From assembly GCA_031213475.1 (NCBI GenBank), contig JARUPZ010000027.1:4086569-4150568 (forward strand): a stretch of DNA of 64,000 nucleotides, in the 5' to 3' direction. The translations under genes were made by a program, and so were the position numbers. Numbering within the stretch: the stretch's first letter is position 1; each line of letters begins with the position of its first letter. Positions 1-64,000 of the stretch are shown here, piece after piece. The stretch is from Nereocystis luetkeana. Lineage: Eukaryota > Sar > Phaeophyceae > Laminariales > Laminariaceae. The notes below the pieces were generated by a model. The model was not told the origin of the DNA. It did not search any database and saw only the letters and a list, made by a program, of their open reading frames with translations.

Positions 1-3000
1 GGGTGGTAGTGTAAGCATTGCGGCTGGTCTCGGAACTGCAGGTGGTGAAGTTGGATTGATAGCAGGCATGGGGACCGTCTCTGTGGGTGGAGAGATTTCA
101 CTCGCCGCAGGGCAGGGCGCTACTATTGGAGGCGCTGTATCCATCACGGCGGGCCACGGAGCTACAGGTGGTGGCGTCGTTGCCCTCACGAGTGGGGGCG
201 TTGCCGTCGGAAATAGTGGGACGGTCAACATCCTGTCCGCCGCAGCGGGCACCACAGGCAATAGTGGCATACTGACCTTCAGCTCGGGTTCCACCACGTC
301 CGGAAATACCGGCAGTGTCATGATTGGCAGCGGTGCAGCCTCGAATGGACAGGCCGGCCTCCTGAGCCTGACCGTGGGCGACACTGACAGCGGGGCTGGT
401 GGTCTTGTGCAGATGGCTGCCGGGCTGTCAACAGATACCACAGGAGGTGCCGTGACGATCTCAAGTGGATCGGGTACAGCAACGAGCAGTGGGACTGTGT
501 CCATCCGATCGCCAGACGCCGGGACTGCAGGTGTGAGCGGTGACTTGGTGTTCAGCTCGGGCAGCAGTAGCTCCGGCGACAGCGGCACGATACTGATGGG
601 TAGTGGTGCGGCCACGTCGGGCGCCGGAGGAGCGGTGAGTCTGACGGTGGGTACGAGCACGTTTACTACAGGAGGATCGCTCACGCTCGCCGCCGGTACC
701 GGAGTCACAGGCGGACTGGTGTCGGTGGCAGCCGGGACTGGCTCTACATCGACTGGGGGCGCCGTGCGCACGGCGGCGGGCCTTGGATCCACTGGTGGGG
801 CATTCGCTGTGGTGGCTGGACAAGGCACGACCAATGCTGGTGGCGCAATCACCGTCGACGCGGGCGAAGGAGCCACGGTGGGTGGAGCCGTCAGCATCAA
901 AGCCGGTCTTGGGGGTTCAGGCCTTGGAGGTGACGTGAGCGTGTCGGCCGGAGGGAGCACTTCATCTGACGGGGGATCCGTGACGATTGTTGGTGGCAGC
1001 GGCAATATCGGCGGTGGTGTAGTGGACGTGACGAGCGGGGCCGTCACCACCGGCAACAGCGGGACGGTCACCATCTTGTCGGCCGCCGCCGGCACCACAG
1101 GCAACAGTGGTATCATGTCCTTCAGCTCGGGTTCTACCACGTCCGGAAACACCGGAAGCGTCATGATCGGCAGTGGTAAAGCAACTGACGGGCAGGCTGG
1201 GCTCCTGAGCCTGACCGTGGGCGACACTGACAGCGGGGCTGGTGGTCTTGTGCAGTTGACGGCCGGCCTGTCCACGGATACCACGGGAGGTGCCGTGACG
1301 ATCTCAAGTGGATCGGGTACAGCGACGAGCAGTGGGGCTGTGTCCATCCGATCGCCAGACGCCGGGACTGCAGGTGTGAGCGGTGACTTGGTGTTCAGCT
1401 CGGGCAGCAGCAGCTCAGGCGACAGCGGCACGGTACTGATCGGTAGTGGTGCGGCCACGTCGGGCGCCGGAGGAGCGGTTAGTCTGACGGTGGGTACGAG
1501 CACGTTTACTACAGGAGGGTCGCTCACGCTTGCTGCCGGTACCGGAGTCACAGGCGGACTGGTGTCGGTGGCAGCCGGGACTGGCTCTACATCAACTGGG
1601 GGTGCTGTAAAAACGGCGGCGGGCCTTGGGTCCACTGGTGGGGCATTCGCTGTGGTGGCTGGACAAGGCACGACCGATGCTGGTGGCGCTGTCACGCTCG
1701 CCGCGGGCGAAGGAGCGACGATGGGCGGAGCTCTCAGCGTCAAGGGTGGTCGTGGGGACTCAGGCGACGGAGGAGACGTGAGCGTGTCGGCCGGAGGGAG
1801 CACTTCGTCTGACGGGGGCTCCGTGACGATTGTTGGTGGCAGCGGTGGTACTGGTGGTGGAGTAGTCGATGTGACGAGCGGGGCCGTCACCACCGGCAAC
1901 AGCGGGGCGGTTACCATCCTGTCCGCTGCCGCCGGCACCACAGGCAATAGTGGTATCATGGCCTTCAGCTCGGGTTCCACCTCATCCGGAAACACCGGCG
2001 GCGTCATGATCGGAAGTGGTGCAGCCTCTAATGGACAGGCCGGCTTGCTGAGTCTGACCGTGGGCGATACTGACAGCGGAGCTGGTGGTCTTGTGCAGTT
2101 GACGGCTGGGCTGTCAACGGATACCACGGGAGGTGCCGTGACACTCTCAAGTGGAGCGGGTACAGCGACGAGCAGTGGGGCTGTGTCCATCCGATCGCCA
2201 GACGCCGGGACTGCAGGTGTGAGCGGCGATTTGGTGTTCAGCTCGGGCAGCAGCAGCTCCGGCAACAGCGGCGCGGTGTCGATTGGTAGTGGTGCGGCCA
2301 CGTCGGGAGCTGGAGGAGCGGTGAGTCTGACGGTGGGTACGAGCACGTTTACTACAGGAGGGTCGCTCACGCTCGCTGCCGGTACCGGAATCACGGGTGG
2401 ACTGGTGTCAGTGGCAGCTGGTACTGGTTCTACATCGATGGGTGGTAGTGTAAGCGTTGCAGCTGGTCTCGGAACTGCAGGTGGTGAGGTTGATATCACG
2501 GCAGGACACGGAACCGTCTCTGCGGGTGGAGAGATTTCACTCGCTGCAGGGCAAGGCGCTACTACCGGAGGCATGGTGACTATTATGGCAGGGCACGGAG
2601 TGTCTAGGGGTGGCCTCGTCACCGTAACGAGTGGGGCGGTCACCACCGGAGACAGTGGGACCGTCACGATCTTTTCAGCCGCAGCGGGAAGTACGGGCAA
2701 TAGCGGCATCCTGGCCTTCAGTTCGGGTTCCACCACATCCGGAAACACCGGAAGCGTCATGATCGGCAGTGGTAAAGCAACTGACGGGCAGGCTGGGCTC
2801 CTGAGCCTGACGGTAGGCGACACTGACAGCGGGGCTGGTGGTCTTGTGCAGTTGACGGCCGGGTTGTCAACCGATACCACGGGAGGTGCTGTGTCGATCT
2901 CAAGCGGAGCGGGTACAGCAACGAGCAGTGGGGCTGTGTCCATCCGATCGCCAGACGCCGGGACTGCAGGTGTGAGCGGTGACTTGGTGTTCAGCTCGGG

Positions 3001-4430
3001 CAGCAGCAGCTCAGGCGACAGTGGCACTGTACTGATCGGCAGTGGTGCGGCCACGTCGGGCGCCGGAGGAGCGGTGAGTCTGACGGTGGGTACGAGCACG
3101 TTTACTACAGGAGGGTCGCTCACGCTCGCCGCCGGTACCGGAGTCACAGGCGGATTGGTGTCAGTGGCAGCCGGGACTGGGTCTACATCGACCGGTGGCG
3201 CCGTGAGCACGGCGGCGGGCCTTGGGTCCACTGGCGGGGCATTCGCTGTGGTGGCTGGACAAGGCACGACCGCTGCGGGTGGCGCAGTCACCGTCGACGC
3301 GGGCGAAGGAGCCACGGTGGGCGGAGCTGTTAGTATCAAAGCCGGTCTTGGGGGCTTAGGTGACGGAGGTGACGTGAGCGTGTCGGCCGGAGGGAGCACC
3401 TCGTCTGACGGGGGATCCGTGACGATTGTTGGCGGCAGCGGTGATATTGGTGGTGGTCGCGTGGACGTGACGAGCGGGGCCGTCACCACCGGCAACAGTG
3501 GGACGGTCACCATCTTGTCAGCCGCAGCGGGAAGTACGGGCAATAGCGGCATCCTGGCCTTCAGCTCGGGTTCCACCACATCTGGAAACACCGGTAGCGT
3601 AATGATTGGCAGTGGTTCAGCCACTGGCGGGCGGGCTGGTCTGCTGAGTCTGAGCGTGGGCGACACTGACAGCGGGGCTGGTGGTCTTGTGCAGATAGCC
3701 GCCGGGTTATCAACCGATACCACAGGAGGTGCTGTGTCGATATCAAGCGGAGCGGGTACAGCAACGAGCAGTGGGGCTGTGTCCATCCGATCGCCAGACG
3801 CCGGGACTGCAGGTGTGAGCGGGGACTTGGTGTTCAGCTCGGGCAGCAGTAGCTCCGGCGACAGCGGCACTGTACTGATCGGTAGTGGTGCGGCCACGTC
3901 GGGGGCCGGAGGAGCGGTGAGTCTGACGGTGGGTACGAGCACGTTTACTACAGGAGGGTCGCTCACGCTCGCCGCCGGTACCGGAGTCACAGGCGGACTG
4001 GTGTCGGTGGCAGCCGGGACTGGTTCTACATCGACCGGTGGCGCCGTGAGCACGGCGGCGGGCCTTGGGTCCACTGGTGGGGCATTCGCTGTGGTGGCTG
4101 GACAAGGCACGACCGCTGCGGGTGGCGCAGTCACCGTCGACGCGGGCGAAGGAGCCACGGTGGGCGGAGCTGTTAGTATCAAAGCCGGTCTTGGGGGCTT
4201 AGGTGACGGAGGTGACGTGAGCGTTTCGGCCGGAGAGAGCACCTCGTCTGACGGGGGCTCCGTGACGATTGTTGGCGGCAGCGGTGATATTGGTGGTGGT
4301 GTCGTGGACGTGACAAGCGGGGCCGTCACCACCGGCAACAGCGGGACGGTCACCATCATGTCGGCCGCCGCCGGCACCACAGGCAACAGTGGTATCATGG
4401 CCTTCAGCTCGGGTTCTACCACGTCCGGAA
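1..4430 (+). repeat. First module group (843, 843, 753, 843, 843 bp)
   Basis: The modules marked at 506, 1349, 2192, 2945 and 3788 are close relatives. They share TSTFTTGGSLTLAAGTGVTG after the marker and the charged loop GLSTDTTGG in place of the AGDSxD loop used by most later modules. The module from 2192 to 2945 is the short form and lacks the GGAVSIKAG...GGDVSVSAG unit pair. After about 4,430 the modules become more varied. The array enters from upstream of the window. Confidence 0.8.
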
Positions 4431-7400
4431 ACACCGGTAGTGTCATGATCGGCAGCGGTTTGGCGACTGGTGGGTCAGGGGGGTTGCTAAGTTTCACTGT
4501 CGGCAGTGGCACAACGGGAGTCGGTGGTGGTGTGAACGTGGTCGCCGGTGACTCTGGCGATGATATTGGTGGTGCCGTTTTTATCGAGAGCGGGGCGGGT
4601 ACACTATCGTCGAGTGGGCCAGTGACAATCCGATCCCCCGATGCCGGCACCGCGGGATCTAGCGGCGAGTTGGTGTTCAGTTCGGGTAGCAGCAGCTCTG
4701 GCAACAGCGGTATGGTGATGATCGGCAGCGGCGCTGCCACCTCGGGGGCTGGTGGGGCTGTAAGTTTGACGGTAGGTACCAGCACGTCTTCATTGGGCGG
4801 GGCACTCACATTGGCAGCTGGTACAGGCGTCACGGGAGGTCTTGTATCAGTGTTGGCCGGCACCGGCTCCACAGCGACAGGTGGCGCTGTCAGTGTAGCC
4901 GCGGGACTCGGCTTCTCCGGTGGCGATGTCTTGGTAACCGCAGGACAGGGTACAACCGATGTCGGTGGGGGAATTACTGCCACGGCGGGGCAGGGTGATA
5001 CGTCAGGTGGATTTTTCAACATCGCAGCTGGGGAAGGTATATCAACTGTCGGCGGGGAGTTTACCATTGAGGCCGGCAAGGGCAGTCAAACTGGTGGAGC
5101 TCTTAGTATTGAAGCCGGGATAGGCGGCACAGGTCCGGGGGGAGATGTAAGCATCACCGCGGGCTCGAGTACAACAGTAACAGGTGGTTCACTGACCATG
5201 GTCGGTGGCAGCGGAGATATCGGTGGTGGGCTCGTAGCCGTCACAAGTGGGGCCACCACCACCGGGGATAGCGGAACGGTCACCATCTTGTCCGCCGCAG
5301 CAGGATCAACGGGTAGTAGTGGTACCATGGTCTTCAGTTCCGGTTCCACCACGTCCGGAAACACCGGTGCCATCATGCTCGGAAGCGGTGCAGCCACGGA
5401 CGGAGCCGGCGGTATGGTTAGCCTGACGGTGGGTGGCGGTACGATCGGTGTGGGCGGTGAGTTGAACGTGGTGGGCGGAAACTCCGGCGACAACGTAGGC
5501 GGTTCGGTTTCGGTCTCAAGTGGGTCGGGGGCTACCTCTTCGAGTGGGTCGGTGATGATTCGATCACCAGATGCTGGAACAGCTGGCGTGAGCGGTGACC
5601 TGCTTTTCAGCTCGGGCGCAAGTACGTCCGGCAACAGTGGCGCAATACTGATCGGCAGTGGCGCGGCCACGTCAGGAGCTGGAGGAGCAGTGAGTCTGAC
5701 GGTAGGAACGAGCACATTCTCGGAGGGGGGGAGGCTCACATTGGCAGCTGGTACGGGTGTAACTGGAGGCCCTGTGTTAATATCTGCAGGTACTGGCATG
5801 ACAGCCACCGGTGGTGCCGTGAGCATAGCGGCAGGCCTCGGACACACCGGTGGGGCCTTCGTTGTCGTGGCCGGAAAGGGCACCACCTACGCCGGAGGTG
5901 AAATTTCTGTCACGGCGGGGCAGGGAGCCGTGACGGGAGGGGCAGTAAGTCTAGGAGCGGGACTAGGTGGTTCGGGTGCCGGAGGAGATGTGAGTGTCTC
6001 GGCAGGAACAAGTACATTTTCTAACGGTGGATCGCTGACCATGGTTGGAGGCAGCGGAGACACGGGTGGTGGACTCGTGTCCATCACAAGCGGAGACGTC
6101 ACCACCGGAGACAGCGGGACGGTTCAAATCTTGTCTGCCGCCGCAGGCACCACGGGTAATAGTGGTGTTATGACCTTCAGCTCGGGCTCCACGACGTCCG
6201 GCAACACCGGCGCTGTTATGATCGGTAGTGGTTCAGCCACGGGTGGAGCGGGTGGTTTGCTGAGTCTGACGGTGGGCAGTGGCACGACGGGAGTAGGCGG
6301 GGCCGTTAACCTGGTGGCCGGGGACTCATCTGGTGATGTAGGCGGTGCAATATCGATCGCGAGCGGGTCGGGCACCGGCTCAACGAGCGGATCGATCGCA
6401 ATCCGATCGCCAGATGCCGGCACGACAGGCGTGAGCGGTGGCTTGGTGTTCAGCTCGGGCACAAGCACGTCCGGTGACAGCGGCACTGTGCTGATCGGCA
6501 GTGGCGCCGCCACATCTGGAGCGGGCGGGGCGGTGAGTCTGACGGTGGGCACGAGCACATTTTCCGAAGGTGGGGGGCTCACATTAGCAGCTGGCACCGG
6601 TGTGACGGGAGGATATGTGTCATTGATGGCTGGCACTGGCTCCTCAGCTGTGGGTGGGACCATAGACGTGGCGGCGGGGGCCGGCCACACAGGCGGGGAC
6701 CTTTTCATGGTAGCGGGAGAAGGCACTACAGATATCGGCGGGGTGATTACTGTAATCGCGGGGCAGGGGGAAACGGCCGGTGGATCCTTCAGCATTGCAG
6801 CAGGACTTGGTGGAACGGAGACAGGAGGAGATGTCAGCATCTCCGCCGGAATTAGTACTAACGCCGATGGGGGCACTCTGAACATAGTTGGTGGCAGTGG
6901 AGCCACGAGCGGTGGTTTACTATCTGTCACGAGCGGGGCCGTCACCACGGGAGATAGCGGGGCCGTCACCATATTGTCTGCCGCGGCAGGAACCACGGGT
7001 AACAGTGGTATCATGGCCTTCAGTTCGGGATCCACCACGACGGGAAACACAGGTGCCGTAATGATTGGTAGTGGTTCAGCCATAAATGGGGCTGGAGGGA
7101 TACTGAGTCTAACGGTGGGCGCCGGCACGGCAGGAGTCGGTGGTGCTGTGAACATGGTAGCTGGAGACTCCGACAATGATGTGGGCGGCGCGGTGTCGAT
7201 CGTGAGTGGGTCAGGTACCACCTCAACAAGTGGATCGGTGACAATTCGATCGCCAGAAGCTGGCACGGCCGGTGCAAGTGGTGACTTAGCATTCAGCTCG
7301 GGCAGCAGTAGCTCCGGCAACAGTGGGGCGGTATTGATCGGAAGTGGGGCGGCAACATCTGGAGCTGGCGGGGCGGTGAGCATGACGGTAGGGACGAGCA

Positions 7401-10400
7401 CATTTGCCGAAGGTGGATATCTGACGTTGGCTGCTGGAACGGGCGTGACAGGTGGTCTAATCTCGGTCGAAGCGGGTACTGGCACGACAGCAGCAGGAGG
7501 TGGAATGAGCATGGCATCAGGGCTCGGCTATACAGGCGGAGATATCTCTGTTGTTGCCGGCCAGGGTACAACTGATGCCGGTGGGGTGGTTACCGTCATC
7601 GCCGGTCAAGGAGGGAATGATGGAGGAGCAGTCAGCATTTCAGCTGGAGACGGGGCCTCTACCCTTGGTGGGGCGCTCAGCATGACAGCCGGCGATGGCG
7701 GTCAAACCGGCGGGGATCTAAGCATCATGGCTGGGCTCGGTGGCACTAGTGCCGGAGGAGACGCTAGTGTCGCCGCCGGGGATAGCAGCGGGGCAAATGG
7801 GGGCTCGATAAGTGTTATCGGCGGCAGCGGAAACACCGGTGGTGGCTCCGTGTCCGTCACCAGTGGTGCCGTTATCACCGGAGACAGCGGGGCCGTCACC
7901 ATTTTGTCCGCTGTAGCGGGAACCATAGGCAACAGCGGCACCATGGTCCTTAGTTCGGGATCTACCACGTCCGGAAATACGGGCGCAGTCATGATCGGCA
8001 GCGGTGCAGCTGCAAATGGAGCCGGCGGTATGATGAGTATGACGGTGGGCAGCGGTACAACAGGAGTCGGCGGGGAATTGAATTTGGCGGCTGGAGACTC
8101 AGATGACGACATCGGGGGCGCCATATCGATTGCAAGCGGATCGGGCGTGTCCTCCACGAGCGGGTCAATCCGTATCAGATCACCAAATGCCGGAACCATG
8201 GGCGTAAGCGGTGACCTGGTATTCAGCTCGGGCAGCAGCAGCTCCGGTAACAGCGGCGAAGTGCTTATCGGTACTGGCGCCGCCACGTTAGGAGCTGGGG
8301 GGGCAATTAGCTTGACAGTAGGCACGAGCACAGTTGCGGAAGGAGGAGCACTCACGTTGGCTGCGGGTACAGGGGTCGCCGGGGGACCTGTGTCATTGGC
8401 GGCTGGAACAGGTTCCACCGCGACAGGGGGGGATCTTAGTATCGCAGCGGGCCTTGGAAATACTGGCGGGGCCCTGCGTATCATGGCTGGACGGGGCACA
8501 GCCGACACGGGTGGGACGGTCACTATCACGGCGGGGGAGGGAGCCGTCATCGGAGGGTCAGTAAGTCTAGGAGCGGGACTAGGTGGTTCGGGTGCCGGAG
8601 GAGATGTGAGTGTCTCGGCAGGAACAAGCACATTTTCTGACGGTGGATCGCTGACCATGGTTGGAGGCAGCGGAGATACAGGTGGTGGACTCGTGTCCAT
8701 CACAAGCGGGGGCGTCACCACCGGAGACAGCGGGACCGTTCAAATCTTGTCTGCCGCCGCAGGTACCACGGGCAATAGTGGTGCCATGGTCTTCAGTTCG
8801 GGCTCCACGACGTCAGGCAACACCGGCGCTGTCATGGTCGGCAGCGGTGCAGCCACGGGTGGAGCGGGCGGTATGCTCAGTCTGACGGTGGGCAGTGGCA
8901 CGACAGGAGCCGGGGGGATGGTTAACCTGGTGGCCGGGGACTCATCTGGCGACGTAGGCGGCGCAGTATCGATCGCTAGCGGGTCGGGCACTGGCTCGAC
9001 GAGCGGATCGATCGCAATCCGATCGCCCGATGCCGGCACGACCGGCGTGAGCGGCGACCTTGTGTTCAGCTCGGGCTCAAGCAGCTCGGGCAACAGCGGC
9101 ACTGTGCTGATCGGCAGTGGCGCCGCCACGTCTGGATCTGGCGGGGCGGTGAGTCTGACGGTGGGCACGGGCACGCTAGCCGAGGGAGGGGCACTCACGC
9201 TTGCAGCTGGTACAGGCGTTACAGGCGGGGCTGTGAGCATGGCAGCAGGTAGCGGTACATCGTCAAACGGCGGAGCTGTGAGCGTGTCTGCAGGTCTCGG
9301 CTATACAGGCGGCAACGCCTTGGTTACAGCTGGACAAGGTACGTTCGACGCTGGGGGGTATGTCATGGTGACGGCCGGGCAAGGGGCTATTACCGGAGGA
9401 GCGCTCAGCATTGAAGCCGGTCTCGGAGGAACCGGCTTTGGAGGAGATGTAAGCATCTCAGCTGGTGATAGTACATCAGCCGACGGAGGGTCACTGACGA
9501 TTGTTGGAGGTAGTGGATCTACTGGTGGTGGGGTTGTGACCATCACAAGCGGGGGGGTTTCCACCGGAGAGAGCGGGGTCGTTTCTATTACGTCCGCCAT
9601 TGCGGGAACAACGGGAAATAGTGGTATCTTGGAGTTTAGCTCAGGCTCAACCACATCGGGCAACACCGGCGCCATCATGATTGGTAGTGGTATAGCCACA
9701 AATGGAGCGGGTGGTATGTTGAGTCTGACGGTGGGGAGTGGCACGACAGGAGTGGGTGGTGGTGTCAACCTCATCGCTGGTGACACCGACGACAACGTGG
9801 GCGGTTCAGTGTCAATTACTAGCGGATCGGGCACTACGTCGACAAGTGGATCAGTCAATATTAGGTCGCCGGATGCCGGCACAGCAGGCGTAAGCGGTAA
9901 TATGGTGTTCAGTTCGGGCGCCAGCACCTCGGGAGATAGCGGGACAGTGCTTATCGGGAGCGGCGCCGCAACGTCCGGGGCTGGCGGAGCAGTCAGTCTG
10001 ACGGTAGGCACGAGCACCTCTGCCGAAGGGGGCGTGCTAACATTGGCAGCTGGTACGGGTATGACGGGAGGGGCAGTGACCATATCGAGCGGAACTGGCG
10101 ATTCGGCCACCGGTGGGAGTAACAGCATTTCGGCAGGCCTCGGTTACACCGGCGGGGCGATTACGATTGAGGCTGGAGAGGGAACGGATGAAGAAGGAGG
10201 TGCAATGTCTTTACTTGCGGGACAAGGCGCTACCCATGGTGGTGCGGTGACAGTCACGGCCGGGGGCGGGGGCGTAAGTGGGGGACTCGTTGCCGTCACA
10301 AGCGGAACCGTCACCACGGGTAACAGTGGCTCGGTCACCATCTCGTCCGCCGCAGCGGGAACCACGGGTAACAGCGGTGTATTGGCCTTTAGCTCGGGCT

Positions 10401-13400
10401 CTACCACGTCGAGCAACACTGGAGCCGTCATGATCGGCAGCGGTGCAGCCACGGGTGGAGCAGGCGGTATGCTCAGTCTGACGGTGGGAAGCGGCACGAC
10501 GGGAGTCGGCGGGGCCGTGAACCTGGTGGCCGGGGACTCATCTGGTGATGTAGGCGGCGCGGTATCTATCGCTAGCGGGTCGGGCACTGGCTCGACGAGC
10601 GGGCCGATCGCAATCCGATCGCCCGATGCCGGGACGACCGGTGTGAGCGGGGGTCTTGTGTTCAGCTCGGGCTCGAGCAGCTTGGGAAACAGCGGTGCTG
10701 TGCTGATCGGCAGTGGCGCCGCCACGTCTGGAGCTGGTGGAGGGGTGAGTCTGACGGTGGGTACGAGCTCGTTTACCACAGGAGGGTCGCTCACGCTGGC
10801 GGCTGGAACGGGTGTGACCGGAGGGCCTATGAGCATGGCAGCGGGTACGGGCACATCATCGACAGGAGGTACGGTTGGCATCGCCGCGGGTCTCGGTTAC
10901 ACAGGCGGGGCGTTTTCCGTTGTATCCGGGAAGGGCACGGCCGGCGCCGGTGGTGCGATGACAGCAGCGGCGGGGCAAGGAGAGGTGGCAGGAGGGTCAT
11001 TCAGCCTCGCAGCAGGACTCGGTGGTACGGGTGTGGGAGGAGATATGAGTGTCTCAGCAGGTGAAAGTACCGCAGCCGACGGTGGGTCGCTGATTATGCT
11101 CGGAGGCAGCGGAGACACCAGTAGCGGTCTCGTGAGAGTGGCCAGCGGAGTAGTTACCACGGGTAATAGCGGGGCTGTGACCATCGAATCTGCTGCAGCC
11201 GGAGCCACGGGTAACAGCGGCACGATGACCTTCAGCTCGGGCTCCACCACGTCAGGCAACACTGGTGCTGTCATGGTCGGCAGCGGTGCAGCCACGGGCG
11301 GAGCTGGCGGTATGCTCAGTCTGACGGTGGGCAGTGGCACGACAGGAGTCGGAGGGAAGGTGAACCTGGTGGCCGGGGACTCATCTGGCGACGTAGGCGG
11401 CGCAGTATCGATCGCTAGCGGGTCGGGCACTGGCTCGACGAGCGGATCGATCGCAATCCGATCGCCCGATGCCGGCACGACCGGCGTGAGCGGCGACCTT
11501 GTGTTCAGCTCGGGCGCCAGCAGCTCGGGCAACAGCGGCACTGTGCTGATCGGCAGTGGCGCCGCCACGTCTGGATCTGGCGGGGCGGTGAGTCTGACGG
11601 TGGGCACGGGCACGCTAGCCGAGGGAGGGGCACTCACGCTTGCAGCTGGTACAGGCGTTACAGGCGGGGCTGTGAGCATGGCAGCAGGTAGCGGTACATC
11701 GTCAAACGGCGGAGCTGTGAGCGTGTCTGCAGGTCTCGGCTATACAGGCGGCAACGCCTTGGTTACAGCTGGACAAGGTACGTTCGACGCTGGGGGGTAT
11801 GTCATGGTGACGGCCGGGCAAGGGGCTATTACCGGAGGAGCGCTCAGCATTGAAGCCGGTCTCGGAGGAACCGGCTTTGGAGGAGATGTAAGCATCTCAG
11901 CTGGTGATAGTACATCAGCCGACGGAGGGTCACTGACGATTGTTGGAGGTAGTGGATCTACTGGTGGTGGGGTTGTGACCATCACAAGCGGGGGGGTTTC
12001 CACCGGAGAGAGCGGGGTCGTTTCTATTACGTCCGCCATTGCGGGAACAACGGGAAATAGTGGTATCTTGGAGTTTAGCTCAGGCTCAACCACATCGGGC
12101 AACACCGGCGCCATCATGATTGGTAGTGGTATAGCCACAAATGGAGCGGGTGGTATGTTGAGTCTGACGGTGGGGAGCGGCACGACAGGAGTGGGTGGTG
12201 GTGTCAACCTCATCGCTGGTGACACCGACGACAACGTGGGCGGTTCAGTGTCAATTACTAGCGGATCGGGCACTACGTCGACAAGTGGATCAGTCAATAT
12301 TAGGTCGCCGGATGCCGGCACAGCAGGCGTAAGCGGTAATATGGTGTTCAGTTCGGGCGCCAGCACCTCGGGAGATAGCGGGACAGTGCTTATCGGGAGC
12401 GGCGCCGCAACGTCCGGGGCTGGCGGAGCAGTCAGTCTGACGGTAGGCACGAGCACCTCTGCCGAAGGGGGCGTGCTAACATTGGCAGCTGGTACGGGTA
12501 TGACGGGAGGGGCAGTGACCATATCGAGCGGAACTGGCGATTCGGCCACCGGTGGGAGTAACAGCATTTCGGCAGGCCTCGGTTACACCGGCGGGGCGAT
12601 TACGATTGAAGCTGGAGAGGGAACGGATGAAGAAGGAGGTGCAATGTCTTTACTTGCGGGACAAGGCGCTACCGATGGTGGTGCGGTGACAGTCACGGCC
12701 GGGGGCGGGGGCGTAAGTGGGGGTCTCGTTGCCGTCACAAGCGGAACCGTCACCACGGGTAACAGTGGCTCGGTCACCATCTCGTCCGCCGCAGCGGGAA
12801 CCACGGGTAACAGCGGTGTATTGGCCTTTAGCTCGGGCTCTACCACGTCGGGCAACACTGGAGCCGTCATGATCGGCAGCGGTGCAGCCACGGGTGGAGC
12901 GGGTGGTATGCTCAGTCTGACGGTGGGAAGTGGCACGACGGGAATCGGCGGGGCCGTGAACCTGGTGGCCGGGGACTCATCTGGTGATGTAGGCGGCGCG
13001 GTATCTATCGCTAGCGGGTCGGGCACTGGCTCGACGAGCGGGCCGATCGCAATCCGATCGCCCGATGCCGGGACGACCGGTGTGAGCGGGGGTCTTGTGT
13101 TCAGCTCGGGCTCGAGCAGCTCGGGAAACAGCGGTGCTGTGCTGATCGGCAGTGGCGCCGCCACGTCTGGAGCTGGCGGAGCGGTGAGTCTGACGGTGGG
13201 TACGAGCTCGTTTACCACAGGAGGGTCGCTCACGCTGGCGGCTGGAACGGGTGTGACCGGAGGGCCTATGAGCATGGCAGCGGGTACGGGCACATCATCG
13301 ACAGGAGGTACGGTTGGCATCGCCGCGGGTCTCGGTTACACAGGCGGGGCGTTTTCCGTTGTATCCGGGAAGGGCACGGCCGGCGCCGGTGGTGCGATGA

Positions 13401-16400
13401 CAGCAGCGGCGGGGCAAGGAGAGGTGGCAGGAGGGTCATTCAGCCTCGCAGCAGGACTCGGTGGTACGGGTGTGGGAGGAGATATGAGTGTCTCAGCAGG
13501 CGAAAGTACCGCAGCCGACGGTGGGTCGCTGATTATGCTCGGAGGCAGCGGAGACACCAGTAGCGGTCTCGTGAGAGTGGCTAGCGGAGTAGTTACCACG
13601 GGTAATAGCGGGGCTGTGACCATCGAATCTGCTGCAGCGGGAGCCACGGGTAACAGCGGCACGATAACCTTCAGCTCGGGCTCCACCACGTCAGGCAACA
13701 CTGGTGCTGTCATGGTCGGCAGCGGTGCAGCCACGGGCGGAGCTGGCGGTATGCTCAGTCTGACGGTGGGCAGTGGCACGACAGGAGTCGGAGGGAAGGT
13801 GAACCTGGTGGCCGGGGACTCATCTGGCGACGTAGGCGGCGCAGTATCGATCGCTAGCGGGTCGGGCACTGGCTCGACGAGCGGATCGATCGCAATCCGA
13901 TCGCCCGATGCCGGCACGACCGGCGTGAGCGGCGACCTTGTGTTCAGCTCGGGCGCCAGCAGCTCAGGCAACAGCGGCACTGTGCTGATCGGCAGTGGCG
14001 CCGCCACGTCTGGATCTGGCGGGGCGGTGAGTCTGACGGTGGGCACGGGCACGTTAGCCGAGGGAGGGGCACTCACGCTTGCAGCTGGTACAGGCGTTAC
14101 AGGCGGGGCTGTGAGCATGGCAGCGGGCACTGGTACATCGTCAAACGGCGGAGCTGTGAGCGTGTCTGCAGGCCTCGGCTTTACAGGCGGGGATGTTATC
14201 TTGGTAGCCGGTCAGGGAACCAGTAGCATTGGCGGTAAGTTAGTTTTTACGGGTGGGCAAGGAGCGTCGATAGGAGGTGCACTCAGCATCTCGGCAGGAC
14301 TTGGTGTTACGGGTGTTGGAGGGGATGCTAGTATATCAGCCGGAACAAGTTCCTCAGTTAGCGGAGGATCCCTTACTTTGATCGGTGGCCATGGTGCTAC
14401 GAATGGTGGCGTCGTGACAGTCACCAGTGGGGCCGGCGCTACAGGCGATAGTGGGACTGTCACCATTATATCAGAAGCAGCGGGAGCTACGGGCAACAGC
14501 GGGGTCATGGAGTTCAGCTCTGGCTCAACCACATCAGGAAATACTGGCGCCGTCATGATTGGCAGCGGTTCGGCCATAGATGGAGCCGGTGGTATGTTGA
14601 GTCTGACGGTGGGGAGCGGCACGACAGGAGTGGGTGGGGCTGTAAGCCTCGTGGCTGGTGACACCGACGACAACGCGGGCGGTTCAGTGTCAATTGCTAG
14701 CGGATCGGGCACTACGTCGACAAGTGGATCAGTCAATATTAGGTCGCCGGATGCCGGCACAGCAGGCGTAAGCGGTAATATGGTGTTCAGTTCGGGCGCC
14801 AGCACCTCGGGAGATAGCGGGACAGTGCTTATCGGAAGCGGCGCCGCAACGTCCGGGGCTGGCGGAGCAGTCAGTCTGACGGTAGGCACGAGCACCTCTG
14901 CCGAAGGGGGCGTGCTAACATTGGCAGCTGGTACGGGTATGACGGGAGGGGCAGTGACCATATCGAGCGGAACTGGCGATTCGGCCACCGGTGGGAGTAA
15001 CAGCATTTCGGCAGGCCTCGGTTACACCGGCGGAGCGATTACGATTGAAGCTGGAGAGGGAACGGATGAAGAAGGAGGTGCAATGTCTTTACTTGCGGGA
15101 CAAGGCGCTACCGATGGTGGTGCGGTGACAGTCACGGCCGGGGGCGGGGGCGTAAGTGGGGGTCTCGTTGCCGTCACGAGCGGAACCGTCACCACGGGTA
15201 ACAGTGGCTCGGTCACCATCTTGTCCGCCGCAGCGGGAACCACGGGTAACAGCGGTGTATTGGCCTTTAGCTCGGGCTCTACCACGTCGGGCAACACTGG
15301 AGCCGTCATGATCGGCAGCGGTGCAGCCAAGGGTGGAGCGGGTGGTATGCTCAGTCTGACGGTGGGAAGTGGCACGACGGGAATCGGCGGGGCCGTGAAC
15401 CTGGTGGCCGGGGACTCATCTGGTGATGTAGGCGGCGCGGTATCTATCGCTAGCGGGTCGGGCACTGGCTCGACGAGCGGGCCGATCGCAATCCGATCGC
15501 CCGATGCCGGGACGACCGGTGTGAGCGGGGGCCTTGTGTTCAGCTCGGGCTCGAGCAGCTCGGGAAACAGCGGTGCTGTGCTGATCGGCAGTGGCGCCGC
15601 CACGTCTGGAGCTGGCGGAGCGGTGAGTCTGACGGTGGGTACGAGCTCGTTTACCACAGGAGGGTCGCTCACGCTGGCGGCTGGAACGGGTGTGACCGGA
15701 GGGCCTATGAGCATGGCAGCGGGTACAGGCACATCATCGACAGGAGGTACGGTTGGCATCGCCGCGGGTCTCGGTTACACAGGCGGGGCGTTTTCCGTTG
15801 TATCCGGGAAGGGCACGGCCGGCGCCGGTGGTGCGATGACAGCAGCGGCGGGGCAAGGAGAGGTGGCAGGAGGGTCATTCAGCCTCGCAGCAGGACTCGG
15901 TGGTACGGGTGTGGGAGGAGATATGAGTGTCTCAGCAGGCGAAAGTACCGCAGCCGACGGTGGGTCGCTGATTATGCTCGGAGGCAGCGGAGACACCAGT
16001 AGCGGTCTCGTGAGAGTGGCTAGCGGAGTAGTTACCACGGGTAATAGCGGGGCTGTGACCATCGAATCTGCTGCAGCGGGAGCCACGGGTAACAGCGGCA
16101 CGATGACCTTCAGCTCGGGCTCCACCACGTCAGGCAACACTGGTGCTGTCATGGTCGGCAGCGGTGCAGCCACGGGCGGAGCTGGCGGTATGCTCAGTCT
16201 GACGGTGGGCAGTGGCACGACAGGAGTCGGAGGGAAGGTGAACCTGGTGGCCGGGGACTCATCTGGCGACGTAGGCGGCGCAGTATCGATCGCTAGCGGG
16301 TCGGGCACTGGCTCGACGAGCGGATCGATCGCAATCCGATCGCCCGATGCCGGCACGACCGGCGTGAGCGGCGACCTTGTGTTCAGCTCGGGCGCCAGCA

Positions 16401-19400
16401 GCTCAGGCAACAGCGGCACTGTGCTGATCGGCAGTGGCGCCGCCACGTCTGGATCTGGCGGGGCGGTGAGTCTGACTGTGGGCACGGGCACGTTAGCCGA
16501 GGGAGGGGCACTCACGCTTGCAGCTGGTACAGGCGTTACAGGCGGGGCTGTGAGCATGGCAGCGGGCACTGGTACATCGTCAAACGGCGGAGCTGTGAGC
16601 GTGTCTGCAGGTTCCGGGCACGCAGGTGGCAATGTTGCACTTGTGGCAGGACAAGGTACGTTCGACGTCGGTGGTTCCATCATATTCACAGCAGGGGAGG
16701 GCGTAAGTGCAGGAGGGGGTGTGCTCGTCGGGGCCGGGCTTGGTGGCACGGGCGCGGGAGGAGATGTGAGTGTCACAGCAGGCGCAAGCAATGCCCTGAC
16801 AGGTGGTGGCGTGAGAATAGTCGGAGGCAGTGGGGCTTCGGAGGGTGGTGTCGTGGCTATCACCAGTGGAGGAGTTACTTTGGGCGACAGTGGAATTGTT
16901 AGTATCCTATCTGCTCCGGCGGGAACCACAGGTAACAGCGGAGTCATGGAGTTCAGCTCAGGATCTACTACATCGGGAAACACCGGCGCCATCATGATTG
17001 GGAGTGGTGCAGCAATAGATGGAGCCGGTGGTATGCTAAGCCTGTCAGTTGGTAGCGGCACGACGGGAGTCGGAGGTGCTGCTATCCTGGTAGCTGGGGA
17101 CTCCGTCGACGACACGGGTGGCTCCGTGTCGATCACAAGCGGGGCGGGAACAGGGTCATCGAGCGGCTGGGTGATGATTCGATCGCCGGATGCCGGAGCG
17201 GCGGGAGTGAGTGGCAGCCTAGTGTTTAGCTCAGGCACCAGCAGCTCCGGCAACAGTGGCACGGTGATGATAGGCAGTGGTACGTCCATGTCAGGCGCGG
17301 GTGGGGCAGTAAGCTTGACGGTAGGCACAAGCACTCTTGCAGAGGGAGGGGCTCTCACATTGGGAGCTGGCACTGGTGTAATCGGCGGCGTGGTTGCGAT
17401 ATCGGCTGGAGAGGGTACCGCAGACATCGGTGGGGACATGTCTGTGGCAGCAGGTGTCGGTGTCACGGGGGGTGCAGTATCAATTTCGGCCGGAGAAGGT
17501 ACGACAAATGGAGGTGGTGATTTCACGGTTACGGCCGGTCAAGGGGCGACAACTGGCGGTGCTTTTGTCATCAAAGCGGGAAATGGAGCTTCAGGCGGAG
17601 GGCCTGTGACTGTTACAAGCGGGGTTGTCACCATTGGAGACAGCGGAACTGTTACGATTGAGTCAGCTGCTGCCGGAACAACAGGAAACAGCGGCACGGT
17701 GGCCTTCAGCTCGGGTTCCACCACGTCGGGTAACACCGGTGCCGTCATGATCGGCAGCGGTGCAGCCACAGCCGGAGCGGGTGGTATGCTGAGTCTGACC
17801 GTCGGGAGCGGCACGACGGGAGTCGGTGGCGCTGTGAACCTCGTGGCTGGAGATTCTGGCGATAACATCGGCGGCTCGCTTTCAATCGCGAGCGGGTCGG
17901 GCACTGCCTCGACAAGTGGATCCATCTCAATCCGATCGCCCGATGCTGGTGCCGACGGCGTGAGCGGTGGCCTAGTGTTCAGCTCGGGCACGAGCGGCTC
18001 GGGCAACAGCGGGAGTGTGTTGATCGGCAGTGGCGCCGCCACGTCGGGAGTCGGCGGAGCGGTGAGTCTGACGGTAGGTGCGAGCACCTTTGCCGAGGGA
18101 GGGGCGCTCACCATGACAGCTGGCACAGGTAAGACCGGAGGATTGGCGTCTATAGCAGCAGGCATCGGCACGACGTCTACCGGTGGTGCCATGAGTATGG
18201 AGGCGGGTCTCGGACACACCGGAGGGGCCATATTAGCGGTGGCTGGTCAGGGCACGAGTGACGCCGGAGGTGAGATTTCCATCAAAGCGGGGCAGGGAGC
18301 GGTGATGGGAGGGGCGCTAGATCTGGCAGCTGGACTCGGTGGTACGGGTGCCGGAGGAAGCGTGAGTGTCTCGGCGGGCACAAGCACGTCATCCGCCGGT
18401 GGCTCGCTGACAATGGTTGGGGGCAGTGGAGACACGGGTGGTGGACTCGTGTCCATCACAAGCGGAGACGTCGCCACTGGAGACAGCGGAACTGTTACGA
18501 TTGAGTCAGCTGCTGCCGGAACAACAGGAAACAGCGGCACGGTGGCCTTCAGCTCGGGTTCCACCACGTCGGGTAACACCGGTGCCGTCATGATCGGCAG
18601 CGGTGCAGCCACAGCCGGAGCGGGTGGTATGCTGAGTCTGACCGTCGGGAGCGGCACGACGGGAGTCGGTGGCGCTGTGAACCTCGTGGCTGGAGATTCT
18701 GGCGATAACATCGGCGGCTCGCTTTCAATCGCGAGCGGGTCGGGCACTGCCTCGACAAGTGGATCCATCTCAATCCGATCGCCCGATGCTGGTGCCGCCG
18801 GCGTGAGCGGCGGCCTAGTGTTCAGCTCGGGCACGAGCGGCTCGGGCAACAGCGGGAGTGTGCTGATCGGCAGTGGCGCTGCCACGTCGGGAGTCGGCGG
18901 AGCGGTGAGTCTGACGGTAGGTGCGAGCACCTTTGCCGAGGGAGGGGCGCTCACCATGACAGCTGGCACAGGTAAGACCGGAGGATTGGCGTCTATAGCA
19001 GCAGGCATCGGCACGACGTCTACCGGTGGTGCCATGAGTATGGAGGCGGGTCTCGGACACACCGGAGGGGCCATATTAGCGGTGGCTGGTCAGGGCACGA
19101 GTGACGCCGGAGGTGAGATTTCCATCAAAGCGGGGCAGGGAGCGGTGATGGGAGGGGCGCTAGATCTGGCAGCTGGACTCGGTGGTACGGGTGCCGGAGG
19201 AAGCGTGAGTGTCTCGGCGGGCACAAGCACGTCATCCGCCGGTGGCTCGCTGACAATGGTTGGGGGCAGTGGAGACACGAGTGGTGGACTCGTGTCCATC
19301 ACAAGCGGAGACGTCGCCACTGGAGACAGCGGAACTGTTACGATTGAGTCAGCTGCTGCCGGAACAACAGGAAACAGCGGTACCGTGGCCTTCAGCTCGG

Positions 19401-21820
19401 GTTCCACCACGTCGGGTAACACCGGTGCCGTCATGATCGGCAGCGGTGCAGCCACAGCCGGAGCGGGTGGTATGCTGAGTCTGACCGTCGGGAGCGGGAC
19501 AACGGGAGTCGGTGGCTCTGTGAACCTCGTGGCTGGAGATTCTGGCGATAACATCGGCGGCTCGCTTTCAATCGCGAGCGGGTCGGGCACTGCCTCGACA
19601 AGTGGATCCATCTCAATCCGATCGCCCGATGCTGGCGCCGCCGGCGTGAGCGGCGGCCTAGTGTTCAGCTCGGGCACGAGCGGCTCGGGCAACAGCGGGA
19701 GTGTGTTGATCGGCAGTGGCGCCGCCACGTCGGGAGCTGGAGGGGCGGTGAGTCTGACGGTAGGAACAAGCACATATTCCGAAGGAGGTTTACTAACATT
19801 GGCAGCTGGCACGGGTGTTGCGGGGGGTTCAATATCAATGGAGGCGGGTGCCGGCACGACAGCAAAGGGCGGTTCTTTGAGTATGGCGGCGGGCTTCGGA
19901 CATACCGGTGGAGACCTATATGTCGAGGGAGGGCAGGGCACAGCGGACACGGGTGGTATGATCACCGTCACGGCGGGGCAAGGAGCTTCGAGCGGTGGAG
20001 CTCTCAAGGTGGCCGCCGGGGAAGGTTTACTGGACTATGGCGGGGTGCTAACGATGAAGGCGGGCGAAGGGAGCCAAACCGGTGGGGCACTTGATATAGC
20101 ATCTGGACAGGGTGGCACAAGTCTGGGAGGAGACCTACGCGTGTCTGCCGGAGCAAGCACAAGCGCAACTGGTGGTACGCTATCCCTTTCAGGTGGTAGC
20201 GGGTCACTTGGCGGTGGTTTCGTGGCCGTCGTAAGTGGAACCGTTGCCACTGGCGATAGTGGGGCTATCACCATTGCATCTGCCGCAGCGGGAACCACGG
20301 GAAATAGTGGCACTATGACCCTCAGCTCGGGCTCCACTACGTCGGGTGACACTGGTGCCGTCATGATCGGCAGCGGTGCAGCCACGAGCGGATCGGGCGG
20401 TATGCTTAGTCTGACGGTGGGTAGTGGCACAACGGGCGTAGGCGGAAAAGTAAGTATCGTTGCTGGGGACTCCGACGATGACGTCGGCGGCGCGGTGTCG
20501 ATCGCAAGCGGGTCGGGTACTGGTTCCACCAGTGGGGCGCTCACAATCCGATCGCCAGACGCCGGCACCACTGGCACTAGCGGCAGTGTGGTGTTCAGCT
20601 CAGGGGCCAGCAGCTCCGGCAACAGCGGCTCAGTACTGATCGGAAGCGGGGCCGCCACGTTGGGTGCAGGCGGGGCGGTGAGTTTAACGGTGGGTACGAG
20701 TGCAGACTCCACAGGAGGGATACTCACGTTGGCGGCAGGCACGGGCGTGACAGGTGGTACTATCTTGATGGCGGCAGGCACTGGCACGGCTGCTACTGGT
20801 GGTGCTGTAAGTATAGCAGCGGGCCTCGGATACAGTGGAGGTGCCGTTTCCATAGTGGCTGGTGAGGGAACCACGGATACAGGTGGGGCAGTCACCGTTA
20901 CGGCGGGACAAGGAGACGTGATCGGTGGGGCCCTCAGTATGACTGCTGGGCTCGGTGGCACGGGCGCAGGAGGAGATATTAGTGTATCTGCGGGCACAAG
21001 CACCTCTGCGAACGGAGGCTCGCTGACCATGGTCGGTGGCAGCGGAGACACGGGTGGCGGTCTGGTGACTATCACAAGTGGAGCTGTTGCCAGTGGAGAC
21101 AGCGGAACGGTCACCGTCTCGTCCGCCGCAACGGGGTCGACGGGAAACAGCGGGGACATATATTTTAGCTCGGGATCCAGCGCGTCAGGAAATACCGGTG
21201 CAATCATGATCGGTAGTGGTGTAGCCACGGGCGGAGCGGGTGGTACGCTAAGTCTGACTGTGGGTAGCGGCACGACGGGAATTGGCGGTGCTATCAGTTT
21301 GGCGGCCGGGAACTCCGGTAATAACGTGGGCGGTGCAGTGTCAATCGAAAGCGGATCGGGCACCACATCTTCCAGCGGATCAGTGACAATCAGATCGGTG
21401 GATGCCGGAACGTCAGGCGTGAGTGGTGACATAGTGCTCAGCTCGGGCATCAGCAGCTCGGGCAATAGTGGCACGGTGCTGATCGGTAGTGGGGCGGCAA
21501 CGTCGGGGGCTGGCGGAGCGGTGAGTTTGACGATAGGTACGAGCACATCCGCTGGAGGAGGGGTACTCACATTGGCTGCTGGTGCCGGCATAACTGGTGG
21601 TCCGCTGTTGATGGAGGCCGGCACCGGCACATCGTCTACTGGAGGAGCCGTTAGCATTTCGGCAGGGTTGGGATCCACAGGGGGTGGTCTCTCTATCGCG
21701 GCAGGAAAGGGCACCATCGATACTGGTGGGTCCATTTCCGTCACGGCGGGGCAAGGAGCCGCGATTGGAGGTGCGCTCAGTGTCGCAGCAGGGCTCGGCG
21801 GCACGGGGGGGGGGGGGTGA
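2..21820 (+). CDS. Giant Gly/Ser/Thr-rich solenoid-like repeat protein, part 1 (5' partial, ends at a G13 frameshift)
   Basis: This frame is already open at base 2 and encodes repeat sequence there, so the true start lies upstream; the TTG at 56 and the ATG at 68 are internal codons. It encodes about 7,270 residues made only of units of 13-16 residues: GG or SG, a short alternating-hydrophobic strand (AVSI, SLTL, TVTI), then AG/SG and a GxGxT-type turn. Units build 26 modules, each marked by IRSPDAG or a variant. Proline is almost confined to that marker. I noticed no cysteine and very few Lys, so the chain is acidic. No signal peptide, membrane segment or catalytic motif is visible. Known Gly-rich beta-solenoids have similar strand/turn alternation, so an extended extracellular fibre is plausible but inferred. 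The TGA at 21,818-21,820 lies in mid-module right after 13 G and is probably not the biological end. I recognise no named family. Confidence 0.85.
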   Translation, partial: GGSVSIAAGLGTAGGEVGLIAGMGTVSVGGEISLAAGQGATIGGAVSITAGHGATGGGVVALTSGGVAVGNSGTVNILSAAAGTTGNSGILTFSSGSTTSGNTGSVMIGSGAASNGQAGLLSLTVGDTDSGAGGLVQMAAGLSTDTTGGAVTISSGSGTATSSGTVSIRSPDAGTAGVSGDLVFSSGSSSSGDSGTILMGSGAATSGAGGAVSLTVGTSTFTTGGSLTLAAGTGVTGGLVSVAAGTGSTSTGGAVRTAAGLGSTGGAFAVVAGQGTTNAGGAITVDAGEGATVGGAVSIKAGLGGSGLGGDVSVSAGGSTSSDGGSVTIVGGSGNIGGGVVDVTSGAVTTGNSGTVTILSAAAGTTGNSGIMSFSSGSTTSGNTGSVMIGSGKATDGQAGLLSLTVGDTDSGAGGLVQLTAGLSTDTTGGAVTISSGSGTATSSGAVSIRSPDAGTAGVSGDLVFSSGSSSSGDSGTVLIGSGAATSGAGGAVSLTVGTSTFTTGGSLTLAAGTGVTGGLVSVAAGTGSTSTGGAVKTAAGLGSTGGAFAVVAGQGTTDAGGAVTLAAGEGATMGGALSVKGGRGDSGDGGDVSVSAGGSTSSDGGSVTIVGGSGGTGGGVVDVTSGAVTTGNSGAVTILSAAAGTTGNSGIMAFSSGSTSSGNTGGVMIGSGAASNGQAGLLSLTVGDTDSGAGGLVQLTAGLSTDTTGGAVTLSSGAGTATSSGAVSIRSPDAGTAGVSGDLVFSSGSSSSGNSGAVSIGSGAATSGAGGAVSLTVGTSTFTTGGSLTLAAGTGITGGLVSVAAGTGSTSMGGSVSVAAGLGTAGGEVDITAGHGTVSAGGEISLAAGQGATTGGMVTIMAGHGVSRGGLVTVTSGAVTTGDSGTVTIFSAAAGSTGNSGILAFSSGSTTSGNTGSVMIGSGKATDGQAGLLSLTVGDTDSGAGGLVQLTAGLSTDTTGGAVSISSGAGTATSSGAVSIRSPDAGTAGVSGDLVFSSGSSSSGDSGTVLIGSGAATSGAGGAVSLTVGTSTFTTGGSLTLAAGTGVTGGLVSVAAGTGSTSTGGAVSTAAGLGSTGGAFAVVAGQGTTAAGGAVTVDAGEGATVGGAVSIKAGLGGLGDGGDVSVSAGGSTSSDGGSVTIVGGSGDIGGGRVDVTSGAVTTGNSGTVTILSAAAGSTGNSGILAFSSGSTTSGNTGSVMIGSGSATGGRAGLLSLSVGDTDSGAGGLVQIAAGLSTDTTGGAVSISSGAGTATSSGAVSIRSPDAGTAGVSGDLVFSSGSSSSGDSGTVLIGSGAATSGAGGAVSLTVGTSTFTTGGSLTLAAGTGVTGGLVSVAAGTGSTSTGGAVSTAAGLGSTGGAFAVVAGQGTTAAGGAVTVDAGEGATVGGAVSIKAGLGGLGDGGDVSVSAGESTSSDGGSVTIVGGSGDIGGGVVDVTSGAVTTGNSGTVTIMSAAAGTTGNSGIMAFSSGSTTSGNTGSVMIGSGLATGGSGGLLSFTVGSGTTGVGGGVNVVAGDSGDDIGGAVFIESGAGTLSSSGPVTIRSPDAGTAGSSGELVFSSGSSSSGNSGMVMIGSGAATSGAGGAVSLTVGTSTSSLGGALTLAAGTGVTGGLVSVLAGTGSTATGGAVSVAAGLGFSGGDVLVTAGQGTTDVGGGITATAGQGDTSGGFFNIAAGEGISTVGGEFTIEAGKGSQTGGALSIEAGIGGTGPGGDVSITAGSSTTVTGGSLTMVGGSGDIGGGLVAVTSGATTTGDSGTVTILSAAAGSTGSSGTMVFSSGSTTSGNTGAIMLGSGAATDGAGGMVSLTVGGGTIGVGGELNVVGGNSGDNVGGSVSVSSGSGATSSSGSVMIRSPDAGTAGVSGDLLFSSGASTSGNSGAILIGSGAATSGAGGAVSLTVGTSTFSEGGRLTLAAGTGVTGGPVLISAGTGMTATGGAVSIAAGLGHTGGAFVVVAGKGTTYAGGEISVTAGQGAVTGGAVSLGAGLGGSGAGGDVSVSAGTSTFSNGGSLTMVGGSGDTGGGLVSITSGDVTTGDSGTVQILSAAAGTTGNSGVMTFSSGSTTSGNTGAVMIGSGSATGGAGGLLSLTVGSGTTGVGGAVNLVAGDSSGDVGGAISIASGSGTGSTSGSIAIRSPDAGTTGVSGGLVFSSGTSTSGDSGTVLIGSGAATSGAGGAVSLTVGTSTFSEGGGLTLAAGTGVTGGYVSLMAGTGSSAVGGTIDVAAGAGHTGGDLFMVAGEGTTDIGGVITVIAGQGETAGGSFSIAAGLGGTETGGDVSISAGISTNADGGTLNIVGGSGATSGGLLSVTSGAVTTGDSGAVTILSAAAGTTGNSGIMAFSSGSTTTGNTGAVMIGSGSAINGAGGILSLTVGAGTAGVGGAVNMVAGDSDNDVGGAVSIVSGSGTTSTSGSVTIRSPEAGTAGASGDLAFSSGSSSSGNSGAVLIGSGAATSGAGGAVSMTVGTSTFAEGGYLTLAAGTGVTGGLISVEAGTGTTAAGGGMSMASGLGYTGGDISVVAGQGTTDAGGVVTVIAGQGGNDGGAVSISAGDGASTLGGALSMTAGDGGQTGGDLSIMAGLGGTSAGGDASVAAGDSSGANGGSISVIGGSGNTGGGSVSVTSGAVITGDSGAVTILSAVAGTIGNSGTMVLSSGSTTSGNTGAVMIGSGAAANGAGGMMSMTVGSGTTGVGGELNLAAGDSDDDIGGAISIASGSGVSSTSGSIRIRSPNAGTMGVSGDLVFSSGSSSSGNSGEVLIGTGAATLGAGGAISLTVGTSTVAEGGALTLAAGTGVAGGPVSLAAGTGSTATGGDLSIAAGLGNTGGALRIMAGRGTADTGGTVTITAGEGAVIGGSVSLGAGLGGSGAGGDVSVSAGTSTFSDGGSLTMVGGSGDTGGGLVSITSGGVTTGDSGTVQILSAAAGTTGNSGAMVFSSGSTTSGNTGAVMVGSGAATGGAGGMLSLTVGSGTTGAGGMVNLVAGDSSGDVGGAVSIASGSGTGSTSGSIAIRSPDAGTTGVSGDLVFSSGSSSSGNSGTVLIGSGAATSGSGGAVSLTVGTGTLAEGGALTLAAGTGVTGGAVSMAAGSGTSSNGGAVSVSAGLGYTGGNALVTAGQGTFDAGGYVMVTAGQGAITGGALSIEAGLGGTGFGGDVSISAGDSTSADGGSLTIVGGSGSTGGGVVTITSGGVSTGESGVVSITSAIAGTTGNSGILEFSSGSTTSGNTGAIMIGSGIATNGAGGMLSLTVGSGTTGVGGGVNLIAGDTDDNVGGSVSITSGSGTTSTSGSVNIRSPDAGTAGVSGNMVFSSGASTSGDSGTVLIGSGAATSGAGGAVSLTVGTSTSAEGGVLTLAAGTGMTGGAVTISSGTGDSATGGSNSISAGLGYTGGAITIEAGEGTDEEGGAMSLLAGQGATHGGAVTVTAGGGGVSGGLVAVTSGTVTTGNSGSVTISSAAAGTTGNSGVLAFSSGSTTSSNTGAVMIGSGAATGGAGGMLSLTVGSGTTGVGGAVNLVAGDSSGDVGGAVSIASGSGTGSTSGPIAIRSPDAGTTGVSGGLVFSSGSSSLGNSGAVLIGSGAATSGAGGGVSLTVGTSSFTTGGSLTLAAGTGVTGGPMSMAAGTGTSSTGGTVGIAAGLGYTGGAFSVVSGKGTAGAGGAMTAAAGQGEVAGGSFSLAAGLGGTGVGGDMSVSAGESTAADGGSLIMLGGSGDTSSGLVRVASGVVTTGNSGAVTIESAAAGATGNSGTMTFSSGSTTSGNTGAVMVGSGAATGGAGGMLSLTVGSGTTGVGGKVNLVAGDSSGDVGGAVSIASGSGTGSTSGSIAIRSPDAGTTGVSGDLVFSSGASSSGNSGTVLIGSGAATSGSGGAVSLTVGTGTLAEGGALTLAAGTGVTGGAVSMAAGSGTSSNGGAVSVSAGLGYTGGNALVTAGQGTFDAGGYVMVTAGQGAITGGALSIEAGLGGTGFGGDVSISAGDSTSADGGSLTIVGGSGSTGGGVVTITSGGVSTGESGVVSITSAIAGTTGNSGILEFSSGSTTSGNTGAIMIGSGIATNGAGGMLSLTVGSGTTGVGGGVNLIAGDTDDNVGGSVSITSGSGTTSTSGSVNIRSPDAGTAGVSGNMVFSSGASTSGDSGTVLIGSGAATSGAGGAVSLTVGTSTSAEGGVLTLAAGTGMTGGAVTISSGTGDSATGGSNSISAGLGYTGGAITIEAGEGTDEEGGAMSLLAGQGATDGGAVTVTAGGGGVSGGLVAVTSGTVTTGNSGSVTISSAAAGTTGNSGVLAFSSGSTTSGNTGAVMIGSGAATGGAGGMLSLTVGSGTTGIGGAVNLVAGDSSGDVGGAVSIASGSGTGSTSGPIAIRSPDAGTTGVSGGLVFSSGSSSSGNSGAVLIGSGAATSGAGGAVSLTVGTSSFTTGGSLTLAAGTGVTGGPMSMAAGTGTSSTGGTVGIAAGLGYTGGAFSVVSGKGTAGAGGAMTAAAGQGEVAGGSFSLAAGLGGTGVGGDMSVSAGESTAADGGSLIMLGGSGDTSSGLVRVASGVVTTGNSGAVTIESAAAGATGNSGTITFSSGSTTSGNTGAVMVGSGAATGGAGGMLSLTVGSGTTGVGGKVNLVAGDSSGDVGGAVSIASGSGTGSTSGSIAIRSPDAGTTGVSGDLVFSSGASSSGNSGTVLIGSGAATSGSGGAVSLTVGTGTLAEGGALTLAAGTGVTGGAVSMAAGTGTSSNGGAVSVSAGLGFTGGDVILVAGQGTSSIGGKLVFTGGQGASIGGALSISAGLGVTGVGGDASISAGTSSSVSGGSLTLIGGHGATNGGVVTVTSGAGATGDSGTVTIISEAAGATGNSGVMEFSSGSTTSGNTGAVMIGSGSAIDGAGGMLSLTVGSGTTGVGGAVSLVAGDTDDNAGGSVSIASGSGTTSTSGSVNIRSPDAGTAGVSGNMVFSSGASTSGDSGTVLIGSGAATSGAGGAVSLTVGTSTSAEGGVLTLAAGTGMTGGAVTISSGTGDSATGGSNSISAGLGYTGGAITIEAGEGTDEEGGAMSLLAGQGATDGGAVTVTAGGGGVSGGLVAVTSGTVTTGNSGSVTILSAAAGTTGNSGVLAFSSGSTTSGNTGAVMIGSGAAKGGAGGMLSLTVGSGTTGIGGAVNLVAGDSSGDVGGAVSIASGSGTGSTSGPIAIRSPDAGTTGVSGGLVFSSGSSSSGNSGAVLIGSGAATSGAGGAVSLTVGTSSFTTGGSLTLAAGTGVTGGPMSMAAGTGTSSTGGTVGIAAGLGYTGGAFSVVSGKGTAGAGGAMTAAAGQGEVAGGSFSLAAGLGGTGVGGDMSVSAGESTAADGGSLIMLGGSGDTSSGLVRVASGVVTTGNSGAVTIESAAAGATGNSGTMTFSSGSTTSGNTGAVMVGSGAATGGAGGMLSLTVGSGTTGVGGKVNLVAGDSSGDVGGAVSIASGSGTGSTSGSIAIRSPDAGTTGVSGDLVFSSGASSSGNSGTVLIGSGAATSGSGGAVSLTVGTGTLAEGGALTLAAGTGVTGGAVSMAAGTGTSSNGGAVSVSAGSGHAGGNVALVAGQGTFDVGGSIIFTAGEGVSAGGGVLVGAGLGGTGAGGDVSVTAGASNALTGGGVRIVGGSGASEGGVVAITSGGVTLGDSGIVSILSAPAGTTGNSGVMEFSSGSTTSGNTGAIMIGSGAAIDGAGGMLSLSVGSGTTGVGGAAILVAGDSVDDTGGSVSITSGAGTGSSSGWVMIRSPDAGAAGVSGSLVFSSGTSSSGNSGTVMIGSGTSMSGAGGAVSLTVGTSTLAEGGALTLGAGTGVIGGVVAISAGEGTADIGGDMSVAAGVGVTGGAVSISAGEGTTNGGGDFTVTAGQGATTGGAFVIKAGNGASGGGPVTVTSGVVTIGDSGTVTIESAAAGTTGNSGTVAFSSGSTTSGNTGAVMIGSGAATAGAGGMLSLTVGSGTTGVGGAVNLVAGDSGDNIGGSLSIASGSGTASTSGSISIRSPDAGADGVSGGLVFSSGTSGSGNSGSVLIGSGAATSGVGGAVSLTVGASTFAEGGALTMTAGTGKTGGLASIAAGIGTTSTGGAMSMEAGLGHTGGAILAVAGQGTSDAGGEISIKAGQGAVMGGALDLAAGLGGTGAGGSVSVSAGTSTSSAGGSLTMVGGSGDTGGGLVSITSGDVATGDSGTVTIESAAAGTTGNSGTVAFSSGSTTSGNTGAVMIGSGAATAGAGGMLSLTVGSGTTGVGGAVNLVAGDSGDNIGGSLSIASGSGTASTSGSISIRSPDAGAAGVSGGLVFSSGTSGSGNSGSVLIGSGAATSGVGGAVSLTVGASTFAEGGALTMTAGTGKTGGLASIAAGIGTTSTGGAMSMEAGLGHTGGAILAVAGQGTSDAGGEISIKAGQGAVMGGALDLAAGLGGTGAGGSVSVSAGTSTSSAGGSLTMVGGSGDTSGGLVSITSGDVATGDSGTVTIESAAAGTTGNSGTVAFSSGSTTSGNTGAVMIGSGAATAGAGGMLSLTVGSGTTGVGGSVNLVAGDSGDNIGGSLSIASGSGTASTSGSISIRSPDAGAAGVSGGLVFSSGTSGSGNSGSVLIGSGAATSGAGGAVSLTVGTSTYSEGGLLTLAAGTGVAGGSISMEAGAGTTAKGGSLSMAAGFGHTGGDLYVEGGQGTADTGGMITVTAGQGASSGGALKVAAGEGLLDYGGVLTMKAGEGSQTGGALDIASGQGGTSLGGDLRVSAGASTSATGGTLSLSGGSGSLGGGFVAVVSGTVATGDSGAITIASAAAGTTGNSGTMTLSSGSTTSGDTGAVMIGSGAATSGSGGMLSLTVGSGTTGVGGKVSIVAGDSDDDVGGAVSIASGSGTGSTSGALTIRSPDAGTTGTSGSVVFSSGASSSGNSGSVLIGSGAATLGAGGAVSLTVGTSADSTGGILTLAAGTGVTGGTILMAAGTGTAATGGAVSIAAGLGYSGGAVSIVAGEGTTDTGGAVTVTAGQGDVIGGALSMTAGLGGTGAGGDISVSAGTSTSANGGSLTMVGGSGDTGGGLVTITSGAVASGDSGTVTVSSAATGSTGNSGDIYFSSGSSASGNTGAIMIGSGVATGGAGGTLSLTVGSGTTGIGGAISLAAGNSGNNVGGAVSIESGSGTTSSSGSVTIRSVDAGTSGVSGDIVLSSGISSSGNSGTVLIGSGAATSGAGGAVSLTIGTSTSAGGGVLTLAAGAGITGGPLLMEAGTGTSSTGGAVSISAGLGSTGGGLSIAAGKGTIDTGGSISVTAGQGAAIGGALSVAAGLGGTGGGG
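2945..17932 (+). repeat. Super-period 1: triplets L, L, S, S, S, S (14,988 bp)
   Basis: Six consecutive triplets, each of two 843-bp modules plus a third of 930, 930, 753, 753, 753 and 753 bp. The long modules start at 4631 and 7247. The four short-type triplets are largely one near-identical array. The same L/S order recurs downstream from 17,933, 32,922 and 47,877. Confidence 0.8.
8830..16610 (+). repeat. Higher-order tandem array, 2,439-bp triplet unit, about 3.2 copies
   Basis: Copies offset by 2,439 bp (843+843+753) are near-identical, with markers at 9020/11,459/13,898/16,337, 9863/12,302/14,741 and 10,616/13,055/15,494. Identity fades before about 8,830 and ends near 16,610, where GLGYTGGN is replaced by GSGHAGGN. 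The third copy carries a replaced stretch of equal length at about 14,170-14,590. Confidence 0.85.
17637..19735 (+). repeat. 843-bp tandem module, about 2.5 near-identical copies
   Basis: The copy boundary ggagacagcggaactgttac recurs at about 17,637, 18,480 and 19,323. Differences are few, for example Asp versus Ala shortly after the marker (AGADGVSG versus AGAAGVSG). The third copy breaks off near 19,735. This is duplication of a single module inside one triplet. Confidence 0.85.
20281..20765 (+). repeat. Dispersed near-identical block, partner at 24,584-25,068
   Basis: About 485 bp around the module marked at 20,549 nearly match the block around the marker at 24,852, which is itself repeated in each copy of the second 2,439-bp array. 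The two lie 4,303 bp apart on opposite sides of the 13-G run, in frames 2 and 3 respectively. Identity stops sharply after the ACAGGTGGTACTATC element. Confidence 0.8.
21805..21817 (+). other. 13-G homopolymer causing a +1 frameshift
   Basis: Thirteen consecutive G sit where related modules read GGTGxGGD. Twelve G would give T-G-G-G-G-D-M-S in frame; thirteen give an immediate TGA. The landmark interval that spans it (21,392 to 22,236) is 844 bp, against 843 for its class, and is the only interval in the window not divisible by three. Other G runs I noticed are at most about 8 long. Possible explanations are a homopolymer sequencing or assembly error, a phase-variable slippage tract, or a recent inactivating insertion. 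Confidence 0.9.
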
Positions 21821-24800
21821 CATGAGTATCTCGGCGGGTGCTAGTACCTCAGTTGGTGGAGGTTCGCTGACAATGATCGGGGGGAGCGGGGCAACAGGAA
21901 GTGGTCTTGTCGCTATCAAGAGCGGGGGGGTCACCACCGGAGACAGTGGGACCGTTACTATCTCATCCGCCATAGCGGGATCCACGGGTAACAGCGGTGA
22001 ACTGGCCTTCAGCTCGGGATCAACCACATCGGGCAATACTGGTGCAATCATGATCGGCAGCGGTGCAGCCACGGACGGAGCGGGAGGTATGCTGAGTTTG
22101 ACGGTGGGGAGCGGCACTACAGGAGTCGGTGGGGCCATGAACATGATGGCCGGAGACTCTGACGACAACGTCGGCGGTGCAGTAGCAATTGCTAGTGGGT
22201 CGGGCACAGGCTCGTCGAGCGGACCGGTGACAATCCAATCACCTAACGCCGGCACTTCGGGTGCAAGTGGTAACTTGGTTTTCAGCTCCGGGACCAGTAG
22301 TGCGGGTAACAGCGGTACGGTGCTGATCGGCAGTGGCGCCGCCACGTCCGGAGCTGGTGGGGCGGTAAGTCTGACGGTGGGTACGAGCACATCTGCCGTA
22401 GGCGGTTCGCTCACGTTAGCAGCTGGTACGGGGACCACTGGAGGACCTATGTCGATGACTGCCGGCACTGGCACGACAGGGACAGGTGGTGCTGTCAGCA
22501 TTGCAGCGGCCTTGGGGCCCACTGGGGGGGACTTGTCGGTCGTGGCTGGACAAGGCACGACGGACACGGGTGGAGCAATCATTGTATCGGCAGGGCAGGG
22601 AGCCACAAGCGGTGGTACGCTTGGAATTGCGGCGGGAAACGGAGTTTCTGACCTTGGTGGGACATTGACTATCGTAGCCGGTGACGGTGGCGTAACAGGT
22701 GGGGCGCTAACCTTTGCTGCCGGGCTCGGTGGCACCGGTTTAGGGGGGGATGTAAGTATATCTGCGGGTGATAGTACCTCTACCAACGGGGGCACGCTGA
22801 CCATGGTCGGCGGCAGTGGGGCCACGGCCGGTGGTTCCGTGGCCGTTACGAGCGGAGCTGTCACCACCGGAGACAGTGGATCTGTCGCCATACTATCGTC
22901 CACAGCGGGATCCACGGGTAATAGTGGGACTATGATTTTCAGTTCTGGCACAACAACTTCGGGCAATACCGGCGCCGTCATGATCGGTAGCGGTGCAGCC
23001 ACGAACGGAGCGGGCGGTATGTTGAGCTTAACTGTAGGTAGCGGCACGTCGGGAGTCGGCGGCTCCGTTACACTGATGGCCGGGGACTCCAGTGACATTG
23101 TCGGTGGCTCGATATCGATCGCCAGCGGGTCAGGCACAACATCGTCGAGCGGATCGGTGACGATACAATCGCGGAATGCCGGAAGTACGGGTGTAAGCGG
23201 TGGCATGGTATTCAGCTCGGGGACCAGTAGCTCGGGCGACAGCGGCACGGTGCTGATTGGTAGTGGTGCTGCCACGTCGGGAGCAGGCGGGGAGGTGAGC
23301 TTGACGGTAGGCACAAGCATATCTGCCAAAGGAGGAGCGCTGACACTAGCTGCAGGTACAGGTGTTACTGGAGGATCTGTGTCAATGGTGGCAGGCACCG
23401 GCACATCAGCTACAGGTGGTGATGTCGACGTCGCGGCGGGTCTCGGACCTACTGGTGGTGCCTTGTCCGTCGAGGGCGGACGGGGAACCGCAGATACAGG
23501 TGGGGCGATCACTGTAACATCGGGACAAGGAGCAGCTATCGGAGGCGCACTCAGCCTCGCTGCCGGCCCCGGTGGTACAGGCGCAGGAGGAGACGCAAGT
23601 ATTACGGCAGGCACGAGCTCACTTGCGAACGGGGGCTCACTAACTTTAACCGGCGGCGACGGATCCACCGTTGGCGGTCTCGTCCATGTTACAAGCGGGA
23701 CTTCCACAACCGGATACAGTGGAGCGGTCACTATCTTGTCCGCTGCAGCGGGGACCACGGGGAACAGTGGCACCATGACCCTCAGCTCGGGTTCTACCAC
23801 GTCGGGCAACACCGGCGCCATCATGATTGGCAGCGGTGCAGCTATAGACGGAGCGGGCGGTATGCTGAGCCTGACAGTGGGCACCGGCACGTCGGGAGTC
23901 GGCGGCGCCGCAAATCTCGTTGCTGGGGACTCCGATGACAATGTTGGTGGCTCGATATCGATCGCAAGCGGGTCAGGTACTGCCTCGACCAGTGGATCGG
24001 TGACAATTCGATCACCGAACGCTGGCACTACTGGCGCTAGTGGAGATATGGTCTTCAGCTCGGGTACAAGCAGCTCGGGGGACAGTGGCACGGTGCTGAT
24101 TGGAAGTGGTGCTGCCACGTCCGGAGCAGGCGGGGCGGTGAGCTTGACCGTGGGTACAAGCACATCGGCCAAAGGAGGAGCGCTGACGTTGGCTGCAGGT
24201 ACAGGTGTCACTGGAGGAGCTGTGTCAATGGTGGCAGGCACCGGCACATCGGCGACCGGTGGCGATGTCGACATCGCGGCGGGTCTCGGACCTACTGGTG
24301 GTGCCTTGTCCGTCGAGGCCGGACAGGGTACCTCAGACACGGGTGGGGCGATCACCGTAACATCGGGACAAGGAACAGCTATGGGAGGAGCGCTCAGCCT
24401 CGCAGCTGGACTCGGTGGTACGGGCGTGGGAGGAGATGTTACTGTTTCCGCGGGTACCAGTACATCTGCCGCCGGGGGATCGATTTCCATGGCAGCGGGT
24501 GGTGGGCTCACCGATGGGGGCCTCGTAGACGTTACGAGTGGGGCTGGCACCAACGGAGACAGCGGATCAGTCACAATTTTGTCCGCCGCAGCGGGAACCA
24601 CGGGAAAGAGCGGTACCATGACCCTCAGCTCGGGCTCCACTACGTCGGGTGACACTGGTGCCGTCATGATCGGCAGCGGTGCAGCCACGAGCGGATCGGG
24701 CGGTATGCTTAGTCTGACGGTGGGTAGTGGCACAACGGGCGTAGGCGGGAAAGTAAGTATCGTTGCTGGGGACTCCGACGATGACGTCGGCGGCGCGGTG

Positions 24801-27800
24801 TCGATCGCAAGCGGGTCGGGTACTGGTTCCACCAGTGGGGCGCTCACAATCCGATCGCCAGACGCCGGCACCACTGGTACTAGCGGCAATGTGGTGTTCA
24901 GCTCAGGGGCAAGCAGCTCCGGCAACAGCGGCTCAGTACTGATCGGAAGCGGGGCGGCCACGTTGGGTGCAGGCGGGGCGGTGAGTTTAACGGTGGGTAC
25001 GAGCCCAGACTCCACCGGAGGGATACTCACGTTGGCGGCAGGAACGGGTGTGACAGGTGGTACTATCTCTATCGCAGCTGGATCGGGCACATCCGCGGTA
25101 GGAGGTTCAGCAGTATTGGAAGCGGGTCTTGGCAACACTGGCGGGGCGATGTCGATACTTGCTGGCGAAGGCACTGCGAGTGTAGGAGGCGCGGTGCGTG
25201 TTGCGGCTGGTGCGGGTACTACCGTGGGTGGCGCGCTGACATTGGTCGCGGGAAGCGGGGCAACCGGTGGTGGGCTCTTGAGCGTGACCAGTGGAACCGT
25301 CACCACGGGCAACAGCGGAGCAGTTAGCATCATGTCTGCTGCGGCGGGAACAACGGGCAATAGCGGTATCATGACCTTCAGCTCGGGCTCCACTACCTCG
25401 GGAAACACTGGGGCCGTCATGATCGGTAGCGGTGTAGCCACCGACGGAGCCGGTGGTATGCTCAGCCTAACTGTGGGTGGCGGCACATCAGCAGTTGGTG
25501 GAGAAGCCTATCTAGCGGCCGGGGACTCCGTCAGCAACGTCGGCGGCGCGGTGTCGATAGTAAGTGGGTCGGGCACAACTTCGTCAAGTGGTTCGGTGAC
25601 GATCCGGTCACCGAATGCGGGAGCAACTGGCGTGAGCGGTAACCTGGTCTTCAGCTCAGGGACCAGTAGCTCTGGCAACAGTGGCACCGTGTTGATTGGT
25701 AGTGGTGCCGCCACGTCGGGTGCCGGCGGGGCGGTGAGCTTGACCGTAGGTACAAGCTCGTCTGCCGACGGTGGGAAGCTCACGATGGTGGCAGGTACTG
25801 GTATCGCTGGTGGAGCAATTTCGATGGCGGCGGGCGCCGGCGCGTCGGCGACAGGTGGTGCGGTGACCATGGAGGCAGGCGTCGGCGACACCGGTGGGGC
25901 CTTTTCAATCGTGGCGGGACAAGGCACCACCGATAGCGGTGGAGGAATCACTGCCACGGCCGGGCAAGGTGACGTCATCGGAGGGGCCGTCAGCGTCGCT
26001 GCAGGATTGGGTGGCACAGGTGCAGGAGGCGATGTAAGTGTATCTGCAGGCGATAGCACGGTAACCGACGGGGGTTCGCTGATCATGGTCGGTGGCAGTG
26101 GAGGCAGCGGCGGGGGATTTGTGGCCATCAAGAGCGGGGCTTCTACCACGGGAAACAGCGGATACATCGACATCTTCTCGTCCACTGCGGGATCCACGGG
26201 GAACAGTGGCACCATGGCTTTCAGCTCTGGCACCACCGCGTCGGGTAACACCGGCGCCGTCTTGATTGGCAGCGGTGCAGCTATAGACGGAGCGGGCGGT
26301 ATGCTGAGCCTGACAGTGGGCACCGGCACGTCGGGAGTCGGCGGCGCCGCAAATCTCGTTGCTGGGGACTCCGATGACAATGTTGGTGGCTCGATATCGA
26401 TCGCAAGCGGGTCAGGTACTGCCTCGACCAGTGGATCGGTGACAATTCGATCACCGAACGCTGGCACTACTGGCGCTAGTGGAGATATGGTCTTCAGCTC
26501 GGGTACAAGCAGCTCGGGGGACAGTGGCACGGTGCTGATTGGAAGTGGTGCTGCCACGTCCGGAGCAGGCGGGGCGGTGAGCTTGACCGTGGGTACAAGC
26601 ACATCGGCCAAAGGAGGAGCGCTGACGTTGGCTGCAGGTACAGGCGTCACTGGAGGAGCTGTGTCAATGGTGGCAGGCACCGGCACATCGGCGACCGGTG
26701 GCGATGTCGACATCGCGGCGGGTCTCGGACCTACTGGTGGTGCCTTGTCCGTCGAGGCCGGACAGGGTACCTCAGACACGGGTGGGGCGATCACCGTAAC
26801 ATCGGGACAAGGAACAGCTATGGGAGGAGCGCTCAGCCTCGCAGCTGGACTCGGTGGTACGGGCGTGGGAGGAGATGTTACTGTTTCCGCGGGTACCAGT
26901 ACATCTGCCGCCGGGGGATCGATTTCCATGGCCGCGGGTGGTGGGCTCACCGATGGGGGCCTCGTAGACGTTACGAGTGGGGCTGGCACCAACGGAGACA
27001 GCGGATCAGTCACAATTTTGTCCGCCGCAGCGGGAACCACGGGAAAGAGCGGTACCATGACCCTCAGCTCGGGCTCCACTACGTCGGGTGACACTGGTGC
27101 CGTCATGATCGGCAGCGGTGCAGCCACGAGCGGATCGGGCGGTATGCTTAGTCTGACGGTGGGTAGTGGCACAACGGGCGTAGGCGGGAAAGTAAGTATC
27201 GTTGCTGGAGACTCTGACGATGACGTCGGCGGCGCGGTGTCGATCGCAAGCGGGTCGGGTACTGGTTCCACCAGTGGGGCGCTCACAATCCGATCGCCAG
27301 ACGCCGGCACCACTGGTACTAGCGGCAATGTGGTGTTCAGCTCAGGGGCCAGCAGCTCCGGCAACAGCGGCTCAGTACTGATCGGAAGCGGGGCGGCCAC
27401 GTTGGGTGCAGGCGGGGCGGTGAGTTTAACGGTGGGTACGAGCCCAGACTCCACCGGAGGGATACTCACGTTGGCGGCAGGCACAGGTGTGACAGGTGGT
27501 ACTATCTCTATTGCAGCTGGATCGGGCACATCTGCGGTGGGAGGTTCAGCAGTATTGGAAGCGGGTCTTGGCAACACTGGCGGGGCGATGTCGATACTTG
27601 CTGGCGAAGGCACTGCGAGTGTAGGAGGCGCGGTGCGTGTTGCGGCTGGTGCGGGTACTACCGTGGGTGGCGCGCTGACATTGGTTGCGGGAAGCGGGGC
27701 AACCGGTGGTGGGCTCTTGAGCGTGACCAGTGGAACCGTCACCACGGGCAACAGCGGAGCAGTTAGCATCATGTCTGCTGCGGCGGGAACAACGGGCAAT

Positions 27801-30800
27801 AGCGGTATCATGACCTTCAGCTCGGGCTCCACTACGTCGGGAAACACTGGGGCCGTCATGATCGGTAGCGGTGTAGCCACCGACGGAGCCGGTGGTATGC
27901 TCAGCCTAACTGTGGGTGGCGGCACATCAGCAGTTGGTGGAGAAGCCTATCTAGCGGCCGGGGACTCCGTCAGCAACGTCGGCGGCGCGGTGTCGATAGT
28001 AAGTGGGTCGGGCACAACTTCGTCAAGTGGTTCGGTGACGATCCGGTCACCGAATGCGGGAACAACTGGCGTGAGCGGTAACCTGGTCTTCAGCTCAGGG
28101 ACCAGTAGCTCTGGCAACAGTGGCACCGTGTTGATTGGTAGTGGTGCCGCCACGTCGGGTGCCGGCGGGGCGGTGAGCTTGACCGTAGGTACAAGCTCGT
28201 CTGCCGACGGTGGGAAGCTCACGATGGTGGCAGGTACTGGTATCGCTGGTGGAGCAATTTCGATGGCGGCGGGCGCCGGCGCGTCGGCGACAGGTGGTGC
28301 GGTGACCATGGAGGCAGGCGTCGGCGACACCGGTGGGGCCTTTTCAATCGTGGCGGGACAAGGCACCACCGATAGCGGTGGAGGAATCACTGCCACGGCC
28401 GGGCAAGGTGACGTCATCGGAGGGGCCGTCAGCGTCGCTGCAGGATTGGGTGGCACAGGTGCAGGAGGCGATGTAAGTGTATCTGCAGGCGATAGCACGG
28501 TAACCGACGGGGGTTCGCTGATCATGGTCGGTGGCAGTGGAGGCAGCGGCGGGGGGTTTGTTACCATCAAGAGCGGGGCTTCTACCACGGGAAACAGCGG
28601 ATACATCGACATCTTCTCGTCCACTGCGGGATCCACGGGGAACAGTGGCACCATGGCTTTCAGCTCTGGTACCACCGCGTCGGGCAACACCGGCGCCGTC
28701 ATGATTGGCAGCGGTGCAGCTATAGACGGAGCGGGCGGTATGCTGAGCCTGACAGTGGGCACCGGCACGTCGGGAGTCGGCGGCGCCGCAAATCTCGTTG
28801 CTGGGGACTCCGATGACAATGTTGGTGGCTCGATATCGATCGCAAGCGGGTCAGGTACTGCCTCGACCAGTGGGTCGGTGACAATTCGATCACCGAACGC
28901 TGGCACTACTGGCGCTAGTGGAGATATGGTCTTCAGCTCGGGTACAAGCAGCTCGGGGGACAGTGGCACGGTGCTGATTGGAAGTGGTGCTGCCACGTCC
29001 GGAGCAGGCGGAGCGGTGAGCTTGACCGTGGGTACAAGCACATCGGCCAAAGGAGGAGCGCTGACGTTGGCTGCAGGTACAGGCGTCACTGGAGGAGCTG
29101 TGTCAATGGTGGCAGGCACCGGCACATCGGCGACCGGTGGCGATGTCGACATCGCGGCGGGTCTCGGACCTACTGGTGGTGCCTTGTCCGTCGAGGCCGG
29201 ACAGGGTACCTCAGACACGGGTGGGGCGATCACCGTAACATCGGGACAAGGAACAGCTATGGGAGGAGCGCTCAGCCTCGCAGCTGGACTCGGTGGTACG
29301 GGCGTGGGAGGGGATGTTACTGTTTCCGCGGGTACCAGTACATCTGCCGCCGGGGGATCGATTTCCATGGCCGCGGGTGGTGGGCTCACCGATGGGGGCC
29401 TCGTAGACATTACGAGTGGGGCTGGCACCAACGGAGACAGCGGATCAGTCACAATTTTGTCCGCCGCAGCGGGAACCACGGGAAAGAGCGGTACCATGAC
29501 CCTCAGCTCGGGCTCCACTACGTCGGGTGACACTGGTGCCGTCATGATCGGCAGCGGTGCAGCCACGAGCGGATCGGGCGGTATGCTTAGTCTGACGGTG
29601 GGTAGTGGCACAACGGGCGTAGGCGGGAAAGTAAGTATCGTTGCTGGGGACTCCGACGATGACGTCGGCGGCGCGGTGTCGATCGCAAGCGGGTCGGGTA
29701 CTGGTTCCACCAGTGGGGCGCTCACAATCCGATCGCCAGACGCCGGCACCACTGGTACTAGCGGCAATGTGGTGTTCAGCTCAGGGGCAAGCAGCTCCGG
29801 CAACAGCGGCTCAGTACTGATCGGAAGCGGGGCGGCCACGTTGGGTGCAGGCGGGGCGGTGAGTTTAACGGTGGGTACGAGCCCAGACTCCACAGGAGGG
29901 ATACTCACGTTGGCGGCAGGAACGGGTGTGACAGGTGGTACTATCTCTATTGCAGCTGGATCGGGCACATCTGCGGTGGGAGGTTCAGCAGTATTGGAAG
30001 CGGGTCTTGGCAACACTGGCGGGGCGATGTCGATACTTGCTGGCGAAGGCACTGCGAGTGTAGGAGGCGCGGTGCGTGTTGCGGCTGGTGCGGGTACTAC
30101 CGTGGGTGGCGCGCTGACATTGGTTGCGGGAAGCGGGGCAACCGGTGGTGGGCTCTTGAGCGTGACCAGTGGAACCGTCACCACGGGCAACAGCGGAGCA
30201 GTTAGCATCATGTCTGCTGCGGCGGGAACAACGGGCAACAGCGGTATCATGACCTTCAGCTCGGGCTCCACTACCTCGGGAAACACTGGGGCCGTCATGA
30301 TCGGTAGCGGTGTAGCCACCGACGGAGCCGGTGGTATGCTCAGCCTAACTGTGGGTGGCGGCACAACGGCAGTTGGTGGAGAAGCCTATCTAGCGGCCGG
30401 GGACTCCGTCAGCAACGTCGGCGGCGCGGTGTCGATAGTAAGTGGGTCGGGCACAACTTCGTCAAGTGGTTCGGTGACGATCCGGTCACCGAATGCGGGA
30501 ACAACTGGCGTGAGCGGTAACCTGGTCTTCAGCTCAGGGACCAGTAGCTCCGGCAACAGTGGCACCGTGTTGATTGGTAGTGGTGCCGCCACGTCGGGTG
30601 CCGGCGGGGCGGTGAGCTTGACCGTAGGTACAAGCTCGTCTGCCGACGGTGGGAAGCTCACGATGGTGGCAGGTACTGGTATCGCTGGTGGAGCAATTTC
30701 GATGGCGGCGGGCGCCGGCGCGTCGGCGACAGGTGGTGCGGTGACCATGGAGGCAGGCGTCGGCGATACCGGTGGGGCCTTTTCTATCGTGGCTGGACAA

Positions 30801-33800
30801 GGCACCACCGATAGCGGTGGAGGAATCACTGCCACGGCCGGGCAAGGTGACGTCATCGGAGGGGCCGTCAGCGTCGCTGCAGGATTGGGTGGCACAGGTG
30901 CAGGAGGCGATGTAAGTGTATCTGCAGGCGATAGCACGGTAACCGACGGGGGTTCGCTGATCATGGTCGGTGGCAGTGGAGGCAGCGGCGGGGGGTTTGT
31001 TACCATCAAGAGCGGGGCTTCTACCACGGGAAACAGCGGATACATCGACATCTTCTCGTCCACTGCGGGATCCACGGGGAACAGTGGCACCATGGCTTTC
31101 AGCTCTGGCACCACCGCGTCGGGTAACACCGGCGCCGTCATGATTGGCAGCGGTGCAGCTATAGACGGAGCGGGCGGTATGCTGAGCCTGACAGTGGGCA
31201 CCGGCACGTCGGGAGTCGGCGGCGCCGCAAATCTCGTTGCTGGGGACTCCGATGACAATGTTGGTGGCTCGATATCGATCGCAAGCGGGTCAGGTACTGC
31301 CTCGACCAGTGGGTCGGTGACAATTCGATCACCGAACGCTGGCACTACTGGCGCTAGTGGAGATATGGTCTTCAGCTCGGGTACAAGCAGCTCGGGGGAC
31401 AGTGGCACGGTGCTGATTGGAAGTGGTGCTGCCACGTCCGGAGCAGGCGGGGCGGTGAGCTTGACCGTGGGTACAAGCACATCGGCCAAAGGAGGAGCGC
31501 TGACGTTGGCTGCAGGTACAGGCGTCACTGGAGGAGCTGTGTCAATGGTGGCAGGCACCGGCACATCGGCGACCGGTGGCGATGTCGACATCGCGGCGGG
31601 TCTCGGACCTACTGGTGGTGCCTTGTCCGTCGAGGCCGGACAGGGTACCTCAGACACGGGTGGGGCGATCACCGTAACATCGGGACAAGGAACAGCTATG
31701 GGAGGAGCGCTCAGCCTCGCAGCTGGACTCGGTGGTACGGGCGTGGGAGGAGATGTTACTGTTTCCGCGGGTACCAGTACATCTGCCGCCGGGGGATCGA
31801 TTTCCATGGCCGCGGGTGGTGGGCTCACCGATGGGGGCCTCGTAGACGTTACGAGTGGGGCTGGCACCAACGGAGACAGCGGATCAGTCACAATTTTGTC
31901 CGCCGCAGCGGGAACCACGGGAAAGAGCGGTACCATGACCCTCAGCTCGGGCTCCACTACGTCGGGTGACACTGGTGCCGTCATGATCGGCAGCGGTGCA
32001 GCCACGAGCGGATCGGGCGGTATGCTTAGTCTGACGGTGGGTAGTGGCACAACGGGCGTAGGCGGGAAAGTAAGTATCGTTGCTGGAGACTCTGACGATG
32101 ACGTCGGCGGCGCGGTGTCGATCGCAAGCGGGTCGGGTACTGGTTCCACCAGTGGGGCGCTCACAATCCGATCGCCAGACGCCGGCACCACTGGTACTAG
32201 CGGCAATGTGGTGTTCAGCTCAGGGGCAAGCAGCTCCGGCAACAGTGGCTCAGTACTGATCGGAAGCGGGGCCGCCACGTTGGGTGCAGGCGGGGCGGTG
32301 AGTTTAACGGTGGGTGCGAGCCCAGACTCCACCGGAGGGATACTCACGTTGGCGGCAGGAACGGGTGTGACAGGTGGTACTATCTCTATTGCAGCTGGAT
32401 CGGGCACATCTGCGGTGGGAGGTTCAGCAGTATTGGAAGCGGGTCTTGGCAACACTGGCGGGGCGATGTCGATACTTGCTGGCGAAGGCACTGCGAGTGT
32501 AGGAGGCGCGGTGCGTGTTGCGGCTGGTGCGGGTACTACCGTGGGTGGTGCGCTGACATTTGTCGCGGGAAGCGGGGGAACCGGTGGTGGGCTCTTGAGC
32601 GTAACCAGTGGAACCGTCACCACGGGCAACAGCGGAGCAGTTAGCATCATGTCTGCTGCGGCGGGAACAACGGGCAACAGCGGTATCATGACCTTCAGCT
32701 CGGGCTCCACTACCTCGGGAAACACTGGGGCCGTCATGATCGGTAGCGGTGTAGCGGTCGACGGAGCCGGTGGTATGCTCAGCCTAACTGTGGGTGGCGG
32801 CACATCAGCAGTTGGTGGAGAAGCCTATCTAGCGGCCGGGGACTCCGTCAGCAACGTCGGCGGCGCGGTGTCGATAGTAAGTGGGTCGGGCACAACTTCG
32901 TCAAGTGGTTCGGTGACGATCCGGTCACCGAATGCGGGAGCAACTGGCGTGAGCGGTAACCTGGTCTTCAGCTCAGGGACCAGTAGCTCTGGCAACAGTG
33001 GCACCGTGTTGATTGGTAGTGGTGCCGCCACGTCGGGTGCCGGCGGGGCGGTGAGCTTGACCGTAGGTACAAGCTCGTCTGCCGACGGTGGGAAGCTCAC
33101 GATGGTGGCAGGTACTGGTATCGCTGGTGGAGCAATTTCGATGGCGGCGGGCGCCGGCGCGTCGGCGACAGGTGGTGCGGTGACCATGGAGGCAGGCGTC
33201 GGCGACACCGGTGGGGCCTTTTCTATCGTGGCGGGACAAGGCACCACCGATACCGGTGGAGGAATCACTGCCATGGCCGGGCAAGGTGACGTCATCGGAG
33301 GGGCCGTCAGCGTCGCAGCAGGATTGGGTGGCACAGGTGCAGGAGGCGATGTAAGTGTATCTGCAGGCGATAGCACGGTAACCGACGGGGGTTCGCTGAT
33401 CATGGTCGGTGGCAGTGGAGGCAGCGGCGGGGGGTTTGTTACCATCAAGAGCGGGGCTTCTACCACGGGAAACAGCGGATACATCGACATCTTCTCGTCC
33501 ACTGCGGGATCCACGGGGAACAGTGGCACCATGGCTTTCAGCTCTGGTACCACCGCGTCGGGCAACACCGGCGCCGTCATGATTGGCAGCGGTGCAGCTA
33601 TAGACGGAGCGGGCGGTATGCTGAGCCTGACAGTGGGCACCGGCACGTCGGGAGTCGGCGGCGCCGCAAATCTCGTTGCTGGGGACTCCGATGACAATGT
33701 TGGTGGCTCGATATCGATCGCAAGCGGGTCAGGTACTGCCTCGACCAGTGGGTCGGTGACAATTCGATCACCGAACGCTGGCACTACTGGCGCTAGTGGA

Positions 33801-36800
33801 GATATGGTCTTCAGCTCGGGTACAAGCAGCTCGGGGGACAGTGGCACGGTGCTGATTGGAAGTGGTGCTGCCACGTCCGGAGCAGGCGGGGCGGTGAGCT
33901 TGACCGTGGGTGCAAGCACATCGGCCAAAGGAGGAGCGCTGACGTTGGCTGCAGGTACAGGCGTCACTGGAGGAGCTGTGTCAATGGTGGCAGGCACCGG
34001 CACATCGGCGACCGGTGGCGATGTCGACATCGCGGCGGGTCTCGGACCTACTGGTGGTGCCTTGTCCGTCGAGGCCGGACAGGGTACCTCAGACACGGGT
34101 GGGGCGGTCACTGTAACATCGGGACAAGGAACAGCTATGGGAGGAGCGCTCAGCCTCGCAGCTGGACTCGGTGGTACGGGCGTGGGAGGGGATGTTACTG
34201 TTTCCGCTGGCACTAGTACATCTGCCGCCGGGGGATCGATTTCCATGGCCGCGGGTGGTGGGCTCACCGATGGGGGCCTCGTAGACGTTACGAGTGGGGC
34301 TGGCACCAACGGAGACAGCGGATCAGTCACAATTTTGTCCGCCGCAGCGGGAACCACGGGAAAGAGCGGTACCATGACCCTCAGCTCGGGCTCCACTACG
34401 TCGGGTGACACTGGTGCCGTCATGATCGGCAGCGGTGCAGCCACGAGCGGATCGGGCGGTATGCTTAGTCTGACGGTGGGTAGTGGCACAACGGGCGTAG
34501 GCGGGAAAGTAAGTATCGTTGCTGGGGACTCCGACGATGACGTCGGCGGCGCGGTGTCGATCGCAAGCGGGTCGGGTACTGGTTCCACCAGTGGGGCGCT
34601 CACAATCCGATCGCCAGACGCCGGCACCACTGGTACTAGCGGCAATGTGGTGTTCAGCTCAGGGGCAAGCAGCTCCGGCAACAGTGGCTCAGTACTGATC
34701 GGAAGCGGGGCCGCCACATTGGGTGCAGGCGGGGCGGTGAGTTTAACGGTGGGTACGAGCGCAGACTCGGCAGGGGGGATGCTTACCCTAGCAGCAGGAG
34801 CGGGGGAGACAGGAGGTGCTGTTTCGATGGCGGCGGGCATCGGAACATTGGAAACCGGTGGTGATGTCAGCATTGCAGCGGGCCTCGGTTTTACTGGTGG
34901 CGCATTTGACGTGGTCGCTGGAAAGGGTACGACCTACACTGGTGGGAAAGTAACAGTTACGGCGGGGCAAGGGTCGACAGATGGCGGAGTCCTTCACTTT
35001 GAAGCCGGGTACGGAACGTCAAGCGTTGGTGGTGACACGGATATTCAAGCTGGTGGAGGTGGCCTGTCAGGTGGCTCACTTACCATCGCTGGTGGGCTCG
35101 GTGGCACAGGAGTAGGAGGAGATGCTAGTATGTTGGCCGGCGTCAGTACATTTGCCGTTGGGGGATCGCTATCCTTAGCTGCAGGTGGTGGGCTCACAGA
35201 TGGGGGTGCAGTGACCGTTGCGAGTGGGGCTGGCACCAGTGGAGGCAGCGGATCTGTCACCATCTTGTCCGCCGCAGCAGGAACCACAGGAAATAGCGGT
35301 GCTTTGACCTTTAGCTCGGGATCCACGACGTCAGGCAACACCGGCGCGGTCATGATCGCCAGCGGTGTAGCCACGGATGGAGCCGGAGGGGCCCTAAGTC
35401 TTTCTGTAGGCGGTGGTACCACGGGTGACGGTGGCACTGTGAGCGTAGCAGCTGGTGACTCTGCAGGTGGCTCGGGGGGCGCGCTGTCGATCACAAGTGG
35501 GTCAGGCACCACCTCGACGAGTGGATCGGTGACCATCCGATCACCGGATGCTGGGACCTCAGGCGCCAGTGGTGATATGGTGTTCAGCACGGGCACAAGC
35601 ACCTCCGGTGACAGCGGCACAGTGCATATCGGCAGTGGTGCTGCCACGTCGGGAGCAGGCGGGGCCGTAAGCGTGACGGTAGGCACAGGCACCTCTGGCG
35701 ACGGAGGGGCGTTGACGCTGGCAGCCGGTACGGCCGAGACAGGCGGATTGGTGTCGATAGAGGCTGGTATCGGCACATCGGAAACCGGTGGCGCCGTGAG
35801 TATCGCGGCGGGCCAAGGTCACACAGGTGGTGCCTTCTCTGTCGTTGCTGGACAGGGCACCACCGGTACGGGTGGGGCGATCACCGTCACGTCGGGGCAA
35901 GGCGCCGTGATCGGCGGGGCTCTCAGCATCGCAGCCGGAATTGGTGGTACAGGCGCAGGAGGAACTGTGAGTGTATCGGCCGGCCTCAGCACTTCGGGCA
36001 ACGGTGGCTCGCTGACCATGGTCGGTGGCAGTGGAAGCACCGGTGGTGGTCTTGTGAACATCGCGAGCGGTACGGTCACTGACGGTAACAGTGGGACTGT
36101 CACGGTCCTGTCTGCCGCAGCAGGAGCTACAGGCAACAGCGGGATGATGACCTTTAGTTCGGGAACCACCACGTCGGGTAACACCGGCGCCATCATGATC
36201 GGCAGTGGTGCAGCCACGAATGGCGCTGGTGGCATGCTGAGTTTGACCGTTGGCACTGGTACAAGTGGAGTCGGTGGGTCTGCGAGTTTGACGGCCGGAG
36301 ACTCTGACAATGACATGGGTGGAGCGGTGTCGATCACAAGCGGGTCAGGTACGACAACATCTAGCGGATCGGTGACCATCCGATCACCGGATGCTGGCAC
36401 AGGTGGTGTGAGCGGTGACTTGGTGCTCAGCTCGGGCGCAAGCACCTCCGGTGACAGCGGCACAGTGCATATCGGCAGTGGTGCTGCCACGTCGGGAGCA
36501 GGCGGGACCGTAAGCGTGACGGTAGGCACAGGCACCTCTGGTGACGGAGGGGCGTTGACGTTGGCAGCCGGCACGGCTGAGACAGGCGGATTGGTGTCGA
36601 TGGAGGCTGGTATCGGCACATCGGAAACCGGTGGCGCCGTGAGTATCGCGGCGGGCCAAGGTCACACAGGTGGTGCCTTCTCTGTCGTTGCTGGACAGGG
36701 CACCACCGGTACGGGTGGAGCGATCACCGTCACGTCGGGGCAAGGCACCGTGATTGGTGGGGCTCTCAGCATCGCAGCCGGAATTGGTGGTACAGGCGCA

Positions 36801-39800
36801 GGAGGAGCTGTGAGTGTATCGGCCGGCCTCAGCACTTCAGGCAACGGTGGCTCGCTGACCATGGTCGGTGGCAGTGGAAGCACCGGTGGTGGTCTTGTGG
36901 CCGTTACTAGCGGGGCCGTTACTGACGGTGACAGTGGGGCTGTCACGATCGTATCCGCCGCAGCAGGAACCACGGGCAACAGCGGGGTGATGGCCTTCAG
37001 CTCGGGAACCACCACGTCGGGCAACTCCGGCGCCGTCATGGTCGGCAGTGGTGTAGCCACGAATGGGGCCGGTGGCATGTTGAGTCTGACGGTGGGCGGT
37101 GGAACGACAGGAGTCGGCGGAAAGGTGAGGCTAACGGCTGGAGACTCCAGTAACGACTTCGGCGGGGAAGTATCAATTGCGAGTGGGTCAGGTACAGGAT
37201 CGTCGAGCGGATCGGTGACAATTATATCGCCCAATGCTGGCACCGCTGGAGCAAGTGGCGACTTGGTGTTTAGCTCGGGCACCAGTAGCTCCGGCAATAC
37301 CGGCAGCATTTTAATTGGTAGCGGTTCCGCAACATCGGGAGCAGGCGGAACAGTTAGCTTGACGGTAGGAACGGGCACATCTGATGAGGGCGGCTTACTC
37401 TTGATGGCAGCCGGAACGGGTATTGCCGGAGGATCAGTGTCTATGTTGGCTGGCACCGGCACGACCGCAACCGGTGGTGCCGTGAGCATGGCAGCAGGTC
37501 TTGGGCATGCCGGTGGGGCATTTTCCGTGGTAGCCGGCCGAGGCACAACAGACATTGGTGGACCAATGACGGTCACGGCAGGGCAGGGAACAACAACTGG
37601 CGGGGCTCTTAGCCTCAATGCAGGCGAAGGAACGTCTAACCTTGGGGGTGGGCTGACATTGGTTGCCGGTGACGGGGGGGTGACAGGCGGGGCACTTAGT
37701 ATTGCTGCTGGTCTTGGTGGCACCGGTGCGGGAGGGGACACGGTTATAATTGCGGGCACAAGCACTAGTGCCGGCGGTGGGATGCTGAGCATGGTAGGTG
37801 GCAGCGGTGACACGGGTGGTGGTCTCGTGACCGTAACCAGCGGGGCGGTCGGCACCAATGGGAATAGCGGAGCCGTTTCCATCTCATCCGCTTCGGCAGG
37901 TACCACCGGTAATAGTGGCATCATGACCTTCAGCTCGGGTTCTACCACATCGGGTGACACCGGTGCCGTCAGGATCGGCAGCGGTGCAGCTACTAGCGGT
38001 GCCGGAGGTGAACTGAGTCTAATGGTGGGCAGTGGTACGACAGGGGTGGGTGGCGCGATAAGTCTTGTAGCTGGGGACTCCAGTGACAATGTGGGTGGCA
38101 CGGTGTCGATCGCAAGCGGCTCTGGTTCCTCCACATCAACGAGCGGATCGCTGACGATTCGGTCACCGAACGCCGGAGCAGCAGGTGCAAGCGGCGACCT
38201 GGCGTTCAGCTCAGGCACCAGTAGCTCTGGCAACAGTGGGGCAGTGCAGATAGGCAGTGGTGCCGCTGCGTCGGGTGCTGGCGGAGCAGTCAGCTTGACG
38301 GTGGGCACGGGCGCATCCGCTGAGGGAGGGGTGCTCACGTTGGCTGCAGGCTCAGGTGTGACAGGCGGTGCAATGTCGATCGCGGCGGGCACTGGCACGA
38401 CGGCAACCGGTGGTGCCGTGAGCATCGCGGCTGGTATCGGGCACACTGGTGGAGCAATGACCATGGTTGCTGGAAAGGGTACCACGGATACAGGTGGGGC
38501 TATCGTCGTAACGGCAGGAGAAGGAGATACAATAGGTGGCTCCCTCAGCATCGCTGCTGGACTTGGCGGCACAGGTGCAGGAGGTGATTTGAGCGTCTCC
38601 GCCGGATTCAGCACATCCACTGTCGGAGGTTCGCTGAGCATGGTAGGTGGCAGCGGTGACACGGGTGGTGGTCTCGTGACCGTAACCAGCGGGGCGGTCG
38701 GCACCAATGGGAATAGCGGAGCCGTTTCCATCACGTCCGCTTCGGCAGGTACCACCGGTAATAGTGGCATCATGACCTTCAGCTCAGGCTCTACCACATC
38801 GGGTGACACCGGTGCCGTCAGGATCGGCAGCGGTGCAGCTACTAGCGGTGCCGGAGGTGAACTGAGTCTAATGGTGGGCAGTGGTACGACAGGGGTGGGT
38901 GGCGCGATAAGTCTTGTAGCTGGGGACTCCAGTGACAATGTGGGTGGCACGGTGTCGATCGCAAGCGGCTCTGGTTCCTCCACATCAACGAGCGGATCGC
39001 TGACGATTCGGTCACCGAACGCCGGAGCAGCAGGTGCAAGCGGCGACCTGGCGTTCAGCTCAGGCACCAGTAGCTCTGGCAACAGTGGGGCAGTGCAGAT
39101 AGGCAGTGGTGCCGCTGCGTCGGGTGCTGGCGGAGCAGTCAGCTTGACGGTGGGCACGGGCGCATCCGCTGAGGGAGGGGTGCTCACGTTGGCTGCAGGC
39201 TCAGGTGTGACAGGCGGTGCAGTGTCGATCGCGGCGGGCACCGGCACGACGGCAACCGGTGGTGCCGTGAGCATCGCGGCTGGTATCGGGCACACTGGTG
39301 GAGCAATGACCATGGTTGCTGGAAAGGGTACCACGGATACAGGTGGGGCTATCGTCGTAACGGCAGGAGAAGGAGATACAATAGGTGGATCCCTCAGCAT
39401 CGCTGCTGGACTCGGCGGCACAGGTGCAGGAGGTGATTTGAGCGTCTCCGCCGGATTCAGCACATCCACTGTCGGAGGTTCGCTGAGCATGGTAGGTGGC
39501 AGCGGTGACACGGGTGGTGGTCTCGTGACCGTAACCAGCGGGGCGGTCGGCACCAATGGGAATAGCGGAGCCGTTTCCATCACGTCCGCTTCGGCAGGTA
39601 CCACCGGTAATAGTGGCATCATGACCTTCAGCTCAGGCTCTACCACGTCGGGTGACACCGGTGCCGTCAGGATCGGCAGCGGTGCAGCTACTAGCGGTGC
39701 CGGAGGTGAACTGAGTCTAATGGTGGGCAGTGGTACGACAGGGGTGGGTGGCGCGATAAGTCTTGTAGCTGGGGACTCCAGTGACAATATGGGTGGCACG

Positions 39801-42800
39801 GTGTCGATCGCAAGCGGCTCTGGTTCCTCCACATCAACGAGCGGATCGCTGACGATTCGGTCACCGAACGCCGGAGCAGCAGGTGCAAGCGGCGACCTGG
39901 CGTTCAGCTCAGGCACCAGTAGCTCTGGCAACAGTGGGGCAGTGCAGATAGGCAGTGGTGCCGCTGCGTCGGGTGCTGGCGGAGCAGTCAGCTTGACGGT
40001 GGGCACGGGCGCATCCGCTGAGGGAGGGGTGCTCACGTTGGCTGCAGGCTCAGGTGTGACAGGCGGTGCAGTGTCGATCGCGGCGGGCACCGGCACGACG
40101 GCAACCGGTGGTGCCGTGAGCATCGCGGCTGGTATCGGGCACACTGGTGGAGCAATGACCATGGTTGCTGGAGGAGGGACATCGAACGAAGGTGGTGATG
40201 TTGTTGCTACAGGAGGAGACGGTGCCACCAATGGTGGTGCCCTTACTTTGACGGCAGGAACAGGGGGTAATGGTGGTGGTTCTGTGGCCGTCACCAGCGG
40301 GGGCGTTACCACTGGTGAAAGCGGAACTGTTTCCATCGCGTCCGCCACGGCGGGAACAACAGGCAACAGCGGTGCAATGGCGTTCAGCTCGGGTTCCACC
40401 GTTTCTGGTAACACTGGAACCGTTATGATCGGGAGTGGTGCAGCCGTCGATGGAGCCGGGGGTGCACTGAGTCTAATAGTGGGGGGTGGTACCGGGGGAA
40501 TCGGTGGCGCGGCGAGCTTAGCAGCTGGAGATTCTGCAAGTGGATTGGGAGGCGCGGTGTCAATCACAAGCGGGTTTGGCGCAACATCGTCCAGCGGATT
40601 GGTGACCATCCGATCGCCGAATGCTGGCACAGGTGGTGTGAGCGGTGACTTGGTGTTCAGCTCGGGCACCAGCACCTCCGGTGACAGCGGCAGCATTCTG
40701 ATCGGCAGCGGTTCTGCCACGTCAGGAGCAGGCGGGGCCGTGAGCTTGACGGTAGGCACAGGCACATCTGGCCAGGGAGGGGCTCTGACGTTGGCAGCTG
40801 GTACGGCTGAGACAGGCGGATTGGTGTCGATGAAGGCGGGAACCAGCACCTCGGAAACCGGTGGAGCCGTGAGCATCGCGGCCGGCGAAGGCTACACCGG
40901 TGGTGCCGTCTCCGTCGTTGCTGGACAAGGCACCACCGTTACGGGTGGGGCGATCACCGTCACGTCGGGGCAAGGCGCCGCGACCGGCGGGGCTCTCAGC
41001 ATCGCTGCCGGTCCCGGTGATACAGGCGCAGGAGGAGCTGTACGTGTATCGGCCGGTCAAAGCACTTCGACCAACGGTGGTACGCTGACCATGGTTGGTG
41101 GCAGTGGAAGCACCGGTGGCGGTCTTGTGGCCGTCACGAGCGGAGCCGCCACCACGGGGGACAGCGGGGTCGTCACGATAGCGTCTGGTGCGGTGACAAA
41201 TGCAGGCAACAGCGGGGCGATGACCTTCAGCTCGGGCACCACCGACTCCGGCAACACCGGCGCGGTCATGATCGGCAGTGGTGTAGCCACGGGTGGGGCC
41301 GGTGGTATGCTGAGTCTGGTGGTGGGCGGTGGTACGACGGGAGTCGGCGGGTCAGCGAGTTTGACGGCTGGAGACTCTGACGACAACGTGGGCGGCGCCG
41401 TGTCGATCACAAGCGGATCGGGAACAACGAGTGGATCGGTGACCATCCAATCACCAGGTGCTGGTACATTAAACAGCGGTGACCTGGTGTTCAGCTCGGG
41501 CACCAGCACCTCCGGCGACAGCGGTACGGTGCACATCGGCAGTGGTACTACCACGTCGGGTACAGGCGGGGCCGTGAGCTTGACGGTAGGCACAGGCACA
41601 TCTGGCGACGGAGGGTCTCTGACGTTGGCAGCCGGTACGGCTGAGACAGGTGGATTGGTTTCCATGGAGGCGGGCACCGGCACGTCGAAAACCGGTGGCG
41701 CCGTGAGCATCGCGGCGGGCCAAGGCTACACCGGTGGTGCCGTCTCCGTCGTTGCTGGACAAGGCACCACCGATACGGGTGGGGCGATCACCGTCACGTC
41801 GGGGCAAGGCACAGCGATTGGCGGGGCTCTCAGCATCGCTGCCGGTCTCGGTGGCACAGGCGCAGGAGGAGCTGCGAGTGTATCGGCCGGTCAAAGCACC
41901 TCGACCAACGGTGGCCCGCTGACCATGGTTGGCGGCAGCGGAAGCACCGGTGGCGGTCTTGTGGCTGTCACGAGCGGAGCCGCCACCACAGGAGACAGCG
42001 GGCTCGTCACGATAGCGTCTGGTGCAGTTACAAATGCAGGCAACAGCGGGGCGATGACCTTCAGCTCGGGCACCACTGACTCGGGCAACACGGGCGCCGT
42101 CATGATCGGCAGTGGTGTAGCCACGGATGGAGCCGGTGGCATGCTGAGTCTGGCGGTCGGCGGTGGTACGGCGGGAGTCGGTGGGTCTGCAAGTTTGACG
42201 GCAGGAGACTCTGGCGACGACGTGGGCGGCGCCGTGTCGATCACCGGTGGATTGGGTACAACGAGTGGGGCGGTGACCATCCAATCGCCAGATGCTAGCA
42301 CATTGAGCAGCGGTGACCTGGTGTTCAGCTCGGGCTCCAGCGCCTCTGGAAACAGCGGCAGTATTCTGATCGGCAGTGGGGCAGCAACATCGGGAGCTGG
42401 CGGGGCGGTGAGCTTGACCGTTGGTACAAGCACATTCACTCAGGGAGGCGCGCTGACGTTGGCTGCCGGCACGGGCGTGGCTGGTGGAGCGGTTGTGGTA
42501 GAGGCGGGAATAGGTATATCGTCGACGGGAGGTAGTGCAACAGTCGAGGCGGGGCTCGGCAGTACGGGAGGTTCAGTGATGGTCACGGCGGGCAAAGGCT
42601 CCGCGAATAGCGGTGGCGATGTAACTGTTTCGGGCGGTGAAGGCGCCAATATTGGTGGTGCCCTAAATATGTTGGCTGGGATTGGAGGAACGGAAGGTGG
42701 GTCTGTGGCCGTAACGAGTGGATCCGCCACCACGGGTACTGCAGGTGACAGCGGGGAAGTCACCATCATGTCGGCCGCAGCGGGCACAACGGGAACCAGC

Positions 42801-45800
42801 GGGATTATGACCTTCAGCTCGGGCTCTACCACGTCAGGTAACACCGGTGCAGTCATGATCGGCAGCGGTGCAGCCGTCGATGGAGCCGGTGGTATGTTAA
42901 GTCTGACCGTTGGCACTGGTACAACGGGAGTAGGCGGGGCCCTGAGTTTGAAGGCCGGAACCTCTGACGATAACCTGGGCGGTGATGTGTCGATCACCAG
43001 CGGATCGGGAACAACGAGTGGATCGGTGACCATCCAATCGCCGGATGCTGGTACATTAAACAGCGGTGACCTGGTGTTCAGCTCGGGCACCAGCACCTCC
43101 GGCGACAGCGGCACGGTGCACATCGGCAGCGGTACTACAACGTCTGGTGCAGGCGGGGCCGTGAGCTTGACGGTAGGCACAGGCACATCTGGCCAGGGAG
43201 GGGCTCTGACGTTGGCAGCTGGTACGGCTGAGACAGGCGGATTGGTGTCGATGAAGGCGGGAACCAGCACCTCGGAAACCGGTGGAGCCGTGAGCATCGC
43301 GGCCGGCGAAGGCTACACCGGTGGTGCCGTCTCCGTCGTTGCTGGACAAGGCACCACTCTTACGGGTGGGGCGATCACCGTCACGTCGGGGCAAGGCGCC
43401 GCGACCGGCGGGGCTCTCAGCATCGCTGCCGGTCCCGGTGATACAGGCGCAGGAGGAGCTGTACGTGTATCGGCCGGTCAAAGCACTTCGACCAACGGTG
43501 GTACGCTGACCATGGTTGGTGGCAGTGGAAGCACCGGTGGGGGTCTTGTGGCCGTCACGAGCGGAGCCGCCACCACGGGGGACAGCGGGGTCGTCACGAT
43601 AACGTCTGGTGCGGTGACAAATGCAGGCAACAGCGGGGCGATGACCTTCAGCTCGGGTACCACCGACTCGGGCAATACGGGCGCCGTCATGATCGGCAGT
43701 GGTGTAGCCACGGATGGGGCCGGTGGCATGTTGAGTCTGGTGGTGGGCGGTGGCACAGCGGGAGTCGGTGGGTCAGCGAGTTTGACGGCTGGAGACTCTG
43801 GCAACGAGGTGGGCGGCGCCGTGTCGATCACAAGCGGATCGGGCACAACGAGTGGATCGGTGACCATCCAATCGCCGGATGCTGGCACTTTAAACAGCGG
43901 TGACCTGGTGTTCAGCTCGGGCACCAGCACCTCCGGCGACAGCGGTACGGTGCACATCGGCAGTGGTACTACCACGTCGGGTACAGGCGGGGCCGTGAGC
44001 TTGACGGTAGGCACAGGCACATCTGGCGACGGAGGGTCTCTGACGTTGGCAGCCGGTACGGCTGAGACAGGCGGATTGGTGTCCATGGAGGCGGGCACCG
44101 GCACGTCGAAAACCGGTGGCGCCGTGAGCATCGCGGCGGGCCAAGGCTACACCGGTGGTGCCGTCTCCGTCGTTGCTGGACAAGGCACCACCGATACGGG
44201 TGGGGCGATCACCGTCACGTCGGGGCAAGGCACAGCGATTGGCGGGGCTCTCAGCATCGCTGCCGGTCCCGGTGGCACAGGCGCAGGAGGAGCTGTGAGT
44301 GTATCGGCCGGTCAAAGCACCTCGACCAACGGTGGCTCGCTGACCATGGTTGGCGGCAGCGGAAGCACCGGTGGCGGTCTTGTGGCTGTCACGAGCGGAG
44401 CCGTCACCACGGGGGACAGCGGGCTCGTCACGATAGCGTCCGGCGCAGTTACAAATGTAGGCAACAGCGGGGCGATGACCTTCAGCTCGGGCACCACTGA
44501 CTCGGGCAATACGGGCGCCGTCATGATCGGCAGTGGTGTAGCCACGGATGGAGCCGGTGGCATGCTGAGTCTGGCGGTCGGCGGTGGTACGGCGGGAGTC
44601 GGTGGGTCTGCAAGTTTGACGGCAGGAGACTCTGGCGACGACGTGGGCGGCGCCGTGTCGATCACCGGTGGATTGGGTACAACGAGTGGGGCGGTGACCA
44701 TCCAATCGCCAGATGCTAGCACATTGAGCAGCGGTGACCTGGTGTTCAGCTCGGGCTCCAGCGCCTCTGGAAACAGCGGCAGTATTCTGATCGGCAGTGG
44801 GGCAGCAACATCGGGAGCTGGCGGGGCGGTAAGCTTGACCGTTGGTACAAGCACATTCACTCAGGGAGGCGCGCTGACGTTGGCTGCCGGCACGGGCGTG
44901 GCTGGTGGAGCGGTTGTGGTAGAGGCGGGAATAGGTATATCGTCGACGGGAGGTAGTGCAACAGTCGAGGCGGGGCTCGGCAGTACGGGAGGTTCAGTGA
45001 TGGTCACGGCGGGCAAAGGCTCCGCGAATAGCGGTGGCGATGTAACTGTTTCGGGCGGTGAAGGCGCCAATATTGGTGGTGCCCTAAATATGTTGGCTGG
45101 GATTGGAGGAACGGAAGGTGGGTCTGTGGCCGTAACGAGTGGATCCGCCACCACGGGTACTGCAGGTGACAGCGGGGAAGTCACCATCATGTCGGCCGCA
45201 GCGGGCACAACGGGAACCAGCGGGATTATGACCTTCAGCTCGGGCTCTACCACGTCAGGTAACACCGGTGCAGTCATGATCGGCAGCGGTGCAGCCGTCG
45301 ATGGAGCCGGTGGTATGTTAAGTCTGACCGTTGGCACTGGTACAACGGGAGTAGGCGGGGCCCTGAGTTTGAAGGCCGGAACCTCTGACGATAACCTGGG
45401 CGGTGATGTGTCGATCACCAGCGGATCGGGAACAACGAGTGGATCGGTGACCATCCAATCGCCGGATGCTGGTACATTAAACAGCGGTGACCTGGTGTTC
45501 AGCTCGGGCACCAGCACCTCCGGCGACAGCGGCACGGTGGACATCGGCAGCGGTACTACAACGTCTGGTGCAGGCGGGGCCGTGAGCTTGACGGTAGGCA
45601 CAGGCACATCTGGCCAGGGAGGGGCTCTGACGTTGGCAGCTGGTACGGCTGAGACAGGCGGGTTGGTGTCGATTGAGGCGGGAACCAGCACCTCGGAAAC
45701 CGGTGGCGCCGTGAGCATCGCGGCCGGCGAAGGCTACACCGGTGGTGCCGTCTCCGTCGTTGCTGGACAAGGCACCACTCTTACGGGTGGGGCGATCACC

Positions 45801-48800
45801 GTCACGTCGGGGCAAGGCGCCGCGACCGGCGGGGCTCTCAGCATCGCTGCCGGTCCCGGTGATACAGGCGCAGGAGGAGCTGTACGTGTATCGGCCGGTC
45901 AAAGCACTTCGACCAATGGTGGTACGCTGACCATGGTTGGTGGCAGTGGAAGCACCGGTGGGGGTCTTGTGGCCGTCACGAGCGGAGCCGCCACCGCGGG
46001 GGACAGCGGGGTCGTCACGATAACGTCTGGTGCGGTGTCAAATGCAGGCAACAGCGGGGCGATGACCTTCAGCTCGGGTACCACCGACTCGGGCAACACC
46101 GGCGCCGTCATGATCGGCAGTGGTGTAGCCACGGGTGGGGCCGGTGGCATGTTGAGTCTGGTAGTGGGCGGGGGCACAGCGGGAGTCGGCGGGTCTGCGA
46201 GTTTGACGGCTGGAGACTCCGACGACAACGTGGGCGGCGCCGTGTCGATTACAAGCGGATCGGGCACAACGAGTGGATCGGTGACCATCCAATCGCCGGA
46301 TGCTGGCACTTTAAACAGCGGTGACCTGGTGTTCAGCTCGGGCACCAGCACCTCCGGCGACAGCGGTACGGTGCACATCGGCAGTGGTACTACCACGTCG
46401 GGTACAGGCGGGGCCGTGAGCTTGACGGTAGGCACAGGCACATCTGGCGACGGAGGGTCTCTGACGTTGGCAGCCGGTACGGCTGAGACAGGCGGATTGG
46501 TTTCCATGGAGGCGGGCACCGGCACGTCGAAAACTGGTGGCGCCGTGAGCATCGCGGCGGGCCAAGGCTACACCGGTGGTGCCGTCTCCGTCGTTGCTGG
46601 ACAAGGCACCACCGATACGGGTGGGGCGATCACCGTCACGTCGGGGCAAGGCACAGCGATTGGCGGGGCTCTCAGCATCGCTGCCGGTCTCGGTGGCACA
46701 GGTGCAGGAGGAGCTGTGAGTGTATCGGCCGGTCAAAGCACCTCGACCAACGGTGGCCCGCTGACCATGGTTGGTGGCAGCGGAAGCACCGGTGGCGGTC
46801 TTGTGGCCGTCACGAGCGGAGCCGCCACCACGGGGGACAGCGGGATCGTCACGATAGCGTCTGGTGCAGTTACAAATGTAGGCAACAGCGGGGCGATGAC
46901 CTTCAGCTCGGGAACCACCGACTCGGGCAATACGGGCGCCGTCATGATCGGCAGTGGTGTAGCCACGGATGGAGCCGGTGGCATGCTGAGTCTGGCGGTC
47001 GGCGGTGGTACGGCGGGAGTCGGTGGGTCTGCAAGTTTGACGGCAGGAGACTCTGGCGACGACGTGGGCGGCGCCGTGTCGATCACCGGTGGATTGGGTA
47101 CAACGAGTGGGGCGGTGACCATCCAATCGCCAGATGCTAGCACATTGAGCAGCGGTGACCTGGTGTTCAGCTCGGGCTCCAGCGCCTCTGGAAACAGCGG
47201 CAGTATTCTGATCGGCAGTGGGGCAGCAACATCGGGAGCTGGCGGGGCGGTGAGCTTGACCGTTGGTACAAGCACATTCACTCAGGGAGGCGCGCTGACG
47301 TTGGCTGCCGGCACGGGCGTGGCTGGTGGAGCGGTTGTGGTAGAGGCGGGAATAGGTATATCGTCGACGGGAGGTAGTGCAACAGTCGAGGCGGGGCTCG
47401 GCAGTACGGGAGGTTCAGTGATGGTCACGGCGGGCAAAGGCTCCGCGAATAGCGGTGGCGATGTAACTGTTTCGGGCGGTGAAGGCGCCAATATTGGTGG
47501 TGCCCTAAATATGTTGGCTGGGATTGGAGGAACGGAAGGTGGGTCTGTGGCCGTAACGAGCGGATCCGCCACCACGGGTACTGCAGGTGACAGCGGGGAA
47601 GTCACCATCATGTCGGCCGCAGCGGGCACAACGGGAACCAGCGGGATTATGACCTTCAGCTCGGGCTCTACCACGTCAGGTAACACCGGTGCAGTCATGA
47701 TCGGCAGCGGTGCAGCCGTCGATGGAGCCGGTGGTATGTTAAGTCTGACCGTTGGCACTGGTACAACGGGAGTAGGCGGGGCCCTGAGTTTGAAGGCCGG
47801 AACCTCTGACGATAACCTGGGCGGTGATGTGTCGATCACCAGTGGATCGGGAACAACGAGTGGATCGGTGACCATCCAATCGCCGGATGCTGGTACATTA
47901 AACAGCGGTGACCTGGTGTTCAGCTCGGGCACCAGCACCTCCGGCGACAGCGGCACGGTGCACATCGGCAGCGGTACTACAACGTCTGGTGCAGGCGGGG
48001 CCGTGAGCTTGACGGTAGGCACAGGCACATCTGGCCAGGGAGGGGCTCTGACGTTGGCAGCTGGTACGGCTGAGACAGGCGGATTGGTGTCGATGAAGGC
48101 GGGAACCAGCACCTCGGAAACCGGTGGAGCCGTGAGCATCGCGGCCGGCGAAGGCTACACCGGTGGTGCCGTCTCCGTCGTTGCTGGACAAGGCACCACT
48201 CTTACGGGTGGGGCGATCACCGTCACGTCGGGGCAAGGCGCCGCGACCGGCGGGGCTCTCAGCATCGCTGCCGGTCTCGGTGGCACAGGCGTAGGAGGAG
48301 CTGTGAGTGTATCGGCCGGTCAAAGCACTTCGACCAATGGTGGTACGCTGACCATGGTTGGTGGCAGTGGAAGCACCGGTGGCGGTCTTGTGGCCGTCAC
48401 GAGCGGAGCCGCCACCGCGGGGGACAGCGGGATCGTCACGATAGCGTCCGGCGCAGTTACAAATGTAGGCAACAGCGGGGCGATGACCATCAGCTCGGGT
48501 ACCACCGACTCGGGCAATACGGGCGCCGTCATGATCGGCAGTGGTGTAGCCACGGGTGGGGCCGGTGGCATGTTGAGTCTGACTGTGGGCGGGGCCACAG
48601 CGGGAGTCGGTGGGTCTGCGAGTTTGACGGCTGGAGACTCCGACGACAACGTGGGCGGCGCCGTGTCGATCACAAGCGGATCGGGAACAACGAGTGGATC
48701 GGTGACCATCCAATCGCCGGATGCTGGCACTTTAAACAGCGGTGACCTGGTGTTCAGCTCGGGCACCAGCACCTCCGGCGACAGCGGTACGGTGCACATC

Positions 48801-51800
48801 GGCAGCGGTACTGCCACGTCGGGTACAGGCGGGGCCGTGAGCTTGACGGTAGGCACAGGCACATCTGGCGACGGAGGGTCTCTGACGTTGGCAGCCGGTA
48901 CGGCTGAGACAGGTGGATTGGTTTCCATGGAGGCGGGCACCGGCACGTCGAAAACCGGTGGAGCCGTGAGCATCGCGGCGGGCCAAGGCTACACCGGTGG
49001 TGGCGTCTCCGTCGTTGCTGGAAAGGGCACCACCGTTACGGGTGGGGCGATCACCGTCACGTCGGGGCAAGGCACAGCGATTGGCGGGGCTCTCAGCATC
49101 GCTGCCGGTCTCGGTGGCACAGGCGCAGGAGGAGCTGTAGATGTATCGGCCGGTCAAAGCACTTCGACCAACGGTGGCTCGCTGACCATGGTTGGCGGCA
49201 GCGGAAGCACCGGTGGCGGTCTTGTGGCTGTCACGAGCGGAGCCGCCACCACGGGGGACAGCGGGCTCGTCACGATAGCGTCCGGCGCAGTAACAAATGT
49301 AGGCAACAGCGGGGCGATGGCCTTCAGCTCGGGCACCACTGACTCGGGCAATACGGGCGCGGTCATGATCGGCAGTGGTGTAGCCACGGATGGAGCCGGT
49401 GGTATGCTGAGTCTGACTGTGGGCGGTAGTACGACAGGAGTCGGCGGTACCGTCAATATCGACGCCGGGACCTCCGGTGACAACGTGGGCGGCGCCGTAT
49501 CGATTACAAGCGGATCAGGCACATTGACATCGAGTGGATCTATGACGATTCAAACACCGAATGCGGGTACTACTGGAGGCGTGAGCGGAGATTTAGTGTT
49601 CAGCTCAGGAAGCAGTAGCTCCGGTAAAAGTGGCAGCGTTTCGATCGGCAGCGGTGCGGCCACATCGGGAGCAGGCGGGTCAGTGAGCTTGACAGTAGGC
49701 ACAGGCACATCCGCCGACGGAGGGGCGCTAACGTTGTCAGCAGGTACAGGGGAGACAGGTGGGTCGGTGTCCATGATGGCAGGCACTGGAACTACAGAAA
49801 GCGGCGGTGCCGTGACCATCAAGGCCGGCCTCGGGTACACCGGTGGATCCTTCTCCGTCGTTGCTGGAGAAGGGACGACGAATACCGGCGGGGCGGTCAC
49901 CGTCACAGCGGGGCAAGGCGATACTGTAGGCGGAACAGTAAATATTGAATCCGGAAAAGGAGTGCAAAACACAGGAGGAGGCATGACCATTGTAGCAGGT
50001 GAAGGTGAGCAGTCTGGAGGAGCACTGAGCATCGCTGCCGGACTCGGCAGCACGGGAGATGGAGGAGATTTCAGCGTCTCGGCCGGCGCGAGTACCTCAG
50101 CGAATGGAGGATCCCTACGCCTTGTGGCAGGAACCGGCAGCTCTGCTGGCGGTCTTGTGGCCATCACGAGCGGGGCCGTCGTCGCCAATGGCGACAGTGG
50201 CATCGTCACCATCATGTCCGCCGCGGTTGGAACCACAGGTAATAGCGGCATCATGACATTTAGCTCTGGCTCCACGGCGTCGGGCAACACTGGCGCCGTC
50301 GTGATCGGCAGCGGTGCAGCCACGGATGGAACGGGTGGTATGCTGAGTCTGGCGGTGGGTGGTGGCACATCGGGAGTCGGTGGGTCTGCGAGTTTGACGG
50401 CTGGAGATTCTGGCAACGACGTCGGTGGCGCCGTGTCGATCACCAGCGGATCGGGCACAACGAGTGGGGCAGTGACCATCCGATCTCCGGATGCTGGTAC
50501 ATTAAACAGCGGTGACCTGGTGTTCAGCTCGGGCACCAGCACCTCCGGCGACAGCGGTACGGTGCACATCGGCAGCGGTACTACAACGTCTGGTGCAGGC
50601 GGGGCCGTGAGCTTGACGGTAGGCACAGGCACATCTGGCCAGGGAGGGGCTCTGACGTTGGCAGCTGGTACGGCTGAGACAGGCGGATTGGTGTCGATGA
50701 AGGCGGGAACCAGCACCTCGGAAACCGGTGGCGCCGTGAGCATCGCGGCCGGCGAAGGCTACACCGGTGGTGCCGTCTCCGTCGTTGCTGGACAAGGCAC
50801 CACCGTTACGGGTGGGGCGATCACCGTCACGTCAGGGCAAGGCACAGCGATTGGCGGGGCTCTCAGCATCGCTGCCGGTCTCGGTGGCACAGGCACAGGA
50901 GGAGCTGTAGATGTATCGGCCGGTCAAAGCACTTCGACCAACGGTGGTACGCTGACCATGGTTGGTGGCAGTGGAAGCACCGGTGGGGGTCTTGTGGCCG
51001 TCACGAGCGGAGCCGCCACCACGGGAGACAGCGGGGTCGTCACGATAGCGTCCGGCGCAGTTACAAATGTAGGCAACAGCGGGGCGATGACCTTCAGCTC
51101 GGGTACCACCTACTCGGGCAATACGGGCGCCGTCATGATCGGCAGTGGTGTAGCCACGGGTGGGGCCGGTGGCATGTTGAGTCTGACTGTGGGCGGGGCC
51201 ACAGCGGGAGTCGGCGGGTCTGCGAGTTTGACGGCTGGAGACTCCGACGACAACGTGGGCGGCGCCGTGTCGATCACAAGCGGATCGGGAACAACGAGTG
51301 GATCGGTGACCATCCAATCGCCGGATGCTGGCACTTTAAACAGCGGTGACCTGGTGTTCAGCTCGGGCACCAGCACCTCCGGCGACAGCGGTACGGTGCA
51401 CATCGGCAGCGGTACTGCCACGTCGGGTACAGGCGGGGCCGTGAGCTTGACGGTAGGCACAGGCACATCTGGCGACGGAGGGTCTCTGACGTTGGCAGCC
51501 GGTACGGCTGAGACAGGTGGATTGGTTTCCATGGAGGCGGGCACCGGCACGTCGAAAACCGGTGGAGCCGTGAGCATCGCGGCGGGCCAAGGCTACACCG
51601 GTGGTGGCGTCTCCGTCGTTGCTGGAAAGGGCACCACCGTTACGGGTGGGGCGATCACCGTCACGTCGGGGCAAGGCACAGCGATTGGCGGGGCTCTCAG
51701 CATCGCTGCCGGTCCCGGTGGCACAGGCGCAGGAGGAGCTGCGAGTGTATCGGCCGGTCAAAGCACCTCGGATAACGGTGGCCCACTGACCATGGTTGGT

Positions 51801-54800
51801 GGCAGCGGAAGCACCGGTGGCGGTCTTGTGGCTGTCACGAGCGGAGCCGCCACCACGGGGGACAGCGGGATCGTCACGATAGCGTCTGGTGCAGTAACAA
51901 ATGCAGGCAACAGCGGGGCGATGGCCTTCAGCTCGGGTACCACCGACTCGGGCAATACGGGCGCGGTCATGATCGGCAGTGGTGTAGCCACGGATGGAGC
52001 CGGTGGTATGCTGAGTCTGACTGTGGGCGGTAGTACGACAGGAGTCGGCGGTACCGTCAATATCGACGCCGGGACCTCCGGTGACAACGTGGGCGGCGCC
52101 GTATCGATTACAAGCGGATCAGGCACATTGACATCGAGTGGATCTATGACGATTCAAACACCGAATGCGGGTACTACTGGAGGCGTGAGCGGAGATTTAG
52201 TGTTCAGCTCAGGAAGCAGTAGCTCCGGTAAAAGTGGCAGCGTTTCGATCGGCAGCGGTGCGGCCACATCGGGAGCAGGCGGGTCAGTGAGCTTGACAGT
52301 AGGCACAGGCACATCCGCCGACGGAGGGGCGCTAACGTTGTCAGCAGGTACAGGGGAGACAGGTGGGTCGGTGTCCATGATGGCAGGCACGGGAACTACA
52401 GAAAGCGGCGGTGCCGTGACCATCAAGGCCGGCCTCGGGTACACCGGTGGATCCTTCTCCGTCGTTGCTGGAGAAGGGACGACGGATACCGGCGGGGCGG
52501 TCACCGTCACAGCGGGGCAAGGCGATACTGTAGGCGGAACAGTAAATATTGAATCCGGAAAAGGAGTGCAAAACACAGGAGGAGGCATGACCATTGTAGC
52601 AGGTGAAGGTGAGCAGTCTGGAGGAGCACTGAGCATCGCTGCCGGACTCGGCAGCACGGGAGATGGAGGAGATTTCAGCGTCTCGGCCGGCGCGAGTACC
52701 TCAGCGAATGGAGGATCCCTACGCCTTGTGGCAGGAACCGGCAGCTCTGCTGGCGGTCTTGTGGCCATCACGAGCGGGGCCGTCGTCGCCAATGGCGACA
52801 GTGGCATCGTCACCATCATGTCCGCCGCGGTTGGAACCACAGGTAATAGCGGCATCATGACATTTAGCTCTGGCTCCACGGCGTCGGGCAACACTGGCGC
52901 CGTCGTGATCGGCAGCGGTGCAGCCACGGATGGAACGGGTGGTATGCTGAGTCTGGCGGTGGGTGGTGGCACATCGGGAGTCGGTGGGTCTGCGAGTTTG
53001 ACGGCTGGAGATTCTGGCAACGACGTCGGTGGCGCCGTGTCGATCACCAGCGGATCGGGAACAACGAGTGGGGCAGTGACCATCCGATCTCCGGATGCTG
53101 GTACATTAAACAGCGGTGACCTGGTGTTCAGCTCGGGCACCAGCACCTCTGGCGACAGCGGTACGGTGCACATCGGCAGCGGTACTACAACGTCTGGTGC
53201 AGGCGGGGCCGTGAGCTTGACGGTAGGCACAGGCACATCTGGCCAGGGAGGGGCTCTGACGTTGGCAGCTGGTACGGCTGAGACAGGCGGATTGGTGTCG
53301 ATGAAGGCGGGAACCAGCACCTCGGAAACCGGTGGCGCCGTGAGCATCGCGGCCGGCGAAGGCTACACCGGTGGTGCCGTCTCCGTCGTTGCTGGACAAG
53401 GCACCACCGTTACGGGTGGGGCGATCACCGTCACGTCGGGGCAAAGCACCGCGACCGGCGGGGCTCTCAGCATCGCTGCCGGTCCCGGTGGCACAGGCTC
53501 AGGAGGAGCTGTAGATGTATCGGCCGGTCAAAGCACTTCGACCAACGGTGGTACGCTGACCATGGTTGGTGGCAGTGGAAGCACCGGTGGGGGTCTTGTG
53601 GCCGTCACGAGCGGAGCCGCCACCACGGGAGACAGCGGGGTCGTCACGATAGCGTCCGGCGAAGTGACAAATGCAGGCAACAGCGGAGCGATGACCATCA
53701 GCTCGGGCACCACCGACTCCGGCAATACCGGCGCGGTCATGATCGGCAGTGGTGTAGCCACGGGTGGGGCCGGTGGTATGCTGAGTCTGGTGGTGGGCGG
53801 TGGTACGACGGGAGTCGGCGGGTCTGCGAGTTTGACGGCTGGAGACTCTGACGACAACGTGGGCGGCGCCGTGTCGATCACAAGCGGATCGGGAACAACG
53901 AGTGGATCGGTGACCATCCAATCGCCAGGTGCTGGTACATTAAACAGCGGTGACCTGGTGTTCAGCTCGGGCACTAGCACCTCCGGCGACAGCGGCACGG
54001 TGCACATCGGCAGCGGTACTGCCACGTCGGGTACAGGCGGGGCCGTGAGCTTGACGGTAGGCACAGGCACATCTGGCGACGGAGGGTCTCTGACGTTGGC
54101 AGCTGGTACGGCTGAGACAGGCGGATTGGTTTCCATGGAGGCGGGCATCGGCACGTCGAAAACCGGTGGAGCCGTGAGCATCGCGGCGGGCCAAGGCTAC
54201 ACCGGTGGTGGCGTCTCCGTCGTTGCTGGAAAGGGCACCACCGTTACGGGTGGGGCGATCACCGTCACGTCGGGGCAAGGCACAGCGATTGGCGGGGCTC
54301 TCAGCATCGCTGCCGGTCTCGGTGGCACAGGCGCAGGAGGAGCTGTGAGTTTATCGGCTGGTCTCAGCACCTCGACCAACGGTGGCACGCTGGATATGGT
54401 TGGTGGCAGCGGAAGCACCGGTGGCGGTCTTGTGGCCGTCACGAGCGGAGCCGCCACCACGGGAGACAGCGGGATCGTCACGATAGCGTCTGGTGCAGTT
54501 ACAAATGCAGGCAACAGCGGGGCGATGACCTTCAGCTCGGGTACCACCGACTCGGGCAATACGGGCGCCGTTATGATCGGCAGTGGTGTAGCCACGGATG
54601 GAGCCGGTGGTATGCTGAGTCTGACGGTGGGCGGTAGTACGACAGGAGTCGGCGGTACCGTCAATATCGACGCCGGGGCCTCCGGTGACAACGTGGGCGG
54701 CGCCGTATCGATTACAAGCGGATCAGGCACATTGACATCGAGTGGATCTATGACGATTCAAACACCGAATGCGGGTACTACTGGAGGCGTGAGCGGAGAT

Positions 54801-57800
54801 TTAGTGTTCAGCTCAGGAAGCAGTAGCTCCGGTAAAAGTGGCAGCATTTCGATCGGCAGCGGTGCGGCCACATCGGGAGCAGGCGGGTCAGTGAGCTTGA
54901 CAGTAGGCACAGGCACATCCGCCGACGGAGGGGCGCTAACGTTGTCAGCAGGTACAGGGGAGACAGGTGGGTCGGTGTCCATGATGGCAGGCACTGGAAC
55001 TACATCTACCGGAGGTGGCACACGTATCGAGGCGGGTCTTGGTAACACAGGAGGTGCAGTCACCGTCATAGCGGGAGAGGGAACAGCAAGCGCAGGCGGT
55101 GATATGGCCATCAGAGCGGGCCAAGGAGCGACCGTTGGCGGTGCTCTCGCCATGAAGGCAGGAACCGGCGCTACGGCTGGTGGTCTAGTATCTGTCACGA
55201 GCGGGGCCGTCTCCACTGGAGACAGCGGGGTCCTCACGTTTATGTCCGCTGCCGCTGGAACCACGGGCAACAGCGGTATCTTGACATTCGGTTCAGGAAC
55301 TACCACATCTGGCAACACCGGCGCTGTCATGATTGGCAGCAGTGCAGCGACGGGTGGAGCAGGCGGTCTGTTGAGCCTTACGGTGGGTGGTGGCACGACT
55401 GGTGTTGGCGGTACCGTGACTATCGACGCCGGGGACTCCGCTGACAACGTGGGCGGCGCCGTGTCGATCACCAGCGGATCGGGAACAACGAGTGGATCGG
55501 TGACCATCCGATCGCCGGATGCTGGCACATTAAACAGCGGTGACCTGGTGTTCAGCTCCGGCACCAGCACCTCCGGCGACAGCGGTACGGTGCGCATCGG
55601 CAGCGGTACTACAACGTCGGGAGCAGGCGGAGCCGTAAGCTTGACGGTAGGCACAGGCACATCTGGCCAGGGAGGGGCTCTGACGTTGGCAGCTGGTACG
55701 GCTGAGACAGGCGGATTGGTGTCGATCGAGGCGGGAACCAGTACATCGGAAACCGGTGGAGCCGTGAGCATTGCGACCGGCGAAGGCTACACCGGTGGTG
55801 CCTTCTCCGTCGTTGCTGGACAAGGCACCACCGTTACGGGTGGGGCGATCACCGTCACGTCGGGGCAAGGCGCCGCGACCGGCGGGGCTCTCAGCATCGC
55901 TGCCGGTCTCGGTGGCACAGGCGCAGGAGGAGCTGTGAGTGTATCGGCCGGTCAAAGCACTTCGACCAACGGTGGCCCGCTGACCATGGTTGGTGGCAGT
56001 GGAAGCACCGGTGGGGGCCTTGTGGCCGTCACGAGCGGAGCCGCCACCACGGGAGACAGCGGGGTCGTCACGATAGCGTCCGGCGCAGTTACAAATGCAG
56101 GCAACAGCGGGGCGATGACCATCAGCTCGGGTACCACCTACTCGGGCAACACCGGCGCCGTCATGATCGGCAGTGGTGTAGCCACGGATGGAGCCGGTGG
56201 TATGTTAAGTCTGACCGTTGGCACTGGTACAACGGGAGTAGGCGGGGCCCTGAGTTTGAAGGCCGGAACCTCTGACGATAACCTGGGCGGTGATGTGTCG
56301 ATCACAAGTGGATCGGGCACAACGAGTGGATCGGTGACCATCCAATCGCCAGGTGCTGGTACATTAAACAGCGGTGACCTGGTGTTCAGCTCCGGCACCA
56401 GCACCTCCGGCGACAGCGGCACGGTGCACATCGGCAGCGGTACTGCCACGTCGGGTGCAGGCGGGGCCGTGAGCTTGACGGTAGGCACAGGAACATCTGG
56501 CGACGGGGGGTCTCTGACGTTGGCAGCTGGTACGGCTGAGACAGGCGGATTGGTGTCGATGGAAGCGGGAACCAGTACATCGGAAACCGGCGGAGCCGTG
56601 AGCATCGCGGCGGGCCAAGGCTACACCGGTGGTGGCGTCTCCGTCGTTGCTGGAAAGGGCACCACCGTTACGGGTGGGGCGATCACCGTCACGTCGGGAC
56701 AAGGCACAGCGATTGGCGGGGCTCTCAGCATCGCTGCCGGTTCCGGTGGCACAGGCGCAGGAGGAGCTGTGAGTGTATCGGCCGGTCAAAGCACTTCGAC
56801 CAACGGTGGCCCGCTGACCATGGTTGGTGGCAGCGGAAACACCGGTGGCGGTCTTGTGGCCGTCACGAGCGGAGCCGCCACCACGGGAGACAGCGGGCTT
56901 GTCACGATAGCGTCCGGCGCAGTTACAAATGCAGGCAACAGCGGGGCGATGACCATCAGCTCGGGCACCACCGACTCGGGCAACACCGGCGCCGTCATGA
57001 TCGGCAGCGGCGCAGCCACGGATGGGGCCGGTGGCATGCTGAGTCTGACGGTGGGGGTTAGCACCACAGGGGTTGGCGGTACCGTCAACATCGACGCCGG
57101 GACCTCCGGTGACAACGTGGGCGGCGCCGTGTCAATTACGAGCGGATCAGGCACATTGACATCGAGTGGGCCTATCATAATCCAATCACCAAACGCTGGC
57201 GCAGGGGGCGTGAGCGGAGATTTAGTGTTCAGCTCGGGGACCAGCGGCTCTGGCAACAGTGGCAGCGTATTGATCGGCAGCGGTGCGGCCACGTCGGGAG
57301 AAGGTGGGGCAGTGAGCTTGACGGTAGGGACAAGCACATCGGGAAAAGGAGGGTTGTTGACGTTGGCAGCAGGCACGGGTGTGACTGGTGGATCCGTGTC
57401 AATGGCGGCGGGCACCGGTACTACAGCCACTGGCGGTGGAACACGTATCGAGGCGGGTCTTGGTAACACCGGAGGTACGATCACCGTCATAGCGGGAGAG
57501 GGAACAGCAAGCGCAGGCGGTGATACAACCATCACAGCGGGTCAAGGAGCGACCGTTGGCGGTGATCTTACCGTGACGGCAGGAACCGGTGCCGCGGCTG
57601 GCGGTGTAGTCGCTGTCACGAGCGGGGCCGTCACCAACGGAGACAGCGGGCCCGTTAACATATATTCTTCCGCCGCTGGGACCACGGGCAACAGCGGCAT
57701 CATGACCTTCGAATCAGGATCTACCACATCTGGCAACACCGGCGCCGTCATGATCGGCAGCGGTGCAGCTACGAATGGGGTCGGTGGCATGCTGAGCCTC

Positions 57801-60800
57801 ACAGTGGGCACTGGCACGATGGGCGTTGGCGGTACCGTCAGCATCGACGCCGGGGACTCCGCTGACAACGTGGGGGGCGCCGTGTCGATCACGAGCGGCT
57901 CAGGCACTTCGTCGTCGAGTGGAGCTATCACGATACAATCACCGAATGCCGGTACGTCAGGCACGAGCGGCGGTCTGGTCTTCAGCTCGGGCACCAGCAG
58001 CTCCGGCAACAGCGGCACGGTCCACATCGGCAGTGGGGAAGCGACCGCAGGAGTAGGTGGAGCAGTCAGTCTGACCGTCGGACTGGGTACCACGACAGGC
58101 GGAGCTTTGGACGTAGCGGCTGGCGAAGGGGCAACCGGCGGAATTCTAAGCATCACTGCTGGAGAAGGCACAGCCGGCGTCGGTGGCGCGGCAACGTTTC
58201 TCGCGGGAGTCGGATCCACCACTGGCGGGGCTCTGAGTATTGCCGGTGGGTCGGGAACAGCGAACTTTGGAGGCCAAACCAGCCTCCAAGGAGGAGCCGG
58301 AGCCACCACCGGAGGAGCCCTCATCATCAAAGGAGGAGGCGGGGGCACAGACTTTGGGGGAGCCGCGAGTATCGCCGGTGGGCTGAGCACCTTGGGGACA
58401 GGAGGTGACCTGACCATTGCAGGAGGAGGTGGCGCCAAGACCGGAGGTGGTGCGGTGTCCATCAGCAGTGGAACCACGACGGCGGGCGCCAGTGGCACCG
58501 TCGTTGTCACGTCCGCCAACGCTGGGACGAGTGCGGGAAGTGGCCTTGTATCGTTCAGCTCAGGCACAAGCACGGGTGGTGCCACCGGCGCCGTCATGAT
58601 CGGCAGCGGTGCAGCCACGGGTGGGGCCGGCGGTATGCTGAGCCTCACAGTGGGCACTGGCACGACGGGCGTTGGCGGTACCGTCAGCATCGACGCCGGG
58701 GACTCCGCTGACAACGTGGGGGGCGCCGTGTCGATCACGAGCGGCTCAGGCACTTCGTCGTCGAGTGGAGCTATCACGATACAATCACCGAATGCCGGTA
58801 CGTCAGGCACGAGCGGCGGTCTGGTCTTCAGCTCGGGCACCAGCAGCTCCGGTAACAGCGGAACAGTGCACATCGGCAGTGGGGAAGCGACCGCAGGAAA
58901 AGGTGGAGCAGTCAGTCTGACCGTCGGACTGGGTACCACGACAGGCGGAGCTTTGGACGTAGCGGCTGGCGAAGGGGCAACCGGCGGAGCTCTAAGCATC
59001 ACTGCTGGAGAAGGCACAGCCGGCGTCGGTGGCGCGGCAACGTTTCTCGCGGGAGTCGGATCCACCACTGGCGGGGCTCTGAGTATTGCCGGTGGGTCGG
59101 GAACAGCGAACTTTGGAGGCCAAACCAGCCTCCAAGGAGGAGCCGGAGCCACCACCGGAGGAGCCCTCATCATCAAAGGAGGAGGCGGGGGCACAGACTT
59201 TGGGGGAGCCGCGAGTATCGCCGGTGGGCTGAGCACCTCGGGGACAGGAGGTGACCTGACCATTGCAGGAGGAGGTGGCGCCAAGACCGGAGGTGGTGCG
59301 GTGTCCATCAGCAGTGGAACCACGACGGCGGGCGCCAGTGGCACCGTCGTTGTCACGTCCGCCAACGCTGGGACGAGTGCTGGAAGTGGCCTTGTATCGT
59401 TCAGCTCAGGCACAAGCACGGGTGGTGCCACCGGCGCCGTCATGATCGGCAGCGGTGCAGCCACGGGTGGGGCCGGCGGTATGTTGAGCCTCACAGTGGG
59501 CAGTGGCACGACGGGCGTTGGCGGTACCGTCAGCATCGACGCCGGGGACTCCGCTGACAACGTGGGGGGCGCCGTGTCGATCACGAGCGGCTCAGGCACT
59601 TCGTCGTCGAGTGGAGCTATCACGATACAATCACCGAATGCCGGTACGTCAGGCACGAGCGGTGGTCTGGTCTTCAGCTCGGGCACCAGCAGCTCCGGTA
59701 ACAGTGGAACAGTGCACATCGGCAGTGGGGAAGCGACCGCAGGAGTAGGTGGAGCAGTCAGTCTGACCGTCGGACTGGGTACCACGACAGGCGGAGCTTT
59801 GGACGTAGCGGCTGGCGAAGGGTCAACCGGCGGAGCTCTAAGCATCACTGCTGGAGAAGGCACAGCCGGCGTCGGTGGCGCGGCAACGTTTCTCGCGGGA
59901 GTCGGATCCACCACTGGCGGGGCTCTGAGTATTGCCGGTGGGTCGGGAACAGCGAACTTTGGAGGCCAAACCAGCCTCCAAGGAGGAGCCGGAGCCACCA
60001 CCGGAGGAGCCCTCATCATCAAAGGAGGAGGCGGGGGCACAGACTTTGGGGGAGCCGCGAGTATCGCCGGTGGGCTGAGCACCTCGGGGACAGGAGGTGA
60101 CCTGACCATTGCAGGAGGAGGTGGCGCCAAGACCGGAGGTGGTGCGGTGTCCATCAGCAGTGGAACCACAACAGCGGGCGCCAGTGGCACCGTCGTTGTC
60201 ACGTCCGCCAACGCTGGGACGAGTGCTGGAAGTGGCCTTGTATCGTTCAGCTCAGGCACAAGCACGGGTGGTGCCACCGGCGCCGTCATGATCGGCAGCG
60301 GTGCAGCCACGGGTGGGGCCGGCGGTACGCTGAGCCTCACAGTGGGCACTGGCACGACGGGCGTTGGCGGTACCGTCAGCATCGACGCCGGGGACTCCGC
60401 TGACAACGTGGGGGGCGCCGTGTCGATCACGAGCGGCTCAGGCACTTCGTCGTCGAGTGGAGCTATCACGATACAATCACCGAATGCCGGTACGTCAGGC
60501 ACGAGCGGCGGTCTGGTCTTCAGCTCGGGCACCAGCAGCTCCGGTAACAGCGGAACAGTGCACATCGGCAGTGGGGAAGCGACCGCAGGAAAAGGTGGAG
60601 CAGTCAGTCTGACCGTCGGACTGGGTACCACGACAGGCGGAGCTTTGGACGTAGCGGCTGGCGAAGGGGCAACCGGCGGAGCTCTAAGCATCACTGCTGG
60701 AGAAGGCACAGCCGGCGTCGGTGGCGCGGCAACGTTTCTCGCGGGAGTCGGATCCACCACTGGCGGGGCTCTGAGTATTGCCGGTGGGTCGGGAACAGCG

Positions 60801-63800
60801 AACTTTGGAGGCCAAACCAGCCTCCAAGGAGGAGCCGGAGCCACCACCGGAGGAGCCCTCATCATCAAAGGAGGAGGCGGGGGCACAGACTTTGGGGGAG
60901 CCGCGAGTATCGCCGGTGGGCTGAGCACCTCGGGGACAGGAGGTGACCTGACCATTGCAGGAGGAGGTGGCGCCAAGACCGGAGGTGGTGCGGTGTCCAT
61001 CAGCAGTGGAACCACGACGGCGGGCGCCAGTGGCACCGTCGTTGTCACGTCCGCCAACGCTGGGACGAGTGCGGGAAGTGGCCTTGTATCGTTCAGCTCA
61101 GGCACAAGCACGGGTGGTGCCACCGGCGCCGTCATGATCGGCAGCGGTGCAGCCACGGGTGGGGCCGGCGGTATGTTGAGCCTCACAGTGGGCACTGGCA
61201 CGACGGGCGTTGGAGGTACCGTCAGCATCGACGCCGGGGACTCCGCTGACAACGTGGGGGGCGCCGTGTCGATCACGAGCGGCTCAGGCACTTCGTCGTC
61301 GAGTGGAGCTATCACGATACAATCACCGAATGCCGGTACGTCAGGCACGAGCGGCGGTCTGGTCTTCAGCTCGGGCACCAGCAGCTCCGGCAACAGCGGC
61401 ACGGTCCACATCGGCAGTGGGGCAGCGACCGCAGGAAGCGGTGGAGCAGTCAGCCTGACCGTCGGACTGGGCACCACGACAGGAGGCTCTGTTTCCATAT
61501 TTGCTGGAGACGGATCCACCGGTGGGGCATGCAGCATCGAGGGAGGGGTAGGTACATCAAGTGACGGTGGAGCCTTCAATATTGCAGGCGGATCTGGCTT
61601 GACGGGTGGAGTCATGTCTATATCCGGGGGGGGCGGTACTACAGGAAGCGGTGGTGGCGTAAACATTGCAACCGGGGCGGGCACTACCGGGGGAACACTG
61701 TCGGTTACGATCGGCAGCGGCACGTCTGGCGAAGGAGGCGCAATTCTGAGTTCAGCGGGGGCAAGCACAAGTGCTACAGGTGGGGCAGTAAGTATAGCTG
61801 CCGGCGGGGGGGCTACTGGTGGGCTTGTCGCCGTATTCAGTGGCGTGGGTACTAGCGGGCCTAGTGGGGCAATCAATATACAATCAGCTACTGGCACGGC
61901 AGGGTCGAGTGGAACTATCACCCTCAGCTCCGGAACCGGCACAATCGCCAGCGGAGGTGTCATGATCGGCAGCGGTGCAGCTACGAATGGGGCAGGAGGC
62001 GAGTTGAGCCTCACAGTGGGCACTGGCACGACGGGCGTTGGCGGTACCGTCAGCATCGACGCCGGGGACTCCGCTGACAACGTGGGGGGCGCCGTGTCGA
62101 TCACGAGCGGCTCCGGCACTTCGTCGTCGAGTGGAGCTATCACGATACAATCACCGAATGCCGGTACGTCAGGCACGAGCGGCGGTCTGGTCTTCAGCTC
62201 GGGCACCAGCAGCTCCGGTAACAGTGGAACAGTGCACATCGGCAGTGGGGAAGCGACCGCAGGAAAAGGTGGAGCAGTCAGTCTGACCGTCGGACTGGGT
62301 ACCACGACAGGCGGAGCTTTGGACGTAGCGGCTGGCGAAGGGGCAACCGGCGGAGCTCTAAGCATCACTGCTGGAGAAGGCACAGCCGGCGTCGGTGGCG
62401 CTGCAACGTTTCTCGCGGGAGTCGGATCCACCACTGGCGGGGCTCTGAGTATTGCCGGTGGGTCGGGAACAGCGAACTTTGGAGGCCAAACCAGCCTCCA
62501 AGGAGGAGCCGGAGCCACCACCGGAGGAGCCCTCATCATCAAAGGAGGAGGCGGGGGCACAGACTTTGGGGGAGCCGCGAGTATCGCCGGCGGGCTGAGC
62601 ACCTCGGGGACAGGAGGTGACCTGACCATTGCAGGAGGAGGTGGCGCCAAGACCGGAGGTGGTGCGGTGTCCATCAGCAGTGGAACCACGACGGCGGGCG
62701 CCAGTGGCACCGTCGTTGTCACGTCCGCCAACGCTGGGACGAGTGCTGGAAGTGGCCTTGTATCGTTCAGCTCAGGCACAAGCACGGGTGGTGCCACCGG
62801 CGCCGTCATGATCGGCAGCGGTGCAGCCACGGGTGGGGCCGGCGGTATGCTGAGCCTCACAGTGGGCACTGGCACGATGGGCGTTGGCGGTACCGTCAGC
62901 ATCGACGCCGGGGACTCCGCTGACAACGTGGGGGGCGCCGTGTCGATCACGAGCGGCTCAGGCACTTCGTCGTCGAGTGGAGCTATCACGATACAATCAC
63001 CGAATGCCGGAACGTCAGGCACGAGCGGCGGTCTGGTCTTCAGCTCGGGCACCAGCAGCTCCGGTAACAGCGGAACAGTGCACATCGGCAGTGGGGTAGC
63101 GACTGATGGTGCGGGTGGCCAGCTAACGTTATCCGTAGGTTCCGGTACAAGCGGTGCGGGCGGGACGCTTTCAATCACCGCTGGGGCATCAAGTTTCACG
63201 GCGGGAACTGGAGGGTCTATCAAAATTGCGGGAGGGGCAGGCACGAGCACAGGCGTGAGCGCTGGTGGCGTTGTCGAGATATCCGGCGGCACCGGCTCGA
63301 CAAGCACCGGCGGAGAAATAAATATTTCTTCGGGAATAGGTTCGGCAACATCTAGCGGAGACATCGTGATCCGAAGTGCCAACGCTGGCACGGGAGGAAT
63401 AAGCGGTTCGGTGGTCTTCAGCTCTGGGACATCTAGTAACGGAAATACGGGGGCTGTTAACATCGGGTCGGGGGCGGCAACGACTGGGGAAGGTGGAGCG
63501 GTGAGCCTTACGGTCGGAAACGGGGATAGTGGTGTTGGTGGAGCTGTGTCAATCACAGCGGGTGATACCACCGACACTGTCGGCGGGGAAGTTAGCATCA
63601 AGACTGGGACCAACACCGCGGGGGGGGCGACCAATCCGGGGACGCTTACTCTTAAGAGTGGCGACAGCACCACCATTGCGACCCTTGCGTCGACGTTTGA
63701 CCTGACGAGCAGTGGAAACATCGGGCTCTCAACTACAGGCTCAGCTGCAATCGTTTTTACTTCTGCAAGTAGTATTACCCTGGCCGCAGATTCTGGTTCA

Positions 63801-64000
63801 TTTGTCTCGTTGGGAGGTGCTCCTTTGCAGGGATGGAACGTCGGAACCCCTTCTACTCAATCTGGACCCCGAGGCGCGTATACCGTTACAAGTAACAAAA
63901 CAGTGGGGCAGTACACCCGAGAGTTCAGTACAGCTGCCACTACCTCTGGAACTGATACTGTTGCGGTGTCGAACAGCCAAATCGCAGTCGGCGACATGGT
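21819..64000 (+). CDS. Giant Gly/Ser/Thr-rich solenoid-like repeat protein, part 2 (continues part 1 in frame 3, 3' partial)
   Basis: From the GAC at 21,819 the same repeat continues in frame 3 (DMSISAG...) and I find no stop to the window end, about 14,060 codons. I checked this by placing every module landmark from 22,236 to 62,994: all are in frame 3 with spacings divisible by three. There is no promoter, gap or leader between the parts. An ATG at 21,822 lies one base after the TGA, but it falls in mid-module, so re-initiation is a less likely explanation than a one-base indel. The region holds 50 modules, a degenerate half-module near 63,372 and a non-repetitive C-terminal part from about 63,640. 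The module marker shifts from Arg (IRSPDAG) towards Gln (IQSPDAG) along the chain. The only cysteine I noticed is at 61,530-61,532. The stop codon is downstream of the window. Function unknown; surface or fibre role inferred. Confidence 0.85.
23800..34757 (+). repeat. Higher-order tandem array, 2,439-bp triplet unit, about 4.5 copies
   Basis: Near-identical copies start at about 23,820, 26,259, 28,698, 31,137 and 33,576 (partial). Each contains markers with spacing 843, 753, 843. Identity begins near 23,800 and ends near 34,757, where SPDSTGG-type sequence is replaced by SADSAGG. Differences between copies are scattered single bases. The unit length equals that of the array at 8,830-16,610, but the sequence differs. 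Confidence 0.87.
35588..36899 (+). repeat. Two near-identical ~469-bp blocks 843 bp apart
   Basis: 35,588-36,056 and 36,431-36,899 share STSGDSGTVHIGSGAATSG, AAGTAETGGLVSxEAG and the following units. They diverge after GGSGSTGGGLV. The AETGGLVS unit seen here recurs through the modules from 40,600 onward, so this may be close to the source of that later family. Confidence 0.75.
37785..40172 (+). repeat. 849-bp tandem module, about 2.8 copies
   Basis: Near-identical copies start at 37,785, 38,634 and 39,483, with markers at 38,160, 39,009 and 39,858. Each carries a 6-bp extension in the SGSGSSTSTSG turn, which explains 849 instead of 843. The third copy is cut at about 40,172, where it switches to GGGTSNEGGDV. 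Confidence 0.85.
40730..49418 (+). repeat. Higher-order tandem array, 2,421-bp triplet unit, about 3.6 copies
   Basis: Copies are offset by 2,421 bp (834+834+753 bp). Markers fall at 41,448/43,869/46,290/48,711, 42,282/44,703/47,124 and 43,035/45,456/47,877. Most markers read IQSPDAGTLNSG or IQSPDASTLSSG, and the preceding turn is three residues shorter (SGSGTTSG), which explains 834 bp. The ends are gradual: the first copy starts imperfectly and the last passes into the 2,604-bp array. Confidence 0.82.
47877..57935 (+). repeat. Super-period 4, incomplete: triplets L, L, S, S
   Basis: Intervals are 834, 840, 930; 834, 840, 930; 834, 840, 750; 834, 840, 753. The long modules start at 49,551 and 52,155. 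The pattern stops after two short triplets, where the 846-bp single-module array takes over. Confidence 0.75.
48300..54998 (+). repeat. Higher-order tandem array, 2,604-bp triplet unit, about 2.6 copies
   Basis: Copies are offset by 2,604 bp (834+840+930 bp), with markers at 48,711/51,315/53,919, 49,551/52,155/54,759 and 50,481/53,085. Each full copy holds one long module with the extra unit pair KGVQNTGGGMTIVAGEGEQS. Identity ends near 54,998, where TTESGG is replaced by TTSTGG. Confidence 0.82.
57745..61484 (+). repeat. 846-bp single-module tandem array, about 4.4 copies
   Basis: Near-identical 282-residue modules have markers IQSPNAGTSGTSGG at 57,936, 58,782, 59,628, 60,474 and 61,320. 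Internal units differ from the rest of the gene and include AGEGATGGALSITAG, GGQTSLQGGAGATTGG, GGGGAKTGGGAVSISSG and SANAGTSAGSG. There is no third-module length variation here, so the triplet rule is abandoned. Confidence 0.87.
58267..58289 (+). other. Small perfect inverted repeat inside the 846-bp module
   Basis: An 8-bp stem (ttggaggc / gcctccaa) with a 7-base loop recurs in each 846-bp copy, for example at about 59,113, 59,959, 60,805 and 62,479. It encodes GGQTSLQGG and is most likely a by-product of coding sequence. Confidence 0.35.
61485..61955 (+). repeat. Divergent module segment interrupting the 846-bp array
   Basis: The stretch between the 846-bp runs keeps the GG-strand grammar but not the sequence, with units such as GGSVSIFAGDGST, GGACSIEGGVG and GGVMSISGGGG. 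Its interval (61,320 to 62,148) is 828 bp. It contains the only cysteine codon I noticed (61,530-61,532). The matching marker of the second half-module reads IQSATGTAG. Confidence 0.7.
61956..63095 (+). repeat. 846-bp array resumed, about 1.35 copies
   Basis: From about 61,956 the sequence returns to the 846-bp module with markers at 62,148 and 62,994, near-identical to the copies upstream. It ends near 63,095, where GSGEATAG is replaced by GSGVATDG. Confidence 0.85.
63100..63640 (+). repeat. Degenerate terminal repeats
   Basis: Only the general unit pattern survives. A last decayed marker, IRSANAG, lies at 63,372, only 378 bp after the previous one. FSSGTSSNGNTGAVNIGSG and GNGDSGVGG units follow. 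This looks like the worn end of the array, where terminal copies are not homogenised. Confidence 0.75.
63640..64000 (+). other. Start of a non-repetitive C-terminal region
   Basis: After NPGTLTLKSGD the Gly-Gly units stop. The next roughly 115 residues contain LASTFDLTSSGN, AAIVFTSASSITLAAD, PLQGWN, GAYTVTSNKTVGQYT and TDTVAVSNSQIAVGDMV. The region has more aromatic, Asn and Gln residues, including one of only two Trp I noticed (the other is near 17,168). It reads like a transition into a globular beta-rich cap. From general memory of such ends this recalls C-terminal caps of some virion or adhesin fibres, but I cannot name a family. It continues past the window. Confidence 0.6.

Follow-up and report, generated by a model that had tools for sequence, protein, structure and literature searches.

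In phage fibres the Peptidase_S74 (S74) domain is C-terminal. Nested repeats are known from other long proteins: titin consists of repeats of repeats, and domains of its central zone that occupy comparable super-repeat positions are similar to one another (PMC10665226). In spider major ampullate silk, ensemble units of MaSp2.2 are homogenised over the gene (mean 93.5%; PMC9779670). The locus that we compare with these systems lies in a window of 64,000 nucleotides of Nereocystis luetkeana DNA, with all features on the + strand. In our fairly confident reading, the window covers most of a single giant repeat-protein gene, whose modules are ordered long-long-short-short-short-short (LLSSSS) by length, have been recopied locally and would form a fibre.

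The giant open frame comes in two pieces. The first (2..21820; C27:4064868-4108385) has 14,506 stop-free codons and extends ~21.7 kb upstream of the window; the second (21684..63998; C27:4108180-4150722) is followed by TGA, with the stop codon at 64,155, just past the window. The pieces are joined at 21805..21818 by a run of 13 Gs (21,805-21,817) and a one-base frame change at ~21,818. When the 844-bp module at this site was aligned with five others, the sole unmatched column was the base right after the G run; the reads or the assembly probably have the wrong length for this homopolymer, hence the frame change. Broken only this once, beside the 13 Gs, the whole predicted frame has ~28,605 codons, counted from its first ATG, and no further stop was found inside the two pieces apart from the final TGA. 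With ~28,600 residues in one frame the product would be one of the largest single-gene proteins yet predicted, as judged against the sizes of titin and PKZILLA. The predicted protein has almost no cysteine and is rich in Gly, Ser, Thr and Ala; pN/pS is 0.24-0.31 across four divergence classes of 843-bp modules. Its C-terminal part (from approximately 63640 to 63998; ~170 residues, ending outside the window) has no GG units. Pfam (cut-off 0.01) and PDB sequence (cut-off 1) searches gave no match for this part, and as a query in the viral scan it yielded 0 of 6 stretches.

With a 300-bp probe we placed 76 modules in the window. The repeat unit is ~15 residues long, with alternating hydrophobics, a turn and two glycines; a standard 843-bp module has 19 units of ~14.8 aa, and modules hold 17, 19 or 21 units. 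The modules form 23 triplets (242..57671; steps 843/843/(753 or 930) bp), each made of two 19-unit modules (834-849 bp) and a third that is either short (17 units, 753-756 bp) or long (21 units, 930-936 bp), much as the original prediction had it. Starting at 243, the order of third modules along the 23 triplets (69 modules) is S LL SSSS LL SSSS LL SSSS LL SS, that is, LLSSSS three times and then LLSS, with LL pairs spaced by 338 units (~4,996 residues). The long third modules have probe positions 4368, 6984, 19356, 21973, 34345, 36961, 49288 and 51892; a constant of +263 turns these into all eight coordinates reported before. Steps between first-long modules (14,988, 14,989 and 14,943 bp) and between second-long modules (14,989, 14,988 and 14,931 bp) agree as well, so the predicted order stands on re-measurement of the 76 modules, eight positions and six steps. 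One module step is 844 instead of 843 because of the one-base frame change at ~21,818.

The LLSSSS order breaks on either side of the 23 triplets. It had been suggested that further cycles be sought upstream; there we found 13 more modules, reaching -10,443, in a different order (steps 753, 843, 753, 843, 843, 930, 843, 843, 843, 753, 843, 843, 753). Downstream, seven more modules (57672..63576, the end of the last one being assumed) have steps of 846, 846, 846, 846, 828 and 846 and no triplet order. Neither set continues LLSSSS.

Each cycle carries its own record of copying. In cycle 1 the first-long (4367..5296) and second-long (6983..7912) modules were placed with the probe and their extra unit pair was aligned; the SSSS block (7913..17668) has runs of 99% identity at shift 2439 over 8867-11733 and 12208-14179, and its S modules at 9600, 12039 and 14478 are near-identical (4 and 38 differences), the one at 16917 being distinct. 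Cycle 2, with long modules at 19355..20284 and 21972..22901 (placed and aligned likewise), has an SSSS block (22902..32657) in which all four S modules are near-identical; a run at shift 2439 (23796-32330, 99.0%) amounts to ~4.5 copies of 2439 bp and continues into the following long module, and the copies compared differ by 5-11 bases per module. The first-long module of cycle 3 (34344..35273) is chimeric: in its 5' half it matches the preceding S module (bins 1-4 97-100%), with later bins at 50-61% (m51 vs m54). The second-long module of this cycle (36960..37892) was again placed with the probe and its extra pair aligned; in the block that follows (37893..47618; run 41454-47006 at shift 2421, 98.0%) the S module at 39592 is distinct and those at 42025, 44446 and 46867 are near-identical. 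In cycle 4 the first-long module (49287..50222) lies within a run at shift 2604 (47865-52404, 97.5%) and differs from the second-long one (51891..52826, placed with the probe) at 5 of 936 positions. The last two S triplets (52827..57671) begin with a chimeric S module whose 5' half is that of the preceding long module (m75 vs m78: bins 1-4 96-100%, bin 5 88%, bin 6 64%), and the seven trailing modules include a run at shift 846 (57776-60576, 98.5%).

Long local runs of 97.5-99.1% identity thus occur at module or triplet shifts and extend across L/S borders; of the 12 S modules that the three SSSS blocks hold, 10 are recent copies of neighbours. Triplets are thus copied locally again and again, L/S borders included, probably by unequal crossing-over or gene conversion among neighbours, and this copying has recently overwritten the S blocks as well as one LL pair.

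Near-identical 2.4-kb triplets are difficult to assemble, and the frame change at the G run points to imperfect polishing; copy numbers of such triplets could therefore be wrong. We consider an artefact of this kind very unlikely, as the copies compared carry 3-38 differing bases per module. Moreover, four short leftover contigs of 20-23 kb (19.8-23.2 kb), probably single reads, are 100% identical to C27 over the 2,500-5,175 bp compared for each; three of them cover all three S74 copies, and contigs of this length could span a 9.8-kb block. No leftover contig within the S blocks was seen among the 20 of 39 candidates scored.

The super-period was originally ascribed either to a block of 4,996 residues duplicated long ago or to a long-range structural rule. 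A block duplication should leave modules at the same super-period position alike, and the tree and autocorrelation had been expected to reveal this. Triplets that lie 5, 6 and 7 triplets apart are on average 72.0, 71.0 and 70.1% identical, with no peak at 6; module identity at lag 18 (0.7077) falls between those at lag 15 (0.7181) and lag 21 (0.6980). Super-period shifts yielded no 250-bp run at 93% identity. The best distant match fell in the same phase in 1 of 66 cases (4.0 expected), and triplets T00, T01, T06, T07, T13 and T14, mostly outside the triplet-shift runs, are 67-72% alike irrespective of phase. At lags 18/36 one of eight bins showed an excess of 1.35 points (naive standard error 0.57; others -0.5 to 0.6), which we read as noise because there are eight bins and the pairs are not independent. 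Neither the first-long nor the second-long modules cluster with their own kind, and the long modules form no clade in the tree (best 3/8, support 0). In cycles 1-3 the kinship proposed for the extra unit pairs of second-long modules proved weak: DNA identity is 57.8% for second-second, 52.9% for first-second and 52.4% for first-first comparisons (six modules).

One large 15-kb block copy was accordingly rejected: a convincing signal at the super-period was lacking in the autocorrelation, the triplet matrix, the phase test, the nearest distant matches, the trees and the shift runs alike. As far as sequence comparison can tell, LLSSSS is a pattern of module lengths and not of sequence ancestry. 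In an older version of the block reading, local conversion has since overwritten a 15-kb duplication but left length classes and numbers intact. It is possible that such a duplication is old enough for all modules to have drifted to a common 67-70%. The extra pair sits at one position in 9 of 9 long modules and 9 of 15 S tails fall in one clade (support 91), so that both module types look old; when growth was simulated with blocks as large as six triplets, 0-1,574 of 20,000 runs ended in a periodic array. With the long modules forming no clade and all phase tests lacking convincing memory, we regard this version as unlikely.

Under the preferred reading, in which triplets are recopied locally, the equal counts would arise either because local copying happened to produce them or because the spacing is selected. 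Purely local, unconstrained copying must account for an order that is improbable under simple random models. Of the 319,770 ways to arrange 8 L and 14 S, 39 repeat perfectly with a period <=8. With the upstream part added, the string has 28 triplets and a periodic stretch of 25; 5 of 100,000 shuffles reached this length, and geometric-run strings reached a periodic stretch of 22 in 72 of 100,000. These figures flatter the LLSSSS order, because the tests were made only after the pattern had been spotted. That local duplications and conversions simply happened to give 2-4-2-4-2-4-2 runs is a real possibility, if short of an even chance: copying is frequent, recent and crosses L/S borders, the pattern was picked out post hoc from one window, and it fails on both flanks. 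Growth simulations speak against it: one-triplet steps gave perfectly periodic outcomes in 0-7 of 20,000, steps of up to two triplets in 0-162 and steps of up to three in 1-23 (ranges that depend on start and deletion rate).

Because LLSSSS is improbable under the simple nulls, a length rule stays viable. The spacing of LL pairs may be under selection if the fibre or its partners need a regular axial repeat; titin, in which module order is linked to a partner, offers a precedent (PMC10665226). The three blocks differ in their recent copying, and each has four S; each of the four LL runs has two. This keeps the structural rule of the original prediction in play, and it is weakened by the break of the order at both edges of the array, upstream and downstream; long and short triplets also differ by only 7% in length. 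On balance we find selected spacing somewhat unlikely. Its specific form, a micrometre-scale trimeric fibre that uses 21-unit pairs every 338 units as a ruler, with selection restoring 2 L + 4 S, is quite doubtful; if true, order would be conserved while the letters change at each local rewriting. With module-length order and sequence ancestry uncoupled, the array is a natural test case for selection on number and order.

Upstream of the window, the N-terminal region matches Peptidase_S74 (E 7.6e-39, three stretches). Three tandem copies begin at residues 1968, 2317 and 2666 of ~28,600 and are followed by ~25,800 residues; they are thus internal and not at the C-terminus of the shaft. The S74 region also matches myelin regulatory factor in PDB (E 4.8e-8), and all three copies have the Ser/Lys motif, the putative cleavage dyad from its position in that protein. 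We infer a fibre, its trimeric state, its self-cleavage and its location: the giant chain would be a long trimeric beta-structured fibre, by analogy with the shaft of viral tail fibres, the near-N-terminal S74 domains may help the trimer form, and they would probably cut the chain. Such a fibre would measure about 0.9 micrometre if every unit contributed a single 0.48-nm layer. Several results sit poorly with a fibre, including the internal position of S74. AlphaFold2 run on one module as a single chain gave a pLDDT of 55 and zero strands of >=3 residues; the best PDB profile match, a tail fibre connector, is weak (E 0.059), as are the viral fold matches (0 of 3 at E <=0.001, best E 0.011). 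A role as mastigoneme protein was considered and dropped, since nothing connects the giant protein to it.

The repeats match no Pfam or PHROG profile; related repeats occur in an oomycete and in viral contigs. The modules (P0001) matched 0 Pfam/PHROG families and the upstream array piece 0 families; repeat relatives were found in 2 of 196 stretches of viral contigs and in 0 of 326 in the prokaryote scan. An oomycete protein (P0018; N0F65_003511 of Lagenidium giganteum, 1,705 aa) has the same kind of unit as the giant protein, with 37% identity over 201 residues; its second half is repeat-free, with importin-like Pfam matches below cut-off, and no Pfam S74 match was found in it. In P0020 an S74-like segment is followed by repeats, with Pfam S74 not found there at 0.01. 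The 465-Mb genome is that of a photosynthetic eukaryote: many of its contigs carry rbcL (488 aa), which matches Rubisco large chains in PDB. From rbcL and the oomycete relative P0018 the sequence would come from a stramenopile alga, a tentative placement. A search for the cryptophyte phycoerythrin family gave no match, an uninformative outcome, as the control genomes gave none either.

The claim that no described repeat protein has this register may hold for the exact register; nested repeats as such are described for titin (PMC10665226) and spider silk (PMC9779670). Like the A-band super-repeats of titin (PMC10665226), the algal array is one giant chain with a fixed order of nested repeats; titin differs in its positional memory, of which the algal array has none, and in its muscle Ig/FnIII domains, to which the algal sequence is unrelated. 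With spider silk (PMC9779670) it shares a Gly-rich fibrous character, hierarchical homogenised repeats and a variable ensemble size, whereas the algal cycles are ~70% alike, are homogenised between neighbours only and have other motifs. Viral S74 tail fibres are similar in having S74 beside repeats, and repeat relatives occur in two viral contigs; unlike viral tail fibres and myelin regulatory factor, the algal protein has three tandem internal S74 domains.

The larger finding is a giant gene and its repeat family. In the assembly (465 Mb in 1,987 contigs; a photosynthetic eukaryote by rbcL), the frame scan detected two plus-strand open frame pieces at window positions 2-21820 and 21684-63998. 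On contig JARUPZ010000027.1 (C27), where the window occupies 4086569-4150568, the pieces with their flanks extend over 4064868-4108385 (14,506 codons) and 4108180-4150722, with TGA next; counted from the first ATG, the predicted start, the total frame length is ~28,605 codons. An exon further upstream is possible. A one-base offset adjoining 13 G at 21,805-21,817 separates the pieces; the 844-bp module has a single column without counterpart in five other modules, and this column is located at the G-run offset. The offset most likely stems from an error in homopolymer length, less likely from a real change of frame. Both pieces (28,618 codons) encode 26.3% Gly, 15.7% Ser, 13.2% Thr and 12.4% Ala, with 4 Cys and 11 Trp. 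Across 433 pairs of 843-bp modules, grouped into four divergence classes, pN/pS was 0.24-0.31, thus the frame is read and constrained. Long minus-strand open frames (window 1-5079 and 57542-63721; up to 4,185 codons including flank) probably arise as a side effect of the repeats and of codon usage.

Inspection of modules identified a unit of ~15 residues, in which alternating hydrophobics and then a turn precede GG or SG. Nineteen units (281 residues) make up a standard module; the third module of each triplet is either short (S; 17 units, one unit pair fewer) or long (L; 21 units, one extra pair). The extra pair sits at the same place in all nine long modules (one of them upstream) among 89 modules examined. 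These counts give 338 units per LLSSSS cycle. Probe placement found 76 modules in the window; the eight long-module coordinates of the original prediction all match (probe positions + 263), its six long-module steps were reproduced, and its long/short order is confirmed. Upstream, the array goes on for 13 modules without the LLSSSS cycle. Downstream of 57,672 there are seven modules with steps of 846, 846, 846, 846, 828 and 846 bp. The rule is therefore limited to a central section of the array, 23 triplets long.

Eight L and 14 S can be ordered in 319,770 ways, of which 39 are perfectly periodic (period up to 8); among the 10,010 ways of dividing these L and S totals into four runs each, 1 is. 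For a 28-triplet string, in which irregular upstream groups are taken as triplets, 5 of 100,000 shuffles attained the observed stretch of 25, and among 100,000 strings drawn with geometric run lengths, 72 attained a stretch of 22. Simulated growth by duplication or deletion produced periodic arrays, per 20,000, in 0-7 cases with one-triplet steps and in 0-162, 1-23 and 0-1,574 cases where steps could reach two, three and six triplets, respectively, the ranges reflecting the choice of start and deletion rate. Because the test came after the observation, the true surprise is smaller than these nulls say. A length rule may underlie the order.

One suggested origin of the order was ancient duplication of a ~15-kb block, which our sequence comparisons do not support, as no convincing memory of phase (position within the cycle) was detected. 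Triplet identity declines smoothly as the lag grows (84.2% at lag 1, 72.0% at lag 5, 71.0% at lag 6 and 70.1% at lag 7). Module autocorrelation has a strong period of three and no signal at lags 18 and 36. Tails of long modules are 60.3% identical between first-long, 63.7% between second-long and 62.8% between first- and second-long modules (omitting m72 and m75, recent copies of each other, and the upstream m5). Best matches at least 12 modules away shared phase once in 66 cases versus 4.0 expected. In trees built from 69 of the 89 modules, 66 rows bear a phase label, and as raw counts this label changes 56 times (tail) and 58 times (head); nine of 15 S tails form one clade (support 91), while long modules have no clade of their own (best grouping three of eight, support 0). 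Shifts of 14,988, 14,989, 14,943, 14,931 and 29,919 bp gave no runs of 250 bp at 93% identity, scored in 60-bp windows. A contrary hint is a small excess at super-period lags in one of eight module bins (1.35, naive standard error 0.57). The proposed relatedness of the second-long extra pair is weak, its identity among second-long modules (57.8%) being slightly higher than that between first- and second-long modules (52.9%).

Local copying has shaped the blocks. Runs at a shift of 2439 bp (~99%) were found at 8867-11733, 12208-14179 and 23796-32330; others lie at 41454-47006 (2421 bp, 98.0%), 47865-52404 (2604 bp, 97.5%), 37775-39331 (849 bp, 98.8%), 57776-60576 (846 bp, 98.5%) and 17624-18897 (843 bp, 98.5%), with further shorter runs at local shifts. 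They pass over L/S borders: long triplet T12 is 94% like short T09-T11, long T18 89% like T16-T17, and short T20 94% like long T19. Sharp breaks inside modules in bin profiles mark chimeras, such as the long module at 34345 with the 5′ half of the preceding S module and the short module at 54496 with that of the preceding long one. Near-identity extends to the whole set of four S modules in cycle 2 and to three of four in cycles 1 (the last is odd) and 3 (the first is odd); in cycle 4 it is the two long modules that are near-identical. Since run lengths are non-integer in triplets (e.g. 8,535 bp = 3.5 x 2,439), exchange or conversion is involved, not clean duplication alone. The data are compatible both with copies added separately per block, each reaching four, and with existing copies overwritten in place.

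Four leftover contigs of the assembly (C1291, C1169, C1278 and C1466; 19.8-23.2 kb each) have zero differences to C27 over the fetched 5,000, 5,175, 2,500 and 3,849 bp, respectively. These and C1753, C1000 and C1393, whose frames are shorter, cover the 5′ part of the gene. Among the 20 of 39 leftover candidates scored, none fell inside the SSSS blocks. Should the four contigs be single reads, read length would suffice to span a 9.8-kb block; compared block copies differ by 3-38 bases per module. rbcL had 131 matches, on L043 and many other contigs and mostly on short ones; these are probably leftover plastid reads.

Peptidase_S74 (S74) domains aid trimer formation of beta-structured fibres and self-cleave via serine and lysine. 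Three tandem copies were found in the giant frame at C27:4070772-4073054 (E 7.6e-39), between ~15.8 and ~13.5 kb before the window's start, spaced 349 residues from frame residue 1968 and 98.7% identical in DNA; what we take to be the serine/lysine motif is present in all three. C1291, C1169 and C1466 carry all three, and C1278 has one. The S74 part matched myelin regulatory factor of known structure (E 4.8e-8), and contigs C16 and C24 have one further weak S74 match each. Pfam gave no family for P0001 (the window's final 2,359 residues) or the upstream array piece, and PHROG no match for P0001.

A protein search with P0001 found four relatives. Protein P0002 was matched by 20 others, part of which were checked for repeats; among them is P0018, from the oomycete Lagenidium giganteum, which aligns with P0001 at 37% over 201 residues. 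P0004 combines EGF domains, repeats of this kind and a C-terminal S74 matching tail-fibre PHROGs. P0020 has a segment like the giant protein's S74 part (E 8e-16; S74 not reported by Pfam), then such repeats. Repeat relatives are encoded in two of 196 viral stretches (L046 and L047; SG/GG units), one with a head-decoration PHROG match for its gene and the other with none, and in none of 326 prokaryote stretches. A second, smaller relative of the repeats lies on the minus strand of the giant gene's own contig (C27:2943332-2944369; frame 378 aa).

The giant protein would most likely be a secreted, trimeric, beta-structured fibre, possibly at the cell surface or belonging to a scale, hair or extruded body; its S74 domains near the N-terminus would aid trimerisation. 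A single-chain structure model (pLDDT 55) has zero strands of 3 or more residues, which may fit inter-chain strand pairing and failed prediction equally; its matches to viral folds are weak (three at E 10, best 0.011). Assuming 0.48 nm per unit, the chain would measure ~0.9 micrometre and a cycle ~160 nm.

Among the publications listed by our literature searches, none describes a protein of this kind. The available part of a huge-protein survey (PMC11573180) names Omnitrophota and titin, without ‘stramenopile’ or ‘solenoid’. Titin, as described in a portion of PMC10665226, has equivalent super-repeat domains that are alike, most clearly in the central zone; such likeness of equivalent positions was tested in the giant protein and was not found. 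In silk genes, according to an excerpt of PMC9779670, ensemble repeats comprise 3 to 6 units and are homogenised gene-wide, whereas in the giant protein neighbours alone are homogenised.
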